DNA of 64,000 nt, taken from contig NC_015422.1 of the NCBI RefSeq assembly GCF_000204645.1, forward strand, positions 62,001 to 126,000. The letters run 5' to 3'. Within the stretch, counting starts at the first letter, position 1. Each line of letters begins with the position of its first letter. Made by a program: the position numbers and the translations under genes. Positions 1 through 64,000 of this stretch are shown here, in pieces. Origin of the DNA: Alicycliphilus denitrificans K601 (lineage in GTDB: Bacteria > Pseudomonadota > Gammaproteobacteria > Burkholderiales > Burkholderiaceae_C). A model generated the notes under the pieces. That model was not told the DNA's origin, did no database searches, and saw only the letters and a program-made list of their open reading frames with translations.

Positions 1-687
1 CACGCGGCCGCCCCCTATGGCATCGGCCACGGCGCGGGTCACTTCCAGCATCAGCCGCGCGCGGCGCGCGATGCCGCCGCCGTAGTCGTCGGTGCGGCGG
101 TTGGCGCCGTCCTTGAGGAACTGGTCGAGCAGGTAGCCGTTGGCGCCGTGGATCTCCACGCCGTCGAAGCCCGCCGAACGCACCGCGTTGCGCGCGGCCG
201 CGGCGTAGGTGTGGACGATGTCGGGCAATTCCTCTGCCGTGAGCGCGCGCGGCGTGCAGGTGTGCATGAACTCGCCCCGGCCCGTTTCCGGGTCCACCAC
301 GTAGGTCTTGGCGTTGGCCTGCACGGCCGAGGGCGCCACCGGTGCGGCTCGGCCCGGCTGCAGCAGGCTGTGCGACACGCGGCCCACGTGCCACAGCTGC
401 GTGACGATCTTGCCTCCGCGCGCGTGCACGGCCTGGGTGACCTTCTTCCAGCCGTCGAGCTGGTCGCTGCCGTACAGGCCCGGCACGTCGGAATAGCCCT
501 GGCCCTGCGCGCTGATGGCCGTGCCCTCGGTGATCAGGAGGCCGGCGCTGGCGCGCTGCGCGTAGTAGGTGGCGGTGATGTTCCGCGGCACGGCCTGGGG
601 CGAGCGGTTGCGCGTCAGCGGTGCCATGGCGATGCGGTTGGCCAGGTGCAGGTCACCGGCCTGAATGGGGTCGAACAGGGAGGTCAT
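1..687 (-). CDS. Old Yellow Enzyme-type alkene reductase / NADH:flavin oxidoreductase (3' part outside window)
   Basis: FMN-dependent ene-reductase of the OYE family (NemA-like), which reduces activated C=C bonds, nitro-esters or quinones with NAD(P)H in the cytoplasm. The first 229 codons are present and the rest runs off the left edge. The N-terminus carries the family block with ANRIAMAPLTRNR around residues 16-28, and the substrate-anion pair of the EIHGANGYLLDQF motif is H180/N183. The start at 687 is the first in-frame ATG before this block. It is the last visible gene of a minus-strand redox run (FMN reductase, YkgJ-like protein, GST). A parS-like palindrome lies just upstream. The true substrate cannot be read from the sequence. 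Confidence 0.9.
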   Translation of the reverse strand, partial: MTSLFDPIQAGDLHLANRIAMAPLTRNRSPQAVPRNITATYYAQRASAGLLITEGTAISAQGQGYSDVPGLYGSDQLDGWKKVTQAVHARGGKIVTQLWHVGRVSHSLLQPGRAAPVAPSAVQANAKTYVVDPETGRGEFMHTCTPRALTAEELPDIVHTYAAAARNAVRSAGFDGVEIHGANGYLLDQFLKDGANRRTDDYGGGIARRARLMLEVTRAVADAIGGGRV

Positions 688-712
688 GCGCGAAGCGGGT
701 CAGGGTGGAGGA

Positions 713-738
713 GCCCCTGTTCCACGTGGAACAGGGGC
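713..738. promoter_or_regulatory. parS-like ParB-binding site 1 (26-bp palindrome)
   Basis: The core TGTTCCACGTGGAACA at 718-733 matches the parS type described in pseudomonads, and it is embedded in a perfect 26-bp palindrome (713-738). It lies between gst and the OYE gene. It differs at two symmetrical positions from the GTTTCACGTGAAAC sites further right. The GC-rich flanks could also fold as a hairpin in the gst-OYE transcript. Confidence 0.65.
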
Positions 739-749
739 GGGCGGGGCGG

Positions 750-1358
750 TTACTTGAGCAGACCCTCCGCCTTCATGGCGGCCTGTACTGCGGGGCGGGC
801 GCCGATGCGTTCGCGGTAGGCGGCCAGGTTCTTCAGTTGCGAGATGTCCAGGCCGACGAATTGCGCCCAGTTGGTCACGGTGAACAGGTAGGCGTCTGCC
901 ACGGTGAAATGATCGCCCATCAGGTACTGCTTGCCCGCGAGTTCGCCGTCGACCCACTGCAGCCGGGACAGCAGGCGCTGCTTGAGCTGGGGCTTGTACT
1001 CCTCCGGCGTGCCGGGTGCGAACAGCGGCCCGAAGCCCTTGTGCACCTCGGTGCCGATGAAGGACAGCCATTCCTGCAGGCGGTAACGCGCCAGCGTGCC
1101 GGGGGCAGGGGCCAGGTTCTTCTGCGGCGCCTGGTCGGCCAGGTACTGCACGATGGCCGGGCCCTCGCGCAGGCGCGTGCCGTCGTCCAGCTCCAGCACC
1201 GGCACGTAGCCCAGGGGGTTGATGCTGTAGAAGTCGGTGCCGTCGGCCAGCTTGTGCGTCTTGGTGCTGGCCAGCACGGGCTCGTAGGCTAGGCCGGCTT
1301 CGTGCAGCACGATGTGGGGCGAGAGCGAGCAGGCGCCAGGGGAGTAGTACAGCTTCAT
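750..1358 (-). CDS. Glutathione S-transferase (bacterial beta-class like)
   Basis: Protein of 202 aa with an N-terminal thioredoxin-like GST domain (about 1-80) and an all-helical C-terminal domain (about 88-200). The motif SPGACSLSPHI at 6-16 puts Cys10 and Ser11 where beta-class enzymes bind glutathione, and the NPLGYVPVLELDDG block gives the cis-Pro and glutathione gamma-Glu contacts. It would conjugate glutathione to electrophiles or act as a peroxidase in the cytoplasm. The start at 1358 is chosen because MKLYYSPGAC is the canonical N-terminus. It sits 32 bp downstream of the YkgJ-like gene and upstream of an ene-reductase, so a detoxification role for the run is an inference. Confidence 0.93.
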   Translation of the reverse strand: MKLYYSPGACSLSPHIVLHEAGLAYEPVLASTKTHKLADGTDFYSINPLGYVPVLELDDGTRLREGPAIVQYLADQAPQKNLAPAPGTLARYRLQEWLSFIGTEVHKGFGPLFAPGTPEEYKPQLKQRLLSRLQWVDGELAGKQYLMGDHFTVADAYLFTVTNWAQFVGLDISQLKNLAAYRERIGARPAVQAAMKAEGLLK

Positions 1359-1390
1359 GGTGAGAGTCCTAGTTGACGAAGGCTTCAATG

Positions 1391-1687
1391 CTATGCCTTG
1401 CGCATGGCCTTTGCAGCCGAAGTGTACGGGGCGCCGGGCTGCGTCAGGCGTTCCAGCCGCGACAGAATGGATTCGGCCTCCTGGCGCGAGCCGCCGCACA
1501 TGGCGGGGTGGGGCTGCAGCGATGCGCATACCGGCGGGCGCCCGGGGTGGCCGAAGATGCGGCAGCGCGCGTCGTCGTCCAGCTGCACGCACCGCACGCC
1601 TGCCGGCTTTCCGCCGGGCCTCCCCGGGATGGGGCTGGAGATGGACGGCGCGGTGCAGCAGGCGCCGCAGCCGGGGCGGTAGTCCAT
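1391..1687 (-). CDS. YkgJ-family cysteine cluster protein
   Basis: A 98-aa protein with the YkgJ signature CGACC at residues 7-11 followed by Cys33, Cys42, Cys54 and Cys64, a pattern expected to bind zinc or an Fe-S cluster. The family has no settled biochemical function. The gene starts 6 bp after the FMN reductase stop on the same strand, so the two are very probably co-transcribed. The C-terminal third ([14 protein letters not shown]) looks helical and lacks cysteines. Confidence 0.85.
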
Positions 1688-1693
1688 CCGGTG

Positions 1694-2272
1694 TCAGGCG
1701 CAGAGGCGCTGCGCAGCCCACAGCACCTGATCGACCACGGCGCGCACTTGCTGGCGCTGCGCCTCGTCGGCCAGGTCGTCGCCGGCATCGAAGGCGCTGG
1801 CGGCACGTGCCAGGGCGTAGTTGCGCGGCGCCAGCCAGCAGCCCAGGTTGACGAGCAGCGGCGCCAGATGGCTCTGCGAGCGCAGGCCGCCCAGCGCGCC
1901 GTTGGACGCGCTGAGCACGCCCACCACCTTGCCGGCGAAGGGGCGTGTCACGTCGGTCCAGACCGGATGCCCGGCGACGGGGCTGGAGGCCCAATCGATG
2001 GTGTTCTTGAGCAGGCCGGTGTAGCTGCCGTTGTATTCGGGCGAGCAGATGATCCAGGCGGGGTGGGCATCCAGGATTTCCTTGAGCCGGATCACGTCGG
2101 GCGGCGTGCCGCGCGCCTCCAGGTCAGCGTTGTACATCGGGATGTCCAGGTCCGACAGCTCCAGCAGCGTGACCTCGGCGCCGGCGTCGCGGCCCATGCG
2201 GGCGGCGATGCGGGCCAGGCGCCGGTTGAACGATTGTTGGCGGGTGCTGCCCGCGAAGACGAGGAGTTTCAT
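1694..2272 (-). CDS. NADPH-dependent FMN reductase / flavodoxin-fold quinone reductase
   Basis: A 192-aa flavodoxin-like protein. [13 protein letters not shown] at 8-20 is the FMN phosphate loop and [14 protein letters not shown] at 77-90 is the isoalloxazine-binding signature of the NADPH-dependent FMN reductase family (SsuE/ChrR/ArsH relatives). It would reduce FMN, quinones or xenobiotics with NAD(P)H. The ATG at 2272 fits the MKLLVFAGS start; an upstream in-frame ATG would add residues without similarity. It heads the minus-strand redox run and is divergent from mnmG, with parS site 2 in the shared promoter region. Confidence 0.9.
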
Positions 2273-2316
2273 GGGGCCGGATTGAAGCACAGACCCGGCG
2301 CCGGAATCCTGCAATG

Positions 2317-2330
2317 GTTTCACGTGAAAC
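2317..2330. promoter_or_regulatory. parS site 2 (perfect GTTTCACGTGAAAC)
   Basis: Exact 14-bp palindrome GTTTCACGTGAAAC, the universal chromosomal parS core, in the divergent promoter region between the FMN reductase gene and mnmG. It ends 19 bp before the preferred mnmG start at 2350. Confidence 0.92.
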
Positions 2331-2349
2331 ACGGGCAGGAGCAACGCAG

Positions 2350-4383
2350 ATGGACAAAGATGGGAAAATTGCGAGCTTTCCCTTGCCGTGCCCGTTTCGT
2401 CCCATGCTCTACCCCCAGGAATTTGATGTCATCGTCGTCGGCGGCGGCCATGCCGGTACTGAGGCCGCGCTGGCTGCGGCGCGCATGGGCTGCCGGACCT
2501 TGCTACTGACCCACAACATAGAGACCCTGGGGCAGATGAGCTGCAACCCCAGCATCGGCGGCATCGGCAAGGGCCACCTCGTGAAGGAGGTGGATGCGCT
2601 GGGCGGCGCCATGGCGCTGGCGACCGACGAGGGCGGCATCCAGTTCCGCATCCTCAACAGCAGCAAGGGTCCGGCCGTGCGCGCCACCAGGGCGCAGGCC
2701 GACCGCATCCTCTACAAGGCCGCCATCCGCCGCATGCTGGAGAACCAGCCCAATCTGTGGCTGTTCCAGCAGGCCGTGGACGACCTGATGGTGGAGGGCG
2801 ACCGCGTGGCGGGCGCCGTCACCCAGATCGGTCTGCGCTTTCGCGCGCGCGCCGTGGTGCTCACGGCCGGCACCTTCCTGGACGGCAGGATCCATGTGGG
2901 CCTGAACAACTACGCGGCCGGCCGCGCGGGCGATCCGCCGGCCGTGAGCCTGTCGGCCCGGCTCAAGGAGCTGAAGCTGCCGCAGGGGCGCCTGAAGACC
3001 GGCACGCCGCCGCGCATCGACGGGCGCAGCATCGACTTCTCGCAGTGCGAGGAGCAGCCCGGCGACGGCATGCCCGGCGGCGTGAACGAGGGTGTGCTGC
3101 CCGTGTTCAGCTTCATGGGAAGCACGGTGATGCACCCGCGCCAGGTGCCGTGCTGGATCACGCACACCAACGCGCGCACGCACGAGATCATCCGCAGCGG
3201 CTTCGACCGCAGCCCCATGTTCACGGGCAAGATCGAGGGCGTGGGCCCGCGCTACTGCCCCAGCGTGGAGGATAAGATCAATCGCTTCGCCGACAAGGAA
3301 AGCCACCAGATCTTCCTGGAACCCGAGGGCTTGACCACGCACGAGTTCTACCCCAACGGCATCTCCACCAGCCTGCCGTTCGACATTCAGTACGCGCTGG
3401 TGCGCTCCATGCGCGGCCTGGAGAACGCCCACATCCTGCGTCCCGGCTACGCCATCGAGTACGACTACTTCGACCCGCGTTCGCTCAAGAGCAGCTTCGA
3501 GACGCGGCAGATCCAGGGGCTCTTCTTCGCCGGGCAGATCAACGGCACCACGGGCTACGAGGAGGCCGCCGCCCAGGGCCTGTTCGCTGGCCTGAACGCG
3601 GCCCTGCAGTGCCGGGGCGAGGCGCCCTGGCTGCCGCGCAGGGACGAGGCCTACCTGGGCGTGCTGGTGGACGACTTGGTGACCAAGGGCGTGACTGAGC
3701 CTTATCGCATGTTCACCAGCCGCGCCGAGTTCCGCCTGCAGCTGCGCGAGGACAACGCCGACATGCGCCTGACCGAGGCGGGGCGCCGCATGGGGCTGGT
3801 CGATGACGCGCGCTGGGACGCCTTCGCGGCCAAGCGCGACGCGGTTTCACGTGAAACAGAGCGTCTCAAGAGCACCTGGGTGAACCCGCGCATCCTTGCT
3901 GCGGCCGAGGCCGAGCGCGTGCTGGGCAAGGCCATCGACCACGAATACAACCTGTTCGACCTGCTGCGTCGCCCGGACGTGGACTATGCACGCCTCATGA
4001 GCCTGGATGGCGGCAAGTACGCCAGTGGCGATGTTTCACGTGAAACCCTGGGCGCCTTGAGCGAGCCGGTGATCGAGCAGGTGGAGATCGCGGCCAAGTA
4101 CGCGGGCTATATCGACCGCCAGAAGGACGAGGTGCAGCGCGCCGCGCACTACGAGCAGTTGCGCCTGCCGCCCGAGCTGGACTACATGCAGGTGTCGGCC
4201 CTGTCCATCGAGGTGCGGCAGAAGCTGCAGAAGCACCGGCCCGAGACCCTGGGCCAGGCCTCGCGCATCTCGGGTGTGACGCCGGCGGCCATCTCGCTGC
4301 TGCTCGTGCACCTGAAGAAGGGCGGGTTCAAGGGCTTCGCGCAGCCGGCGCCCACGGGGGAGGGCCATGTCGTTTCCGCTTGA
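2350..4383 (+). CDS. mnmG: tRNA uridine-5-carboxymethylaminomethyl modification enzyme MnmG (GidA)
   Basis: FAD- and NADH-dependent subunit of the MnmEG complex, which installs (carboxymethyl)aminomethyl groups on U34 of tRNAs in the cytoplasm. The Rossmann dinucleotide motif [12 protein letters not shown] lies just after FDVI, followed by [17 protein letters not shown], and the C-terminal helical domain runs to about residue 670. The ATG at 2350 has AGGAG eight bases upstream; the ATG at 2404 ([12 protein letters not shown]) gives the usual family N-terminus but lacks a clear ribosome-binding site, so the start is uncertain by 18 codons. Two parS sites are embedded in the coding sequence, both read as Val-Ser-Arg-Glu-Thr. 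The 3' end overlaps the next gene by 17 bp. Confidence 0.97.
3844..3857. promoter_or_regulatory. parS site 3 inside mnmG
   Basis: Perfect GTTTCACGTGAAAC within the mnmG coding sequence, read as V-S-R-E-T. It would be bound by the ParB encoded at 7309-8226. Confidence 0.92.
4033..4046. promoter_or_regulatory. parS site 4 inside mnmG
   Basis: Perfect GTTTCACGTGAAAC, 189 bp after site 3 and in the same reading frame, again coding V-S-R-E-T in MnmG. Confidence 0.92.
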
Positions 4384-4606
4384 AGAAAGAAGGGCGCTGC
4401 TGGCCTGCAAGGGCGTGGGGGCGGCGGTGGTGGCCCGCCTGGAGCAGATGGGCTACGGATCCCTGGCGCACCTGGCCAAGGCCAATACCCCGGACATTCT
4501 GGCGGCGGGTGCCAGGTTGACGGGATCGAGCTGCTGGAAGAACAGCTCCCAGGCGCGCGCCGCCATCGACGCCGCGCTGGCGCTGGCCCGGAGCCGCCAT
4601 GGTTGA
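4367..4606 (+). CDS. Small helix-hairpin-helix protein
   Basis: A 79-aa protein with a helix-hairpin-helix-like segment ([27 protein letters not shown], quoted here in parts: [12 protein letters not shown] then [11 protein letters not shown]) at about residues 10-37. It resembles the Cdd1/pathogenicity-locus type of short HhH protein, which would contact DNA non-specifically; the cellular role is unknown. It starts inside the end of mnmG (17-bp overlap) and overlaps rsmG by 8 bp, so the three are translationally linked. The motif [17 protein letters not shown] near the C-terminus is characteristic of the group as I remember it. Confidence 0.75.
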
Positions 4607-5246
4607 TGCTGCGCCGCTGCGCCAGGGCGTGCAGGCCCTCGGCCTGGACTTGACGGAAGAACAGATCGCCCGCCTGCTCGACTTCCTGGCCCTGCTGCAG
4701 AAGTGGAACAAGGTCTACAACCTCACGGCCGTGCGTGACCCGCAGGAGATGCTCACGCACCACCTGCTCGACAGCCTGGCTGCCGTGGCGCCCCTGCGGC
4801 GCCACTTGGCGCAGCAGGGCGGGGCGGGGCGGCGCCTGCTGGACGTGGGCAGCGGCGGCGGCCTGCCGGGCGTGGTGTTCGCCATCTGCTGTCCCGATCT
4901 GGACGTGAGCTGCGTGGACACCGTGGCCAAGAAGGCGGCATTCATCCAGCAGGCGGCGGCCGCGCTGGGCCTCAGGAACCTGCATGGCATCCACGCGCGC
5001 GTGGAAACGCTGGCCGGCCCGTTCGACGTGGTGAGCTGCCGAGCCTTCGCCTCGCTGCCGGATTTCGTGAACTGGTCGCGCCAGGTGCTGGCGCCGCACG
5101 CCGTGTGGCTGGCCATGAAGGGCAGGCACCCGCAGGACGAGATCGCCGCGCTGCCCGTAGGCGTGCAGGTGTTTCACGTGGAACAACTCGCCGTGCCGGG
5201 GCTGGATGCCGAGCGCTGCATCGTCTGGATGCGGCCCGTGGCTTAA
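4599..5246 (+). CDS. rsmG: 16S rRNA (guanine-527-N7)-methyltransferase RsmG (GidB)
   Basis: SAM-dependent methyltransferase that makes m7G527 in 16S rRNA; loss classically gives low-level streptomycin resistance. The 215-aa length is normal. The N-terminal family block LQKWNKVYNLTAVRDP is at about 33-48 and the SAM-binding motif LLDVGSGGGLPG at about 80-91; VSCRAFASLPDF follows in the catalytic half. It overlaps the upstream HhH gene by 8 bp. Near its 3' end it carries a parS-like sequence (5171-5184) coding VFHVEQ. Confidence 0.97.
   Translation: MVDAAPLRQGVQALGLDLTEEQIARLLDFLALLQKWNKVYNLTAVRDPQEMLTHHLLDSLAAVAPLRRHLAQQGGAGRRLLDVGSGGGLPGVVFAICCPDLDVSCVDTVAKKAAFIQQAAAALGLRNLHGIHARVETLAGPFDVVSCRAFASLPDFVNWSRQVLAPHAVWLAMKGRHPQDEIAALPVGVQVFHVEQLAVPGLDAERCIVWMRPVA
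5171..5184. promoter_or_regulatory. parS-like site 5 inside rsmG (one mismatch)
   Basis: GTTTCACGTGGAAC differs from the perfect core at one base. It lies in rsmG in a different reading frame (V-F-H-V-E-Q) from the two mnmG sites. Being 0.7 kb upstream of parA, it is the parS site closest to parAB. Confidence 0.7.
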
Positions 5247-5282
5247 ACTCGGGCTCCTCTCCCCGCTGCTAGGCGCTCCCAC

Positions 5283-5897
5283 ATGTTCGGCATTGCAGAC
5301 TACGGCGCATTCGTCGCCGCCATCGTGTTGTTCCTGGCCATTCCCGGGCCGGGCAACCTGGCGCTCATCACCTCCACCGGCAAGGGCGGCGTGCGCGCCG
5401 GTCTGGCCGCATGCCTGGGCGTGATCGCGGCCGACCAGGTCCTCATGTGGGCGGCCGTGGCGGGCGTGGCCGGCCTGCTGGCGGCCTACCCGGCGGCCTT
5501 CCATGCCGTGCAGTGGCTGGGCGCCGTCTACCTGGGCTGGATGGGCTACAAGATGCTCACGGCCAGGCCGGGCGATGCGCCGGTGCTGCGCATAGAGCCG
5601 CGCCACTATTTCCGTCAGGGCGCCGTCATCACGCTGCTCAATCCCAAGGCCATCGTGTTCTACATGGCCTTTTTCCCGCTGTTCGTGAACCCGGCCACGC
5701 ACCGCGGCCTGGCCACCTTCGCGGCCATGGCGGCCACCATCGCGGCGCTCACCTTCCTGTACAGCCTGGTCGTGGTGCTGCTCACGCATCACCTGGCCGA
5801 GCGCATGCGCGCGAACCCCATGGTGGTGCGCGTGCTGGAAAAGACCGCGGGCACCTTCCTTATCGGCTTCGGCATCAAGCTGGCCATTTCGAAATAA
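5283..5897 (+). CDS. LysE-family amino-acid exporter
   Basis: A 204-aa inner-membrane protein of the LysE/RhtB superfamily with about six hydrophobic segments. The signature IPGPGNLALITSTGKGGVRAG is near residues 20-40 (IPGPGNLALITS then GKGGVRAG), and NPKAIVFYMAFFPLFV at about 120-135 is the second conserved block. It would export amino acids or analogues; the substrate cannot be told. It lies between rsmG and parA on the same strand, with only 8 bp to parA, so it may be part of a par transcript. Confidence 0.9.
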   Translation: MFGIADYGAFVAAIVLFLAIPGPGNLALITSTGKGGVRAGLAACLGVIAADQVLMWAAVAGVAGLLAAYPAAFHAVQWLGAVYLGWMGYKMLTARPGDAPVLRIEPRHYFRQGAVITLLNPKAIVFYMAFFPLFVNPATHRGLATFAAMAATIAALTFLYSLVVVLLTHHLAERMRANPMVVRVLEKTAGTFLIGFGIKLAISK

Positions 5898-5905
5898 AGA
5901 CCGGC

Positions 5906-6676
5906 ATGGCCAAGATCTTCTGCATTGCCAACCAGAAGGGTGGCGTGGGCAAGACCACCACCTCCGTCAACCTCGCCGCGGGCCTGGCCAAGATAGGCCA
6001 GCGCGTGCTGCTCGTGGACCTGGATCCGCAGGGCAATGCCACGATGGGTTCGGGCGTGGACAAGCGCCAGCTCGCGCTCAGCGTGTACGACGTGCTGCTC
6101 GAATCGAGCTCCATCAAGGAGGCCGCCGTGCCGGCCGAGCAATGCGGCTACCACGTGCTGGGCGCCAACCGCGAGCTGGCCGGCGCCGAGGTCGAGCTCG
6201 TTGCGCTGGAGCACCGCGAGCGCCGCCTGAAGGCCGCGCTGGCCGAGGTGGACCAGGACTACGACTTCGTGCTCATCGACTGCCCGCCGTCGCTCTCCAT
6301 GCTCACGCTCAACGGCCTGTGCAGCGCGCACGGCGTCATCGTGCCCATGCAGTGCGAGTACTTCGCGCTCGAAGGCCTGACGGACCTCGTCAACACCATC
6401 AAGCAGGTGCATGCCAACCTGAACCGCGACCTGCAGATCATCGGCCTGCTGCGCGTCATGTTCGACCCGCGCATCACGCTGCAGAGCCAGGTCAGCGCCC
6501 AGCTCAAGGACCACTTCGGCGACAAGGTGTTCGACACGGTGATCCCGCGCAACGTGCGCCTGGCCGAGGCGCCCAGCTACGGCCTGCCGGGCGTGGTGTT
6601 CGACCCGGTGGCCAAGGGCAGCCAGGCGTTCGTGGACTTCGCGCGCGAGATGGTGCAGCGCATCCAGCGCATGTGA
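5906..6676 (+). CDS. parA: Chromosome-partitioning ATPase ParA (Soj)
   Basis: Deviant-Walker ATPase of 256 aa that binds the nucleoid as an ATP dimer and drives movement of ParB-parS complexes. The Walker A motif KGGVGKTT is at 11-18, the A' region LLVDLDPQGNATMGSG at about 34-49, and Walker B FVLIDCPPSL at about 118-127. The absence of an N-terminal regulatory extension marks it as the short chromosomal (type Ib-like) form. It starts 8 bp after the lysE-type gene. It pairs with parB at 7309 and five parS-like sites to the left; a small hydrolase and a dispersed repeat separate parA from parB. Confidence 0.96.
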   Translation: MAKIFCIANQKGGVGKTTTSVNLAAGLAKIGQRVLLVDLDPQGNATMGSGVDKRQLALSVYDVLLESSSIKEAAVPAEQCGYHVLGANRELAGAEVELVALEHRERRLKAALAEVDQDYDFVLIDCPPSLSMLTLNGLCSAHGVIVPMQCEYFALEGLTDLVNTIKQVHANLNRDLQIIGLLRVMFDPRITLQSQVSAQLKDHFGDKVFDTVIPRNVRLAEAPSYGLPGVVFDPVAKGSQAFVDFAREMVQRIQRM

Positions 6677-6688
6677 TCCTATCCATGG

Positions 6689-6753
6689 GTTTCAAGCGGA
6701 AAATGCCTCCATGGCTTATCAGGCAAGCGCTAGATGCTATATAAAAAATAGTA
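6689..6753 (-). repeat. Dispersed Comamonadaceae-type repeat, copy R1
   Basis: Low-GC element between parA and the hydrolase gene. Read on the minus strand it has the family order: ATAGC, then AGCGCTTG, a short loop, AAGC, GGAGGC, an ATTT tract, and GCTTGAAA. See the findings for the family comparison. Confidence 0.75.
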
Positions 6754-6760
6754 ATACCGC

Positions 6761-7303
6761 ATGCATCCTTTCCAGGTACTCCTTCTGCCCGGCTGGCAGG
6801 ACTCCGGCCCTGGCCACTGGCAAACCGAGTGGGAGCGCCTGCACGGCTACCGGCGCGTGCAGCAGCACGACTGGACGCGCCCGCTGCGCGGCGACTGGAG
6901 CGCGCGCCTGGAGGAGGTGGTGGCCGACGCCCCGGGCGAGGTGCTGCTGGCCGCGCACAGCCTGGGTTGCATACTCGCCGCGTGGTGGGCTGCGCACACG
7001 CGCCACGCGCGCAAGGTGCACGGCGCGCTGCTGGTGGCGCCGGGCGACGTGCAACGGCCCGACCTGGCCGCGCAGATCCGCGGCTGGGCGCCCATCGCGC
7101 GCCGGCCGCTGCCCTTTCCCGCCGTGCTGGCGGGCAGCCGCGACGACCCGTACTGCGCCTTCGAGCGTGCGCGCGCCATGGCGCAGGACTGGGGCGCGCG
7201 CTTCGTCGACCTGGGCGCGCGCGGGCACGTCAACGCCGAATCGGGGCTGGGCGACTGGCCCGAGGGCCATGCGCTGCTGCAAACACTGATAAACAAGGAC
7301 TGA
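6761..7303 (+). CDS. RBBP9/YdeN-type alpha/beta hydrolase
   Basis: Serine hydrolase of 180 aa. The start LLLPGWQDSGPGHWQTEWE is the RBBP9/YdeN signature, the nucleophile is Ser67 in AHSLGC, the acid is Asp128 or Asp129 in SRDDPY, and the base is His156 in GHVN, so the triad is intact. The substrate is unknown. It is inserted between parA and parB and ends 5 bp before the parB start, implying co-transcription with parB. No direct link to partition is known to me. Confidence 0.88.
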   Translation: MHPFQVLLLPGWQDSGPGHWQTEWERLHGYRRVQQHDWTRPLRGDWSARLEEVVADAPGEVLLAAHSLGCILAAWWAAHTRHARKVHGALLVAPGDVQRPDLAAQIRGWAPIARRPLPFPAVLAGSRDDPYCAFERARAMAQDWGARFVDLGARGHVNAESGLGDWPEGHALLQTLINKD

Positions 7304-7308
7304 AGAAC

Positions 7309-8226
7309 ATGGTCACCAAGAAACCCAAGGGCCTGGGCCGCGGCCTGGAAGCACTGCTGGGCCCCAAGGTCGCTGACAAGGCCGAGCAGGCCCAGGCCGA
7401 GGCGCAGGGCCTGCCCAGCACGCTGGCGCTCGACCAGCTCGTGCCCGGCGTCTACCAGCCGCGCACGCGCATGGACGAGGGCGCGCTGTACGAGCTGGCC
7501 GAGAGCATCAGGGCCCAGGGGGTGATGCAGCCCATCCTCGTGCGCCGGCTGGGCAATGGCGAGAACGTCGGCAAGTACGAGATCATCGCCGGCGAGCGGC
7601 GCTTCCGCGCTTCCAGGCTCGCGGGCCTGAACGAGGTGCCCGTGCTCGTGCGCGACGTGCCCGATGAGGCCGCCGCCGCCATGGCGCTCATCGAGAACAT
7701 CCAGCGCGAGGACCTGAACCCGCTGGAGGAGGCCCAGGGCCTGCAGCGCCTCATCCGCGAGTTCGGCCTCACGCACGAGCAGGCGGCCCAGGCCGTGGGC
7801 CGCTCGCGCAGCGCGGCCAGCAACCTGCTGCGCCTGCTGAACCTGGCCGAGCCGGTGCAGACCATGCTCATGGCCGGCGACATCGACATGGGCCATGCGC
7901 GCGCGCTGCTGGCACTGGACCGTGCCACGCAGATCACGGCGGGCAACCAGATCGCGGCCAGGAAGCTGTCGGTGCGCGAGGCCGAGGGCCTGGTCAAGAA
8001 GCTGGGCGCCGAGTTCAACCTCACGCCGCAAAAGCCCAAGAAGGACAAGTCGCGCGACATGAAGCGCATCGAGGAAGAGCTGTCCGACCTGCTCATGGCC
8101 GAGGTCGAGGTGCGCGTGAAGAAGCGCGTCAAGCGCGGCAGCCGCACCGAGGAGATGGGCGAGCTGGCCATCGCGTTCGGCTCGCTGGAGGCGCTCAACG
8201 GCCTCATCGAGCGCCTGCGCGGCTGA
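7309..8226 (+). CDS. parB: Chromosome-partitioning protein ParB (Spo0J), parS-binding CTPase clamp
   Basis: A 305-aa ParB. The N-terminal KPKGLGRGLEALLG segment (about 6-18) is the peptide that stimulates ParA, GERRFR at 95-100 is the CTP-binding/arginine-patch motif, ENIQREDLNPLEEA follows, and THEQAAQAVGRSRSAASNLLRLL is the helix-turn-helix that reads parS (THEQAAQAVGRS then RSAASNLLRLL). The C-terminal part after about 245 is the dimerisation domain. The ATG at 7309 is preceded by AAGGAC. Its target sites are the five sequences at 713-5184. Confidence 0.96.
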   Translation: MVTKKPKGLGRGLEALLGPKVADKAEQAQAEAQGLPSTLALDQLVPGVYQPRTRMDEGALYELAESIRAQGVMQPILVRRLGNGENVGKYEIIAGERRFRASRLAGLNEVPVLVRDVPDEAAAAMALIENIQREDLNPLEEAQGLQRLIREFGLTHEQAAQAVGRSRSAASNLLRLLNLAEPVQTMLMAGDIDMGHARALLALDRATQITAGNQIAARKLSVREAEGLVKKLGAEFNLTPQKPKKDKSRDMKRIEEELSDLLMAEVEVRVKKRVKRGSRTEEMGELAIAFGSLEALNGLIERLRG

Positions 8227-8250
8227 CCCGGCGCCTTCTGCCCCCTGCCG

Positions 8251-9030
8251 ATGCGCCTGTCCTGGCCGCTGCCCGCCTTGCTTGCCTGGGGCGTGGCGTG
8301 GCTGCTGCACGCCGTGCTGCAGCCGCGCCTGGGCACCCTGGCGTCGTTGCTGGGCGCCACCGGCGTCGGCGTGCTGGCCAGCCTGTGGGGGCAGAGCTGG
8401 TGGCGCAGGGCGTTGATCGCGCTGGGCTTTCCGCTGTCGCTCGCGCTCACGGGCGCGGCAGGGTTGCCGGCCTGGGCATGGCTGCTGCCGCTGGCCGTGC
8501 TGCTGCTGGTCTACCCCCTGAATGCATGGCGCGACGCGCCTCTGTTCCCCACGCCGCGCGGCGCGCTGCACGGGCTCGACGCCCTGGCGCCGCTGCCGCC
8601 GGGCGCGGCCGTGCTCGACGCGGGCTGTGGCCTGGGCGACGGGTTGCTGGCGCTGCGCGCCGCCTATCCCCGGGCGCGGCTGCACGGGCTGGAATGGAGT
8701 TGGCCACTCGCTCTGCTGTGCCGCCTGCGCTGCCCCTGGGCGCATGTGCGGCGCGGGGACATCTGGGCGGCCGGCTGGGGCGATTACCAGCTGGTGTACG
8801 TGTTCCAGAGGCCCGAAAGCATGGCGCGCGCGGCGGCCAAGGCGCTGGCCGAGATGGCGCCGGGAAGCTGGCTGGTCAGCCTGGCGTTCGAGGTGCCGGG
8901 CCTGGCTGCCTGCGCCCGGCTGCCCGGGTTTGCCGGGCAGGGAGTGTGGATCTACCGTATGGGCGCCAGCGCCGCCGCGCCGCGCGGAGCAACAAAAGAA
9001 TGCGGGGCATCTGCAGATGTAACGCTATGA
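8251..9030 (+). CDS. Membrane-anchored class I SAM-dependent methyltransferase
   Basis: A 259-aa protein with about three hydrophobic segments in residues 1-92 and a class I methyltransferase fold after that; AAVLDAGCGLGDGLLALR from about 119 is SAM motif I. The substrate is unknown; the membrane anchor suggests a lipid, quinone or membrane-protein substrate (inference). It follows parB by 24 bp on the same strand. No clear ribosome-binding site precedes the ATG, so the start could be off by a few codons. Confidence 0.75.
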   Translation: MRLSWPLPALLAWGVAWLLHAVLQPRLGTLASLLGATGVGVLASLWGQSWWRRALIALGFPLSLALTGAAGLPAWAWLLPLAVLLLVYPLNAWRDAPLFPTPRGALHGLDALAPLPPGAAVLDAGCGLGDGLLALRAAYPRARLHGLEWSWPLALLCRLRCPWAHVRRGDIWAAGWGDYQLVYVFQRPESMARAAAKALAEMAPGSWLVSLAFEVPGLAACARLPGFAGQGVWIYRMGASAAAPRGATKECGASADVTL

Positions 9031-9089
9031 TTTCACGCAATTCAACCGCGCTTATCGAACCATTCACCGTGATAGAGAGGAAGGAAACC

Positions 9090-10130
9090 ATGTCCCGCAA
9101 AACCCTGTCCCTGCTGGCGGCCGCCTGCGCCGTCGTCGCCCTTGCCGGATGCGAAACCACCAATATGAAGATGGGGAGCCAGGATGCCAAGACCGTGGCC
9201 ACCGGCGCGGCTGCGGGAGGCAGCGCCGCCAATGAGAGCAGCCAGCTCGAACGCTGCCAGTCGCCGCTGGGCACGGTGTCGCTGGTCGAGAACCAGGACG
9301 CCGGCTGGTACACCATCCTGCGCAACGAATACAAGCTGCCGCCCACGGCCAACCTGCTGCGCCTGCTGATCCAGCAGTCCAACTGCTTCGTCGTGGTGGA
9401 GCGCGGCGCGGCCGGCATGCGCGCCATGGACCGCGAGCGCCAGCTCATGGGCTCGGGTGAGATGCGCGGCGGCAGCAATTTCGGCAAGGGCCAGATGGTG
9501 GCCTCCGACTATGGCCTGTCGCCCGAAATCATCTTCAGCAACAACGATGCCGGTGGCGTGGGCGGTGCGCTGGGCGGCCTGATCGGCGGCGGCAGGGGGC
9601 GTGCGCTGGCGGCCATCGGCGGCAGCCTCAAGACGCGCGAGGCCAGCGCCATGCTGACTCTGGTGGACAACCGTTCGGGCGTGCAGGTGGCGGCCTCCGA
9701 GGGCAGCGCCTCCAAGAGCGACTTCGCCGGCTTCGGCGGCATCTTCGGCGGCAGCGCCGGCGGCGGCCTGGGCGGCTACCAGAACACGGCCCAGGGCAAG
9801 GTGATCACGGCTGCGTTCATGGACGCCTACAACCAGATGGTCGTGGCGCTGCGCAACTACAAGGCGCAGAGCGTGCAGGGCCAGGGCCTGGGCGGCGGCG
9901 GCAAGCTGGGCGTGGACGGTGGTGCCGCACCGTCGCAGACCAAGGCCGGCGCGGCCATGTCCGTGCGCGAGGCGCAGGAGCGCCTGAACGCCCTGGGCTA
10001 CAACGTGGGTACGCCCGACGGCTCCGCTGGCCCGAAGACGGCCCGCGCGCTGCGCGAGTTCCAGCAGCAGCAGGGCCTGCCCGTGACGGGCCGTCTGGAC
10101 GCGGCCACAGCCGGCGCGCTGTCGCGCTGA
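9090..10130 (+). CDS. CsgG/HfaB-like lipoprotein with C-terminal peptidoglycan-binding domain
   Basis: A 346-aa envelope lipoprotein. The lipobox LAGC ends at Cys21 after a short hydrophobic signal. The middle (about 60-265) resembles the CsgG/HfaB curli-secretion/holdfast-anchor type, with LPPTANLLRLLIQQSNCFVVVERG, a glycine-rich stretch (GGVGGALGGLIGGG), and VITAAFMDAYNQMV. The C-terminus (about 290-346) is a PG_binding_1 repeat with QERLNALGYNVGTPDG and LREFQQQQGLPVTG. It would be an outer-membrane anchor that also contacts peptidoglycan. SD AAGGAA precedes the ATG. A strong terminator follows at 10158. The fusion with a peptidoglycan-binding module is a notable architecture. Confidence 0.85.
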   Translation: MSRKTLSLLAAACAVVALAGCETTNMKMGSQDAKTVATGAAAGGSAANESSQLERCQSPLGTVSLVENQDAGWYTILRNEYKLPPTANLLRLLIQQSNCFVVVERGAAGMRAMDRERQLMGSGEMRGGSNFGKGQMVASDYGLSPEIIFSNNDAGGVGGALGGLIGGGRGRALAAIGGSLKTREASAMLTLVDNRSGVQVAASEGSASKSDFAGFGGIFGGSAGGGLGGYQNTAQGKVITAAFMDAYNQMVVALRNYKAQSVQGQGLGGGGKLGVDGGAAPSQTKAGAAMSVREAQERLNALGYNVGTPDGSAGPKTARALREFQQQQGLPVTGRLDAATAGALSR

Positions 10131-10157
10131 ACCGGGATCATTTCCCGCATGCGAGGC

Positions 10158-10182
10158 AAAAGCGGCCCCCGGGCCGCTTTTT
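10158..10182 (+). terminator. Rho-independent terminator after the lipoprotein gene
   Basis: AAAAGCGGCCC, two-base loop, GGGCCGCTTTTT: an 11-bp stem ending in a T run, 27 bp after the stop codon. Because the stem begins with an A run it could also work on the opposite strand for the AraC gene. Confidence 0.85.
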
Positions 10183-10209
10183 GCTTGTGCGCCGCCGGCC
10201 GCCCGTGGT

Positions 10210-11115
10210 TCATGCCCCCAGGAACCGCCCCGGCGCCAGTCCCACGGTGCGGCGCACCATGGCGCTGAAGGCACTGGGGCTGTTGTAGCCCAGCTCGGCC
10301 GCGATCTGGTTGATGGGCCGGCGGCCCGCGGCCAGAGCCACGGCGCGCGCCAGGATGACCTGCTGGCGCCACTGCGTGAAGGTGCTGGAGAGCTCCTGGC
10401 GGAACAGGCGCGCCACCGTGCGCGGGCTCGCGCCCGTGTCGCGCGCCCAGTCGGCCAACGTCTCGTGGCGCGTGGGGTCGGCGATCACCGCCTCGCACAG
10501 GTGGCGCAGGCGCTTGTCGCGCGGCAGGTCCACGCCCAGGCGCACGCTGCTGGCGCGGCGCAGCTCGTCGAGGATCAGCGCGCTCAGGTGGCGCTCGCGG
10601 TGGAGCAGCTCGGGTGGCAGCGGCGGGGCGTCGTCGGGCTCGGAGGGCATCTCGCGCACCAGGGCGCGCAGCAGGTCGGACACCTCCAGCACGCGGCACT
10701 GGCGCCAGGGTTCCTCCTGCGCGCGCGCCACGCCCGGGCCGCAGCGCCCGGGCGGCTGGTGGAAGTACAGCGTGCGCAGGTCGGCGTCCTCCACCATGGT
10801 CACGGCGTGCTCCACGCCGGGCGGGATCCACAGCGCGCGCGAGGGTGGCACGATGTAGGCACCGTCCGGTACCGTCAGGCGCAGCACGCCCGTGGTGGAG
10901 ATGGCCACCTGCGCCCAGGGGTGGCTGTGCGGCCGCACCTGCGTGTCGGCGCGCAGCTCGCGGTGCTTGGCGCGCACGGGTCGCGCGCGGCTGGGCACGA
11001 ACAGATGGGGCGTGAGCGACTCCACGTACGACAGCACGCGCGCCGCCCGCGGCGCATGGGCAGGGGCGGCCTGCGCATCGGCGTGGCCGGGTGGCGGGGC
11101 GGCGTGAATTGGCAT
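10210..11115 (-). CDS. AraC-family transcriptional regulator
   Basis: About 301 aa. The N-terminal cupin sensor (about 40-150) has HSHPWAQVAISTTGVL and WIPPGVEH; the C-terminus carries the two AraC HTHs, LADWARDTGASPRTVARLFR and INQIAAELGYNSPSAFSAMV. The ATG at 11115 is used; a GTG two codons upstream (11121) is possible. It is divergent from an MFS transporter gene 59 bp away and is the obvious candidate to control it. Effector unknown. Confidence 0.92.
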   Translation of the reverse strand: MPIHAAPPPGHADAQAAPAHAPRAARVLSYVESLTPHLFVPSRARPVRAKHRELRADTQVRPHSHPWAQVAISTTGVLRLTVPDGAYIVPPSRALWIPPGVEHAVTMVEDADLRTLYFHQPPGRCGPGVARAQEEPWRQCRVLEVSDLLRALVREMPSEPDDAPPLPPELLHRERHLSALILDELRRASSVRLGVDLPRDKRLRHLCEAVIADPTRHETLADWARDTGASPRTVARLFRQELSSTFTQWRQQVILARAVALAAGRRPINQIAAELGYNSPSAFSAMVRRTVGLAPGRFLGA

Positions 11116-11174
11116 GATCACGACAGTAATTGGCTGTCTATCGTATATCGGTCTTGCGCGCCTTGCCTAACATC

Positions 11175-12440
11175 ATGCCCATGACGACCGCCGCCACCCC
11201 CTCCCTGCGCCAGGACGTGCGCACCATCGGCCTCATAGGCCTCGCGCATGGCTCCTCGCATTTCTTCCACATGCTGCTGCCGCCGTTGTTCCCGTTCCTG
11301 ATCAAGGACTTCGGCTACAGCTATTCCGAGCTGGGCCTGCTGCTGTCGGTGTTCTTCGTGGTCTCGGGCACGGGGCAGGCGCTGTCGGGCTTCCTGGTGG
11401 ATAAGGTGGGCGCCCGCCCGGTGCTGTTCGCCGCGCTGTCCAGCTTCGCCGCGGCGGGCCTGGTGGCGGGCAGCGCCGGCGGCTATGCGGGCCTGGTGCT
11501 GGCGGCCGTGCTGGCGGGGCTGGGCAATGCGCCGTTCCACCCGGTGGACTTCACCATCCTCAACAAGCGCGTGTCGCCCCAGCGCCTGGGCCACGGCTTT
11601 TCGGTGCATGGCATCTCGGGCAACCTGGGCTGGGCCACGGCGCCCGTGTTCATGGCCGGTATCGCCACGGCCACGGGCTCCTGGCGCATGGCCTGCCTGG
11701 GCGGCGCCGCGCTGGCGCTGCTGGTGCTGGCCATCATGGTGTGGAACCGCGACGCGCTCGACGACCGCCAGGGCGCCTGGGCGCACCAGGCGGCCAAGGG
11801 CGCTGTTGGCGCCGCGGCCGTGCAGGAGCACCCCATGGCCTTCCTCAGGCTGCCTGCCGTGTGGCTGTGCTTCTCGTTCTTCTTCTGGAGCACCTGCTCG
11901 CTCAGCGCCATCCAGAGCTTTGCCGCCCCGTCGCTGCAGCGCATGTACGACATGCCGCTGTCGCTCACGACCATGGTCGTCACCGGCTACATGCTGTGCG
12001 GCGCCATGGGCATGGTGCTGGGTGGCTTCCTCGTGGGTCGCGTGGAGCGGCTGGAGAAGACCATCAGCGTGTGCCTGCTGGCGTCGGCCACGCTGCTCAC
12101 GCTGGTGGGGTTGGGCGTGCTGCCGGGCATGGTGGCGCTGGCCGTGGCGTCGCTCGCGGGCATGGGCATCGGCATCGCCGGCCCCTCGCGCGACATGCTC
12201 ATCAAGCGCGCCGCGCCGCCCGGCGCCACGGGGCGCGTGTACGGCACGGTGTATTCGGGGCTGGACCTGGGCTTCAGCCTGGCCGCCCCGGTCTTCGGCG
12301 CGATGCTGGACGCGCAGATGAACGCCGGCATCTTCTACGGCTCGGCCCTGGCACTGGTGCTCAGCGTGGTGTCGGCGGGTTTCGTGGGGGTGGGCGTGGC
12401 TGCGCGGCGGATGCAGGCCGTCGCGCAGTCGGCGGCGTGA
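11175..12440 (+). CDS. MFS transporter (fosmidomycin-resistance/Fsr-like)
   Basis: About 421 aa with twelve predicted membrane helices. The first helix region HGSSHFFHMLLPPLFPFLIKD (HGSSHFFHMLLPP then LFPFLIKD) and the cytoplasmic loop SGFLVDKVGARPV match the Fsr-type branch of the major facilitator superfamily, whose members export antimicrobials or small organic compounds. ATGs at 11175 and 11181 are both possible. Divergent from an AraC regulator. The substrate is not evident. Confidence 0.88.
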   Translation: MPMTTAATPSLRQDVRTIGLIGLAHGSSHFFHMLLPPLFPFLIKDFGYSYSELGLLLSVFFVVSGTGQALSGFLVDKVGARPVLFAALSSFAAAGLVAGSAGGYAGLVLAAVLAGLGNAPFHPVDFTILNKRVSPQRLGHGFSVHGISGNLGWATAPVFMAGIATATGSWRMACLGGAALALLVLAIMVWNRDALDDRQGAWAHQAAKGAVGAAAVQEHPMAFLRLPAVWLCFSFFFWSTCSLSAIQSFAAPSLQRMYDMPLSLTTMVVTGYMLCGAMGMVLGGFLVGRVERLEKTISVCLLASATLLTLVGLGVLPGMVALAVASLAGMGIGIAGPSRDMLIKRAAPPGATGRVYGTVYSGLDLGFSLAAPVFGAMLDAQMNAGIFYGSALALVLSVVSAGFVGVGVAARRMQAVAQSAA

Positions 12441-12441
12441 C

Positions 12442-13251
12442 TCAGGCGTTCCGGTAGGCCATCGGCGTCTCGGGCACGGGATAGCCGGCGGCGCCGAAGG
12501 TCTCGACGATGGCCTTGTTCGTGTCGAAGTACACCTGCCAGTAGTGGTCGGTGTGGGTGTAGGGGCGCACGCACAGCTTGGGGCCTTCGGGGGTGAATTC
12601 CAGGATCTCGATGTCCGGCGCCGGCTCGGTCGCCACGTTGGGGATGGCGGAGATCACCGGCTTGAGGCGCGCTATGGCGTCCAGCGGGCTCACGCTGTTG
12701 GCCACTTTGGCCACGCAGTCCACGCGGCGCACCGGCAGGGCACTGAAGTTCTGGATGTTGTCTCCGAAGATCTTGCCGTTGCCCACCACGGTCATCACGT
12801 TGTCGGGCGTGGTCAGCGTTGTGGCGAACAGGCCTAGCTCCGTCACCGTGCCCACCATGCCGCCGGCGCTGATGAAGTCGCCCACCTTGTAGGGCCGCAG
12901 CACCTGCATGAAGACGCCCGCGGCAAAGTTGCCCAGCATGCCGCTCCAGGCCGCGCCGATGGCCAGGCCGGCGCCCGCCAGCAGCGCGGCGAACGAAGTC
13001 GTCTTGACGCCGAAGATGTCCAGGATCGCCAGGATCAGGATGATGTTCAGCAGCACGCCGGTGATGGACTTCAGGTAGTGCGCCAGCGTCGTGTCGATCT
13101 TGCCGCCGCGTTGCAGCAGCTTGCCCATCAGGCTGACGGCCAGGCTGATCAGCCATCGACCGATGATCCAGGCAGCGATGGCGGTGGCCAGCTTGATCGC
13201 GAAATCGGTGCCCTGTGTGCTCAGGAAGTGCCAGATGTCGGTGGTGTTCAT
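12442..13251 (-). CDS. mscS: Small-conductance mechanosensitive channel MscS
   Basis: A 269-aa inner-membrane channel that opens on membrane tension and releases osmolytes. Three membrane helices occupy about 15-115; the pore-lining TM3 is AALLAGAGLAIGAAWSGMLG followed by NFAAGVFMQVLRPYKVGDFI, the MscS signature. The C-terminal cytoplasmic beta/alpha-beta cage follows. The start at 13251 gives the normal MscS length. It is convergent with the MFS gene with a 1-bp gap. Confidence 0.93.
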   Translation of the reverse strand: MNTTDIWHFLSTQGTDFAIKLATAIAAWIIGRWLISLAVSLMGKLLQRGGKIDTTLAHYLKSITGVLLNIILILAILDIFGVKTTSFAALLAGAGLAIGAAWSGMLGNFAAGVFMQVLRPYKVGDFISAGGMVGTVTELGLFATTLTTPDNVMTVVGNGKIFGDNIQNFSALPVRRVDCVAKVANSVSPLDAIARLKPVISAIPNVATEPAPDIEILEFTPEGPKLCVRPYTHTDHYWQVYFDTNKAIVETFGAAGYPVPETPMAYRNA

Positions 13252-13371
13252 GGTCGCTCCGGGGAATGTGAAACCGTTTCAGAGTAACGCAATCCCCGGG
13301 AACCGCAATGTGAATCATCGTGAGCCGCGATGGCCGTGCCCATGTCCGGGCCCGCGGCTACGCGGCGCACG

Positions 13372-13438
13372 GTTTTGCAAGAAAAGGCCTCCAACGCCCT
13401 GTGCATGGGCGCTATAAGCTACTGAATTGGTAGCTTTC
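13372..13438 (-). repeat. Dispersed repeat, copy R2
   Basis: Minus-strand copy between mscS and the FAD-linked dehydrogenase gene. The hairpin core is AGCGCCC ... GGGCGTT instead of GCGCTTG ... CAAGCGC, so both arms have changed together and pairing is kept. It is followed by GGAGGCC and a TTTT tract as in the other copies. Confidence 0.7.
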
Positions 13439-13449
13439 CCGGCGCCGAC

Positions 13450-14874
13450 TCACAGCGCGAAGATCTTCCCCGGGTTCAGGATGTTCTTCGGGTCCAGCGC
13501 CCGCTTGATGGCGCGCATCATGTCCACTGCGCCCGCGCCCGTTTCGTCCACCAGGAAGCCCATCTTGTGCACGCCCACGCCGTGCTCGCCCGTGCAGGTG
13601 CCGCCCATGGACAGGGCGCGCGCCACGAGCCGGTGGTTGAGCTGTTCGGCGCGCTCGCGCTCCTCGGGCACGGCGGGGTTGATCAGGTAGCCGAAGTGGA
13701 AGTTGCCGTCGCCCACGTGGCCGACGAGGAAGTAGGGGATGCCGCTGGCGTCGGCCTCGTCTACCGAGGCGAGCAGGCAGTCGGCCAGGCGGCTGATGGG
13801 CACGCAGGTGTCGGTGCTGATGGCCTTGCAGCCCGGGCGGCTCTGCACGGCGGCGAAGTAGGCGTTGTGCCGCGCGGTCCACAGGCGCGTGCGCTCCTCG
13901 GGCGTGCTGGCCCACTCGAAGGCCTGGCCGCCGAACTCGCTGGCGATGCCCTGCACCGTCTCGGCCTGCTCCTGCACGCTGGCGGCCGAGCCGTGGAACT
14001 CCATGAGCAGCATGGGCTCCTCGCGCAAGGCCAGCCTGCTGTGCGCGTTGACCATGCGCACGCTGTTGGCGTCGATGAGCTCCACGCGCGCGATGGGCAC
14101 GCCCAGCTGTATGGTCTGAATGACGGTGCGCACGGCGGCCTCGATGCTGGGGAACGAGCAGATGGCCGCGCTCACCGCCTCGGGCAGCGGGTACAGGCGC
14201 ACGGTGACCTCGGTGAAGATGCCCAGCGTGCCTTCGCTGCCCACCATCAGGCGCGTCAGGTCGTAGCCGGCGCTGCTTTTCTTGGCGCGCGTGCCGGTGC
14301 GGATCACGTCACCGTTGGCGGTGACGACTTCGAGCGCCAGCACGTTCTCGCGCATGGTGCCGTAGCGCACGGCGTTGGTGCCGCTGGCGCGCGTGGCGGC
14401 CATGCCGCCGATGCTGGCGTCGGCGCCGGGGTCGATGGGGAAGAACAGGCCCGTGTCCTTGATGGCCTCGTTCAGCGCCTTGCGCGTGATGCCGGGCTGC
14501 ACGGTGACGGTGAGGTCGTCGGCGTCGATGGACAGCACCTTGTTCATGCGGCCCACGTCGATGCTGATGCCACCCTGCACGGCCAGCAGGTGGCCTTCGA
14601 GCGAGGAGCCCGCGCCGTAGGCGATCACCGGCACCTCGTGCTGCGCGGCCAGGCGCATGGCGTCCTGCACGTCCTGCGTGCTCTCGGCGAACACCACGGC
14701 CGCGGGCGGCGGCGCCTGGATCGAACCCTCGTCGCGCCCGTGCTGCTCGCGCACGGCCTGGGCCGTGGATAACTGCGCGCCGAACCGCTGGGACAGCGCG
14801 TCCAGCAGGGCCTGGGGCACGGGGCGCGGGTCTATCCGGGGCTGCAACTGGGCGGCGTGGGCAGGGGCGTTCAT
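13450..14874 (-). CDS. FAD-linked D-2-hydroxyacid dehydrogenase (D-lactate/glycolate oxidase type)
   Basis: A 474-aa flavoprotein of the LDHD/GlcD group. The PCMH FAD-binding domain spans about 55-235 (GAGSSLEGH, DPGADASIGGMAATRASGTNAVRYG quoted in parts: DPGADASIGGMA then TRASGTNAVRYG), and the FAD-oxidase C-terminal domain about 240-474 has VGHVGDGNFHFG and GTCTGEHGVGVHKMGFL, whose histidines bind metal and substrate. It would oxidise D-lactate or a related 2-hydroxy acid to the keto acid, passing electrons to the respiratory chain. It appears to be a single-gene unit. Confidence 0.92.
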   Translation of the reverse strand: MNAPAHAAQLQPRIDPRPVPQALLDALSQRFGAQLSTAQAVREQHGRDEGSIQAPPPAAVVFAESTQDVQDAMRLAAQHEVPVIAYGAGSSLEGHLLAVQGGISIDVGRMNKVLSIDADDLTVTVQPGITRKALNEAIKDTGLFFPIDPGADASIGGMAATRASGTNAVRYGTMRENVLALEVVTANGDVIRTGTRAKKSSAGYDLTRLMVGSEGTLGIFTEVTVRLYPLPEAVSAAICSFPSIEAAVRTVIQTIQLGVPIARVELIDANSVRMVNAHSRLALREEPMLLMEFHGSAASVQEQAETVQGIASEFGGQAFEWASTPEERTRLWTARHNAYFAAVQSRPGCKAISTDTCVPISRLADCLLASVDEADASGIPYFLVGHVGDGNFHFGYLINPAVPEERERAEQLNHRLVARALSMGGTCTGEHGVGVHKMGFLVDETGAGAVDMMRAIKRALDPKNILNPGKIFAL

Positions 14875-14967
14875 GGGGGCTTCTCCGGTCGTGGCAGGGC
14901 GACCATTCTAGAAGTCCGCCCGCAGCCGTGGGTGCCGGGCCCGCGCCAGTAGCGCAGCCAGTGTGGA

Positions 14968-15204
14968 TCAGGACCGGGTGCCGGCAGCGTGCCTGGCGGC
15001 GGCGGGCCTGGCGCTGCCGCCCGGGGCGGCGTTGGGTTCGGGCGGGGTGCGGCTGGGGCCGGCCTGGTATCTCGCCTGCGCGGCAGGGGAGGGCGAGGAG
15101 GTCTGGGCCTGCGCCAGTGCGCCGCCCACGGTCAGCGCGGCGAACAGCATCACGCTGCGGGCATCGAACGAGGAGAGGGGGCGTCGTTGCTGTGTTTGGG
15201 GCAT
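14968..15204 (-). CDS. Small exported protein of unknown function
   Basis: A 78-aa reading frame with a plausible signal peptide (SVMLFAALTVGGALAQA, cleavage after AQA at about residue 33), leaving a short Pro/Ala-rich tail. ACGGAG lies upstream of the ATG at 15204. I do not recognise it; support is the signal-like segment and the otherwise empty gap. It could be spurious in such GC-rich DNA. Confidence 0.45.
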   Translation of the reverse strand: MPQTQQRRPLSSFDARSVMLFAALTVGGALAQAQTSSPSPAAQARYQAGPSRTPPEPNAAPGGSARPAAARHAAGTRS

Positions 15205-15361
15205 CGATTCGGTCTCCGTGAAGAAGTGGAACAGGCGTGCATTGCACCGCAGCAGGCGCCGCGTGGGCCAGCACTTTTGCCCGCTGTTGCCCTGCTCAAC
15301 AATTGCGCCGCGGATGTAACGCACAATCGTCGCCCCGGCCCCGAATCAGGAGGAATGCGCT

Positions 15362-15937
15362 ATGGGAAACAGACTGACACAGATCGCAACGCGCACCGGC
15401 GACGACGGCACCACCGGCCTGGGCGACAACACGCGCGTGTCCAAGGCCAGCGGCCGCCCGCATGCCATGGGCGACGTGGACGAGCTCAACTCCCACATCG
15501 GCCTGCTGCTGTGCGAGCCCATGCCGCAGGACGTGCGCGAACTGCTGATCGACGTGCAGCACCAGCTGTTCAACCTGGGCGGCGAGCTGTGCATGCCCGG
15601 CTACGAGCTGCTCAAGGACGATGCGCTGCTGCAGCTGGACAACGCGCTGGCGCGCTACAACGCCGAGCTGCCGCGGCTGCAGGAGTTCATCCTGCCCGCG
15701 GGCACGCGCGCGGCCTGCCAGGCCCATGTGTGCCGCACGGTGGCGCGCCGCGCCGAGCGCGCCGTGGTCGCTCTGCAGCAGGCCGAGACCATGCGCGCCG
15801 CGCCGCGCCAGTACCTGAACCGCCTGTCCGACCTGCTGTTCGTGCTCTCGCGCGTGCTCAACCGCATGGACGGCGGCAACGAGGTGTACTGGAAGAGCGA
15901 GCGCCTGGCGCGGCAGGCGGATGATGCTACTGAATAG
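15362..15937 (+). CDS. PduO-type cob(I)alamin adenosyltransferase
   Basis: A 191-aa corrinoid adenosyltransferase that moves the 5'-deoxyadenosyl group of ATP to cob(I)alamin. The N-terminal ATP-binding loop TRTGDDGTTGLGDNTRVSK (about 9-27), CRTVARRAERAVV and YLNRLSDLLFVLSRVLNR (about 156-173) are the family blocks. AGGAGG sits eight bases before the ATG. The last codons and the stop overlap repeat R3. It fits a cell that uses adenosylcobalamin; the metH module at 56.3 kb uses the methyl form. Confidence 0.95.
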   Translation: MGNRLTQIATRTGDDGTTGLGDNTRVSKASGRPHAMGDVDELNSHIGLLLCEPMPQDVRELLIDVQHQLFNLGGELCMPGYELLKDDALLQLDNALARYNAELPRLQEFILPAGTRAACQAHVCRTVARRAERAVVALQQAETMRAAPRQYLNRLSDLLFVLSRVLNRMDGGNEVYWKSERLARQADDATE

Positions 15938-15990
15938 ATAGCTTCTGGCGCTTGCTGAGCAAGCGCCGAGGCCCGAAATGGCTTGAAAAG
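15926..15990 (+). repeat. Dispersed repeat, copy R3 (best hairpin)
   Basis: Contains GGCGCTTGC TGA GCAAGCGCC, a perfect 9-bp stem with a 3-nt loop, followed by GAGGCC and GGCTTGAAAA. It overlaps the last codons of the adenosyltransferase gene, supplying its stop codon. Confidence 0.8.
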
Positions 15991-15997
15991 GACCTGC

Positions 15998-16420
15998 CTA
16001 CCTCGGCTGCAGCACCGCCATGGTGATGCGCGAGACGCAGGTCAGCTGGCCCTCGTCATTGACCATGTCGATCTGCCACACCTGCGTGGACTTTCCGATA
16101 TGCACCGGCCGCGCCGTGCCCGTGACCCAGCCGCTGCTGGTGGCGCGTATGTGGTTGGCGTTGATGTCCAGGCCCACGACGCGGTGGTCCGGCGGGCAGG
16201 CGTTGGCGGCGCCCATGGAGCCCAGCGTCTCGGCCAGCACCACGCTCACGCCGCCGTGCAGGATGCCGTAGGGCTGGCGCGTGCGCTCGTCCACGGGCAC
16301 GCGGGCGCGCAGGAAATCGTCGCCCACCTCCAGGAACTCTATGCCCAGGTGGCTGATGGCGGTGTGGGCGGTGTGGGCGTTGACGGACGCCAGTGAGATG
16401 GGTGTCTTCCAGATGGACAT
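15998..16420 (-). CDS. Hotdog-fold acyl-CoA thioesterase (PaaI/YbdB-like)
   Basis: A 140-aa single hotdog domain. QPYGILHGGVSVVLAETLGS (about 49-68) carries the HGG motif and the catalytic Glu on the central helix. It would hydrolyse an aryl- or acyl-CoA; EntH/MenI/PaaI relatives are the comparison set. It ends 8 bp after repeat R3 and is 82 bp downstream of the acetyl-CoA hydrolase/transferase gene on the same strand. Confidence 0.9.
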   Translation of the reverse strand: MSIWKTPISLASVNAHTAHTAISHLGIEFLEVGDDFLRARVPVDERTRQPYGILHGGVSVVLAETLGSMGAANACPPDHRVVGLDINANHIRATSSGWVTGTARPVHIGKSTQVWQIDMVNDEGQLTCVSRITMAVLQPR

Positions 16421-16502
16421 GGCTTGCGAACGGCGATGACGGCGAAGCCGCCATCATGCCCGCTGTCGCCCGCGCGTGCAGCGCGTGGGCGACAGCGCCG
16501 CA

Positions 16503-18023
16503 TCACGCGCGCATGCTGCCCGTCTCCAGGCAGCGCTGGTGCCAGCTCAATGCCTCGCCCAGCAGGTGCGGCGTGTGCTGCGCGCCCTGGCTGCGCGCGC
16601 GGTCGAAGTAGTCCTGCAGCAGGGGGCGCCAGTCGGGGTGGGCGCATTTGTCGATGATCACCTGCGCGCGCTGGCGCGGCGACAGGCCGCGCAGGTCGGC
16701 CAGGCCCTGCTCGGTGACGATGATCTGCGTGTCGTGCTCGGTATGGTCCACGTGCGAGACCATGGGCACGATGCAGCTGACGGCGCCGCCCTTGGCCACC
16801 GAGGGCGTGACGAAGAACGACAGGTAGCCGTTGCGCGCGAAGTCGCCCGAGCCGCCTATGCCGTTCATCATGCCCGACCCCATGAGGTGGGTGGAGTTGA
16901 TGTTGCCGTAGATGTCGGCCTCAATCATGGCGTTCATGGCGATCACGCCCAGGCGCCGCACCAGCTCGGGGTGGTTGCTGATCTCCTGCGGGCGCAGCAC
17001 GATGCGTTCGCGGTAGAAGGCGATGTTGTCGGTGAACTCCTGGAGGGCCGGGCGGCTCAGCGAGATGGCTGTGGCCGACGCGGCCGCCATCTTGCCGCGC
17101 TTGATGAGCTCCAACATGCCGTCCTGCAGCACCTCGGTGAAGCCCAACAGGTCGTCGAACGGGCCGTCCAGCAGCCCCGCCAGCACGGCGTTGGCCACAT
17201 TGCCCACGCCCGACTGCAGCGGCAGCATGTTCCTGGGCAGGCGGCCCACCTTCACCTCATGGGCCAGGAAGTCGATGATGTGCGCCGCGATCTGGTTGGA
17301 CACCGCGTCGGGTTGGGCGAACGCCGTGTCGCGGTCGCCATGGTGCGTCGGCACCACGGCGATGACCTTCGCCGGATCAACGCGCAGGTAGGGCTCGCCG
17401 ATGCGCTCGATGGGCTGCGTCAGGTTGATGGGCAGGCGGCGCGGCGGAATGGCCGTGCCGTAGTAGATGTCGTGCATGCCCTCCATCTCGGCGGGGGGCA
17501 GGGAATTGACCTCCAGGATCACCTTGTCGGCGATGTCCAGCCAGGTCTTGTTGTTACCCACGGCGGCCGACGGGATCAGCCGCCCGTCGGGCAGGATGCC
17601 CAGCACCTCGATCACCGCCACATGCAGGGGGCCCAGGAAGCCGAACCAGGCCTGCTGGGCCACGTGCGACAGGTGGATGTCGAGGTAATCCACCTCGCCC
17701 GCGTTGATCCTGTCGCGGCAGACGGGGTCGGATTGGAACGGCAGGCGCTGGCGCATGCCGCCCACCCTGGCCAGCGCGCCGTCGAGCTCGGGCGCCGTGG
17801 AGGCGCCCGTCCACACGTTGACTTGGAACGGCCGGCCCGCGGCATGCTCGGCTTCGATGCGGGTCGCCAGCGCCTGGGGCACCAGCTTCGGGTGGCCGGA
17901 TCCGGTGAACCCGCTCATGCCGACGTTGGCGCCGGCGGGGATCAGGGCCGCGGCCTCGGCCGCGCTCATGGTCTTCTGGGCCAGGCCCGGGTGCTGGATA
18001 CGGGGAGACGACGATGGGGACAC
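16503..18023 (-). CDS. Acetyl-CoA hydrolase / succinyl-CoA:acetate CoA-transferase family protein
   Basis: A 506-aa class I CoA-transferase of the Cat1/AarC/ScpC type, swapping CoA between acetate, succinate or propionate (or hydrolysing acetyl-CoA). GMSGFTGSGHPKLVPQAL near the N-terminus, LPLQSGVGNVANAVLAGL mid-protein and GMMNGIGGSGDFARNGYLS late are family blocks. The chosen start is GTG at 18023, preceded by GGAG at good spacing and giving the normal SSPRIQHPGLAQKTMSA N-terminus; a longer upstream frame exists but is not supported. It lies upstream of a thioesterase gene and is divergent from the zinc-ribbon gene. Confidence 0.92.
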   Translation of the reverse strand: MSPSSSPRIQHPGLAQKTMSAAEAAALIPAGANVGMSGFTGSGHPKLVPQALATRIEAEHAAGRPFQVNVWTGASTAPELDGALARVGGMRQRLPFQSDPVCRDRINAGEVDYLDIHLSHVAQQAWFGFLGPLHVAVIEVLGILPDGRLIPSAAVGNNKTWLDIADKVILEVNSLPPAEMEGMHDIYYGTAIPPRRLPINLTQPIERIGEPYLRVDPAKVIAVVPTHHGDRDTAFAQPDAVSNQIAAHIIDFLAHEVKVGRLPRNMLPLQSGVGNVANAVLAGLLDGPFDDLLGFTEVLQDGMLELIKRGKMAAASATAISLSRPALQEFTDNIAFYRERIVLRPQEISNHPELVRRLGVIAMNAMIEADIYGNINSTHLMGSGMMNGIGGSGDFARNGYLSFFVTPSVAKGGAVSCIVPMVSHVDHTEHDTQIIVTEQGLADLRGLSPRQRAQVIIDKCAHPDWRPLLQDYFDRARSQGAQHTPHLLGEALSWHQRCLETGSMRA

Positions 18024-18113
18024 ACAAACTCCAGACGAAAAAGCGCCCCGCGCAGGCCCGCTGGGAGGCCGGCGTGAGGCATGGGGAAGAGCGCAAATCT
18101 TAGCAGTCGGTTT

Positions 18114-18125
18114 AGGGATAACCCT
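18114..18125. promoter_or_regulatory. AGGGATAACCCT palindrome-like site
   Basis: Near-palindromic AGGGATAACCCT in the divergent region between the CoA-transferase gene and the zinc-ribbon gene. It resembles the site at 47345-47358. A regulator-binding role is a guess. Confidence 0.3.
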
Positions 18126-18180
18126 TACCCTGCGGCCGGCTGCTGGGCGGCCGCAGGCCGGCGGTACGATCGCCACCACC

Positions 18181-18903
18181 ATGCCCTTCACGCCGCTCTG
18201 CCCCTCCTGCCGCCAGCCCGCCGACGTCCGCCGCTTTGCCGCGACCGGCGGCGGCACGCTGGAGCTGGACCTGTGCTTCGCATGTCAGGGCATGTGGTTC
18301 GACCCGCAGGAAAACACGCGCCTGGCCCCCGCCGCCGTGCTGCAGCTGTTCGAGCTGCTGCACGATCGCCGCGGCGACGCCCACCGCCCCCTGTCCGACC
18401 GCCTGCAGTGCCCGCGCTGCGCCACGGCCCTGGTCAAGGGCTACGACGTGGCCCAGGGCGGGCGCTACGTCACCTACCGCTGCGCGGCGCGCCACGGGCG
18501 CTTTTCCACCTTCGGCGCGTTCATGGTGGAAAAGGGCTTCGTGCGCCACCTGTCCAAGCTGGAGATCGAGGCCCTGGCCCGGCGCGTGGGCACCATCACC
18601 TGCACCAGCTGCGGCGGCGCAGTGGATATACGCAACGACCACGCCTGCCCCTACTGCCGCTCGGCGCTGTCGCTGCTCGACCCGCAGGCCGTGGACAAGG
18701 CCCTCGCGCGCCACGGCCGCGCCGCGCAGCAGTCCGCCGAGCAGGCCGACGAGCGCTCGCCCGACGCCCTCATCGCCCTGGAGCGCAACCGTTCCCGCGA
18801 GGAGCGCGAGCGCCAACGCGAACGGCTCGAAGGGCGCCAGAGCGACCAGTTCGACCTGGTCGCGGCGGGCATTGAGTTCGTGTGGTCGCTGCTGCGGCGC
18901 TGA
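18181..18903 (+). CDS. Multi-zinc-ribbon protein (TFIIB-type zinc finger domain)
   Basis: A 240-aa protein with serial CxxC knuckles: CPSC at the N-terminus paired with LDLCFACQGMWFDPQEN (the zf-TFIIB signature), CPRC in the middle, and CTSC ... CPYC at about 141-159. The C-terminal third is a charged, coiled-coil-like stretch rich in Arg/Glu ending in IEFVWSLLRR, which could be a short membrane-binding helix. No enzymatic motif is visible and the function is unknown. The ATG at 18181 gives the first CxxC at residue 8. Confidence 0.75.
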   Translation: MPFTPLCPSCRQPADVRRFAATGGGTLELDLCFACQGMWFDPQENTRLAPAAVLQLFELLHDRRGDAHRPLSDRLQCPRCATALVKGYDVAQGGRYVTYRCAARHGRFSTFGAFMVEKGFVRHLSKLEIEALARRVGTITCTSCGGAVDIRNDHACPYCRSALSLLDPQAVDKALARHGRAAQQSAEQADERSPDALIALERNRSREERERQRERLEGRQSDQFDLVAAGIEFVWSLLRR

Positions 18904-18957
18904 TGCAGCCCGGGGCCGCACCGATGCGCACCCGGATGCAATGAGGAACTACAGGCC

Positions 18958-19872
18958 ATGGATCTGATATCGCTGGAAGTGCTGGTAGCGGCCATCGAGG
19001 AGAAAAGCCTGTCTGCCGCGGCAGAGCGCATGCACATGGTGACGTCGGCGGCCAGCAAGCGCATTGCGGAGCTGGAGCGGCGAGAAGCCACCGTATTGCT
19101 GCGGCGTCATGGCCGGGGCGTGGTGCCCACGCCTGCAGGGGCCATGCTGTACCAGCGGGCCAAGTCCATCCTGAGGCAGATCGCGCAGGCGCGCGGGGCG
19201 TTGCGTGAATATGCGGCCAGCGGCGTGCCGCACGTGCCGCACGTGCGGCTGGCGGCCAATGCCTCGGCCATCCAGCAATTCCTGCCTTCGGAAATCGGCG
19301 CGTTCTCTCGCCGCGAGCCTGCGGTGCGCGTGGACCTGACCGAAGCCTTCAGCTACGACGTGCCGCGCCTGGTTGCCGACGGGGATGCCGACGTGGGCAT
19401 CTATCACGCGGCCTATCCCGCTCCGGGCGTGTTGTCGCGGCCCTATCGCCGGGACAGGGTGGCGCTGGTCGTGCCCGCCGGGCATCCGCTGGAGGCGCGC
19501 GGGCAACTGCCGCTGGAAGATGCGCTGGAGTATGACTTCCTGGGCTACTTTCCGCGCCACAGCCTGTCGGAATTCCTCGCGCTTGCCGGCAATACGCTGA
19601 CGCGGCCGATACGCGTACGCGCCCAGGTATCGAATCCAGGGGCCCGGTGCGCAATGGTGCGCGAAGGACTGGGGCTGGCCATCGTGCCTTTGGGCATTGC
19701 GCGCAACTACGCACGGTTGCTGGGTTTGTCGATTCTGACCTTGACGGACGAATGGGCCACGCGCCAGCTGTGGGTATGCGCACGTCAGCCTGCGCAGCTG
19801 CCGCCAGAAGCCGCGCTGCTGTGGCATTTCTTCCTGGAGCATTCCGGGGAGGCGGACAGCGCATCCTCCTGA
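18958..19872 (+). CDS. LysR-family regulator of cassette A
   Basis: A 304-aa LysR protein: winged HTH about 1-60 (KSLSAAAERMHMVTSAASKRI) and a periplasmic-binding-protein-like effector domain about 90-295. GAGGAA lies upstream of the ATG. Unlike most LysR genes it points the same way as its likely target, the Bug gene 124 bp downstream, so read-through is possible. Codon usage is visibly less GC-biased than in the flanking housekeeping genes. Confidence 0.9.
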   Translation: MDLISLEVLVAAIEEKSLSAAAERMHMVTSAASKRIAELERREATVLLRRHGRGVVPTPAGAMLYQRAKSILRQIAQARGALREYAASGVPHVPHVRLAANASAIQQFLPSEIGAFSRREPAVRVDLTEAFSYDVPRLVADGDADVGIYHAAYPAPGVLSRPYRRDRVALVVPAGHPLEARGQLPLEDALEYDFLGYFPRHSLSEFLALAGNTLTRPIRVRAQVSNPGARCAMVREGLGLAIVPLGIARNYARLLGLSILTLTDEWATRQLWVCARQPAQLPPEAALLWHFFLEHSGEADSASS

Positions 19873-19938
19873 TTGAACCAAACAGCAAGCAAGGTTTTCC
19901 CAATCGTCATAACTGGCCGCTCATGCGTTCATAGACTT

Positions 19939-19990
19939 CCTCCTCGGAAACGAATGAACTCTCCCACCTGCAATGGGGAATCCGAGGAGG
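19939..19990 (+). promoter_or_regulatory. Hairpin that would sequester the Bug-gene Shine-Dalgarno
   Basis: CCTCCTCGGA (19939-19948) is perfectly complementary to TCCGAGGAGG (19981-19990), with a 32-nt loop that can form a second small stem (TCCC/GGGA). The right arm contains the AGGAGG ribosome-binding site of the Bug gene starting at 19997, so the folded RNA would block translation. Candidate riboregulator or thermosensor; the structure was derived by eye. Confidence 0.5.
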
Positions 19991-19996
19991 CCTGTA

Positions 19997-21007
19997 ATGT
20001 TTGGACGTGCAAACCGCCGCAAGTTTTTCCAAAGCACGACAGCTGGGGCCATTTCGGCCGCAGCCTTCGGCTCGGCCTTGACGCCCCATTGGGCATGGGC
20101 GCAATCGCCGGACGGCTACCCGTCGCGGGCGATCCGGGTGGTGGTGCCTTTCACGCCCGGCGGAGGAACCGACGTGGTGGGCCGGGCACTGATGGAGGCG
20201 CTGTCGCGCGAGCTGGGTCAGGCCATCATCGTGGACAACAAGCCCGGCGGCGGTACCGTCATCGGCTCCGACCTCGTGGCCAAGGCGCCGGCGGACGGCT
20301 ACACCCTGCTGCTCACGACGTCGGCGCTGGCCATCAACGATTCGCTGGTTCCCAAGCTGCCTTACAAGACGGCCAGGGACATCACCGAAGTGGGGTTGAT
20401 ATGCACGGGGCCGAACGTGTTCGTCGTGCGTCCCGAAAGCCCCTACCGTTCGGTCGCCGACCTGATCCAGGCGGCCAAGGCGCGTCCTGGCCGCCTGACC
20501 TATGGCTCCTCCGGCAATGGCTCCTCGGTGCATTTGGCGGCCGAGCTGTTCAAGCTCATGGCCCAGGTGGACATCACGCATGTCCCCTACCGCGGCGCAG
20601 GGCCTGCCTATACCGACCTCATGGGAGGGCAGATCGACTTCGTCGTCGGAACCGCGGGCGGCGTGGCCAAGCTGGTCGAGGCCGGCAAGATGCGCGCGAT
20701 TGCCGTGACTTCCGAAAAACGTACATCCGCCTACAAAGACATTCCCACCGTCGCCGAGACCTTGCCGGGCTATGCCGCCGACGTCTGGTACGGCATCTTC
20801 GCTCCCGCCGGCACGCCGCCCGACGTGATCGCCAAACTCAATGCCGCCCTCGCGAAAGCCGCGAATGCGCCTGCCTACAAGCAGCGCCTGAGCAATGAAG
20901 GGCTGACCGTAGCGGTGAACTCTCCTGCCGAAATGACCCGGTTCATGCGCGCCGAGGAGGCACGCTGGCGCAAGGTCGTGGTGGAGGGCAAGGTCAGCGT
21001 CGATTGA
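19997..21007 (+). CDS. Bug/TctC-family solute-binding receptor (cassette A)
   Basis: A 336-aa periplasmic receptor of the tripartite tricarboxylate transporter/Bug family. The N-terminus RANRRKFFQST has a twin-arginine-like motif before a hydrophobic stretch ending AWAQS, so Tat export is possible. YPSRAIRVVVPFTPGGGTDVV (YPSRAIRVVVPF then PGGGTDVV) and VDNKPGGGTVIGSDLVAKAP are Bug signatures. The AGGAGG at 19985-19990 fixes the start at 19997 and sits in a hairpin arm. No TctA/TctB genes are nearby. It heads the structural genes of cassette A; the ligand is probably an organic acid. Confidence 0.93.
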   Translation: MFGRANRRKFFQSTTAGAISAAAFGSALTPHWAWAQSPDGYPSRAIRVVVPFTPGGGTDVVGRALMEALSRELGQAIIVDNKPGGGTVIGSDLVAKAPADGYTLLLTTSALAINDSLVPKLPYKTARDITEVGLICTGPNVFVVRPESPYRSVADLIQAAKARPGRLTYGSSGNGSSVHLAAELFKLMAQVDITHVPYRGAGPAYTDLMGGQIDFVVGTAGGVAKLVEAGKMRAIAVTSEKRTSAYKDIPTVAETLPGYAADVWYGIFAPAGTPPDVIAKLNAALAKAANAPAYKQRLSNEGLTVAVNSPAEMTRFMRAEEARWRKVVVEGKVSVD

Positions 21008-21055
21008 CGGACAGTGCCTGCCGTACATGCATTCTCGACAACCCGGAACCCTGAT

Positions 21056-21862
21056 ATGACAACTACATCGCAGCGCCTTGCAGGCAAGGTGGCCATCATC
21101 GTCGGCGCAGGCCAGCAGCCTGGCGAGACCGTCGGCAACGGCCGTGCCGTTGCCGAACGCTTTGCGGAAGAAGGCGCCCGCCTGCTTCTGGTGGACATCC
21201 AGCCGGAATCGCTCAAGGACACGGAAGACAAGCTGCGCTCCATGGGCGCGGAAGTCGCCAGCGTGCTGGCGGACATCACCCGCGAAGACGACTGCGCACG
21301 CATCGCGGCGCAATGCGTGGCCACGTTCGGGCGCATCGACGTCCTGCACAACAACGTGGGGCGCTCCAAGGGGGACAAGTCCACCGTGGAGCTGGGCGCG
21401 GACATGTGGGATGAGATCATGGCCATGAACCTCAAGGGCATGTTCATGACCTGCAAACACGTGCTGCCGCAGATGATCGCGCAGAAAGAGGGCAGCATCA
21501 TCAACATATCGTCCACGTCATCGCTGTCTGCGCGGCCCACGGTGGCCTACAAGACCAGCAAGGGGGCGGTCAACACCTTCACCCAGCACCTGGCCTACGA
21601 GAATGCCGCCCATGGCGTGCGCGCCAACGCCATCCTGCCGGGCCTGATCGATACCCCCATGGCCATCGAGCGGCGAGCCCGGGAGCGCGGGGTCTCGCGC
21701 GAGATCGTGCGTGCGGAGCGCGAGGCCATGGTGCCCATGAAGCGCATGGGAACGGCGTGGGATGTCGCCCATGCCGCGGTATTCCTCGCGTCGGACGAGT
21801 CGCGCTACGTCACGGGCGTGCTGCTGCCCGTGGACGGCGGGCTGGTCTGCAAGCGGGGCTAG
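21056..21862 (+). CDS. SDR-family oxidoreductase 1 (cassette A)
   Basis: A 268-aa short-chain dehydrogenase. The cofactor motif near residue 15 is expanded (GAGQQPGETVGNG instead of TGxxxGxG), NNVG is at about 96-99, the catalytic Ser lies in ISSTSS and the YKTSK catalytic Tyr/Lys motif is near residue 166. It would oxidise a hydroxy group or reduce a keto group with NAD(P). It ends 1 bp before the next SDR start, so the pair is operonic with the Bug receptor. Confidence 0.9.
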   Translation: MTTTSQRLAGKVAIIVGAGQQPGETVGNGRAVAERFAEEGARLLLVDIQPESLKDTEDKLRSMGAEVASVLADITREDDCARIAAQCVATFGRIDVLHNNVGRSKGDKSTVELGADMWDEIMAMNLKGMFMTCKHVLPQMIAQKEGSIINISSTSSLSARPTVAYKTSKGAVNTFTQHLAYENAAHGVRANAILPGLIDTPMAIERRARERGVSREIVRAEREAMVPMKRMGTAWDVAHAAVFLASDESRYVTGVLLPVDGGLVCKRG

Positions 21863-21863
21863 C

Positions 21864-22625
21864 ATGAATCTGCGACTGCAAGGCAGCCATGTGCTGGTGA
21901 CGGGGGCAAGCCGCGGCATCGGCAAGGCCTGCGTACGCGCTTTCCTAGACGAGGGCGCCACGGTGAGCGCGCTGGCGCGCACGCAGCAGACGCTGGAGGC
22001 CATGGCTGCGCAGATGCAGGCAGGCGACCGCCTGCGCGTCTTCTGCGCGGACCTGCAGGATGCCGCGCAGGCACAAGAGGCCGTCCGGCGCATCGAAGCC
22101 CAGGGCGGCCCGATACAGGTGCTCGTGAACTGCGCCGGTGCCGCCAAGCGAACGCCCTTTGCGCAGTTGCAGCCTGCAGACTGGCATGCCGGGATGCAGG
22201 CCAAGTTCTACTCCTACATGCACGTCCTGACTCCCGTCGTGCAGCGCATGGCGGGGCGGGGTGCGGGTGCTGTGGTCAACGTGGTGGGCGCCGGCGGCAA
22301 GAGGGCCAATCCCGTGCATCTGGCCGGTGGCGCCGCCAATGCGGCGTTGATGCTGGCAGGCACGGGCCTGGCCGCTGCATACGCACCGAGCGGAGTCCGC
22401 ATCAACACCATCAACCCCGGGCAAGTGCGCACGGAGCGGCTGCAGGCCCAGCGTGATGCCCAGGCGGCGGCTGGCGGCGCGCCGTTGGCGGAGCCGCCAC
22501 TGGGGCGGCCCGCCGAGCCCGAGGAAATTGCCGCGCTCGCGGTGTTCCTTGCCTCTCCTCGCGCAAGCTACGTCAGCGGTGCCGTGATCGCCATGGATGG
22601 CGTTGCGTTGCCCACCGTGGTGTGA
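21864..22625 (+). CDS. SDR-family protein 2 lacking the YxxxK motif (cassette A)
   Basis: A 253-aa short-chain dehydrogenase/reductase homologue. The cofactor motif TGASRGIG is intact at 13-20 and NCAGA is present, but at the catalytic site the usual Ser/Tyr/Lys set is replaced: VVGAGGKRANPVHLAGGAAN (139-158) has His152 near the Tyr position and no following Lys. It may use a different catalytic base or have a non-redox role. It begins 1 bp after the first SDR gene. Confidence 0.85.
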   Translation: MNLRLQGSHVLVTGASRGIGKACVRAFLDEGATVSALARTQQTLEAMAAQMQAGDRLRVFCADLQDAAQAQEAVRRIEAQGGPIQVLVNCAGAAKRTPFAQLQPADWHAGMQAKFYSYMHVLTPVVQRMAGRGAGAVVNVVGAGGKRANPVHLAGGAANAALMLAGTGLAAAYAPSGVRINTINPGQVRTERLQAQRDAQAAAGGAPLAEPPLGRPAEPEEIAALAVFLASPRASYVSGAVIAMDGVALPTVV

Positions 22626-22656
22626 CGCTTGCACCTGCAACCCATCGGTAAACCCC

Positions 22657-23172
22657 ATGCGAATCGCACCCATAACACCCGGAACACGTCCTGAACTGGC
22701 CGAACTGGAAGCCACCATCACCCGGCAGCGCGGCCGCGTTTCGCCGCTCTACCAGGTGCTGCTCAATAGCCCGGCCATGGCCCATGGCTGGGAGCAGATG
22801 CTTACGGCCGTGCGCCGGCACAACAGCTTGCCCGACCTCGATCGCGAGTTGCTCATCGTGCGGGTGGCCGTTCTGAACCACGCGCGCTTCGAGTACGAGG
22901 CGCATGTGCCCATCGCCCTGCAGGCCGGTGCCAGCAGCCAGATGATTGCCGACGTCTCGGGCGCAGACGCGATCGGCGCGTCCGTGCAGGGCGGCCTGCG
23001 CGCCCTGGTGGAACTGGCGGATGCGATGACGTCGCGGATCGACGTGCCGGATGCGCTGTATGCGCAAGCGGCGGCGTACTACACGCAGCAGCAGATGGTG
23101 GATGCCATGGTGACGATCGGCGCATACAACATGGTGTCGCGGTTCCTGGAAGCCGTGCAGATCGGCCATTGA
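22657..23172 (+). CDS. Carboxymuconolactone decarboxylase-like protein
   Basis: A 171-aa all-helical AhpD/CMD-fold protein. DRELLIVRVAVLNHARFEYEAH (DRELLIVRVAVLN then ARFEYEAH) is the conserved helix pair; the redox CxxC of AhpD is absent, so it belongs to the CMD-like side without peroxidase cysteines. It is the last gene of cassette A. The role is probably decarboxylation, hydrolysis or isomerisation of a ring-cleavage product, but the family is broad. Confidence 0.8.
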   Translation: MRIAPITPGTRPELAELEATITRQRGRVSPLYQVLLNSPAMAHGWEQMLTAVRRHNSLPDLDRELLIVRVAVLNHARFEYEAHVPIALQAGASSQMIADVSGADAIGASVQGGLRALVELADAMTSRIDVPDALYAQAAAYYTQQQMVDAMVTIGAYNMVSRFLEAVQIGH

Positions 23173-23178
23173 ACTGGA

Positions 23179-24465
23179 TCAGCGCCCGCGGTTCAGCAGC
23201 GCATACAGCACGATGGCGCCGAAGGTGGCCGTGCCGATGCCGCCCAGGGCGAAGTCGCCGAACTTGAGCGTGAACTCGCCCGTGCCCAAGATGAGCGTGA
23301 TGGCGGCCACGATCAGGTTCTTGTTCTGCGAGAAGTCCACCCGGTTGTCCACCCAGATCTTGGCGCCCGCGATGGCGATCAGGCCGAAAACCACTATGGA
23401 CACGCCACCCATCACCGGCAGCGGAATGGCCTGGATCAGCGCGCCGAACTTCGGCGAGAAGCCCAGCAGCACGGCGATCAGCGCCGCCACCAGGAACACG
23501 GCCGTGGAGTAGATGCGCGTGGCAGCCATCACGCCAATGTTTTCGGCGTAGGTCGTCACGCCCGTGCCGCCGGCCACGCCGCTGACCATGGTGGCCACGC
23601 CGTCGCCGATGAAGGCGCGGCCCATGTATTGGTCCAGGTTCTTGCCGGTCATGGCCGTCACGGCCTTGATGTGGCCCAGGTTCTCGGCCACCAGGATGAT
23701 GACCACGGGCACGATGAGCAGCATGGCCGGCGCGCTGAACACCGGCGCGTGGAACTGCGGCACGCCGAACCAGGGCGCGGCCATCACGCCCGACAGATCC
23801 ACGGGCTTGCCCAGGCCCATGCCGTTGGTGAACAGGGCGTAGGCGATGCTCGCCAGGATCAGCCCCACGAGGATCAACAGGCGCTGCACCATGCCGCGCG
23901 TGAACACGGCCACTAGCGCCACGCAGACGAAGGTCAGGGCCTGCATCCAGCTGTCGAAGTTGCTGGCCGCCATGTTCTTGATCGGGATCGCGGCCAGGTT
24001 CAGGCCGATGACGGCCACCACCGCGCCCGTCACCACGGGCGGCATGAAGCGCTCGATCCAGCCGGTGCCGACCAGGTGCACCACCACGCCGACGGCCGCG
24101 TACACCGCGCCGCAGGCGATGATGCCGCCCAGCGCCACGCCGATGTTGGCATTCGCCCCCTTGCCCGCGTAGGCCGTGGCGGCGATCACCACGCCGATGA
24201 AGGCGAACGACGAGCCCAGGTAGCTGGGCACCTTGCCGCCGGTGACGAGGAAGAAGATGAGCGTGCCTATGCCGCTCATGAACACCGCCAGGTTGGGGTC
24301 GAACCCCATCAGGATGGGCGCGAGCACCGTCGAGCCGAACATGGCGATCACGTGCTGAATCCCCATCAGGCCCGTCTGCCCCCAGGGCAGGCGCTCGTCC
24401 GGCCCGATCACGCCGCCGCCCTGCAGCACCTCGGCCGGGCGCTCATTCCATTGAAACATCCCCAT
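23179..24465 (-). CDS. NCS2-family nucleobase permease (UraA/RutG-like)
   Basis: A 428-aa inner-membrane symporter with 12-14 hydrophobic segments. The start LPWGQTGLMGIQHVIAMFGSTVLAPILMG (GIQHVIAMFGSTVLAPILMG) is the nucleobase:cation symporter-2 N-terminus, and the late segment GVTTYAENIGVMAATRIYS contains the QNxG/ENIG-type substrate motif. Uracil or a related pyrimidine is the best guess. CAGGAG precedes the ATG at 24465. It is convergent with cassette A with a 6-bp gap. Confidence 0.92.
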   Translation of the reverse strand: MGMFQWNERPAEVLQGGGVIGPDERLPWGQTGLMGIQHVIAMFGSTVLAPILMGFDPNLAVFMSGIGTLIFFLVTGGKVPSYLGSSFAFIGVVIAATAYAGKGANANIGVALGGIIACGAVYAAVGVVVHLVGTGWIERFMPPVVTGAVVAVIGLNLAAIPIKNMAASNFDSWMQALTFVCVALVAVFTRGMVQRLLILVGLILASIAYALFTNGMGLGKPVDLSGVMAAPWFGVPQFHAPVFSAPAMLLIVPVVIILVAENLGHIKAVTAMTGKNLDQYMGRAFIGDGVATMVSGVAGGTGVTTYAENIGVMAATRIYSTAVFLVAALIAVLLGFSPKFGALIQAIPLPVMGGVSIVVFGLIAIAGAKIWVDNRVDFSQNKNLIVAAITLILGTGEFTLKFGDFALGGIGTATFGAIVLYALLNRGR

Positions 24466-24616
24466 TTATTCGCTCCTGTTGTTGGGTGGGGCGATGGTAG
24501 AGGGTTTGGGGGCGGCAGCTTGTGTGCGCGTGGCTTATCGGGGGGGCTTCGGTATATGCTTTGGCACGCCCACGGGCCTACTTCCTGCAAAAAACCGCGC
24601 CCGAGGAGTCCAGCTA

Positions 24617-25327
24617 ATGAAAGCCCTGATCAAAGCCTTGGCGCATCGCGCCGGCCTTGATGTGATGTCCCTCGCCTACAGCCGGGATTACATCTACGAC
24701 CGTTTTCTCCCTGGCGCCCTGAAAGGGCACGGGATACAGGCCGTGATCGACATAGGCGCCAATATCGGCGGTTACGGCGAGTTGCTGCGCAGGGTGGGGT
24801 TTGCCGGGGACATTCATTCCTTCGAACCCTGTTCGCAGCCATTCGGCGAGTTGGCGCGCAAGGCTGCCGGCGACCCGCGCTGGCATGTTTACCAGAAGGC
24901 GGCCAGCGACCGGTCCGGCACCGCGCAGATCCACACCATGGTGGGCAGCGAGCTGAACTCCTTTCTGTCCCTCCGGGAGTCCAGCCGCAAGATGACCGAG
25001 ACCGGTACGGAGGACGTCGAGACGGTCACGCTCGACGGGCTGGACCTGCCGATAGACTGGTCCCGTACCTTCGTGAAGATCGACACCCAGGGCCACGACG
25101 TCAAGGTGATGTCGGGCGGCCGGAACGTGCTGCGCCAGGCGGCGCTCATTCAGTCGGAGGTTTCGTTCCTGCCCATCTACCAGGGCATGCCGGCGTTCGA
25201 CGAGGCCATTGCCAGCCTGAAGGAGCTGGGTTTCGACGTCATAGGCATGTTCCCCGTGTCGCGCGACTCCCTGGGCCGTGTCCAGGAGTTCGACTGCCTG
25301 TGCGTCAACCGCAACCTGCCCCGCTGA
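24617..25327 (+). CDS. FkbM-family methyltransferase
   Basis: A 236-aa SAM-dependent methyltransferase. VIDIGANIGGYGELL (about 43-57) is SAM motif I, FEPC follows at about 71, and FVKIDTQGHDVKVMSGG is the FkbM-type late motif. Family members O-methylate sugars or polyketides. GAGGAG precedes the ATG at 24617. It stands alone without glycan genes, and its codon usage is more mixed than its neighbours', hinting at later acquisition. Confidence 0.88.
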   Translation: MKALIKALAHRAGLDVMSLAYSRDYIYDRFLPGALKGHGIQAVIDIGANIGGYGELLRRVGFAGDIHSFEPCSQPFGELARKAAGDPRWHVYQKAASDRSGTAQIHTMVGSELNSFLSLRESSRKMTETGTEDVETVTLDGLDLPIDWSRTFVKIDTQGHDVKVMSGGRNVLRQAALIQSEVSFLPIYQGMPAFDEAIASLKELGFDVIGMFPVSRDSLGRVQEFDCLCVNRNLPR

Positions 25328-25453
25328 TACACGGCTTCGCCATCAAAGCGATGACTGTGTCGATCCGGCAGACGGCGCTCACTTCGGCTGCAAGCCTGTA
25401 TGGGCGTGTGAGCCGCGCGGGCGGTTCCATAGGAGCATAGGTGGCCGGCACGG

Positions 25454-26722
25454 TCACGGCGCCGCCGTCGGCCAGGCCGGCCGCCGCCCCGTGAGCTGGC
25501 TGACGATCAGGCCCTTGAGCGGAGGCAGCCGGTTGGAGCCGGCCAGCACGGCCTGGCGCAGCAGGCGCGGCAGGGGGCGGTCGTCGGTGTACAGGCGCAC
25601 GATGGCGTTCGTGCCCTGGTACAGCGGCCAGGCGTGACGGTGGTGTTCGCGCGCGTAGGGGGCGAGCACGCTGGCGGCGCCTATGTCCGCGCCGCGCGCC
25701 CATGCTCCGGCCACGGCCCGCGTGAGGCCCTCCACGCCCGCCAGGCCCAGGTTGTAGCCATGCGCCGTCACCGGGTGCATGCCCACGGCGGCGTCGCCCA
25801 GCAGCGCGCAGCGCGGGCCGGCGAAGCGGTGGGCGTACACGGCCACCAGGGGGTAGGCGTGGCGCTCGCCCACGAGGCGCATGGCGCCCAGGCGGTTCTG
25901 GAACTGCGCCTGCACGCGCGCGGCGTATTCCTCGGGCGGCAGGGCCATGAGCTGCTGGGCCTGCGCAGCGCCGGTCGTGACCACGGCCGAGCACATGGGC
26001 GCGCCGTCGATGGGGTCGTTCGGCAGCGGCAGTATGGCCAGCGTCTGCTCGTAGCCGAAGCATTCGTGTGCGACCTCATGGTGCGGCAGCTCGTGGCGCA
26101 GGCGGCAGACGATTACGGTGCGGCCGAAGTCGTGCATGGCCGCGCCTATGCCCAGCTGGCGCCGCGTGGCGGAAAAGCGGCTGTCGGCCGCCACCAGCAG
26201 CGGGGCCTGCAGGCGCTCCGCGCCCTGGCCGCCCTGGCGCGCGTCGGTGTATTCGAGCTCGGCATGGGCGGGCGTGACGGCCACGCGCGCGACGCGCGCC
26301 TCGGTCACGATGCGCACGTCCGGCTGCTGGGCCGCGACCTCGTAGGCCGTGCGGCGCAGCGCGTAATTGGGCACGATCCAGCCCAGGTGGTCCACGCCGC
26401 TGCCTCCCGCGTGCAGCTGCATGGCGCCGCGCCGGCCCACGGGGCCGTCGTGCACCTGGGCCTCGCGCAGCAGGCCGACCTCGTGCGCGGCCAGGCGCTG
26501 CCAGCTGCCCAGGCGCTGCAGCGTGGCCACGCTGGGGTGGGTGAGGGCGATCTCGCGCCCGTCGGGCGGCGGGGCGGCGAGCACGGACGCGGGCTGCTGC
26601 TCCAGCACCGTGACCTGCATGCCGGCCTGCGCCAGCGAGGCCGCCAGCGACAGCCCGGCCGGGCCGGCGCCGACGATGAGGACATCACTGCTGCTGTGGG
26701 TATTCGTCTGTTGCGGTGGCAT
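25454..26722 (-). CDS. UbiH/UbiF/UbiM-type FAD-dependent ubiquinone hydroxylase
   Basis: A 422-aa flavin monooxygenase. DVLIVGAGPAGLSLAASLAQ (about 13-32) is the FAD dinucleotide fold, and CALLGDAAVGMHPVTAHGYN (about 303-322) is the GD motif with the ubiquinone-hydroxylase HPVTAHGYNLGL signature. It probably hydroxylates the ubiquinone ring; UbiM is the closest remembered subfamily but UbiH/UbiF cannot be excluded. Divergent from the acetoacetyl-CoA synthetase gene. Confidence 0.85.
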   Translation of the reverse strand: MPPQQTNTHSSSDVLIVGAGPAGLSLAASLAQAGMQVTVLEQQPASVLAAPPPDGREIALTHPSVATLQRLGSWQRLAAHEVGLLREAQVHDGPVGRRGAMQLHAGGSGVDHLGWIVPNYALRRTAYEVAAQQPDVRIVTEARVARVAVTPAHAELEYTDARQGGQGAERLQAPLLVAADSRFSATRRQLGIGAAMHDFGRTVIVCRLRHELPHHEVAHECFGYEQTLAILPLPNDPIDGAPMCSAVVTTGAAQAQQLMALPPEEYAARVQAQFQNRLGAMRLVGERHAYPLVAVYAHRFAGPRCALLGDAAVGMHPVTAHGYNLGLAGVEGLTRAVAGAWARGADIGAASVLAPYAREHHRHAWPLYQGTNAIVRLYTDDRPLPRLLRQAVLAGSNRLPPLKGLIVSQLTGRRPAWPTAAP

Positions 26723-26891
26723 GCGCGTGCTCGTTCCGGTGAAAGGACAAAGCGCCCAGTGGGCGAAGCGCCGATTGTCGGACGGTTGCGCGGGTGGCGC
26801 TTGAATTGGGTCAACACGGTGTGTATCCGGGCAGGCCCCGACGGGGCCGACCCGGAGTGACGCGGGGCGCGTGCGGCGCTACGCTGCCCGC

Positions 26892-28967
26892 ATGGAAACC
26901 GATTCCCCCCCACCTTACGTTCCGCAGATCCGCCTGTACCAGGACTGGCTGCAGGCCCGGCGCGGCCTGCGGTTCGACGGCTACGACGCGCTGTGGCGCT
27001 GGTCCGTGACCGAGCTGGATGCCTTCTGGCAAAGCGTGTGGGACTACTTCGACCTGCAGTCGCCTACGCCGCACGATGCCGTGCTCGCCAGGAACGTGAT
27101 GCCCGGCGCGCGGTGGTTCCCCGGCGCGCAGGTGAACTACGCGCGCCAGGTGCTGCGCCACGTGGATGCGGCGCACGCGGCCGGCCAGCCGGCCCTCGTC
27201 GCGCGCAATGAACGCGGCCAGCACCGCGAACTGTCCTGGCCCGCGCTGCGCCGGCAGGTGGCGGCGCTGGCGCTGCACCTCAAGGCCCAGGGCGTAGGGC
27301 CCGGCGACCGCGTGGCGGCCTACCTGCCCAACATTCCCGAGACCATCGTGGCCTTCCTGGCCTGCGCCAGTATCGGCGCCGTGTGGAGCGTGTGCGCGCC
27401 CGACATGGGAACGAACGCCGTGCTGGACCGCTTCCGCCAGATCGAGCCCAAGGTGCTGTTCGCCGTGGATGGCGTGAGCTACGGCGGGCGCGACCACGAC
27501 CGCTGCGCCGTGCTGGCCGAGCTGCGCGCGCAGCTGCCCACGCTGCGGCACGTGGTGCTGGTGAACAACCTCGATGCCACAAAAACAATAGCTGATACCG
27601 CTTGTTACGCAAGCATTACAGCCAGAAAAGATGCTGAAACCGCGGCCTTCGAGCCGCTGTGGCTGCCCTTCGACCACCCGCTGTGGATCGTGTACTCCAG
27701 CGGCACCACGGGAATGCCGAAGCCCATCGTGCACGGCCATGGCGGCATGCTGCTGGTGATGCTGCAGCTGGCCGTGCTGCACAACGACATCGGCTGCAGC
27801 TACGCCCCCAACTCCTTCGGCGAGCGCTTCCACTGGTACAGCTCCACGGGCTGGATCATGTGGAACGCCCAGGTCGGCGGCCTGCTGGGCGGCACCACCT
27901 GCGTGCTGTACGACGGCAACCCGGGCGGCAGCAAGGAGCGTCCCGACTGGGGCGTGCTGTGGCGCATGGCGGCCGAAACCGGCGTGACCTTCTTTGGCGC
28001 CGGCGCCGCGTTCTACGGCAACTGCATGAAGGCCGGCATCACGCCGGCGCAATGCGGCGACCTGTCGGCGATCCGCGCGCTGGGCAGCACCGGATCGCCG
28101 CTGCCCGCCGAGGTGCAGCAATGGGGATCGGATTTCATGGCGGTTGCGGGCGTGCCGCGGGTCTGGTGGGCCAACATCTCCGGCGGCACGGACTTCGCGG
28201 GCGCCTTCCTCGGCGGCCACCGCGAGCTGCCGCAGACGCCCGGGCGCATGCAATGCCGCATGCTGGGCGCGGCCGTCGAGGCCTGGGACGAGCAGGGCCG
28301 CCCCGTGCTGGACGCCGTGGGCGAGCTGGTCTGCACCCAGCCCATACCGTCCATGCCCCTGTACCTGTGGGGCGACGCGGACGGCGCGCGCTACCGCGCC
28401 AGCTACTTCGACATGTACCCGCCGGGCCATGGCCGGCGGCCCGGTGGCGGCGACCTGGGGCCCGAGGCCGGCGCCGTCTGGCGCCATGGCGACTGGATAG
28501 AGATCGGATCCGCAGCCCATCCCGGCTGCCTGATCTACGGCCGCAGCGACGCCACCATCAACCGCCACGGCCTGCGCATGGGCACGAGCGAGATCTACAG
28601 CGCGGTGGAGGCCCTGCCCGAGGTGCTCGACAGCCTCGTCGTCGATCTGGAGTACCTGGGCCGTGAGAGCTGGATGCCGCTCTTCGTGGTGCTGCGCGAG
28701 GGCGTGGCGCTGGACGACGCGCTGCGCGGGCGCATCGATGACGCCATCCGCGCTGCGCTGTCGCCGCGCTTCGTGCCCGACGACATCTTCGCCGTGGCCG
28801 AAGTGCCGCGCACCCTGAGCGGCAAGAAGCAGGAACTGCCCATCAAGAAGCTGCTGCTGGGCCAGCCCCTCGCCAAGGTGGTCAACAGGGACGCCATGGC
28901 CAACCCCGGCTGCCTGGATTGGTACGTGGATTTCGCCGCCCGCCGTGGCGCCGCGGCGGCTGCATAA
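26892..28967 (+). CDS. Acetoacetyl-CoA synthetase (acetoacetate--CoA ligase)
   Basis: A 691-aa AMP-forming ligase that activates acetoacetate (or a similar short keto/hydroxy acid) to its CoA ester. WFPGAQVNYARQVL near 77-90 is the ACAS N-terminal block, YSSGTTGMPKPIVHGHGG (about 273-290) the adenylate P-loop, GDWIEIG and YGRSDATINRHGLRMGTSEIY the hinge region, and LSGKKQELPIKKLL carries the C-terminal catalytic Lys. The end CLDWYVDFAARR is typical of acetoacetate ligases. An in-frame copy of the dispersed repeat (R4) replaces a surface loop just before the P-loop. The start ATG lacks an obvious ribosome-binding site. Confidence 0.93.
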   Translation: METDSPPPYVPQIRLYQDWLQARRGLRFDGYDALWRWSVTELDAFWQSVWDYFDLQSPTPHDAVLARNVMPGARWFPGAQVNYARQVLRHVDAAHAAGQPALVARNERGQHRELSWPALRRQVAALALHLKAQGVGPGDRVAAYLPNIPETIVAFLACASIGAVWSVCAPDMGTNAVLDRFRQIEPKVLFAVDGVSYGGRDHDRCAVLAELRAQLPTLRHVVLVNNLDATKTIADTACYASITARKDAETAAFEPLWLPFDHPLWIVYSSGTTGMPKPIVHGHGGMLLVMLQLAVLHNDIGCSYAPNSFGERFHWYSSTGWIMWNAQVGGLLGGTTCVLYDGNPGGSKERPDWGVLWRMAAETGVTFFGAGAAFYGNCMKAGITPAQCGDLSAIRALGSTGSPLPAEVQQWGSDFMAVAGVPRVWWANISGGTDFAGAFLGGHRELPQTPGRMQCRMLGAAVEAWDEQGRPVLDAVGELVCTQPIPSMPLYLWGDADGARYRASYFDMYPPGHGRRPGGGDLGPEAGAVWRHGDWIEIGSAAHPGCLIYGRSDATINRHGLRMGTSEIYSAVEALPEVLDSLVVDLEYLGRESWMPLFVVLREGVALDDALRGRIDDAIRAALSPRFVPDDIFAVAEVPRTLSGKKQELPIKKLLLGQPLAKVVNRDAMANPGCLDWYVDFAARRGAAAAA
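27580..27642 (+). repeat. Dispersed repeat, copy R4, inside the acetoacetyl-CoA synthetase gene
   Basis: Low-GC stretch within a GC-rich gene: ACAATAGCTGATACCGCTTG, 5-nt loop, CAAGC, then GCCAGAAAA and GCTGAAACC. It matches the order of the other copies on the same strand and is read through as about 21 extra-looking residues (from ATKTIADTACYAS to RKDAET). Confidence 0.75.
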
Positions 28968-28998
28968 AACGGTTTCTGGTGGTTGCCGGCCGGGTATT

Positions 28999-29928
28999 TC
29001 AGCCCGGTCCGCCCCCACCCCCGCCCTCCACGTGCGGCGCTCCGGCGCATTCCAGCGCATGCTCGGCAAAGCGCTGCACCACGCGGCTGGTGTTGCCCGC
29101 CAGCCTGGCCAGCGCGATGCTGACGTGAAAGCCCGGCGGGTTGTCGGTCAGCCGCAGGCATTTCACGCCGCGCGGCACCACCTGGCGCGCCACGCCGGCC
29201 ACCAGGCCCACGCCCAGGCCCGAGGCCACCAGGCTCATGATGGTCTGTACCTGCGCGGCCTCCTGCGCCACCTGCGGCGCGAAGCCAGAGAACTGGCAGC
29301 GCATCATGGCCAGGGCCAGCAGGCCGGGCACCTTGCTGCGCGGGTACATGATGAAGGGCTCGTGCGCGGCCTCGTGCAGGGCGATGGCCTCGCGCCGGGC
29401 CAGCGGGCTGGTCTCTGCCACGGCCAGCACGAAGTCGTCGCGGTCCAGCGGCGTCAGGTCGAAGCCGCTGGCGTCGAGCAGGGGAAAGCGCAGCAGGCCG
29501 GCATCGAAGCGGCGCGAGACCAGGCCCTCCAGGATCTCGGACGAGGTGGCCTCGGACAGCTCCAGCGTTATCTGCGGGTAGCGCGCGCGCAGCGATGGGA
29601 TGAGCCGCGGCAGCAGCGCATAGGTGGCCGAGCCGATGATGCCCAGGCGCAGCCGCCCGCCCGTGCCCTCGCGCGTGTCCAGCACCGCCTGGCGGCATTG
29701 CTGGGCGTGCAGCAGCGTGCGGCGCGCGTCGTCCAGCATGGCCTGGCCCGCGGGGGTGAGCGCGACGCCCGTGCGCGTGCGCGCGAACAGCGCGCTGCCC
29801 AGCTCTTCCTCCAGCTTGCGGATGGAGACCGACAGCGGCGGCTGCGCCATGTGCAGCCGCTCGGCCGCGCGGTGAAAGTTGCCCGTCTCCGCCAGCGTGA
29901 CGAACTGGCTCAGCTGTCGCAGGTTCAT
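28999..29928 (-). CDS. LysR-family regulator of cassette B
   Basis: A 309-aa LysR protein. HTH NFHRAAERLHMAQPPLSVSI is at about 17-36, and the effector domain spans about 90-295. The C-terminus is a glycine run (EGGGGGGPG). The ATG at 29928 gives the standard MNLRQLSQFVTLAETGNFHR start. Divergent from the Bug gene at 30044, which it very probably controls through the AT-rich intergenic DNA. Confidence 0.92.
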   Translation of the reverse strand: MNLRQLSQFVTLAETGNFHRAAERLHMAQPPLSVSIRKLEEELGSALFARTRTGVALTPAGQAMLDDARRTLLHAQQCRQAVLDTREGTGGRLRLGIIGSATYALLPRLIPSLRARYPQITLELSEATSSEILEGLVSRRFDAGLLRFPLLDASGFDLTPLDRDDFVLAVAETSPLARREAIALHEAAHEPFIMYPRSKVPGLLALAMMRCQFSGFAPQVAQEAAQVQTIMSLVASGLGVGLVAGVARQVVPRGVKCLRLTDNPPGFHVSIALARLAGNTSRVVQRFAEHALECAGAPHVEGGGGGGPG

Positions 29929-29941
29929 TTGATACCTGATG

Positions 29942-29968
29942 AATATTGAAATCGAATTTTTTAATATT
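29942..29968. promoter_or_regulatory. AT-rich inverted repeat, probable LysR operator
   Basis: AATATT at 29942-29947 and 29963-29968 flank a 15-bp spacer in the LysR-Bug divergent promoter region, in otherwise GC-rich DNA. This matches the usual LysR recognition geometry in a general way; no consensus for this regulator is known. Confidence 0.4.
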
Positions 29969-30043
29969 AGACACAGCTTGCCGCACTGCCTACAGTGGTG
30001 CCCCTGACCGGCGGCCGAACCGACCGTCAAGGAGACAAGACCA

Positions 30044-31030
30044 ATGTCATTGCACCGCAGAACCGCCCTGCGCGCCCTGCTGGGTTCCGGCCTCGCGGCC
30101 CTGGGCGCCGCCACGGCGCCGGCCGCCCGGGCGCAGGCCTTTCCGTCCAGGACCATCAAGTTCGTCGTGCCCTTCGGGCCCGGCAGCGGCACCGACACCT
30201 CGGCGCGCTACTTCGCCAAGAAGCTGCAGGACCTCACGGGCCAGGCCGTGGTGGTGGAGAACAAGCCCGGCGCCAACGGCTTCCTGGCGGTCAAGCAGGT
30301 GCTTGCCGCGCCGGCCGACGGCTACACCGTGTTCATCGGCAGCAACTCCACGCTGGCCGTGAACGCGGCGCTGTTCAAGGAGCTGCCCTACGACCCGGTG
30401 AAGGATTTCTCGCCCCTGACCATGATGATGCGCTCGCCCGCCATGCTGGTGGTGCCGCCGGCCGCACCCTATGGCGACCTCAAGGGCCTGCTGGCGCACG
30501 CCCGGGCGAACCCGGGCAAGGTGAACTTCGGCGCCGGGTCGGCCGGCTACCAGCTCATGGGCGAGCTGCTCAACGACATGGCCGGCGTGCAGACCGTGCA
30601 CGTGCCCTTCAAGAGCGCGGGCGAGACCATGACCGCCGTGGCCTCGGGCACGGTGGACTATGCGTTCGCCGAGGTCACGGCCGTGCTGGAGCTGGCCAGG
30701 GGCGGGCGCCTGAAGATACTGGCCGTGGCGGCCGACAAACGCGTGGGCAACGCGCCCGAGGTACCGACCATGGGCGAGGCGGGATTGAGCGGCTTCGAGG
30801 CCTACACCTGGGTGGGCGCCATGGTGCCCGCCAGGACGCCCGCGGCCGAGACGGCCCGGCTGGCCGAGCTGTTCACCGCCATCTCGAAGATGGACGAGAC
30901 GCGCGCCTTCTACGAGCGCCTGGGCGCCGCGCCCATGACGGGCGGGCCCGCGCAGATGCACGATTTCCAGCGCAAGGAGATCGCGCTGTGGAAGCGCATC
31001 GTCACCCAGGCCAAGGTGCCGCTGCAATAG
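30044..31030 (+). CDS. Bug/TctC-family solute-binding receptor (cassette B)
   Basis: A 328-aa periplasmic binding protein with an N-terminal RRTALRALLGSG signal ending ARAQA. FPSRTIKFVVPFGPGSGTDT and VENKPGANGFLAVKQVLAAP are the Bug blocks. AAGGAG precedes the ATG. It is followed 25 bp later by the acyl-CoA dehydrogenase genes, so it probably delivers or senses the acid these enzymes degrade. No TctA/TctB here. Confidence 0.93.
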   Translation: MSLHRRTALRALLGSGLAALGAATAPAARAQAFPSRTIKFVVPFGPGSGTDTSARYFAKKLQDLTGQAVVVENKPGANGFLAVKQVLAAPADGYTVFIGSNSTLAVNAALFKELPYDPVKDFSPLTMMMRSPAMLVVPPAAPYGDLKGLLAHARANPGKVNFGAGSAGYQLMGELLNDMAGVQTVHVPFKSAGETMTAVASGTVDYAFAEVTAVLELARGGRLKILAVAADKRVGNAPEVPTMGEAGLSGFEAYTWVGAMVPARTPAAETARLAELFTAISKMDETRAFYERLGAAPMTGGPAQMHDFQRKEIALWKRIVTQAKVPLQ

Positions 31031-31055
31031 GAATGGATTCACGAGAAGGACGGGG

Positions 31056-32213
31056 ATGAGCACCCTGGATTCGCTTGCGCTCACGCGCATACCGCCCGAG
31101 GACGAGGCCCTGCGCGCCGAGGTGCGCGCCTTCCTCGCCGAGGCCATCAAAACCCTGCCCGCGCACGTGCGCGCCCGTTCCTGGGGCGGCTACAGCACGG
31201 AGCTGAGCCGCAAGCTCGGCGAGCGCGGCTGGATCGGCGTGACGCTGCCCAGGGAATACGGCGGCGGCGGGCGCAGCGCGTTCACGCGCTACGTGCTCGT
31301 GGAGGAATACCTGAACTGCGGCGCGCCCGTGGGCTCGCACTGGATCGCCGACCGCCAGAGCGCGCCGCTGATCCTGAAGTACGGCACCGAGGCGCAAAAG
31401 CGCTTCTACATCCCGCGCGTGTGCCGCGGCGAGGCGTTTTTCTGCATCGGCATGAGCGAGCCCAATTCGGGCTCGGACCTCGCCAGCGTCAAGACCCGCG
31501 CCGTGCCCAACGACAAGGGTTTTCTGCTCAACGGCCAGAAGATCTGGACCACCAACGCCCACCACTGCCAGTACATGATCGCGCTGGTGCGCACCTCGGG
31601 CGCGCCCGAGGACCGGCACAAGGGGCTGTCGCAGGTCATCGTGGACCTGCAGCTCCCCGGCGTCACCGTGCGCCCCATCGAGGACTTGTCGGGCGACAGC
31701 CATTTCTGCGAGGTGTTCTTCGACAACGTGCAGCTCGCGCCCGACGCGCTCATCGGCGCCGAGGGCCAGGGCTGGGAACAGGTCACGGCCGAGCTCGCCT
31801 TCGAGCGCAGCGGGCCCGAGCGGCTGTTCTCCAGCATCGTGCTGTTCGACCAGTGGCTCGACTGGGTGCGCACGCCCCGGGGCCGCACGGAGCCGGCGCA
31901 AAGGCTCGCGGGCAAGGTGCTCACGCAGCTCGCGCCGCTGCGCGCCATGTCGGTGGCGATCCAGGAAAAGCTGGTGCGCGGCGAAAGCCCCATCGTCGAG
32001 GCCGCGCTCGTCAAGGAGCTGGGCACCACGCTGGAGCAGTTCATCCCTGCGGCCATCGCCGACGACCTGTTCGCCCGCGAGGCGGAGGACGTGCCCGTGG
32101 AACTCTTGATGACGCTGAAGTACGTGACCGAGGCATCGCCCTCGTTCTCGCTGCGCGGCGGCACGCGCGACATCCTGCGCGGCATGATCGCGCGCGGCCT
32201 CGGGCTGCGCTGA
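31056..32213 (+). CDS. Acyl-CoA dehydrogenase, subunit-like 1 (cassette B)
   Basis: A 385-aa flavoprotein that introduces an alpha-beta double bond into an acyl-CoA. FCIGMSEPNSGSDLASVKTR (about 130-149) binds FAD and substrate, and FLLNGQKIWTTNAHHCQYMI follows. At the C-terminus the usual YEG catalytic motif reads LRGGTRDILRG, so no Glu is present at that position; the base may be on another helix (FERSGPERLF) or the enzyme may work with the adjacent homologue. Starts 25 bp after the Bug gene. Confidence 0.9.
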   Translation: MSTLDSLALTRIPPEDEALRAEVRAFLAEAIKTLPAHVRARSWGGYSTELSRKLGERGWIGVTLPREYGGGGRSAFTRYVLVEEYLNCGAPVGSHWIADRQSAPLILKYGTEAQKRFYIPRVCRGEAFFCIGMSEPNSGSDLASVKTRAVPNDKGFLLNGQKIWTTNAHHCQYMIALVRTSGAPEDRHKGLSQVIVDLQLPGVTVRPIEDLSGDSHFCEVFFDNVQLAPDALIGAEGQGWEQVTAELAFERSGPERLFSSIVLFDQWLDWVRTPRGRTEPAQRLAGKVLTQLAPLRAMSVAIQEKLVRGESPIVEAALVKELGTTLEQFIPAAIADDLFAREAEDVPVELLMTLKYVTEASPSFSLRGGTRDILRGMIARGLGLR

Positions 32214-32232
32214 ACGTTCTGAAGGAATGGGA

Positions 32233-33258
32233 ATGGACAACGATCTGTTTGCCGACGCGGCCCGCCAGGTGCTGGCCGATCAATGCACGCCTGCGGTGGT
32301 GCGCGCCATCGAGGCCGGCGGCCGCGCCGCGCCCGAGGCCGCCGCGCTCTGGGCGCAGCTGGAGGCCACGGGCCTGGCCGACGCGCTGCTGCCCGAAAGC
32401 CAGGGCGGCGCGGGCCTTGCGCTGTCGCAGGTCTTCGGCGTGCTGGAGCAATGCGGCGCGCACGCGCTGCCGCTGCCGCTGGGCGAGACCATGGTGGCGC
32501 GCGCGCTGCTTGCGGCCGCTGGCGTGGACCGGCCCGCGGGCGGCATCGCGCTGGCGCGCGGCGAGCGCACGCCGGAGGGCGGCCTGCGCTGCGCCCTGGT
32601 GCGCGGCGGCCGCGTGGCGCATGCGGTGCTGGCGCAGGCCGGCGACGCCTGGCACCTGCTGGGCGTGGCCGGCGCGCAGGAGGCGCCCCAGGCGCTGGCG
32701 CTCGACGCCGCGCTGGCCTGGACGCCCGCGCAGCTGCAGGCCGCGCCCGCGGTGGCCGTGGACGCCGCGCTCGACCTGCGCACCCTGCAGGCCGCCGTGC
32801 TCGCGCCGCAGATGGCCGGCGCGGCGATGCACGTCTTCCAGCGCACGCTGCAGTACGCCAACGAGCGCCAGCAGTTCGGCCGCCCCATCGGCAAGTTCCA
32901 GGCCATACAGCACCAGCTGGCCGTGATGAGCGAGCATGTGTTCGCCGCGCGCATGGCCGCGCAGCTGGGCTGCAGCGGCGCCGGCGTGCGGCCCGACCGC
33001 CTGCGCGTGGCGACGGCCAAGGCGCGCTGCAGCGAGGCGGCGCTGGCCGTCGCCGAGCTCGCCCACGCCATCCACGGCGCCATCGGCTTCACCGCCGAAT
33101 ACGACCTGCAGCTGTTCACGCGCCGCCTGCACGCCTGGCGCCAGGCGGCGGGCAGCGAGTCCTACTGGCACGACGTGGCCGGCCAGGCGCTGCTGGAGCA
33201 CCAGGGGCTGACGCTGGACGTGGTGCGCCGCATCACGGACGTGGAAAGCGTGCTTTGA
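32233..33258 (+). CDS. Acyl-CoA dehydrogenase, subunit-like 2 (cassette B)
   Basis: A 341-aa short acyl-CoA dehydrogenase homologue. The C-terminal domain has YANERQQFGRPIGKFQAIQH and HAIHGAIGFTAEYDLQLFTR, but the middle beta-domain is reduced and the SEP/FAD-binding block seen in its neighbour is missing. Such pairs often form heterotetramers, so I infer it works with the 31056-32213 product. The ATG at 32233 is preferred over 32227 because AAGGA then has normal spacing. Confidence 0.85.
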   Translation: MDNDLFADAARQVLADQCTPAVVRAIEAGGRAAPEAAALWAQLEATGLADALLPESQGGAGLALSQVFGVLEQCGAHALPLPLGETMVARALLAAAGVDRPAGGIALARGERTPEGGLRCALVRGGRVAHAVLAQAGDAWHLLGVAGAQEAPQALALDAALAWTPAQLQAAPAVAVDAALDLRTLQAAVLAPQMAGAAMHVFQRTLQYANERQQFGRPIGKFQAIQHQLAVMSEHVFAARMAAQLGCSGAGVRPDRLRVATAKARCSEAALAVAELAHAIHGAIGFTAEYDLQLFTRRLHAWRQAAGSESYWHDVAGQALLEHQGLTLDVVRRITDVESVL

Positions 33259-33306
33259 AACCGATAGCTGCTGCCGCTTGCCTGCAATGGGTTTTCAAAT
33301 GGAAAC
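33257..33306 (+). repeat. Dispersed repeat, copy R5 (short)
   Basis: ATAGCTGCTGCCGCTTGCCT with CAATGGG and a TTTTCAAA tail, starting at the stop codon of the second acyl-CoA dehydrogenase gene. The right hairpin arm is degenerate. Confidence 0.6.
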
Positions 33307-33363
33307 ACATGGAAATCCTTGCATGACAGGCGCTGGCAGCTCCTCTTTTTGAATGGAGAACCC

Positions 33364-34152
33364 ATGGCCTTCCTGACCCTAGAGCGCGACGGCGCCATCC
33401 TGACCGTCACCATGAACCAGCCCGAAACGCGCAACGCCCTCACCGGCAACACGGCGGTGCAGGAATTCGTGCAGCTGTGCGACGACGTGCGCAAGGACGC
33501 GGGCGTGAAGGTGATCATCCTCACTGGCGCCGGCCCCATCTTCAGCTCGGGCGGCAACGTCAAGGACATGAAGCGCTTCTTCGACGACGCGCTCACGCCC
33601 GACCTGATCCGCGAGGAATACCGCCAGGGCATACAGCGCATCCCGCAGGCGCTGTACAACCTCGACGTGCCGGTGATCTGCGCCGTCAACGGCCCGGCCA
33701 TCGGCGCGGGGCTGGACCTGACCTGTATGTGCGACATCCGCATCGCAGCGGAGACGGCCACCTTCGCCGAGAGCTTCGTGCGCGTGGGCATCGTCCCTGG
33801 CGACGGCGGCGCCTGGCTGCTGCCGCGCGCCGTTGGCATGGCCAAGGCGGCCGAGATGGCCTTCACCGGCGAGGCCATCAATGCACAAGAAGCGCTGGCC
33901 TGCGGCCTCGTGAGCCGCGTGGTGCCCGCCGGCGAGCTGCTGCCCACGGCCCGTGCCCTGGCCGGAAGAATAGCCGCCAACCCCGGCGCCGTGATGCGCA
34001 TGACCAAGCGCCTGCTGCGCGAGGGCCAGCTCGCCACGCTGGACTCGCTGCTGGAACTGTCGGCCGGCTGCCAGGCCATCGCCCACAAGACGGCCGACCA
34101 CCGCGAGGCCGTCACCGCCTTCATCGAAAAGCGCGCGCCGCGCTTTCAGTGA
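33364..34152 (+). CDS. Enoyl-CoA hydratase/isomerase family protein (cassette B)
   Basis: A 262-aa crotonase. FSSGGNVKDMKRFFDD (about 60-75) and GPAIGAGLDLTCMCDIRIA form the oxyanion hole and CoA site; FAESFVRVGIVPGDGGAWLL is the active-site segment. It would hydrate the enoyl-CoA made by the adjacent dehydrogenases. GGAG precedes the ATG at 33364. It closes cassette B, 29 bp before pssA. Confidence 0.92.
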   Translation: MAFLTLERDGAILTVTMNQPETRNALTGNTAVQEFVQLCDDVRKDAGVKVIILTGAGPIFSSGGNVKDMKRFFDDALTPDLIREEYRQGIQRIPQALYNLDVPVICAVNGPAIGAGLDLTCMCDIRIAAETATFAESFVRVGIVPGDGGAWLLPRAVGMAKAAEMAFTGEAINAQEALACGLVSRVVPAGELLPTARALAGRIAANPGAVMRMTKRLLREGQLATLDSLLELSAGCQAIAHKTADHREAVTAFIEKRAPRFQ

Positions 34153-34181
34153 CGCGTGGGGCGGGCGCCGATAATCGCCCC

Positions 34182-34805
34182 ATGGCTTCTCCCCACAAAC
34201 GCTTCTCGATGATCCGCGAGTTCCACCTCGCGGACTGGTTCACGCTGGGCAACGCGGTGTGCGGCGTGGGGGCGTTGTTCTCCAGCATGACCTACCTGGA
34301 GACAGCGGACCTGCGCCACGTCTACTTCGCCTGCGCGCTGGTGCTCGCGGCGCTGGTGTTCGACGTGCTGGACGGGCGCATCGCGCGCTGGCGGCAGAAG
34401 AGCTCGGCCATGGGGCGCGAGCTCGACTCGCTGGCCGACGTGATCTCCTTCGGCGTGGCGCCGGCCATCATCGCCTACGCCTGCGGCATGCAGGGGCTGT
34501 ACGACCGCATCGTGCTCGCCTTCTTCGTGGCCTGCGGCGTCTCGCGCCTGGCGCGCTTCAACATCACGGCCGAGACCCTGGCCGAAGGCCCCTCGGGCAA
34601 AGTCAAGTACTTCGAGGGCACGCCCATCCCCACCTCCATCGTGCTCGTGGGCCTGCTCGCGCTGGCCGCCTCCATGGGCGCGGTGCGCGAGCACCTGTGG
34701 CTGGGCAGGATGATGATCGGCGGCTTCACGCTGCACCCGCTGGTGCTGCTGTTCGCGCTGTCGGGCTCGCTGATGATCAGCCGCATCCGTATCCCCAAGC
34801 TGTAA
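34182..34805 (+). CDS. pssA: CDP-diacylglycerol--serine O-phosphatidyltransferase
   Basis: A 207-aa integral membrane enzyme making phosphatidylserine from CDP-diacylglycerol and serine, the precursor of phosphatidylethanolamine. The CDP-alcohol phosphatidyltransferase motif DG-x2-AR-x8-G-x3-D-x3-D is exact in DGRIARW ... GRELDSLAD (about 65-87). Five to six hydrophobic segments follow. It is a housekeeping gene immediately after cassette B on the same strand. Confidence 0.93.
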   Translation: MASPHKRFSMIREFHLADWFTLGNAVCGVGALFSSMTYLETADLRHVYFACALVLAALVFDVLDGRIARWRQKSSAMGRELDSLADVISFGVAPAIIAYACGMQGLYDRIVLAFFVACGVSRLARFNITAETLAEGPSGKVKYFEGTPIPTSIVLVGLLALAASMGAVREHLWLGRMMIGGFTLHPLVLLFALSGSLMISRIRIPKL

Positions 34806-34859
34806 GTGAACAGGCCCTGAAGCCTGCACCGCGTGCGCGGTGGAGCATCTTGGCATGCA

Positions 34860-34878
34860 AATGAAATTAATCTGCATT
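34860..34878. promoter_or_regulatory. Fur-box-like site upstream of the siderophore receptor remnant
   Basis: AATGAAATTAATCTGCATT is an imperfect AT-rich inverted repeat resembling a Fur box, 36 bp before the receptor remnant start at 34914. The match is partial; the context (siderophore receptor) raises its plausibility. Confidence 0.45.
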
Positions 34879-34913
34879 ACGGCAATGGGTTTCATTACAT
34901 GACGAGGGAAATC

Positions 34914-36657
34914 ATGCCGCATCGCACGCCATCCCGGGCTTCGTCCGCCCCTACCTCTGTCCTCGGCGCTTGCGCCGTTCCCATCCAGGTCATGCTGGGG
35001 GGCGCCAGCCTGTCCGGGGCGGTGCCTGCAGCCGCGCAGTCCGCCGGCCTGCGCCGGGGGCCAGGTCGGCAGCGGCGCACGCCTGGGTATCCTCGGCAAC
35101 GCCTCGGTGCTGGACACGCCGTTCAGCGTGACCAGCTACACGGCGCAGGCGATCGAGAACGGGCAGGCGCGCTCCGTGGCCGACGTGATCGCGATGGACC
35201 CCTCGGTGCGCATGGCCAGCGCGCGCTCGAACATCAACGAGGACATCACCATCCGCGGCTTCGCGGTGCCCAAGGGGCCGTCCGCGGCGCTGTTCGGCAT
35301 GGCGCCGGGCGGCAACGTGGGCGGCGTGATCAACCTCGTATCCAAGCGGGCCGGCGCCCAGCCCCTCACCCGCTTCACGGCCGGCGTGATGCCGGACTCG
35401 GTGGCGGGCGGGCACCTGGACGTCGGCCGGCGTTTCGGCACGGACCGGCGCGCTCGGCGCGCGCGTCAACCTCATGTGGCGCCAGGGCGACACGAACATC
35501 GACCACCAGCCCACGCGCGAGTCGCTCGCCTCGCTGGGGCTGGACCTGCGCCAGAGTGCGCTGCGCGCCTCGCTCGACCTGCTGTGGCAGGAACAGCGCA
35601 TCGACAACGTGGTGCGCAAGTTCCAGCTCGCGCCGGGCCTGGCGGCCATCCCGCGCGTTCCGGACAACTCCATCGCCTACCCGGGCTACGGCTGGACGGA
35701 CGGCCATGACGGCTCGGCCCTCTTCAAGGCCGGATACGACATCAGCGACACCCTGACGGCCTACGCGGGCCTGGGCCAGCGCAAGCTGAACTGGGGTGGG
35801 GCTCCATCGCGGGCAATCCCGTCATCCTGAACACTGCGGGCGACTACTCGTACTTCGGCGGCTGGCAGCGCATGGGCGTCGACTCCAAGTCGGCCGAGGC
35901 GGGCGTGCGTGCCAACTTCAGGACGGGGGCATCGTCCACAACGCCGCGCTGGCGTTCACGCGCCTCGACCAGGACCAGGCCCTGGGCTTCTACATGGGCT
36001 TTCCGGGCGGCATGTCCAACCTCTACACGGGCGGACTGCTGCCCACGCCGTCCATCGCCGGCATCAGCAACCCGCTGCGCTCGTACCAGGAGAGCCGGCT
36101 CACCAGCGTGGCGGTGGCCGACACCCCAGCGCTGCTGGACGACCGGTTGCTTGTGACCCTGGGCCTGCGCCACCAGAAGGTGCAGGGCCAGAGCTACAAC
36201 TTCATGACCGGTGCCACCAGCGGCCCCTTCTACGACAAGAGCGCCACCACGCCGCTGGCGGGCGCGGTGTTCAAGCTGCGGCCGAACTGGTCGCTGTACG
36301 CGAGCTACGTCGAGGGCCTGTCGCGCGGCGAGACCGCGCCCGTGAGCGCGGCCATCGCCAACCCGGGCGAGGTGATGCCGCCGTACCGCTCCAAGCAGAA
36401 GGAGATCGGCGCGAAATTCGACCATGGCGGCTTCCTGGCGACGGTGGGACTGTTCGAGCTGACCAAGCCCAGCGCGGCCGTCTCGGCCACCGCCGCTCTC
36501 GTGGGCAAGCGGGCCATCGGCGTGCCCAGGTCGCAGCTCAACCTGGGCGCCGAGTGGGACGCGGGCTTCGCGCCGGGGCTCGCGCTCACGGACCGCATGG
36601 TCCATACCGCCAAGACCTACGCGGACGCCGTCAACACGCTGCAGGTCGCGGGCTGGA
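34914..36657 (+). pseudogene. Decayed TonB-dependent siderophore receptor (FhuE/FpvA-like)
   Basis: Remnant of an outer-membrane ferric-siderophore receptor. Signal peptide and start are in one frame (to about 35080), the plug in a second ([56 protein letters not shown]), and the barrel in at least three ([17 protein letters not shown] from about 35474; GNPVILNTAGDYSYFGGWQR near 35820; ALAFTRLDQDQALGFYMGFP to QVAGWTR at 36657). Breaks fall near 35090, 35450, 35797 and 35920. The C-terminal strands are missing: the frame stops at a fusion to the PepSY remnant. Flanking genes are intact, so real decay is more likely than poor sequence. Function lost. Confidence 0.88.
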
Positions 36658-37254
36658 CGCGCTGCTGCTGTGCCTGACGGGGCTGCCGCTGATCTTCCAC
36701 GACATGCGCCGCCTGCGCTTCGTCGCCCTGCGCACGCGGCGCAGCGCCCGCATCCGGTGGCTCGACTGGCACAACCTGCTGGGCATCGCCACCGTGGTGT
36801 GGCTCACGGTGGTCGGCATCACGGGCAGCATCAACACGCTGGACCGCATCATCCTGGCGATCTGGCAGCAGGACCAGATGGCCGAGATGACCGCGCCCTA
36901 CAAGGAGGGCCTGCCGCCGGTCACCCGCCCCGCACACTCAAGGGCGGCACGCCGGTCACCTCGCGCCTGCTCAAGCCCGCGCTGGTGGACGCGCAGACCG
37001 GCGTGCTGACCGCCTCGCACGACATGCCGTGGTACGTCAAGACGCTGTTCCTGTCGCAGCCGCTGCACTTCGGCGACTACGGTGGGCTGCCGCTGAAGAT
37101 TCTGTGGACGCTGCTCGACCTCGCGGCCATCGTCGTGCTCGGCAGCGGCCTGTACCTGTGGCTGCGCAAGCCCAAGGCGGCACCCGTGCCGGGCACCGAA
37201 GCAGAGCCGGATGAGGAACTGGCGCCCCTGGCGGCGATGGAGGCCAAGACATGA
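36658..37254 (+). pseudogene. Truncated PepSY-associated membrane protein (siderophore reductase-type)
   Basis: Remnant of the PepSY-TM protein that usually follows FhuE/FpvA-type receptors and is thought to help remove iron from the siderophore. The first frame gives LLLCLTGLPLIFHDMRRLRF and LGIATVVWLTVVGITGSINT; the frame changes at about 36925 and the last part gives TSRLLKPALVDAQTGVLTAS and DMPWYVKTLFLSQPLHFGDY with a final membrane helix. About 200 codons remain of a family near 370-400, so the N-terminus and the central PepSY region are deleted. Confidence 0.8.
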
Positions 37255-37466
37255 TGATGCCCTCAGGCCAGCGGCGTGACGCCCGCACCGATGAGGCGCA
37301 GTCCGCCGCGGAGATCTTCCGCGTTCGCATCCTGCTCGGCCTGGTGACCGCGGTCGGGCTCGTCTCGGCGCTGGTCGGCGACGGCGTGTGGGATCCGCTG
37401 TCCTGGCTCGCGCTCGCGCTCGCGACGCCACCAGCGGCCGTGGCGTGGGCCTGGCGCGCGCGCTGA
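37251..37466 (+). CDS. Small membrane protein of the siderophore locus
   Basis: A 71-aa protein with two hydrophobic segments (ILLGLVTAVGLVSALVGDG and LSWLALALATPPAAVAWAW). Its start overlaps the end of the PepSY remnant (ATGATGATG). Similar short membrane proteins commonly trail PepSY genes in siderophore operons. It appears intact although the two genes before it are broken, so it may simply not yet have decayed. Confidence 0.6.
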   Translation: MMMPSGQRRDARTDEAQSAAEIFRVRILLGLVTAVGLVSALVGDGVWDPLSWLALALATPPAAVAWAWRAR

Positions 37467-37595
37467 CGGCGATCGCGCCCGACGGGCGGCTTTGGCTGCC
37501 ATGCGTGCCCCGAGAAAAGGCCGCGGACACGTTCCGAGACACTTCCTGATGCAGCCGCCGGCGCGGCTGCCGGGTACACTTTGCGGCTTCGAGGA

Positions 37596-37618
37596 GCCGC
37601 CGCGCGGCGCCTTTTTTC
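37596..37618 (+). terminator. GC-rich hairpin with T6 run just before minC
   Basis: The palindromic GCCGCGCGGC core within GCCGCCGCGCGGCGCC is followed by six T residues, 15-20 bp before the minC ATG. It could end transcripts from the siderophore locus, or, if transcription starts near TACACT (37574-37579), act as a leader attenuator. Confidence 0.4.
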
Positions 37619-37633
37619 CACCCCCATCGCTTC

Positions 37634-38413
37634 ATGGCCGTTGACACGGCGGGCCAGGCCCGCACCCATCTAGACCTCAAGAGCGCCCAGCTGTCCGTGG
37701 TGGCCCTGGTGCTCAAGACCGCCGACGTTTCCGCCGTTGCCGCGGAACTGGCCGCCCGCAGGGCCGACGACCCCGAGTTCTTCGACAACGACCCGGTGCT
37801 GATCGACCTGTCGGCCGTGCAGGGCGAGGAGCAGCCCATCGACTTCGCCGCGCTGGTGCAGGCGCTGCGCAGCCACCGCACCCAGCCCGTGGCCGTGCGC
37901 GGCGGTAGCCCCGCGCAGATGGCCGCCGCCCATGCCGCCGGCCTGATCGCCGCGCCCGACGTGCCTGCGGCGCGCGCGCAGCCGCGCGAGAGCGGTGCCG
38001 TGCGCGAGGTGGTCCGCGAGGTCGTGCGCGAAGTGCAGGTGGAAGTGCCCGTGCAGGTGGAAGTGCCCGTGCAGGCGCCCGCGCCCGGCGCGCTGGTGGT
38101 GGACAAGCCGCTGCGCTCGGGGCAGCAGGTCTACGCGCGCGGCTCCGACCTGGTCGTGATGGCCGTGGTCAGCTTCGGCGCCGAGGTGATCGCCGATGGC
38201 AACATCCACGTCTATGCGCCGCTGCGCGGACGCGCCATCGCCGGCGCGCGCGGCGACACCAGCGCCCGCATCTTCACCACCTGCCTGGAGCCGCAGCTGG
38301 TCTCCGTGGCAGGCATCTACCGCACCACCGAGACCGAGCTGCCCGACAACGTGCGCGGCAAGCCGGCCCAGGTGCGGCTGGACGGCGAAAAGCTGCTCAT
38401 CGAGCCGCTGTAA
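37634..38413 (+). CDS. minC: Septum-site inhibitor MinC
   Basis: A 259-aa inhibitor of FtsZ ring formation, held at the poles by MinD. The N-terminal MinC domain (about 10-115) and the C-terminal beta-helix (about 160-259, with GAEVIADGNIHVYAPLRGRAIAGA in parts: GAEVIADGNIHVYAPLRGRA) are both complete. The linker at about 121-148 is an unusual run of REVVREVVREVQVEV and PVQVEVPVQ repeats. First gene of minCDE; no good ribosome-binding site is visible before the ATG. Confidence 0.96.
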   Translation: MAVDTAGQARTHLDLKSAQLSVVALVLKTADVSAVAAELAARRADDPEFFDNDPVLIDLSAVQGEEQPIDFAALVQALRSHRTQPVAVRGGSPAQMAAAHAAGLIAAPDVPAARAQPRESGAVREVVREVVREVQVEVPVQVEVPVQAPAPGALVVDKPLRSGQQVYARGSDLVVMAVVSFGAEVIADGNIHVYAPLRGRAIAGARGDTSARIFTTCLEPQLVSVAGIYRTTETELPDNVRGKPAQVRLDGEKLLIEPL

Positions 38414-38467
38414 GCCCTGTCTTCTCTCCCTCACTCCACAGGCAGTAACGCAAGGACTTCTCAGAAC

Positions 38468-39283
38468 ATGGCCAAAATCGTCGTCGTGACCTCCGGCAAG
38501 GGGGGCGTGGGCAAGACCACCACCAGTGCCGCTTTTGCATCGGGCCTGGCGCTCGCCGGCCACAAGACCGCCGTCATCGACTTCGACGTCGGGCTGCGCA
38601 ACCTGGACCTCATCATGGGCTGCGAGCGCCGCGTGGTGTACGACCTGATCAACGTGATCCAGGGCGAGGCCAACCTCAACCAGGCGCTGATCAAGGACAA
38701 GCAGTGCGAGAACCTGTTCGTGCTCGCCGCCAGCCAGACGCGCGACAAGGACGCTCTCACGCAGGAGGGCGTGGAAAAGGTGCTCAAGGACCTGGCGGAC
38801 ATGGGCTTCGACTACATCGTCTGCGACTCGCCCGCCGGCATTGAGAGCGGCGCCCTCATGGCCATGCACTTCGCCGACGAGGCGCTGCTGGTGACCAACC
38901 CCGAGGTGTCCTCGGTGCGCGACTCCGACCGCATCCTGGGCATGCTCGGCAGCAAGACCAAGCGCGCCATCGAGGGCAAGGACCCCATCAAGGAGCACCT
39001 CCTGATCACGCGCTACAACCCCAACCGCGTGCAGGACGGCCAGATGCTGGGCCTGGAGGACATCCAGGACATCCTGCGCATCAAGCTCATCGGCGTGGTC
39101 CCCGAGTCCGAGAGCGTGCTGCAGGCCTCCAACCAGGGCCTGCCGGCCATCCACCTGGCCGGCACCGACGTATCCGAGGCCTACAAGGACGTGGTCGCGC
39201 GCTTCCTCGGCGAGGACAAGCCCCTGCGCTTCACCGACGCGGCCAAGCCCGGCTTCTTCAAGCGCATCTTCGGCGGGAGGTAA
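38468..39283 (+). CDS. minD: Septum-site ATPase MinD
   Basis: A 271-aa deviant-Walker ATPase that binds the membrane as an ATP dimer and carries MinC. SGKGGVGKTTTSAAFASGLA (about 9-28) is the Walker A, VIDFDVGLRNLDLIMG the switch I region, and the C-terminal FFKRIFGGR is the amphipathic membrane-targeting helix. AAGGAC precedes the ATG. Second gene of minCDE, 54 bp after minC. Confidence 0.97.
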   Translation: MAKIVVVTSGKGGVGKTTTSAAFASGLALAGHKTAVIDFDVGLRNLDLIMGCERRVVYDLINVIQGEANLNQALIKDKQCENLFVLAASQTRDKDALTQEGVEKVLKDLADMGFDYIVCDSPAGIESGALMAMHFADEALLVTNPEVSSVRDSDRILGMLGSKTKRAIEGKDPIKEHLLITRYNPNRVQDGQMLGLEDIQDILRIKLIGVVPESESVLQASNQGLPAIHLAGTDVSEAYKDVVARFLGEDKPLRFTDAAKPGFFKRIFGGR

Positions 39284-39289
39284 GCGGCC

Positions 39290-39559
39290 ATGTCCCTGCT
39301 GTCCTTTCTGCTTGGCGAGAAGAAGAAGACCGCCGCGGTCGCCAAGGAGCGCCTGCAGATCATCCTGGCGCACGAGCGCAGCGGCCGCAACGCCGGCAAG
39401 CCCGACTACCTGCCCGCGCTGCAGCGCGAACTGGTGGCGGTGATCTCCAAGTACGTGAAGATCAACGCCGACGACCTCAAGGTGCACTTCGAGCGCCAGG
39501 ACGACCTGGAAGTGCTCGAAGTGAAGATCGAGCTGCCCGAGGCGGCGGGCGGCAAGTAG
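39290..39559 (+). CDS. minE: Cell-division topological specificity factor MinE
   Basis: An 89-aa protein that stimulates the MinD ATPase and drives pole-to-pole oscillation. The anti-MinCD/membrane-binding segment ([20 protein letters not shown], then [12 protein letters not shown]) and the dimerising topological-specificity domain ([20 protein letters not shown]) are both visible. GGGAGG lies in the 6-bp spacer after minD. Convergent with the following LysR gene, 10 bp apart. Confidence 0.97.
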
Positions 39560-39569
39560 CCGCGACGAT

Positions 39570-40508
39570 CTAGCGCCGGTGGCGAGGCGAGGCCCGGGCC
39601 TTGGGCGTGGCCTGGCCGAGTTCGGCGCACAGGAAATCGACGAAGGCGGTAACGCGCCGCGCCTTCTGGTGCCGTGAGGGGTAGACGGCGTAGATGTCGG
39701 CGGGAGGCGTCGAATACTGCTCCAGCACCTGGCGCAGCCGCCCGCTGCGCAGGTATTTGTCGATGTCCCATTCCGCGCGCATCAGGATGCCGTGGCCGTC
39801 CAGCGCCCACGCCACGGCGATGTCGCCGTCATTGGTCACCATCGTTTCCGCCACCTTGACGGACTCCGTGCGCCGCCCGGCGCTCAGGCGCCAGATGCCG
39901 TAGGCGTCCTGGCCGTGGTGGATGCTGATGCATTGGTGGCGCGCGAGGTCGGCCGGCACGCGCGGCGTGCCATGGCGCTCCAGGTATGCGGGGGCCGCGC
40001 ACAGCAGGCGCCGGTTGGCCGCCACCTTGCGGGCTATCACGCGCGCGTCCGGCGGTTCGCCAAAGCGGATGCAGACGTCGAAGGCATCGTCCGTCAGCGG
40101 CGGAGGCGTGACCGACAGGTGGAACTGGATCTGCACCTGCGGATAGGTCTTGCAAAAGCGCGAGATCACCGGTGCGATGTGGCTGCGCCCGAAACCCAGC
40201 GTCGCGTTCACGCGCAGCAGGCCGAGCGGTTCGGCCATCGAGCGGCGCAGGTTGTGCTCAACGTCTTCGATGTCCGCCAGGATGCGCCGCGCTTGCACCA
40301 GGTACTCCTCGCCTTCGGGCGTGAGCGAGTTGCGGCGGGTGGTGCGGTTGAGCAATTGAACGCCCAGCCGCTGCTCCAGCAGGGCAAGCCTGCGGCTCAC
40401 CGCCGGCGTGGTCAGCCCCAATTCGCGTGCGGTGGCGGACAGGCTGCCGCAGCGCACCAACAGATGGAAGAACGCCATCTCCGACGAAGCGTTGCCGAGT
40501 TCCTGCAT
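39570..40508 (-). CDS. LysR-family regulator of cassette C
   Basis: A 312-aa LysR protein of the TrpI/GcvA/DsdC-like branch. HTH GSLSATARELGLTTPAVSRR at about 21-40, then LALLEQRLGVQLLNRTTRRN; the effector domain follows from about 90. Divergent from the Bug gene at 40622 through an AT-rich 113-bp spacer, so it is the likely regulator of cassette C. Confidence 0.92.
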   Translation of the reverse strand: MQELGNASSEMAFFHLLVRCGSLSATARELGLTTPAVSRRLALLEQRLGVQLLNRTTRRNSLTPEGEEYLVQARRILADIEDVEHNLRRSMAEPLGLLRVNATLGFGRSHIAPVISRFCKTYPQVQIQFHLSVTPPPLTDDAFDVCIRFGEPPDARVIARKVAANRRLLCAAPAYLERHGTPRVPADLARHQCISIHHGQDAYGIWRLSAGRRTESVKVAETMVTNDGDIAVAWALDGHGILMRAEWDIDKYLRSGRLRQVLEQYSTPPADIYAVYPSRHQKARRVTAFVDFLCAELGQATPKARASPRHRR

Positions 40509-40621
40509 TGTTCAATACAACTGAAAAAATGTTTTATTTTCCACAAATTATTAAATGCCATTCGCTTCGTACATTGCCGCCTACGCCGCGTCGCCGTGGC
40601 GAGCAACAGAAGGAGACGAAT

Positions 40622-41599
40622 GTGAGCCATGTAATCCTGCGGCTGTCGCGCAGATCCACCATCCTCGGGCTGAGCCTCCTGCCGTTGGCAGGGTATGCGC
40701 AGGCCTATCCCGCCAAACCGGTCAGCGTGGTGATTCCCTATTCCGCCGGGGGGACCACGGACATCGTCGCGCGGCTGATCGCACAGTCGCTGGCCGCCAG
40801 CACGGGCAAGACCTTCGTTGCCGAGAACAAGGGCGGTGGCAGCACCACCATCGCCACGGGCGCCGTGGCCAAGGCCGCGCCGGACGGCTACACCTTGCTG
40901 GCCAACGAGATGACGCAGACCATCATCCCGTGGCTGTTCCCCAAGCTGTCTTTCGATCCGATCAAGGATCTGCTGCCCGTGACGGTGTTCGCCGAGGCTC
41001 CCTATGTGCTCGTCGTCAATTCCGGCGTGCCGGCCAAGAATCTGCGCGAACTGGTGGATCTGGCGAAGGCGCAGCCGGGCAAGCTCAACTTCGCCTCGGG
41101 CGGCGCCGGCAGCGGCCCGCACATCGCCGGTGAACTGCTCAAGACCGTCGCTGGGGTGGACATGACCCACGTGCCCTACAAGGGCTCGGGCCCCGCCGTG
41201 GCCGATCTTCTGGGCGGGCAGGTGGACGTGCTCATCACCGCGGCGCCCACGGTGACCGCGCAGATGGGATCGGGCCGCATGCGCCCGCTGGCGGTGGCGC
41301 ACCCGCGGCGCCTGTCCTCGCTGCCCGACGTGCCGACGGCAGCGGAGGCCGGGTTTCCCGATTTCCGCATTGCCAACTGGTTCGGGCTGGCCGCACCCAA
41401 GGGCACGCCGGCCGAGGTCGTCGCCTACCTGCACGCGGAGGTGCAGAAGGTGCTTCAAAGAGCCGACGTGCGCGACAAGCTCCTGGCCGCCGGCGCCGAG
41501 CCCGTGTCGATGACGCCGGCCGAGGCCGCGCGGCACGTGAATACCGAAGCGCGCCGCTGGGGCGAATTGGTGCGCAAGGCGCAGATCCGGCTGGACTGA
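40622..41599 (+). CDS. Bug/TctC-family solute-binding receptor (cassette C)
   Basis: A 325-aa periplasmic receptor. The signal is RRSTILGLSLLPLAGYAQA. YPAKPVSVVIPYSAGGTTDI and VAENKGGGSTTIATGAVAKA are Bug blocks. The start is GTG at 40622 with AAGGAG six bases upstream. Followed 27 bp later by the sugar-acid dehydratase gene, so its ligand is probably an aldonate or uronate-type acid (inference). No TctA/TctB nearby. Confidence 0.93.
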   Translation: MSHVILRLSRRSTILGLSLLPLAGYAQAYPAKPVSVVIPYSAGGTTDIVARLIAQSLAASTGKTFVAENKGGGSTTIATGAVAKAAPDGYTLLANEMTQTIIPWLFPKLSFDPIKDLLPVTVFAEAPYVLVVNSGVPAKNLRELVDLAKAQPGKLNFASGGAGSGPHIAGELLKTVAGVDMTHVPYKGSGPAVADLLGGQVDVLITAAPTVTAQMGSGRMRPLAVAHPRRLSSLPDVPTAAEAGFPDFRIANWFGLAAPKGTPAEVVAYLHAEVQKVLQRADVRDKLLAAGAEPVSMTPAEAARHVNTEARRWGELVRKAQIRLD

Positions 41600-41626
41600 T
41601 TTTTTACCAACGCAAGAAGCAGATCC

Positions 41627-42790
41627 ATGAAGATTCGCAAGGTGGAACCCCTGCACGTGGGGCAATTCATGTTCGTTCGCATCACCACGGACGACGGTAC
41701 CGTGGGCTATGGCGAGGCGGGCACCTGGGGCCATATCGAGGCGGCGGGCGTTTGCATCCGCCGCTTCGCGGAGTATCTGGAAGGCAAGGACGCCTTCGCC
41801 ATCGAGCACCACTGGAACGTGATGCATCGTTTCAGCTATTTCACGGGCCTGGCGGAAAACGCCGCCATCTCGGCCATCGACATCGCCCTCTGGGACATCA
41901 AGGGCAAGGCGCTCAACGTGCCCATCTACGAACTGCTCGGCGGCGCCGCGCGCACCAAGGCGCGTATCTACGGCCATATCTACGAGAACAGCATCGAGAA
42001 GATGCTCGTGGAATGCCAGGCCAAGATGGAGGCGGGCTTCAACGCCTTCGGCCACCTCAACCCCTTCCTCGACGAAGGGAACGATCAGGTCTATTTCAAG
42101 ACGCACATCAAGAAGATGCGCGACGCGATCGACAACACCCGGCGCATGCGCGAGGTTGTGGGCGATCGCGTCGATCTGCTGATCGAGATCCACCGCCGGC
42201 TCACCCCGGCCGAGGCTATTGTCTTCGCCCGCGGCATCGAAGACACCCATCCCATGTTCATCGAGGATCCGATCCGCCCCGAAGGTCCGGACGGCATGGC
42301 ACGCGTCGCCGAGAAGATCGGCATTCCGATCGCCACGGGCGAGCGTTTCGCCAATCTCTACGAGTTCCAGACGCTGATGGCGCGCGGCGGCGTCGAATAT
42401 GCGCGGGTGGACCTGTGCCTGTGCGGCGGCATCACCGGAGCCAAGAAAGTCGCGGCCCTCGCCGAGGCCCACCATGTGCAGGTCGTGCCGCACAACCCGC
42501 TGTCGCCGATCGGCCTGGCCGCCTGCCTGCAGCTCGATGCCGCGATCCCGAACTTCGCCATCCAGGAATACGCAACGGGCTTCGAGGCCGGCATCTTCGA
42601 ATCGCGCCCCGAACACTTGGGCAGCGACATCGTCGATCAGGTGCCCTTGCCCGATGCGGGCTTCGTCGATATCCCGACAGGCCCGGGCCTGGGCATGAAT
42701 CTATTGCCGGATGCCCAGAAGATCCGCCCGCCGCTGGTCAAGCCGATCTCGATGCGGCCGCATTTCGACGGCTTCGTCGTCGATCAGTAA
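41627..42790 (+). CDS. Enolase-superfamily sugar-acid dehydratase (galactonate dehydratase-like)
   Basis: A 387-aa mandelate racemase/muconate lactonising enzyme family protein, expected to dehydrate a sugar acid to a 2-keto-3-deoxy acid using Mg2+. The capping domain (about 1-115) has DDGTVGYGEAGTWG. Barrel motifs are LIEIHRRLTP (about 179-188; Glu where many relatives have Asp), IEDPIRP with a metal Glu near 213, ATGERFANLYEF with the third Glu near 239, and HNPLSPIG with the catalytic His near 289. The exact substrate is uncertain. Codon choice is less GC-biased than in the surrounding genes. Confidence 0.88.
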   Translation: MKIRKVEPLHVGQFMFVRITTDDGTVGYGEAGTWGHIEAAGVCIRRFAEYLEGKDAFAIEHHWNVMHRFSYFTGLAENAAISAIDIALWDIKGKALNVPIYELLGGAARTKARIYGHIYENSIEKMLVECQAKMEAGFNAFGHLNPFLDEGNDQVYFKTHIKKMRDAIDNTRRMREVVGDRVDLLIEIHRRLTPAEAIVFARGIEDTHPMFIEDPIRPEGPDGMARVAEKIGIPIATGERFANLYEFQTLMARGGVEYARVDLCLCGGITGAKKVAALAEAHHVQVVPHNPLSPIGLAACLQLDAAIPNFAIQEYATGFEAGIFESRPEHLGSDIVDQVPLPDAGFVDIPTGPGLGMNLLPDAQKIRPPLVKPISMRPHFDGFVVDQ

Positions 42791-42807
42791 CCGTACCGGG
42801 GGCGAGG

Positions 42808-43347
42808 CTAGGGGCCTATGACGGTGTCTGCCAGCTGCCCCAGCGCATGCTCGGTATAGAACATCCCCCCGTGGTAGAGCAGCGGCGACGCACCGCGCAG
42901 GTGCGTGCAGCGCTCCACGCGTCCCACGAAGATCGTGTGGTCGCCCTCTGCGTACTGGCTGCGGTTGGTGCATTCGAACACCGCCGCCACGCCTTCGATC
43001 ACCGGCATGTCGTGCAGGCCGGGGTGGTGCGCCACGCCCGCCCAGCGGTCGATGCCGCGCGTGGCGAAGCGCTCGGCCAGGGCGCGCTGCTCCACCGTCA
43101 GCACATTGATCGCGTAGTGCGTCGCGCTGGCGAAGGCCTGCAGCGAAGAGGCCTTGTGCGCCAGGCTCCACAGCACCAGCGGTGGATCAAGCGAGACCGA
43201 GTTGAACGAATTCACCGTCATGCCGACCAGTTCGCCGCCCGCGCCGCGCGTCGTGACGATGGTTACGCCCGTGGCGAACATGCCCAGTGCATCGCGGAAT
43301 TCGCGTGGCGAAAAGGCGGGAGGGCTGGGGTGATGGGTGCTGTTCAC
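42808..43347 (-). CDS. Flavin reductase (HpaC/FMN-binding split-barrel family)
   Basis: A 179-aa flavin reductase-like protein. FRDALGMFATGVTIVTTRGA and GMTVNSFNSVSLDPPLVLWS are the family blocks, and YHGGMFYTEH is near the C-terminus. It would reduce FMN/FAD with NAD(P)H for a two-component monooxygenase, though none lies next to it. The start is taken as GTG at 43347 just before the conserved fold; the frame stays open further upstream but without similarity. Divergent from the alpha/beta hydrolase gene. Confidence 0.85.
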   Translation of the reverse strand: MNSTHHPSPPAFSPREFRDALGMFATGVTIVTTRGAGGELVGMTVNSFNSVSLDPPLVLWSLAHKASSLQAFASATHYAINVLTVEQRALAERFATRGIDRWAGVAHHPGLHDMPVIEGVAAVFECTNRSQYAEGDHTIFVGRVERCTHLRGASPLLYHGGMFYTEHALGQLADTVIGP

Positions 43348-43453
43348 TAGGGGCGCGGCGCATGTGGTGCGCGGGGGCGGGCGGTGGAGGAGCTTATTAT
43401 CGACCGGCAGGCTGCGGCTTGCAGCGCCGCCGGCGCTCTCCTTTCTTCGCACC

Positions 43454-44230
43454 ATGTCTTTGCTGCCAGGCTTTTCCCTCCTGGGCTCCGGCCCCACCGT
43501 GCTGCTGCTGCACGACGCCGACGGCGATCACCTGAGCTTCGCGCCCCAGCTCGAAACCCTGGCCAGCGCCGGCTACCGCGCCGTCGCCTGGGATATGCCG
43601 GGTTATGGCCGCAGCGCGCCGGTAGAGCCCTACGGCTTCAAGGGACTGGCCCAGCGCTGCCTGCTGCTGCTGGACGCGCTGCGGTGCGGCGAGGCCACGC
43701 TGGTCGGCCACGGCTTCGGGGCCATGCTGGCGCTGGAGATCGCGCTGCGCGCCCCTATGCGGGTGCGGCGGCTGGTGCTGTGCGCGGGCGGCCCGGCGCT
43801 CGATGCAGCGGCCACCGCCGCCTGGGTGGCGCCGCGCCTTGCGGCGTTGGAGCAGGGCATGGACATGGCCCGGCTGGCCGACCTGGTGGCGCGCGACGCC
43901 GGCGCCGATGCCCTGCCCGAGGGGCTGCAGCTGGCGCGCCACGCCATGGGCCGCGTGTATGCGGCCACCTACCGCCGCGCGCTGCAGGCGCTCACCGTCT
44001 TTGCGCGCCGCGCGCCGGACCTGGCGCGGCTGCATGTGCCCACGCTGCTCATCGGTGGCGAGCAGGACCGCTGCACCCCGCCCGAGGCGCTGCTGGCCCT
44101 GGCCCATGTGCTGCCCGATGCGCGCGCCGTGCTGCTGCCCGGCGTGGGCCATTGGCCGCAGCTCGAAGACCCCGATGGCTTCGAGGGCGCGCTGCTGGAA
44201 TTCCTGGCCATGCCAGCCCGGCTCCATTGA
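43454..44230 (+). CDS. Alpha/beta hydrolase-fold protein with Gly at the nucleophile position
   Basis: A 258-aa alpha/beta hydrolase with WDMPGYGRSAPV after strand 4 and the oxyanion loop LLLHDADGDH. The nucleophile elbow reads G-H-G-F-G (residues 85-89): Gly87, codon GGC at 43712-43714, occupies the usual Ser position. The other triad members are visible, Asp in GGEQDRCTPPE and His in GVGHWPQLEDP. One base change from AGC would explain it. It may be inactive as a hydrolase or do non-hydrolytic chemistry. It is followed by a TetR gene. Confidence 0.85.
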   Translation: MSLLPGFSLLGSGPTVLLLHDADGDHLSFAPQLETLASAGYRAVAWDMPGYGRSAPVEPYGFKGLAQRCLLLLDALRCGEATLVGHGFGAMLALEIALRAPMRVRRLVLCAGGPALDAAATAAWVAPRLAALEQGMDMARLADLVARDAGADALPEGLQLARHAMGRVYAATYRRALQALTVFARRAPDLARLHVPTLLIGGEQDRCTPPEALLALAHVLPDARAVLLPGVGHWPQLEDPDGFEGALLEFLAMPARLH

Positions 44231-44303
44231 ATTGAAGCCATCCCGGGGCGCGGGATGGTCTGCCGCGGCGCAGGGGTTTTGGGGTTATCCCAGTCTGGCT
44301 AAC

Positions 44304-44969
44304 ATGGCTTTCATGAACACGCTGTCGCAGCCCAGGCCCTCCTTCAAGGAGCAGATGCACCGCGCGCGCGAGGATGCCATCGTCGAGGCCGCTTGCCGGC
44401 TGCTCGGCGAAAAGGGCTTCGAGACCATGACCGTGGACGAGGTGGCCTGCGCAGTGGGCATCGCCAAGGCCAGCCTGTACAAGCATTTCGCGGGCAAGGA
44501 CGACCTATGCGCGGCCGCCATGGTGCATGTGGTAGGGCGCCTGCAGCGTTTCCTGGACGAATTGCCCGAGGGCCTGCAGGCGCTGCAGCGCCTGCAGGCC
44601 CTGCTGCGCTGGCTGCTCGAGCTGCAGCTGGGTGACGAGACGCCGCTGCTGCCCAGCCGCAACTCCGCGCTGGCCCAGGCGCTGCGTACCTGCGATGCCT
44701 ACCGGGCGTCCATGGAGGAGGTGCATGCGCGCATCCTGGGCTGGATCGCCGAGGCCCAGGCCGCCGCGCAGCTGCGGCGCGAGCTGCCGCCCGAGGTGAT
44801 CCTGTGCGCACTGCTTGCGCGCTCGACCGACCCCATGCTGGCCATGCTGCGCGAGCGTGGCCATGGTGACGCCCAGATCCTCGACTGGGCCGTCGCCACC
44901 TGCCTCGGTGGCTTGGTCAGCGCACCAGCAGCACCGGAACGGTGCAGTTGGCCAGCACCTGGGTGCTGA
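44304..44969 (+). CDS. TetR-family regulator
   Basis: About 221 aa (218 if the second ATG at 44313 is used). HTH FETMTVDEVACAVGIAKASLYKHF (FETMTVDEVACAVGIAKASL) is at about 38-61; the C-terminal ligand domain is helical. It lies 73 bp after the hydrolase gene on the same strand and may control it. The final codons run 53 bp into the convergent usp gene, giving a non-conserved tail (APAAPERCSWPAPGC), which suggests loss of an earlier stop. A GGGTTATCCC sequence lies just before the start. Confidence 0.88.
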   Translation: MAFMNTLSQPRPSFKEQMHRAREDAIVEAACRLLGEKGFETMTVDEVACAVGIAKASLYKHFAGKDDLCAAAMVHVVGRLQRFLDELPEGLQALQRLQALLRWLLELQLGDETPLLPSRNSALAQALRTCDAYRASMEEVHARILGWIAEAQAAAQLRRELPPEVILCALLARSTDPMLAMLRERGHGDAQILDWAVATCLGGLVSAPAAPERCSWPAPGC

Positions 44970-45339
44970 CCGAGCCCATGACCAGCTTGCCCAGCGAGCC
45001 GTGGCCGTGCGTGCCCATGACGACGAGGTCGTACTTGCCCGATTCGGCCACCTTGGCGATGGTCTCGCCGGCCGGGCCGACCTTGATCATGGTCTTGGGC
45101 TGCACGCCATGGCGGCCCATGAACTTGACCACGGGTGAGAGCACCTTCTCGCCCTCGTCGGCGTAGTAGCTGTCCACCGTTTCCTTGCCCAGTGCGGCGC
45201 GCGCGCGCGGGGGCAGCGGTGGCTGCACCGTAATGGCCGTGTACGTATGCGAGCTGCCAAGCATCTCGTCGTGCGCGGCCAGGTAGGCCAGCATCTTTTT
45301 GGTGTAAGTGCTGCCGTCGACAGCAAGCAGGATGTTCAT
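44917..45339 (-). CDS. Universal stress protein UspA family
   Basis: A 140-aa single Usp domain. LAVDGSTYTKKMLAYL at the N-terminus and GTHGHGSLGKLVMGSVSTQV (about 108-127) give the G-x2-G-x9-G-S/T nucleotide-binding motif, so it is of the ATP-binding type. CGGAG precedes the ATG. Its last 53 bp overlap the end of the convergent TetR gene. Confidence 0.93.
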   Translation of the reverse strand: MNILLAVDGSTYTKKMLAYLAAHDEMLGSSHTYTAITVQPPLPPRARAALGKETVDSYYADEGEKVLSPVVKFMGRHGVQPKTMIKVGPAGETIAKVAESGKYDLVVMGTHGHGSLGKLVMGSVSTQVLANCTVPVLLVR

Positions 45340-45440
45340 TCGTAGTACTCCGTAAACGGGTTGTCAGACTAATCTGCGCCTGCACCTGTTGTCTTGACCT
45401 TTGTCATGCCGCGCGCCAATGGGTCTCGCGACCCCGCGCA

Positions 45441-46289
45441 TCATACGGTGAGCACGCAGTGGGACTGGAATGCGGCCTGCTCGCCCTTGCGCGCATAGCC
45501 CAGCGGGTTGGCCACTACGCGGCAGCTCCAGGAGTTGCCGTCGGCATGCGTGCCGCTGGCCAAGTAGTCGCTTGGGGCGTGCAGATGGCCGTGCAGCCAC
45601 AGCCGGGCGTGGGGCAGGCAGTCGTCCAGGGCATTGCAGAAGCCCGCGGTGCCGGGCGTCATGCCGTAGCGCGGGTCGGCGCTGCACAGGCTGGGAGCGA
45701 AGTGAGTGACTGCTACTGTCGCGCCGTCGAATGGCCGGGCCAGGGCCTCGCGCAGCCAGGCCTGGCACACCAGCGCCTGCTCGCGCAGCTGCGCCGCCAG
45801 GAACGGCTCGCCGTGGCGCGTGCCGCCGGTCTTGCGCAGATAGAAGTCGGCGGCGCGGAAGGCCTTCTCGCGCAGCTTGAGCCGCTGGCCCTGGGAGGCG
45901 TCGTCGGCGCCATGCCCGGCCAGCGCGTCGAAGTCGCTCCACAGCGTGGTGCCTACCAGGCGCACGCCCTGCAGAACCACGCTCTCGCGCTCCAGCCAGA
46001 TCAGCCCGAGGCGGTCGCAGGTGCGGCGCAGGCGCGTGTGCGCGGTGTCGAAGTCCTGCCCGTCATACTCGTGGTTCCCCGGCACGAAGACCACCGGCGT
46101 GGGCCAGCCGGCGTATTGCGGCAGCGGCGAGAAGCGCGCCAGGCCGAAGTCGCCGTCGGCGAGCTGCGAGCCGGGCTGGTACGAGCCTATGTCGCCCGCC
46201 AGCACCAGCACGTCGGCGCCGGGCGCGGGGCTGGGGCTGAAATGGGGGTGGACTTCGAGGTGCAGGTCGGACAACAGCTGCAGCTTCAT
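45441..46289 (-). CDS. Metallophosphoesterase
   Basis: A 282-aa calcineurin-like phosphoesterase. SDLHLEVH at 7-14, VLAGDIGSY (about 29-37), FVPGNHEYDG (about 68-77), THFAPS and HGHLH are the five metal-binding motifs in order, so the active site is complete. The substrate is unknown. The start at 46289 (MKLQLLSDLHLE) is the family norm. It follows the LysR gene by 26 bp on the same strand. Confidence 0.9.
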   Translation of the reverse strand: MKLQLLSDLHLEVHPHFSPSPAPGADVLVLAGDIGSYQPGSQLADGDFGLARFSPLPQYAGWPTPVVFVPGNHEYDGQDFDTAHTRLRRTCDRLGLIWLERESVVLQGVRLVGTTLWSDFDALAGHGADDASQGQRLKLREKAFRAADFYLRKTGGTRHGEPFLAAQLREQALVCQAWLREALARPFDGATVAVTHFAPSLCSADPRYGMTPGTAGFCNALDDCLPHARLWLHGHLHAPSDYLASGTHADGNSWSCRVVANPLGYARKGEQAAFQSHCVLTV

Positions 46290-46315
46290 GGCTTGGCGTG
46301 GCGTGTGGATCGCAT

Positions 46316-47287
46316 TCAGTCGCGGAGCGTGATGGGTGTCGGCGTGTTGCGGGCCGCGCGCGCGATGGTCTCGCGCAGCCAGCGGTGGGCCGGGTCGTAT
46401 AGGCGCCGGCGGTGCCACAGCGCATCCACGTGCACGGTGGGCAGCGGCATGGGCAGCGGGCGCCAGACCAGGTCGCCGCCCACGTCGGCCAGGCCCACGA
46501 AGTGCAGCGGCAGCACGGTGAGCAGGTCGGTGGTGGCCACCACGCGGCCGGCGGTGAAGAACTGGTTCACCGTGAGCACGATGCGCCGCTCGCGCCCCAG
46601 GGCGGCGAGCGCCTCGTCGATGAAGCCGTAGGGCTTGCCGGAGAAGCTCACGAGCAGGTGGTGCGCGGCACAGTACTGGTCCAGCGAGAGCGGCGCATCC
46701 GCCAGCGGATGGCCGGCGCGCATCACGCACACGTACTGGCTGGCGTACAGGCGCACGCTCTCATGGGCCACCACGTTGTCGGCCTGGGCGCGGGCCGTGA
46801 GGTCGGCCAGCACGGCCGGGAAATAGCCCACGGCCATGTCGATGGTCCCGTCGTCGAGCAGGCGGCGCGGGTCGCGCGTGGTCAGGGGTATGACGCGCAG
46901 CGAGATGCCGGGCGCCTCGCGCTCCGTGATTTCGATGAGCGGCGGGATCAGGGTGGCGCCGGTGGCGTCGGCCATGGCCAGCACGAACGTGGCCTGGGCC
47001 GAGGCCGGCTCGAAGCCGCCGGGGGCCAGCGATTCCTGCAACTGCCCCAGGGCCTGGCGCACCGCGGGCCACAGCGCCAGGGCCCGCGGCGTGGGCTCCA
47101 CGCCATGGCCGCTGCGCACGAGCAGCTCGTCCCCCACGGCCTCGCGAAGGCGGCGCAGTGCATTGCTCACCGCCGGCTGGGTGATGGCCAGCTTCTCGGC
47201 CGCGCGCGTGAGATTGCGCTCGGCCATGACCTCGTCGAAGACGCGCAGCAGATTCAGGTCCAGCGTACGGAAGTTCAGCGAGGGCAT
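46316..47287 (-). CDS. LysR-family regulator (NodD/LeuO-like branch)
   Basis: A 323-aa LysR protein with the branch-typical start LDLNLLRVFDEVMAERNLTRAAEKL and HTH ITQPAVSNALRRLREAVGDE. The effector domain spans about 95-310. Divergent from the small membrane protein gene at 47413; the region between holds a 14-bp palindrome (47345-47358). The targets could be that gene, the phosphoesterase behind it, or genes elsewhere. Confidence 0.9.
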   Translation of the reverse strand: MPSLNFRTLDLNLLRVFDEVMAERNLTRAAEKLAITQPAVSNALRRLREAVGDELLVRSGHGVEPTPRALALWPAVRQALGQLQESLAPGGFEPASAQATFVLAMADATGATLIPPLIEITEREAPGISLRVIPLTTRDPRRLLDDGTIDMAVGYFPAVLADLTARAQADNVVAHESVRLYASQYVCVMRAGHPLADAPLSLDQYCAAHHLLVSFSGKPYGFIDEALAALGRERRIVLTVNQFFTAGRVVATTDLLTVLPLHFVGLADVGGDLVWRPLPMPLPTVHVDALWHRRRLYDPAHRWLRETIARAARNTPTPITLRD

Positions 47288-47344
47288 GTCCTAACCATAA
47301 CGAACATGAATGTTGGCAATCACAAATATTAATTGGACATGATA

Positions 47345-47358
47345 TAGGGTTAACCCTA
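47345..47358. promoter_or_regulatory. TAGGGTTAACCCTA palindrome
   Basis: Perfect 14-bp palindrome midway in the divergent LysR / small-membrane-protein promoter region. Candidate operator; related sequences occur at 18114 and 44282. Confidence 0.4.
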
Positions 47359-47412
47359 GTATTCTCCCGTTGCCAGGCAGTTTTGCCGCAAGCGGCACCG
47401 AGGTTTTACATC

Positions 47413-47853
47413 ATGACGAAATTTGCTGTTATCGAGTTTCCCAGCCAGCATCAGGGCGTGGCGCGCATCGAGGGCGCCGTGAGCCATTTACGCCGGAGCG
47501 CGACCCGCTTCGACCCGACGCGCAACGGAGCCTCCCTGCTGCTCGCGGCCCTGGTGGCGGCCTTGCTGGTCGTGGCCAACGAGATGGTGGATACCTGGGG
47601 CGACGGCCATCTGCTGGCCGGCTGGATGCTGATGTGGCTGATCGCCTTCGTGGGCATGGCACTGCTGGCCGCGCCGGCACGCCGCGCCGTGGCGCTGCTG
47701 CGCGGCGCGGCCAAGTCCTGGTCCGATGCGCGCCGGCGTGCGGCTGAGGACGAGCGGACCTGGAACGCCGCGCTGCACGACGCGCGCATCATGGCCGACC
47801 TGAGCCGTGCCATGAATGGCATCGCCGTCGAGGACATGCGCCGCTATCGCTGA
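47413..47853 (+). CDS. Two-helix membrane protein of unknown function
   Basis: A 146-aa protein with two hydrophobic helices (LLLAALVAALLVVANEMV and LLAGWMLMWLIAFVGMALLA) flanked by a basic N-terminal region and a charged C-terminal tail (AKSWSDARRRAAEDERTW). I do not recognise a domain. Divergent from the LysR gene, with a palindrome in between, so it may be that regulator's target. Confidence 0.7.
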   Translation: MTKFAVIEFPSQHQGVARIEGAVSHLRRSATRFDPTRNGASLLLAALVAALLVVANEMVDTWGDGHLLAGWMLMWLIAFVGMALLAAPARRAVALLRGAAKSWSDARRRAAEDERTWNAALHDARIMADLSRAMNGIAVEDMRRYR

Positions 47854-47940
47854 CAGCACCGGCCCGCCAGGCCGCGTCAGCCACATGCCAGGGCACCTTC
47901 GGGTGCTCTGTTTTTTTGCGCGTGCGTGTGCCTCTGGCAA

Positions 47941-47975
47941 TAAAAAACCCCGCACCCGATGCGGGGTGCGGGGTT
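47941..47975 (-). terminator. Rho-independent terminator of pckG
   Basis: AACCCCGCACCC ... GGGTGCGGGGTT forms a 12-bp stem with a 5-6 nt loop; read on the minus strand it ends in TTTTTTATT. It begins 18 bp after the pckG stop codon. Confidence 0.9.
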
Positions 47976-47992
47976 GCGCGGGTGGACGGCCC

Positions 47993-49861
47993 TCAGGCGG
48001 CCAGGCGCTTTTCCAGGGCGGCCTTGGTGGCCAGCAGTTCCTGGGGCAGGTGGTGGGCGAGCTTGTCGAAGTGCTCGGTGTGCAGCTTCAGTTCCTCGGC
48101 CCAGACGCTCTTGTCGATGCTGGTCACGCTCTCGAACTGCTCGGCGCTGAATTCCAGGCCGTTCCAGTTGATTTCGGCAAATGCGGGGGCGATGCCGAAG
48201 GCCGTTTCCAGGCCTTGCGCGCGGCTTTCGATGCGGTCGATCATCCACTTGAGCACGCGCATGTTCTCACCGTAGCCGGGCCAGACGAACTTGCCCTCGG
48301 CGTTCTTGCGGAACCAGTTGGTCGTGAAGATCCTGGGCAGGGCCGCGCCCTGGCCGGCGATCTTGGCGCCCAGGTCCAGCCAGTGCTGGAAGTAGTCGCT
48401 CATGTTGTAGCCCATGAAGGGCAGCATGGCGAAGGGATCGCGGCGCACCACGCCTTGCGCGCCGAAGGCGGCGGCAGTGGTCTCGGAGCCCATGGTGGCG
48501 GCCATGTACACGCCCTCGGTCCAGGTGCGCGCCTCGGTCACCAGCGGCACGGTGGTGGAGCGGCGCCCGCCGAAGATAAAGGCGTCGATCTTCACGCCTT
48601 TGGGGTCGTCCCAGGCCTCGTCCAGTGCCGGGTTGTTGGTGGCGGCCACGGTGAAGCGGGCGTTGGGGTGGGCGGCCTTGGCGCCGGTTTCCTTGGCGAT
48701 TTGCGGCGTCCAGTCGCGGCCCTGCCAGTCGATCAGGTGCCCGGGGACCACGCCGGTGTCCTTTTCCATGCCTTCCCACCACACGTCGCCGTCGTCTGTC
48801 AGCGCGACGTTCGTGAAGATCACGTCCTTGTTGAGGCTGGCCATGCAGTTGGGGTTGGTGTGGTAGTTCGTGCCGGGGGCGACGCCGAAGTAGCCTGCCT
48901 CGGGGTTGATGGCGCGCAGGGAACCGTCGGGCTGGGGCTTGATCCAGGCGATGTCGTCGCCGATGGTTGTGACCTTCCAGCCTTCGAAGGCCTTCGGGGG
49001 CACCAGCATGGAGAAGTTGGTCTTGCCGCAGGCGCTCGGGAAGGCTGCGGCCACGTGGTACTTCTTGCCCTCGGGGTTGGTCACGCCCAGGATCAGCATG
49101 TGCTCGGCCAGCCAGCCCTGGTCGCGGCCCATGGTGGATGCGATGCGCAGCGCCAGGCATTTCTTGCCCAGCAGGGCGTTGCCGCCATAGCCCGAGCCGT
49201 AGCTCCATATCTCGCGCGTCTCGGGGTAGTGCACGATGTACTTGACCTGGGGGTTGCAGGGCCAGCTGGTCTGGTCCTTCTCGCCGGCCTTGAGCGGCGC
49301 GCCCACGGTGTGCATGCAGGGCACGAACTCGCCATCGGTGCCGATCACGTCGTATACCGCCTTGCCCATGCGCGTCATGATCTTCATGTTCACGGCCACG
49401 TAGGCGCTGTCGGACAGTTCCACGCCCACGTGGGCGATCGGGCTGCCCAGTGGGCCCATCGAGAACGGCACCACGTACATGGTGCGGCCGGCCATGCAGC
49501 CGTCGAACAGCGGCTGCAGCGTGGCGCGCATCTCGTTGGGCGCCATCCAGTTGTTGGTGGGGCCGGCGTCTTCCTTCTTCTCGGAGCAGATGAAGGTGCG
49601 GTCTTCGACGCGGGCCACGTCCGACGGGTCGGAGCAGGCCAGGTAGCTGCCCGGGCGCTTGGCGGGGTTGAGCTTCTTGAAGGTGCCGGCATTGACCAGC
49701 TGCTGGCACAGCTGGTCGTATTCCTCCTGGCTGCCGTCACACCAGTGGATGGCGGCGGGCTTGCACAGGGCGGCCATTTCGGCCACCCAGGCGATCAGGC
49801 GGGCGTTCTTGACATAGGCGGGGGCCTGCAGGCTCAGGCCTTGCATGGAGGGGGCGTTCAT
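47993..49861 (-). CDS. pckG: Phosphoenolpyruvate carboxykinase (GTP)
   Basis: A 622-aa GTP-dependent PEPCK converting oxaloacetate to phosphoenolpyruvate for gluconeogenesis. [20 protein letters not shown] (about 130-149) binds substrate, [18 protein letters not shown] (about 275-292) is the kinase-1 P-loop with the reactive Cys, and DDIAWIKP holds metal and guanine contacts. AGGAAG precedes the ATG. The leader has a long inverted repeat and a strong terminator follows. Use of this enzyme fits growth on organic acids. Confidence 0.97.
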
Positions 49862-50150
49862 TGGAGCTTCCTGAAGTTGAAAACGGTTTTTTCAAAGGAA
49901 GCGAGCCGGGACGCGTGGCGCGGGGGCCCACCGGACGCCTGTGCGCACTGCCTTTGAAAAAACGGCTTGGAACTCAGTCGCCTAGCGGGTGCAGGAGGTG
50001 CCGCCGCAGGGTAGGCACGCATGCGCAGTTCGGCTGAATTGACGATTCTATGAAGACGTCCGGAATTTGTCTGCTGGACAAGGGGCAAAACAATGCAAAC
50101 AATGCATAGGGTTATGCATGAAATTTCAGATCCACGCGCTGGAGGCAGCA
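49862..50150 (-). promoter_or_regulatory. pckG leader/promoter region with long inverted repeats
   Basis: No gene is seen in this 340-bp gap (to 50201). GTTTTTTCAAAGG (49886-49898) is perfectly repeated in inverted form as CCTTTGAAAAAAC (49951-49963), 25 bp upstream of the pckG start. Further upstream, AATGCATAGGGTTATGCAT near 50101-50119 is a second palindrome-like site. Either may be an operator or part of the leader RNA. Confidence 0.45.
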
Positions 50151-50152
50151 AC

Positions 50153-50177
50153 GAAAAGGCCCCGCAATGCGGGGCCC
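50153..50177 (-). terminator. Rho-independent terminator of the small membrane protein gene
   Basis: GGCCCCGCA / TGCGGGGCC 9-bp stem with a 1-nt visible loop; on the minus strand it is followed by TTTTC. It lies 25 bp after the stop codon of the 53-aa gene. Confidence 0.8.
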
Positions 50178-50201
50178 GGGATGTGCATGCGCGGGGATGC
50201 G

Positions 50202-50363
50202 TCAGGCCATGGTGACCGCGATCAGCGCCAGCAGGAAGATCATGGCCGCGCCCGCGGCGGGAAGCACCACGGGGATCAGGTTCACCACGGTTTCGGTGGG
50301 ATCGGTCGCGGTGGCCGCCTCGACGTCGGCGGCGTTGGGTGCGATGTGGTGTTCGTGTGCCAT
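50202..50363 (-). CDS. 53-aa single-helix membrane protein
   Basis: Short protein MAHEHHIAPN..., His-rich at the N-terminus, with one membrane helix (LIPVVLPAAGAAMIFLLALI) at about 29-48. GAGGAG is seven bases before the ATG at 50363, and a clear terminator follows, so it looks like a real monocistronic gene. Function unknown. The longer frame starting at 50408 lacks support. Confidence 0.7.
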   Translation of the reverse strand: MAHEHHIAPNAADVEAATATDPTETVVNLIPVVLPAAGAAMIFLLALIAVTMA

Positions 50364-50452
50364 GTGGTGGTCTCCTCTGTAAGTCCTGGTGCCTGAAAGC
50401 TTGGCCAAGTGTAGCGGCAGCGCCCGGACCGGCCCACGGGCCTTACCCGGGG

Positions 50453-51652
50453 TCAGTGCAGCTCGGCCTCCATGTGGGCGGCGCGCAGCTGCTCCAGCAC
50501 CTGCTGGACGTGGGCCTTGCCGCGCGTCTGCAGCACCAGCTCGATCTCCACGTTCTGCGCGGCCAGCAGGGTGAAGGCGCGCTGGTGGTGCACCTCTTCG
50601 ATGTTGGCGCCGGCCTCGGCCACGGTGGCGGTGATGCGCGCCAGCACGCCGGGCACGTCGCGCGCGCTGACCTTGATGCGCGCCAGGCGCCCGGAGCGCA
50701 CCATACCGCGCTCAATGATGGCGGCCAGCAGCAATGGGTCGATGTTGCCGCCGGAGAGCACCAGCCCCACCTTCTTGCCGCGAAAGCGCTCGGGGTAGCG
50801 CACCAGGGCGGCCAGGCCGGCCGCGCCCGCGCCCTCGACCAGGGTCTTCTCGATCTCCAGCAGCATGAGCACGGCCTGCTCTATGTCGCCCTCCTGCACC
50901 AGCAGCAGGTCGTCGACCAGGCGGGCGATCACTTCGCGCGTCATTCGGCCCGGCTGGCCCACGGCGATGCCCTCGGCGATCGTGGACATGCCCTGCTCGT
51001 GCTGCGTGCCCTTGACGGCGTTGACCATGGCCGGAAAGCGCGCCGTCTGCACACCCACGATCTCCAGACTGGGCTTGAGGGCGCGCGCCGCCGTGGCCAT
51101 GCCGGCCAGCAGGCCGCCGCCGCCGACCGAGACGACCAGCACGTCCAGGTCGGGCTGTTCGGCCAGCATCTCCAGCGCCAGCGTGCCCTGGCCGGCGGCC
51201 ACGGCCTCGTCGTCGTAGGGGTGCACGAAGGTCAGGCCCTGCTGCCCGGCGAGCAGATGGGCGTGCCGGTGCGCTTCCTCCAGGGTGTCGCCGTGCAGCA
51301 CCACCTCGGCCCCGAAGCCGCGCGTGCGCTCCACCTTCACGCCGGGCGTGAAGCGCGGCATGACGATCACCGCGCGCAGGCCCAGGCGCTGCGCATGGTA
51401 GGCCACGCCCTGGGCGTGGTTGCCGGCGCTCATGGCCACGACGCCGCGCTTACGCTCCTCGGGGGTGAGCTGGCTCAGCTTGTTGCAGGCGCCGCGCTCC
51501 TTGAACGAGGCGGTGAACTGCAGGTTCTCGAACTTGAGGAACACTTGCGCGCCTGTGACCTGCGAGAGCGTGCGCGATTCCACGCAGGGCGTGTCGAGCA
51601 CCTGGCCGCGCAGGCGGGCGGCGGCGTCCTGGATGTCTTGGATGGAAAACAT
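50453..51652 (-). CDS. ilvA: Threonine ammonia-lyase (biosynthetic/catabolic type with ACT domain)
   Basis: A 399-aa PLP enzyme deaminating threonine to 2-oxobutyrate, feeding isoleucine synthesis. ASFKERGACNKL (about 49-60) holds the PLP Lys, SAGNHAQGVAYHA and VSVGGGGLLAG bind the cofactor phosphate, and the C-terminal about 325-399 is an ACT-like regulatory domain (RIKVSARDVPGVLARITATV). The length and single ACT unit match the shorter IlvA/TdcB-plus-ACT form rather than the 514-aa E. coli IlvA. Confidence 0.93.
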   Translation of the reverse strand: MFSIQDIQDAAARLRGQVLDTPCVESRTLSQVTGAQVFLKFENLQFTASFKERGACNKLSQLTPEERKRGVVAMSAGNHAQGVAYHAQRLGLRAVIVMPRFTPGVKVERTRGFGAEVVLHGDTLEEAHRHAHLLAGQQGLTFVHPYDDEAVAAGQGTLALEMLAEQPDLDVLVVSVGGGGLLAGMATAARALKPSLEIVGVQTARFPAMVNAVKGTQHEQGMSTIAEGIAVGQPGRMTREVIARLVDDLLLVQEGDIEQAVLMLLEIEKTLVEGAGAAGLAALVRYPERFRGKKVGLVLSGGNIDPLLLAAIIERGMVRSGRLARIKVSARDVPGVLARITATVAEAGANIEEVHHQRAFTLLAAQNVEIELVLQTRGKAHVQQVLEQLRAAHMEAELH

Positions 51653-51679
51653 GGTGGATTGTCGCGCAGCACGCGCCTG

Positions 51680-51747
51680 GGTTAGCTATTGATAGAAGAG
51701 CTGGTCACGCTTGATTGGCAAGCGTTGGGGGCCATTTTGACTGTGAA
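51680..51747 (+). repeat. Dispersed repeat, copy R6
   Basis: TAGCTATTGATAGAAGAGCT then CACGCTTG, 5-nt loop, CAAGCGTTGGGGGCC, and an ATTTTGA tail, in the gap between ilvA and aidB. The stem ACGCTTG/CAAGCGT is 7 bp. Confidence 0.75.
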
Positions 51748-51754
51748 TGACGTT

Positions 51755-53416
51755 TCAGGCGGGAAAGGCGCGCGCCAGGATGGCGTCCACGTCCATGCCG
51801 CGCGTGTCGATGGCCCCCGCCACGCGGCCCGCGCCGCCGTCGCCCAGGCGCGTGGCGATGAACGCGTCGGCCACGCAGGCGGGCGCATGCGCGCGCAGCA
51901 GGCAGGCCTGGGCCACGAGCACCAGGCGCTGCGCGAGCACGCGGCCCAGGGCTTCGAGTTCATCGGCTGATGCGGCCAGCAGCGCCTGCAGGCCCTGCAG
52001 CGCGGCGGCGATGCGCGGCTCGCCCTGCGCGGCGGGCTGCAGCTCGGCCAGCAGGGCGCGGGCGGCCCCGGGCTCGCGGGCCAGGGCGCGCAGCACGTCC
52101 AGGCACATGACGTTGCCCGAGCCCTCCCAGATGGAGTTGACGGGCGCCTCGCGGAACAGCCGCGCCATCACGCCGTCCTCCACGTAGCCATTGCCGCCGA
52201 AGACCTCCATGGCTTCGCCCGTCAGCTCCACGGCGCGCTTGCAGACCCAGAACTTGGCGGCGGGCGTCATGGCGCGCTTCCAGGCACGCTGGGCGGGGTC
52301 GCCGTCGCCCTCGCGCTCGAAGGCCTCGGCCAGGCGCATCAGCAGCACCAGGGAGGCCTCGCTCTCCAGCGCCAGGTCGGCCAGCACGGCGCGCATCAGG
52401 GGCTGCTCCGCCAGGGCCTTGCCGAAGGCGTGGCGCTGGCGCGCATAGGCGATGGCCTGCACCGTCGCCTGGCGCAGGATGGCGGCGCTGCCCGCCACGC
52501 AGTTGAGGCGCGTGTAGCCGGCCATCTCGATGATGGTGGGGATGCCGCGGCCCTCCTCGCCCATGAGCACGCCCCAGGCGTCCTCAAACTCCACCTCGCC
52601 GCTGGCGTTGCTGCGGTTGCCCAGCTTGTCCTTCAGGCGCTGCACGCGCACCGCGTTGCGGCTGCCGTCGGGGCGCCAGCGCGGCACGTAGAAGCATGCG
52701 AACGGGCCGCCCTCCTGCACGCGCGCCGTCACCAGGTGCGCGTCGCATTGCGGCGCCGAGAAGAACCACTTGTGCCCGCGCAGCAGGTATTCGCCGCCGC
52801 GCCCGCCCGCGCCCACGGCCGTGGCCACGGTGGTGTTGGCGCGCACGTCGGAGCCGCCCTGCTTTTCCGTCATGCCCATGCCGAGCCAGATGCTGGCCTT
52901 GTCCTGCACGGGCAGGTCGCGCGCGTCGTAGGCGTCGCTGTAGAGGCGCTCCTGCAGCTGCGCCCAGAGCGCCGGTTCCTTCTGCAGCAGGGGGATGGCG
53001 GCCTGCGTCATCGTCGCGGGGCACAGCGTGCCCTGCTCCACCTGGCCGTGCAGGTAGAAGCCCGCGGCCCAGGCGGCCCAGCGGCCCGCGCGCGCCTCCC
53101 TGAAGGGCTGGCTCACGAGGCCCTGCCCGCGGTACAGCGCCATGAGCGCGTGCCAGCCCGGGTGGAACTCCAGCGCGTCGATGCGCCGCCCGCGCGAGTC
53201 GAAGCGCCGCAGCTCGGGCAGATGGCGGTTGGCCTGCTCGGCCAGCATATAGGTTTCGGTGCGCCCCAGGCGCGCGGCGTAGCCGTTCAGCGCGGGGCGG
53301 GCCCAGCCGGCGCCCGTGCGCGCCAGCGCCTCGCAAAGCGCCGGGTCGGTGGCCAGCGGGTCGTAGTCGTAAAGCTCGGGAAACTGGTTGAAGACATGGT
53401 GGGTGGTCCAGTCCAT
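51755..53416 (-). CDS. aidB: AidB-like acyl-CoA dehydrogenase (alkylation response)
   Basis: A 553-aa flavoprotein. The N-terminus (WTTHHVFNQFPELYDYDPLA) and ALCEALARTGAGWARPALNG match the AidB extension; GMGMTEKQGGSDVRANTT, GHKWFFSAPQCDAHLV, LKDKLGNRSNASGEVEFEDA and NSIWEGSGNVMCLDVLRALA (with the catalytic Glu) follow in order. E. coli AidB binds DNA and is induced by alkylation; a related role is likely but not certain. It is a single gene between repeat R6 and mgtA. Confidence 0.9.
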   Translation of the reverse strand: MDWTTHHVFNQFPELYDYDPLATDPALCEALARTGAGWARPALNGYAARLGRTETYMLAEQANRHLPELRRFDSRGRRIDALEFHPGWHALMALYRGQGLVSQPFREARAGRWAAWAAGFYLHGQVEQGTLCPATMTQAAIPLLQKEPALWAQLQERLYSDAYDARDLPVQDKASIWLGMGMTEKQGGSDVRANTTVATAVGAGGRGGEYLLRGHKWFFSAPQCDAHLVTARVQEGGPFACFYVPRWRPDGSRNAVRVQRLKDKLGNRSNASGEVEFEDAWGVLMGEEGRGIPTIIEMAGYTRLNCVAGSAAILRQATVQAIAYARQRHAFGKALAEQPLMRAVLADLALESEASLVLLMRLAEAFEREGDGDPAQRAWKRAMTPAAKFWVCKRAVELTGEAMEVFGGNGYVEDGVMARLFREAPVNSIWEGSGNVMCLDVLRALAREPGAARALLAELQPAAQGEPRIAAALQGLQALLAASADELEALGRVLAQRLVLVAQACLLRAHAPACVADAFIATRLGDGGAGRVAGAIDTRGMDVDAILARAFPA

Positions 53417-53471
53417 GGTGCGCCTGCCTTGCCTGCGTTCCTGTCGGCGGACAGTCTAGTCCTGCCGCTGT

Positions 53472-56192
53472 TTATTGCCAGCCCCAGCGCCGCCGGTAGA
53501 TGCCCTTCATGGCCTGAGTCGCTGCCATGTAGCCCAGCACGATGGCCGGCAGCAGCGCGAAGTACAGCGGCGGCAGCGCCTGCAGCCTGAAGTAGTGTGC
53601 CAGCGGCCCCATGGGCAGGAAGATGCCGACGGCCATGATGGCGCCCGTCATCACCAGCAGCGGCGTGGCCGCGCGGCTCTGGACGAAGGGCAGACCGGGG
53701 CTGCGGATCATGTGCACGATCAGGGTCTGCGTCAGCAGACCCACGACGAACCAGCCCGACTGGAACAGCGTCTGCTGCGCGGGCGTCTGCGCGCCGAAGA
53801 CGAACCACATCATGGCGAAGGTCGTGATGTCGAACACCGAGCTGACGGGCCCGAAGAACACCATGAAGCGGCCTATGTCGCCCGGCTGCCAGCGCAGTGG
53901 CCGGCGCAGCAGCTCCTCGTCCACGTTGTCGAACGGAATGGCGATCTGCGAGATGTCGTACAGCAGGTTCTGCACCAGCAGGTGTATGGGCAGCATCGGC
54001 AGGAACGGTATGAAGGCCGAGGCCGTGAGCACCGACAGCACGTTGCCGAAGTTGGAGCTGGCCGTCATCCTGATGTACTTGAGCATGTTGGCGAAGGTGC
54101 GCCGGCCCTCCTGCACGCCCTGCTCCAGCACCATCAGGCTCTTCTCCAGCAGGATGATGTCGGCGGCCTCCTTGGCGATGTCCACCGCGCTGTCCACCGA
54201 GATGCCGATGTCGGCCGCGCGCAGCGCCGGCGCGTCGTTGATGCCGTCGCCCATGAAGCCCACCACGTGCCCGTTGGCCTTGAGCCGGCGCACGATGCGT
54301 TCCTTGTGCATGGGCGTGAGCCTGGCGAAGAGGTTGTGGCGCTCCACGGCATGGCCCAGCTCCTCGTCGCCCATGCGCTCCACGTCGCCGCCCCGCAGCA
54401 CGCCCTGCTGCGCCAGGCCCACCTCGCGGCAGATCTTGGCGGCCACCAGCTCGTTGTCGCCGGTCAGCACCTTCACGGCCACGCTGCGCCCGGCCAGCGC
54501 CTTCAGCGCCGCGGCCGTGGAGTCCTTGGGCGGGTCGAGGAAGGCCACGTAGCCGACCAGGGTCAGGGCGCTTTCGTCGGCCAGACCGTAGACGTCCTGC
54601 GTGGGCGGTCCCTGCCGGGCGGCCACGGCCACCACGCGCAGGCCTTCCTCGTTGAGCCCGGCCGTCACGGCGCGGATGCGCTCCAGCAGCGCGGGCGTCA
54701 GGGGCTCGGTGGCCGCGCCGTGGCGCACCTGGGTGCACACGGCCAGGACTTCCTCCACCGCGCCCTTGGTGATGAGCAGATGGTGCGCGCCGTGCTCGGC
54801 CACCACCACCGACATGCGGCGGCGGTCGAAGTCGAACGGGATCTCGTCGACCTTGCGGAAGTTCCTGGCGGGTTCGAGCTCGCGGTGCACCTCGGCGTGC
54901 TCCAGCACGGCCACGTCCAGCAGGTTCTTCAGGCCCGTCTGGTAGTAGCTGTTGAGGTAGGCCAGCTCCAGCACGTCGCCGGACTCCTCGCCCCAGGCAT
55001 CGACGTGGCGCGCCAGGAAGATCCTGTCCTGCGTCAGCGTGCCGGTCTTGTCGGTGCACAGCACGTCCATGGCGCCGAAGTTCTGTATCGCGTCCAGCCG
55101 CTTCACGATGACCTTCTTGCGCGACAGGAACACCGCGCCCTTGGCCAGCGTGGAGGTCACGATCATGGGCAGCATCTCGGGCGTCAGGCCCACGGCGATG
55201 GCCAGGGCGAACAGCAGGGCTTCGAGCCAGTCGCCCTTGGAGAAGCCATTGATGAAGAACACCAGCGGCGCCATCGCGGACATGAAGCGGATGAGCAGCC
55301 AGCTGACCTTGTTCACGCCCGACTGGAACGAGGTGGGCGCGCGGTCGGTGGCGATGACGCGGCCGGCCAGGGCGCCGAAGTAGGTGCCGCCGCCCGTCGC
55401 CAGCACCACGGCCGTGGCCGAGCCGGAAACGACGTTGGTGCCCATGAACACGATGTTGTCCAGCTCCAGCGGGTTGCCGGCGCCCGCGCCGCATCGGGCG
55501 GCCGACTTCTCCACCGGCATGGACTCGCCGGTCATGGCCGCCTGCGCCACGAACAGGTCCTTGGCCGCGAGTACGCGGCAGTCGGCCGGGATCATGTCGC
55601 CGGCCGACAGCACGACCAGGTCGCCGGGCACCAGCAGCCTGATCGGCAGCTCCACGCGGCGCACGCCGGCGTCTTCGGGCAGGCTGCCGCGCAGCACCGT
55701 CGCCGTGTTGCCGACCATGGCCTTGAGCGCGTCGGCCGCCTTGCTGGACCGGCCTTCCTGCCAGAAGCGCAGCAGGGTGGCCAGCACCACCATGGTTCCT
55801 ATCACCAGGGCGCCCTTCATGTCGCGGGTGAAGAGCGAGATGGCGGCCAGTAGCGTCAGCAGCAGGCTGAACGGGGTGCGAAAGCAGTGCCACAGGTGCA
55901 CCCACCAGGGCAGCGGCTTCTCGTGCTCCACCTCGTTGGGGCCCGCGCGCTCGCGTATGGCGTCGGCCTGCGCCTCGGTCAGGCCGGTCTCGGCGCTGCC
56001 GAGCTGCCGCAGCAGGGCCCCGGCATCGGCGTCCGCCGCCGCGGCCAGCGCCCTGGACTGCGCCGCGGGCAGTTCCCGGCTGACGCCGGTGCGGCCCAGG
56101 GTCTCCAGCAGGGCCCGGCGGCGGAAGTGCCGGACCATGCGGCGCGTGCGCAGGAAACCGGCGAAGACCTCTCTCGGGATGTGGGGGTGCAT
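53472..56192 (-). CDS. mgtA: Magnesium-translocating P-type ATPase
   Basis: A 906-aa P3-type ATPase importing Mg2+. N-terminal cytoplasmic region, then actuator TGES (in AAMTGESMPVEKS, about 226), the M4 segment AVGLTPEMLP, the phosphorylation loop CTDKTGTLTQD (Asp about 388), and the hinge MGDGINDAPALR; ten membrane helices are expected. CAGGAG precedes the ATG. A 7-bp stem hairpin (GTCCCGA/TCGGGAC, 56209-56227) lies in the short leader, but no obvious Mg-sensing leader peptide was seen. Confidence 0.95.
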   Translation of the reverse strand: MHPHIPREVFAGFLRTRRMVRHFRRRALLETLGRTGVSRELPAAQSRALAAAADADAGALLRQLGSAETGLTEAQADAIRERAGPNEVEHEKPLPWWVHLWHCFRTPFSLLLTLLAAISLFTRDMKGALVIGTMVVLATLLRFWQEGRSSKAADALKAMVGNTATVLRGSLPEDAGVRRVELPIRLLVPGDLVVLSAGDMIPADCRVLAAKDLFVAQAAMTGESMPVEKSAARCGAGAGNPLELDNIVFMGTNVVSGSATAVVLATGGGTYFGALAGRVIATDRAPTSFQSGVNKVSWLLIRFMSAMAPLVFFINGFSKGDWLEALLFALAIAVGLTPEMLPMIVTSTLAKGAVFLSRKKVIVKRLDAIQNFGAMDVLCTDKTGTLTQDRIFLARHVDAWGEESGDVLELAYLNSYYQTGLKNLLDVAVLEHAEVHRELEPARNFRKVDEIPFDFDRRRMSVVVAEHGAHHLLITKGAVEEVLAVCTQVRHGAATEPLTPALLERIRAVTAGLNEEGLRVVAVAARQGPPTQDVYGLADESALTLVGYVAFLDPPKDSTAAALKALAGRSVAVKVLTGDNELVAAKICREVGLAQQGVLRGGDVERMGDEELGHAVERHNLFARLTPMHKERIVRRLKANGHVVGFMGDGINDAPALRAADIGISVDSAVDIAKEAADIILLEKSLMVLEQGVQEGRRTFANMLKYIRMTASSNFGNVLSVLTASAFIPFLPMLPIHLLVQNLLYDISQIAIPFDNVDEELLRRPLRWQPGDIGRFMVFFGPVSSVFDITTFAMMWFVFGAQTPAQQTLFQSGWFVVGLLTQTLIVHMIRSPGLPFVQSRAATPLLVMTGAIMAVGIFLPMGPLAHYFRLQALPPLYFALLPAIVLGYMAATQAMKGIYRRRWGWQ

Positions 56193-56326
56193 GGGGGCTC
56201 CTGAACGCCCCGTCCCGAACCCGTCGGGACGCAGGCCCTTGTTCGGCCGACACCCCGCGATGATGGATCAAAACTCCGTATGCGGGCGCACCCGGCCCGC
56301 CACGGCGCCGTGCGCGCCGCGCTGTT

Positions 56327-57358
56327 TCAGGACACGGCCGAAAACAGCCTGCGCGCGCCCACCGGCGCCACCGCGCGCGCGATGGCGCCGATGTGGTCCG
56401 GCGTGGTGCCGCAGCAGCCGCCCACGATGTTCACCAGCCTCTCGGTGGCGAACTCGTGCACCAGGCGGCTCGTGACCTCGGGCGTCTCGTCGAAGCCGGT
56501 GTCGCTCATGGGGTTGGGCAGGCCGGCGTTGGGGTAGCAGCTGATGAAGGTGTCGGGCGCGGCCTTGGCAAGCTCCTGGATGTAGGGGCGCATCAGCGCC
56601 GCGCCCAGGGCGCAGTTCAGGCCGATCGAGAGCGGGTTGGCGTGGCGCACGCTGTGCCAGAAGGCCGTCACGGTCTGGCCCGAGAGGATGCGGCCCGAGG
56701 CGTCGGTGACCGTGCCGCTGATCATGATGGGCAGGCATTCGCCGGTCTGCTCGAAGGCTTCGTCGATGGCGAACAGGGCGGCCTTGGCGTTCAGCGTGTC
56801 GAAGATGGTCTCCACCAGCAGCACGTCGGCTCCGCCCGCGATGAGCGCCAGCGCCTGCTCCAGGTAGGCCGCGCGCAGCTGCTCGAAGGTCACGTTGCGC
56901 GCGCCGGGGTCGTTCACGTCGGGGCTGATGCTGGCGGTCTTGGGCGTGGGGCCGAGCGCGCCGGCCACGAAGCGGGGCTTGTCCGGCGTGCTGAACTTGC
57001 CGCAGGCCGCGCGCGCGAGCCTGGCGCTCTCCAGGTTCATCTCGTAGGCCAGGTCGGCCATGCCGTAGTCCTCCTGCGCGATGCTGGTCGCGCCGAAGGT
57101 GTTGGTCTCGATCAGGTCGGCGCCGGCGGCGAGGTAGCCCTCGTGGATGTCGCGGATCACGTCGGGCCGCGTGAGGCTGAGCAGTTCGTTGTTGCCCTTC
57201 ACGTCGCGCGCAAAGTCCTTGAAGCGCTCGCCCCGGTACTGCTCCTCGGTGAGCTTGAAGCGCTGGATCATGGTGCCCATGGCGCCGTCGAGGATGGCGA
57301 TGCGCTGTTCGAGGATGGCGGGCAGCTGCTGGGCGCGGGTGTAGTGGGGCAGGGTCAT
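56327..57358 (-). CDS. metH: Methionine synthase, homocysteine-methyltransferase module (split MetH)
   Basis: A 343-aa protein covering only the homocysteine-binding domain of cobalamin-dependent Met[21 protein letters not shown] (about 20-39) starts the barrel and the zinc cysteines are in [10 protein letters not shown] and [11 protein letters not shown] near the C-terminus, so the metal site is complete. The pterin, cobalamin and activation domains must be encoded elsewhere, as in other Burkholderiales with split metH. The ATG overlaps the stop of the upstream LysR gene (ATGA), implying translational coupling. Confidence 0.93.
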
Positions 57359-58245
57359 GGACCCGATTGTAGAAAGGGCTCCGCGCTTTCCAGAAAGACC
57401 CGTAGCGCGGGCGCGTCGGTGCCCTCGTGCCAGGCGAGCACGCCCACGGTGGGGTGGTGCAGCCCCGCGATGGGCAGGAAGCACACGCCCTGCACGCCCG
57501 CCTGGGCCAGCGACGCCGGCACCAGCGCCACGCCCATGCCCAGCGCCACGAGCGACACCACCGTGAGCCACTGGCGCGCCGCGTGGCGCGTGCGGGGGTG
57601 GATGCCGGCGCGCTGGAACAGCGCGATCACGTTGTCGTGGTTGGCGGGCGCGACGTCGCGCGCGAACATCACGAAGCTCTCCTGCTCCAGCGCGGGCAGT
57701 GCGACGCTGGCCCCGTGCGCGAGCGCATGCCCCTGCGGCAGGCAGCAGACGAAATGGTCCGCCGCCAGCGGCCGGCAAAGCAGGCCCGGCGGAACGGCGG
57801 CGGTGTTGATGAAGCCGGCGTGCAGCTGGCGGTGCAGCAGGGCGTCGATCTGCTCGCTGGAGGACAGCTCGCGGAGTTGGACATCGATGCCCGGCGCGCG
57901 CTCGCCGAAGGCGCGCACGATGCGCGGCATGTCGCGGTAGACCATGGAGCCCGTGAAGCCGATGTCCAGCCGACCCTGCAGCCCCGCGGCCACGGCGCGC
58001 GCCGTCTCGCCCGCGCGCGCCACGTGGTCGAGCACCATGCGCACCTCGGCCAGGTACGCATGGCCCGCGGGGGTCAGGGCCACGTACTTGCTCGTGCGCT
58101 CGAATAGCCGCACGCCCAGTTCCTCCTCCAGCGCCTTGATGCCCGAGGACAGCGGCGGCTGCGTGATGGCCAGGCGTTCGGCCGCGCGGCCGAAGTGCAG
58201 TTCCTCGGCCAGCACGGCGAAGTAGCGCAGCTGGTGCAGTTTCAT
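57355..58245 (-). CDS. LysR-family regulator coupled to metH
   Basis: About 296 aa. [23 protein letters not shown] and [20 protein letters not shown] are of the CatM/BenM-like branch rather than MetR. The effector domain follows from about 90. The ATG at 58245 gives the standard [20 protein letters not shown] start; 58254 is possible. It overlaps metH by 4 bp downstream and lies 136 bp from the acyl-CoA dehydrogenase gene upstream on the same strand, so its target may be cassette D. Confidence 0.9.
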
Positions 58246-58380
58246 GCCGGACATGATGCCAGCGGGCCCGTTCACATTGCGATTGGCGCTACTCGCCGAG
58301 AGGCCGCGGAGCAGGCTGGTGCCAGGGACGCCGCGGAGCGGGCTTTGCCCGGCCACTGACGTCGTCCCTCCTGGATGCTC

Positions 58381-59544
58381 TCAATACGACTTGGGCAGGC
58401 CCAGCACCTTCTCCGCGATGAAGCACAGGATGAGCTGCGGGCTCACGGGCGCCAGGCGCGGTATCCACGACTCGCGCATGTAGCGTTCCACGTGGTATTC
58501 CTTGGCGTAGCCCATGCCGCCGTGCGTGAAGATGGCGCGCTCGCAGGCGCGGTAGCCGGCCTCGGCGCCGAGGAACTTGGCGGCGTTGGCCTCGGCGCCG
58601 CAGTTGGCGCCCTGGTCGTACAGCCAGGCGGCCTTCTGCACCATGAGGTGCGCGGCCTCCAGGTCCATCCAGGCCTCGGCCAGCGGGTGCTGTATGGCCT
58701 GGTTCTTGCCGATGGGGCGGCCGAACACCTCGCGCTCGGCCGCGTAGCCCGCCGCGCGCGCAAGGGCGGCGCGGCCCAGGCCCACGGCCTCTGCGGCGAT
58801 CAGGATGCGCTCGGGGTTCATGCCGTGCAGGATGTAGGAGAAGCCCTTGCCCTCCTCGCCCACGCGGTCCTCCACGGGAATGCGCAGGCCGTCGATGAAC
58901 AGCTGGTTGGTGTCCACGCACTTGCGGCCCAGCTTGGCGATCTCGCGTACCTCGACCTTGCTGCGGTCCAGGTCGGTGTAGAACAGCGTCAGGCCCTCGG
59001 TGCCCTTGCATTCCTCTGCCGGCCGGGTGCGCGTGAGCAGCAGGATCTTGTTGGCCACCTGGGCGGTGGAGATGAAGACCTTCTGCCCGTGCACCACGTA
59101 GTGGTCGCCCTCGCGCACGGCGCGCGTCTGCAGCTTCAGGGTGTTCAGGCCCGCGTTGGGCTCGGTCACGCCGAAGCAGGCCTTGTCCTTGCCCTGGATC
59201 AGCGGCGGCAGCCAGCGCTTCTTCTGCTCGTCGGTGCCGAAGACGACCACGGGGTGCAGGCCGAAGATGTTCATGTGCACGGCCGACGCCCCCGACAGGC
59301 CCGCGCCCGTGGCCGAGATGGTGTGCATCATCAGCGCGGCCTCGCTGATCCCCAGGCCCGCGCCGCCGTATTCCTCGGGCATGGCGATGCCGAGCCATCC
59401 GGACTCGGCCAGCGCCTGGTGGAAGTCGTGCGGGAAGCCGCCTTCCTGGTCTTTCTTGAGCCAGTAGTCGGCGTCGAAGGGCTCGCAGACGCGCTCGATG
59501 GCGGCCTTGATCTGTTCCTGTTCGGGGGTGAGTGCGAAGTTCAT
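58381..59544 (-). CDS. Acyl-CoA dehydrogenase (cassette D)
   Basis: A 387-aa acyl-CoA dehydrogenase. FGVTEPNAGLNTLKLQTRAV (about 118-137) is the FAD/substrate block (Asn where many have Asp/Ser), and AEREVFGRPIGKNQAIQHPL the adenine-binding region; the C-terminus HGGMGYAKEYHVERYMRES has no YEG motif. Its ATG overlaps the cupin stop by 4 bp, so the two are translationally coupled. Confidence 0.92.
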   Translation of the reverse strand: MNFALTPEQEQIKAAIERVCEPFDADYWLKKDQEGGFPHDFHQALAESGWLGIAMPEEYGGAGLGISEAALMMHTISATGAGLSGASAVHMNIFGLHPVVVFGTDEQKKRWLPPLIQGKDKACFGVTEPNAGLNTLKLQTRAVREGDHYVVHGQKVFISTAQVANKILLLTRTRPAEECKGTEGLTLFYTDLDRSKVEVREIAKLGRKCVDTNQLFIDGLRIPVEDRVGEEGKGFSYILHGMNPERILIAAEAVGLGRAALARAAGYAAEREVFGRPIGKNQAIQHPLAEAWMDLEAAHLMVQKAAWLYDQGANCGAEANAAKFLGAEAGYRACERAIFTHGGMGYAKEYHVERYMRESWIPRLAPVSPQLILCFIAEKVLGLPKSY

Positions 59545-59924
59545 GGTCGGATTACCTTGTCGGGCGATTCGCCGTAGGGCGGGCTATAGATCACGAGCAG
59601 CTTGACGGGCTGGTCGCTGGTGACGGTGAAGACGTGCATCTTGTCGGCCGGGAAGAAGCACATGTCGCCCGGCACCATGTCGAAGGCCTCGTCCTCCACC
59701 TGGGCCCGGGCCGTGCCTTCGAGCAGGTAGCAGGCCTGCTCGATGCCGGGATGGGCGTGCGGCAACGCGCCGCCGCCCTTGTGCAGCGTGCCCAGCAGCA
59801 CCTCCATCTGCTTGGCACCCACGGTCTCGGGGCCGATCAGGCGCTGGTTGTGCGTGTGGTGGTGGTTGGCGGGCTGGTAGCTGGGCACGCCGGCGGCGCG
59901 CACCAGGTAGCGGGATGTGGTCAT
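59541..59924 (-). CDS. Cupin-domain protein (cassette D)
   Basis: A 127-aa single cupin. GGALPHAHPGIEQACYLLEG (about 51-70) has the G(X)5HXH(X)3,4E metal motif and PGDMCFFPADKMHVFTV the second cupin motif with its His. It could be an isomerase, dioxygenase or sensor for the cassette; there is no closer assignment. It starts 16 bp after the Bug stop on the same strand and overlaps the dehydrogenase gene. Confidence 0.88.
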   Translation of the reverse strand: MTTSRYLVRAAGVPSYQPANHHHTHNQRLIGPETVGAKQMEVLLGTLHKGGGALPHAHPGIEQACYLLEGTARAQVEDEAFDMVPGDMCFFPADKMHVFTVTSDQPVKLLVIYSPPYGESPDKVIRP

Positions 59925-59940
59925 GTGGCGCTCCCGGGCC

Positions 59941-60906
59941 TCATTCGGGTTGGATGCCGGCCTGCTGGATCAGCGTGCGCCAGTGCGTCAGTTGCCCGGC
60001 CACGTACTGGGCGAATTCCTCGGGCGTCTTGCTGGGCCAGACCTGGAAGCCGATCTGCGCGAGCTTGTCCTGCAGATCCTTGTCGGCCAGCACGGCCTGC
60101 AGCTCGGTGTTCAGGCGCAGCACCACGGCCGGGGGCAGGCCCGCGGGGCCGAAGATGCCGTTCCACGAGGTCAGGTCGAAGCCCTTCACGGTCTTGCCGA
60201 TGGGCGGCACGCCCGGCAGCAGCGGCGTGGGCTCGGCCGTGGTGATGCCCAGCGTGCGCACCTTGTCGGTCTTGAGCATGCCCATGCCCGAACCCAGGTC
60301 GGCCACGTACACCTGCACCTGGCCGCCCACCAGGTCGGTCATGGCCTGGGGGCTGGATTTGTAGGGCACGCCCAGCACGTCGATCTTGGCGATGTGCTTG
60401 ATGCTCTCCATGGCCACCAGCGAGGTGCTGTTGGGCGTGGCGTAGCTCAGCTTGCCCGGGTTGGCGCGCGCGTAGTCCAGCAGCTCGGCCAGCGTCTTCA
60501 CCGGCAGCGCGGGGTGCACGGCCAGTGCGAAGGGCAGCTCGCCCACGCGTGCCACGGGCGTGAAGTCCTTGATTGGGTCGTACTTCAGGTTCTTGTACAG
60601 CGCGGGGTTGGCCGAGTGCGAGGTGTTCGTCGTCATGAACAGCGTGTAGCCGTCGGGCTTGGCCTTGGCGACGAACTGCGCGGCCACCTGGGCATTGGCG
60701 CCGGGCTTGTTGTCCACGACCACCGGCTGCTTGAGCCGCGCGGCCAGCCCCGAGGCCACGGCGCGCGCCACCGAATCGGTGCCGCTGCCGGCCGCGAAGG
60801 GTACGACGAGGGTCACGGGCGCATTGGGATAGGCCTGCGCCAGGGCCGCCGTGGCGCCGATGGCGAGGGCGCACGCGGCGAGCGTGGCGCGCAGGATGGT
60901 CTTCAT
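59941..60906 (-). CDS. Bug/TctC-family solute-binding receptor (cassette D)
   Basis: A 321-aa periplasmic receptor with signal MKTILRATLAACALAIGATA and cleavage after ALA-Q. YPNAPVTLVVPFAAGSGTDS and VVDNKPGANAQVAAQFVAKA are Bug blocks. First gene of cassette D (Bug, cupin, acyl-CoA dehydrogenase, then LysR and metH on the same strand). The promoter region 60907-61109 has a long imperfect inverted repeat at 60958-60991. Confidence 0.93.
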   Translation of the reverse strand: MKTILRATLAACALAIGATAALAQAYPNAPVTLVVPFAAGSGTDSVARAVASGLAARLKQPVVVDNKPGANAQVAAQFVAKAKPDGYTLFMTTNTSHSANPALYKNLKYDPIKDFTPVARVGELPFALAVHPALPVKTLAELLDYARANPGKLSYATPNSTSLVAMESIKHIAKIDVLGVPYKSSPQAMTDLVGGQVQVYVADLGSGMGMLKTDKVRTLGITTAEPTPLLPGVPPIGKTVKGFDLTSWNGIFGPAGLPPAVVLRLNTELQAVLADKDLQDKLAQIGFQVWPSKTPEEFAQYVAGQLTHWRTLIQQAGIQPE

Positions 60907-60957
60907 GGCTTGTCTCCTGTAATAGTTGGTTGCGCGCCAATGGTGATGGAGTCAGCG

Positions 60958-60991
60958 ATTCATGTCCAATTCAATAAGCGGACCAATGAAT
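60958..60991. promoter_or_regulatory. Imperfect inverted repeat upstream of the cassette D Bug gene
   Basis: ATTCATGTCC ... GGACCAATGAAT, AT-rich arms around a 12-bp spacer, about 50 bp upstream of the Bug start. Candidate regulator-binding site, possibly for the cassette's LysR protein. Confidence 0.35.
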
Positions 60992-61109
60992 TCGATTTGC
61001 GAATGGTTTGGGCATCATTCGGGGGCCGCGCGCGGGGGGCCGCATCCGGAGCACGCACAATAGGCGCTTGGCGCCAGCCTTGCCCTGTCGCCTGGAATAT
61101 TGGTCAAAT

Positions 61110-63032
<1,923 letters not shown>

Positions 63033-63035
63033 CCC

Positions 63036-63716
63036 TTAGGCGCGGCGCAGCGTGAAGGTGCCGGGCCAGCGCTGTGCGACGGCCTGCGGAGGGGCCCAGG
63101 CGGGCGCGCCATCCGTGCGGCATTCCTGCAGCGCCCAGTGCTGTACGCCCTCGGCCGCCAGGGCGTCGGCGAGGGCCTGCAGGTCGTCATCGCCGTACAG
63201 GCCCGCGTTCCAGGTGGTGCGGCACTCATGGGCCACGCCGCTGGCGAGCACGAGCCGCAGCGACTCCCATGCCTTCGCCCCGCTGCCCGGCGTGCGCGTG
63301 ATCGCGTCGTAGCGGTGCAGCGGCGCCTTGATGTCCAGCCCCACCCAGTCGAGCAGCGGCAGCAGGGTGGCCAGCCGCTCGGGGTACATGCCGGCGGTGT
63401 GCAGCCCCGTGGCGAAGCCCATCGCGCGCACGCGCGCCAGCGCGTCGGGCAGGCCGGCCTGCAGCGTGGGCTCGCCGCCCGAGAACACCACGCCGTCGAG
63501 CAGGCCGCGCCGCGCGTGCAGCAACTGCTGCACGTCGGCCCAGGCGTGGGCCGTGGGCGTGGCGGCGTCGAGCAGCCCGGTGTTGTGGCAATAGCCGCAG
63601 CGCCAGGGGCAGCCCTGGCAGAACACCACGGCCGCGAGGCGGCCGGGGAAGTCGATGGTGGTGAGCGGCGTCAGGCCGCCGATGCGCAGCGCTTCAGCAG
63701 GCGTTGCTGCAGCCAC
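63036..63716 (-). CDS. nrdG: Anaerobic ribonucleotide reductase activase (NrdG-type radical SAM)
   Basis: A 226-aa radical-SAM enzyme that generates the glycyl radical on the class III reductase. VVFCQGCPWRCGYCHNTGLL holds the cluster cysteines Cys36, Cys40 and Cys43 (CxxxCxxC), with GGEP in VVFSGGEPTLQAG for SAM binding. The start is GTG at 63716, inside the end of the upstream small gene (23-bp overlap). Convergent with recQ, 3 bp apart. Confidence 0.9.
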   Translation of the reverse strand: MAAATPAEALRIGGLTPLTTIDFPGRLAAVVFCQGCPWRCGYCHNTGLLDAATPTAHAWADVQQLLHARRGLLDGVVFSGGEPTLQAGLPDALARVRAMGFATGLHTAGMYPERLATLLPLLDWVGLDIKAPLHRYDAITRTPGSGAKAWESLRLVLASGVAHECRTTWNAGLYGDDDLQALADALAAEGVQHWALQECRTDGAPAWAPPQAVAQRWPGTFTLRRA

Positions 63717-63894
63717 GCGCGTGCTCGGAGAAAAACTGGCGCTCGTTGTGCTCGCCCTGCTTGCCCACGTTGAAGCTGGCCACGGGGCGGTGGTAGCCCA
63801 TCACGCGGGTCCAGACCTCGCAGGGCTGGCGCTCGTCGTCGGTGAGCTGCACGGCGGCCAGGGCGGCTTGTTCGGTGGTGGAGAAATGGCTCAT
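63694..63894 (-). CDS. Stand-alone glycyl-radical tail resembling the NrdD C-terminus
   Basis: A 66-aa protein whose centre, TRVMGYHRPVASFNVGKQGE, matches the glycyl-radical loop of class III ribonucleotide reductases (RVxGY ... FN.GKQ.E..ER); Gly33 is the predicted radical site. The large catalytic domain is absent from this gene. AAGGAG precedes the ATG at 63894. It overlaps nrdG, so the two are translationally linked. The remaining C-terminal residues end in two cysteines (CSNAC). The partner nrdD is probably just beyond the right edge. Confidence 0.75.
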   Translation of the reverse strand: MSHFSTTEQAALAAVQLTDDERQPCEVWTRVMGYHRPVASFNVGKQGEHNERQFFSEHARGCSNAC

Positions 63895-63913
63895 GGTGAA
63901 CTCCTTGGGGGGT

Positions 63914-63980
63914 TGAAAACTACGGTTTTGATAGCTGCTTGCGCTTGATGGGTAAGGGATGGAGGCCGATTTGGCTTCAA
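63914..63980 (+). repeat. Dispersed repeat, copy R8
   Basis: TTTTGATAGCTGCTTGCGCT then TGATGGGTAAG, GGATGGAGGCCGATTT and GGCTTCAA, between the glycyl-radical gene and whatever lies upstream. It is the clearest sequence-level copy although its right hairpin arm is weak. Confidence 0.75.
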
Positions 63981-64000
63981 GCCGCGAGCAGGTGCCGGCG
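63977..64000 (-). other. Possible 3' end of an upstream minus-strand gene
   Basis: The last 24 bases read on the minus strand as R-R-H-L-L-A-A-stop. This could be the C-terminus of the gene preceding the glycyl-radical tail, perhaps nrdD. Too short to assign. Confidence 0.25.

Follow-up and report, generated by a model that had tools for sequence, protein, structure and literature searches.

A dispersed, high-copy repeat of 65–70 bp in Alicycliphilus denitrificans K601 and other Comamonadaceae, possibly a selected duplex-DNA site

The eight copies in the window

The window, a stretch of 64,000 nucleotides from Alicycliphilus denitrificans K601 (contig NC_015422.1, positions 62,001 to 126,000), harbours eight copies of an imperfect palindromic repeat. 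All eight lie where a first-pass annotation had placed them, and each was detected both with model R1 and with a weight matrix. R1 scored them at 38.3 to 69.2 bits (E 1.9e-10 to 1.5e-20), but this model was built from 18 copies, the eight of the window among them, and its scores are therefore partly circular. For this reason, a weight matrix was run whose training set consisted solely of 72 copies of the genomes G020, G004 and G009. It yielded exactly the same eight loci in the window, with scores of 28.9 to 73.6 and a runner-up site at -7.0, while its top score was 0.5 when the window was shuffled 20 times with a first-order Markov model.

Copy 1 (core, alignment columns 13–75, at 6691..6753, minus strand) follows a ParA-like gene (5906-6676, plus strand; Pfam) in a gap between codirectional genes, to which it is antisense, and is kept in three of three orthologous gaps. 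Copy 2 (13373..13435, minus strand), a variant with the arms GCGCCC/GGGCG, was found 14 nt past the stop of a minus-strand gene (13450-14874) and is kept in 0/1 orthologous gap found. Copy 3 (15925..15987, plus strand) occupies a 60-bp convergent gap and contains the stop of gene 15362-15937; all four orthologous gaps keep it. Copy 4 (27575..27637, plus strand) lies in frame within the CDS 26892-28967, which features AMP-binding and ACAS_N domains (Pfam) and which probably encodes an acetoacetyl-CoA synthetase. It is conserved in frame in G001, G003, G009 and G015 and kept in 3/3 orthologous gaps scored.

Copy 5 (33251..33313, plus strand) overlaps the stop of gene 32233-33258 and is retained in four of five orthologous gaps. 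G009 lacks this copy, with an ambiguous junction at the site. Since the matrix favours an overlapping minus-strand match (33284-33372; 33290), which outscores the annotated plus-strand one, copy 5 is regarded as composite or degenerate. Copy 6 (51684..51746, plus strand) lies in a codirectional gap of minus-strand genes, 8 nt past the stop of gene 51755-53416. Copy 7 (61098..61160, minus strand) is the exception in the window to the gene-end rule, as it lies in a divergent gap and ends 3 nt ahead of where a gene for a RecQ-type helicase (61164-63032, plus strand; Pfam) is called to start. Copy 8 (63918..63980, plus strand) is the top-scoring copy of the window; the start side of its left neighbour faces it and its right neighbour lies beyond the window.

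The low GC content annotated for the repeat was borne out, with 42–59% across the 85-bp matches compared to 69% for the window. Its length had been put at roughly 60 bp; the repeat as such was confirmed, but it is larger, with conserved columns spanning ~66–70 bp and with an RCTAY word plus an A- or T-run located 5' of the annotated ATAGC. A position mostly between genes holds for seven of the eight copies, but not for copy 4, the full match of which (27,563-27,647) is inside a CDS. A comparison with Rfam gave six window matches at E values up to 5, none of which overlaps a copy.

Distribution and architecture

Further copies were found at a level above shuffled sequence, and the result named beforehand as speaking against the repeat did not occur. 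The repeats of A. denitrificans are confirmed to be a real high-copy family, nearly gap-free and ~65–70 bp long. Estimates based on sampled genome stretches, as opposed to whole-genome counts, amount to ~515 copies in K601 and ~1,230 copies in its relative G020, the densest genome sampled. Copies are mostly dispersed singly in the stretches examined, with one tandem array in L183. Of 120 genomes of its own family, 39 gave a match to the element at a threshold of E 1e-6, as opposed to none of 16 genomes from other families of the order, which characterises it as a high-copy dispersed element of Comamonadaceae. Laboratory strains with the element include Acidovorax temperans DSM 7270 and A. radicis N35. 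The family at large does without the element, since about two thirds of its sampled genomes (81/120) have no match at this threshold.

The consensus had no match in 50,697 phage records. It is present in 12 stretches of predicted viral contigs, which are viral only by prediction. No earlier description of the element was recognised in searches of open-licence PMC text, which does not in itself establish its absence from print. When 150 listed places in K601 were assigned to replication arms, with an origin presumed from its neighbouring genes, plus:minus ratios of 50:38 and 36:26 were obtained (p 0.09 overall). Plus-strand copies are thus slightly commoner on both arms, and a replication-linked orientation was rejected, as the bias does not follow the arms.

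Column compositions were taken from 196 of the 225 alignment rows, those exactly 85 bases long. The element features an imperfect dyad, GCGCTTG-n5-CAAGCGC, centred on column 45 beside an invariant AGCTG block. Two A- or T-runs, ~43 bp (four helical turns) apart, flank the dyad. RTAG is found at columns 26–29, where an extended but imperfect stem follows directly on its 3' side (column 26: A 77%, G 19%), and its complement CTAY at columns 15–18, with C and T at 93%. In a comparison by eye with the IHF and Fis consensus, the G that the IHF core would need at column 25 was present in 40% of the copies.

The arms of copy 2 change together, from which it had been concluded that pairing is selected. 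The joint change is present in this copy at 13.37 kb but only weakly so across the family, and pairing was not upheld as the main constraint. In copies chosen with a pairing-rewarding model, hairpin 1 (H1) has standard pairs at 0.727 compared to 0.730 in shuffles, and thus no covariation, while slight covariation was observed for hairpin 2 (H2; 0.818 compared to 0.804, z 2.8; Watson-Crick pairs z 3.4, 0 of 1,000 shuffles as high). H1 as a true hairpin was rejected in view of the missing covariation and of mismatches that are chiefly A-C on the plus strand. For H2, GT was found 157 times on the plus strand vs 43 times for AC. Folding with DNA parameters was clearly below shuffles in two of six window copies tested.

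Placement relative to genes

Genes were called with a home-made script, and the 225 matches were reduced to 218 for the context counts by dropping seven overlapping ones. Among K601 gaps of at least 45 bp, the element occupies 19/52 convergent, 41/258 codirectional and 3/104 divergent gaps (p 2.2e-7). The same trend was found for G004 and G009 together (8/18, 11/61 and 1/28, respectively; p 0.002). G020 shows no gene-end preference, with 3/16 convergent, 25/80 codirectional and 3/19 divergent gaps occupied (p 0.29). Counted as copies instead of gaps, K601 has 20 convergent, 42 codirectional and 3 divergent ones, and 21 of 89 copies lie within called CDSs. The median distance from stop to copy is 2 nt over the 42 codirectional copies, in 22 of which the next called start follows within 20 nt of the core. 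Convergent gaps that hold copies are 33 to 115 bp long.

The orientation of K601 copies to codirectional genes is evenly split (same:opposite 21:21), and G020 leans toward the same orientation (20:12). In a comparison that pools genomes and includes some copies orthologous to each other, a TTT run behind the hairpin was found in 0.70 of 53 same-orientation and 0.73 of 45 opposite-orientation copies. Nor do opposite copies show an enrichment of the AAA run, which would give U in a minus-strand transcript (0.29 vs 0.45). Column frequencies are independent of the transcribed strand in 69 of 70 columns. The wobble asymmetry of H2 likewise keeps its sign whichever strand is transcribed (GT:AC 44:7 in same and 37:13 in opposite copies).

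These values bear on the RNA-level signal proposed in the first-pass annotation. An RNA element of the 3'-UTR, acting via a transcript hairpin as bidirectional terminator, attenuator or exonuclease block, would fit the position of K601 copies right behind stops, the short convergent gaps and the folding of two of the six window copies. The even orientation, however, disfavours it, and run type, column frequencies and wobble asymmetry ignore the transcribed strand; in addition, the next start is often so close that a terminator could hardly be followed by a new promoter. We therefore consider this reading rather unlikely. A directional terminator as the sole reading was not supported, given the same indifference to direction and a next start often no more than 20 nt away. 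Intrinsic (Rho-independent) terminators resemble the element in hairpin potential and in an A/T run behind stops, but differ from it in that its run type disregards the direction of transcription.

Conservation and mobility

Nineteen K601 copies were tried for orthologous gaps. Of the 55 such gaps, which belong to 16 loci, 51 retain the element with its orientation unchanged. The ortholog evidence comprises 8 to 16 loci and five relatives. Mean scores are 42.6 for K601 and 38.6 for the orthologs (53 pairs, gaps of at least 70 bp), with locus means being alike (p 0.23). Identity between orthologs follows the information content of the columns, with 0.91 for high, 0.69 for middle and 0.59 for low columns (Spearman 0.70; 34 pairs, 12 of them from three coding copies). 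This test omits 21 of the 55 pairs, which either stem from the CDS-internal copy at 27,563 or have gap lengths more than 25 apart. Without the four coding copies and with columns ranked on G020 alone, the values are 0.80, 0.66 and 0.58 (22 intergenic pairs, 8 loci; difference CI 0.16–0.27), a smaller contrast than in the mixed set.

In the four coding copies, third codon positions are identical in 88/105 cases under high-information columns, in 84/150 under low ones and in 197/278 in the flanks. The corresponding numbers for first and second positions are 201/225, 212/285 and 521/587. Ectopic homogenisation between copies was rejected as the explanation, since paralogs are just 0.31 identical in low-information columns. 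Judged from these comparisons, purifying selection seems to maintain the copies at their individual loci.

A passive relic, left by a mobile repeat that once multiplied, is tolerated behind genes and has since decayed neutrally, appears very improbable. Tolerance alone could give the depletion of divergent gaps in K601, and the strong divergence of paralogs (median identity 0.50) as well as the missing placement preference of G020 agree with it. It is at odds with the nearly undecayed ortholog scores, with variable columns changing more than conserved ones and with the fact that coding copies preserve their third codon positions where the columns are strong.

The repeat had also been likened to a non-autonomous REP-like element, for which an association with RAYT transposase genes was to be examined. 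This association was not supported: 20 fetched Y1_Tnp loci (4–4.5 kb each, 15 from element-bearing genomes) hold one strong and one weak copy, the Y1_Tnp gene of K601 has no copy within 3.9 kb, and such a gene also occurs in five of seven same-family genomes without the element. A still-mobile element is likewise not indicated, as the best pair among 78 gap-free K601 copies is 0.76 identical and none is recent. Among the five best pairs of G020, those above 0.79 are confined to a single local tandem array, of which three members are involved.

The element may instead have been spread anciently by RAYT or a related HUH enzyme, as a single-stranded hairpin with a 5' RTAG guide and a CT cleavage site, and now be partly co-opted. 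RTAG just 5' of the imperfect stem and its complement CTAY match this view, as does the excess of GT over AC in H2 on one strand in every context. One copy within a CDS resembles an inserted linker, and G010 and G012, which are without the element, have unrelated linkers there. However, GTAG proper is in the minority, the Y1_Tnp loci are mostly devoid of copies and the gene is present in element-free genomes, K601 copies do not exceed 0.76 identity and the complement in H1 does not covary. Such an origin alone would also leave the column-specific constraint at orthologous sites unaccounted for, and we regard it as unlikely.

Integron cassettes and DUF1010

Integron attC sites are bounded by R''/R' boxes (CTAAC...GTTAG). 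The element is also carried by integron cassettes (L296, L297, L305, L306 and L309). An identity of element and attC was rejected, as the boxes lie outside the element in the first four; the same applies to L309, save for one GTTAG word within a copy.

In a K601 example of the Pfam family DUF1010 (PF06231), profile positions 1 to ~21 coincide with the element core read in antisense and positions ~49 to 66 with an attC-like repeat, which together make up ~39 of 66 positions. Much of DUF1010 looks like an antisense reading of the element joined to an integron attC site. This suggests that the label, applied by annotators to plasmid genes of several genera, in good part denotes translated cassette DNA and not a protein family. 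DUF1010 is a protein profile, whereas most chromosomal copies of the element lie outside such ORFs.

Comparison with known repeats

REP/BIME (REPIN) sequences with RAYT (TnpA-REP) are alike in being imperfect palindromes present in hundreds of copies, in both orientations and between genes. The Comamonadaceae element differs in that it is longer, of nearly fixed length and has further conserved blocks beyond its stem. It was not found to be flanked by RAYT genes, its unit is not an inverted doublet, it shows little covariation and it is conserved locus by locus at low overall identity. REPs are described as binding IHF, Pol I and gyrase and as affecting mRNA stability and termination (PMC6006769). 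The Beta-proteobacterial repeat element (BRE) from Bordetella and Comamonadaceae is 75–91 bp long, has a mean of 69% GC, is often arranged in tandem (VNTR) and was reported in up to 29 copies (Hot et al. 2011; PMC3110155). The present element, with 42–59% GC in the window, mostly single and in hundreds of copies, is set apart from BRE by these properties.

Conclusion

The data directly support the copy number, as estimated by sampling, and the spacing of the element, where it is placed in K601, its orthologous retention, the column-specific constraint and the indifference to direction. On this basis we tentatively favour, at somewhat less than even confidence, a Comamonadaceae-specific duplex-DNA site that is under selection and BIME-like in action, docking a putative protein or topoisomerase complex. 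The site would be ~65–70 bp long, with hardly any variation in length; in this genus it would mostly follow stop codons directly, and purifying selection would keep each site locus by locus. Dyad, AGCTG block and spaced A/T runs would suit a bent or wrapped complex, with a putative DNA-binding protein or topoisomerase complex docking as gyrase or IHF do on BIMEs. Recognition of the duplex by a protein is inferred because the element is indifferent to transcription direction, and its task may be in topology or chromosome organisation. Against this docking-site reading, the H2 pairing excess and the GT/AC bias would also be given by a single-stranded DNA hairpin. G020 lacks the gene-end preference and leans toward the same orientation, 21/89 K601 copies lie in CDSs, and within the window two copies are placed unlike the rest, copy 7 between divergent genes and copy 8 next to the start of a gene. 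The small number of loci and relatives behind the ortholog evidence, the reduced intergenic contrast and the many family genomes that have no match also count against it.

On the most far-reaching reading, some Comamonadaceae might possess a genome-wide DNA address system of ~500 to 1,200 selected 65–70-bp sites, recognised as duplex DNA by a putative clade-specific chromosome-organising or topology protein, with integron cassettes carrying the site and a large part of one Pfam family being its shadow, a combination that we hold to be doubtful as a whole. Interspersed bacterial repeats are often taken as old or selfish DNA. With copy-by-copy constraint measurable at orthologous sites, service of such repeats to the host becomes testable. 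If true, the proposal would mean that a large family of environmental bacteria has a DNA-binding factor that is still missing from the picture.

Copy number and distribution

The first-pass annotation had described eight copies of a dispersed repeat in the window. These were borne out; together with ten more copies, all of them form a gap-free alignment of 85 columns. A covariance-type model built from these 18 rows (R1) recovers all eight (E ≤ 1.9e-10). A matrix from 72 copies of three other genomes (G020, G004 and G009), which is independent of the window copies, unlike R1, finds the same eight loci, with all else within the range of shuffled sequence. An exact-word search permitting up to two mismatches yielded 199 sites, compared to 17 in the reversed control. 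Across 864 kb sampled from the own genome (G000), made up of the window and forty 20-kb stretches, R1 gave 92 matches at E ≤ 0.001, or 89 without overlaps. This density of about 103 per Mb extrapolates from the sample to about 515 copies in the 4.995-Mb contig. The second contig (75.5 kb, read to base 75,400) had zero matches at E 0.001, about eight being expected. For G020, 57 copies in ten 20-kb stretches would amount to about 1,230 over the 4.32-Mb genome. We conclude that the element is a real and large family. In G020, the sampled genome with the highest copy density, a tandem array of four copies at L183:18039-18621 (spacing about 165 bp, three copies 94–97% identical) is a local duplication.

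Matches at E 0.001 were found in 16 of 39 relatives sampled: 7/7 of the genus (own genome included), 9/16 of the remaining family members, counting G021 with its one weak match, and 0/16 genomes from other families. A wider draw at E 1e-6 found the element in 39 of 120 family genomes. An exact 25-base word occurred in 53 stretches of named genomes, 41 titled Comamonadaceae or its genera and 12 being MAGs with broader labels; the taxonomy was checked for six of the titled genera, plus Comamonas. Copies were also seen in twelve stretches of predicted viral contigs (L313-L324), which may be phage or host DNA.

No Rfam family matched at the window copies. As described, the Beta-proteobacterial repeat element (BRE; Hot et al. 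2011, PMC3110155) differs in GC content and arrangement. Excerpts of PMC3733652, PMC12306157, PMC4666352 and PMC6006769 contained no mention of Acidovorax, Delftia or Comamonas. A second dispersed repeat, GC-rich and about 125–145 bp long, lies at L174:9741-9885 (G000:C1:3929741-3929885). Dozens of sites in G003, G004, G005 and G015 share about 72–91% identity with it; it has one further copy in the own-genome sample and is possibly BRE-like.

Anatomy and constraint

Based on column compositions of 196 gap-free copies, the element consists of RCTAY, an A/T run (columns 20–24), RTAGCTG, GCGCTTG, five bases, YAAGCGC, a GAGGCC block, a run (columns 64–67) and CTTGAAA, in this order. A28, G29 and C30 stand at 98–100%. 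Mutual information is highest within the runs, which are A-runs or T-runs and seldom mixed, and not across the stem columns.

The earlier claim that pairing is selected is not supported as far as the main constraint is concerned. When whole arms were permuted in 1,000 shuffles, hairpin 1 showed no excess of standard pairs (0.727 vs 0.730 shuffled) and hairpin 2 only a slight one (0.818 vs 0.804, reached in 4/1,000); an outward extension of hairpin 2 gave 0.577 vs 0.556 (reached in 1/1,000). On the plus strand, hairpin 2 has 157 GT and 43 AC pairs, hairpin 1 has 40 and 142. When six window copies were folded as single-stranded DNA, both strands of each, two (15,925 and 51,684) were clearly better than shuffles; the best-scoring window copy (63,918) was not. 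Given the mutual information in the runs, the small pairing excess and folding in two of six copies, conservation therefore lies mainly in sequence and spacing.

Paralogous copies of the own genome have a median identity of 0.50 (best pair 0.76; n = 78 gap-free). For 19 own copies, the flanking sequence was looked for in the syntenic regions of G003, G004, G005, G009 and G015, and 16 of them yielded 55 orthologous gaps. The element is kept in the same orientation in 51 of these (score exceeding the 99th percentile for shuffled gaps), the four misses being copy 2 (13373..13435, minus strand) in G004, copy 5 (33251..33313, plus strand) in G009 and a weak copy (L174:14542), absent from both G003 and G004. 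Scored by a matrix built on G020 only, own copies average 42.6 and orthologs 38.6 (53 pairs, gap of at least 70 bp); the means per locus did not differ (p 0.23). Column identity between orthologs follows the information content of the column in the family, and in four coding copies third codon positions under strong columns are kept better than other third positions. The main ground for regarding the element family as selected is this ortholog evidence, with its column-specific constraint, including the third positions of coding copies.

Placement relative to genes

The 89 own copies comprise 42 in codirectional, 20 in convergent and 3 in divergent settings, 21 within called CDSs and 3 at stretch ends. 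Among gaps of 45 bp or more, scored as occupied when a copy's midpoint falls inside, 19/52 convergent, 41/258 codirectional and 3/104 divergent gaps are occupied (p 2.2e-7). G004 and G009 together gave 8/18, 11/61 and 1/28 (p 0.002), while G020 showed no preference (3/16, 25/80 and 3/19; p 0.29). Within a CDS with AMP-binding domains (window 26892-28967), the element forms an in-frame linker, also in several relatives; the element-free genomes G010 and G012 have unrelated linkers at this position.

In own codirectional gaps, stop codon and core are separated by a median of 2 nt, and the next start lies at most 20 nt from the core in 22 of 42 cases. In codirectional gaps of at least 130 bp, the upstream stop is nearer to the copy in 11/15 own cases and 10/15 in G020. 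Orientation to codirectional genes is evenly split (21 same, 21 opposite) in the own genome. With genomes pooled, run type and wobble asymmetry are both independent of transcription direction, and 1 of 70 columns differs by direction at p < 0.05, below chance expectation. Both sets of observations bear on an RNA-level role of the element, which we regard as rather improbable and rank behind the docking site proposed below.

Plasmids, integron cassettes and DUF1010

The element consensus matches ten plasmid records, with DUF1010 (PF06231) annotated beneath the match in six. Among the four records whose context was examined, one copy lies amid drug-resistance cassettes adjoining qacE-delta1, a setting read as a class 1 integron; one IncP plasmid carries six copies in series, and a Comamonas and a Diaphorobacter plasmid have a copy in an intergenic gap or at the end of a gene. 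In G003, G005 and G015, DUF1010 matches are arrayed; by stretch, arrays lie in L306, L307, L309, L296 and L297. G000 has a single strong match and weak ones in its vicinity. Elements and attachment-site-like boxes follow each other in alternation in L306, L309 and L297, and the L305 element is flanked by such boxes. The predicted DUF1010 ORF of G000 (129.5 bits; L300:1456-1698, G000:C1:3845653-3845895) starts within the element's antisense and ends in an attC-like repeat, which together account for about 39 of 66 profile positions. Judged by sequence, DUF1010 looks in good part like a conceptual translation of an integron cassette. A tandem glycine riboswitch (L307:1115-1334, G005) lies some kilobases off the cassette array.

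Transposase genes and proposed role

The Y1-transposase domain PF01797, the candidate RAYT, is present in 31 of 39 genomes, mostly once per genome, and also in 5 of 7 same-family genomes that lack the element. The suggested association with a RAYT is not supported: among 20 PF01797 loci fetched with 4–4.5 kb, a strong copy lies near one and a weak copy near another. The single own gene (G000:C1:849028-849354) has no copy within 3.9 kb and is apparently unconnected with the element. An ancient REP-like origin, the explanation on which these loci bear, also ranks behind the docking site and appears less likely still than the RNA-level role. The best-supported mechanism is a BIME-like duplex docking site, and we tentatively propose that the element may serve in this role.
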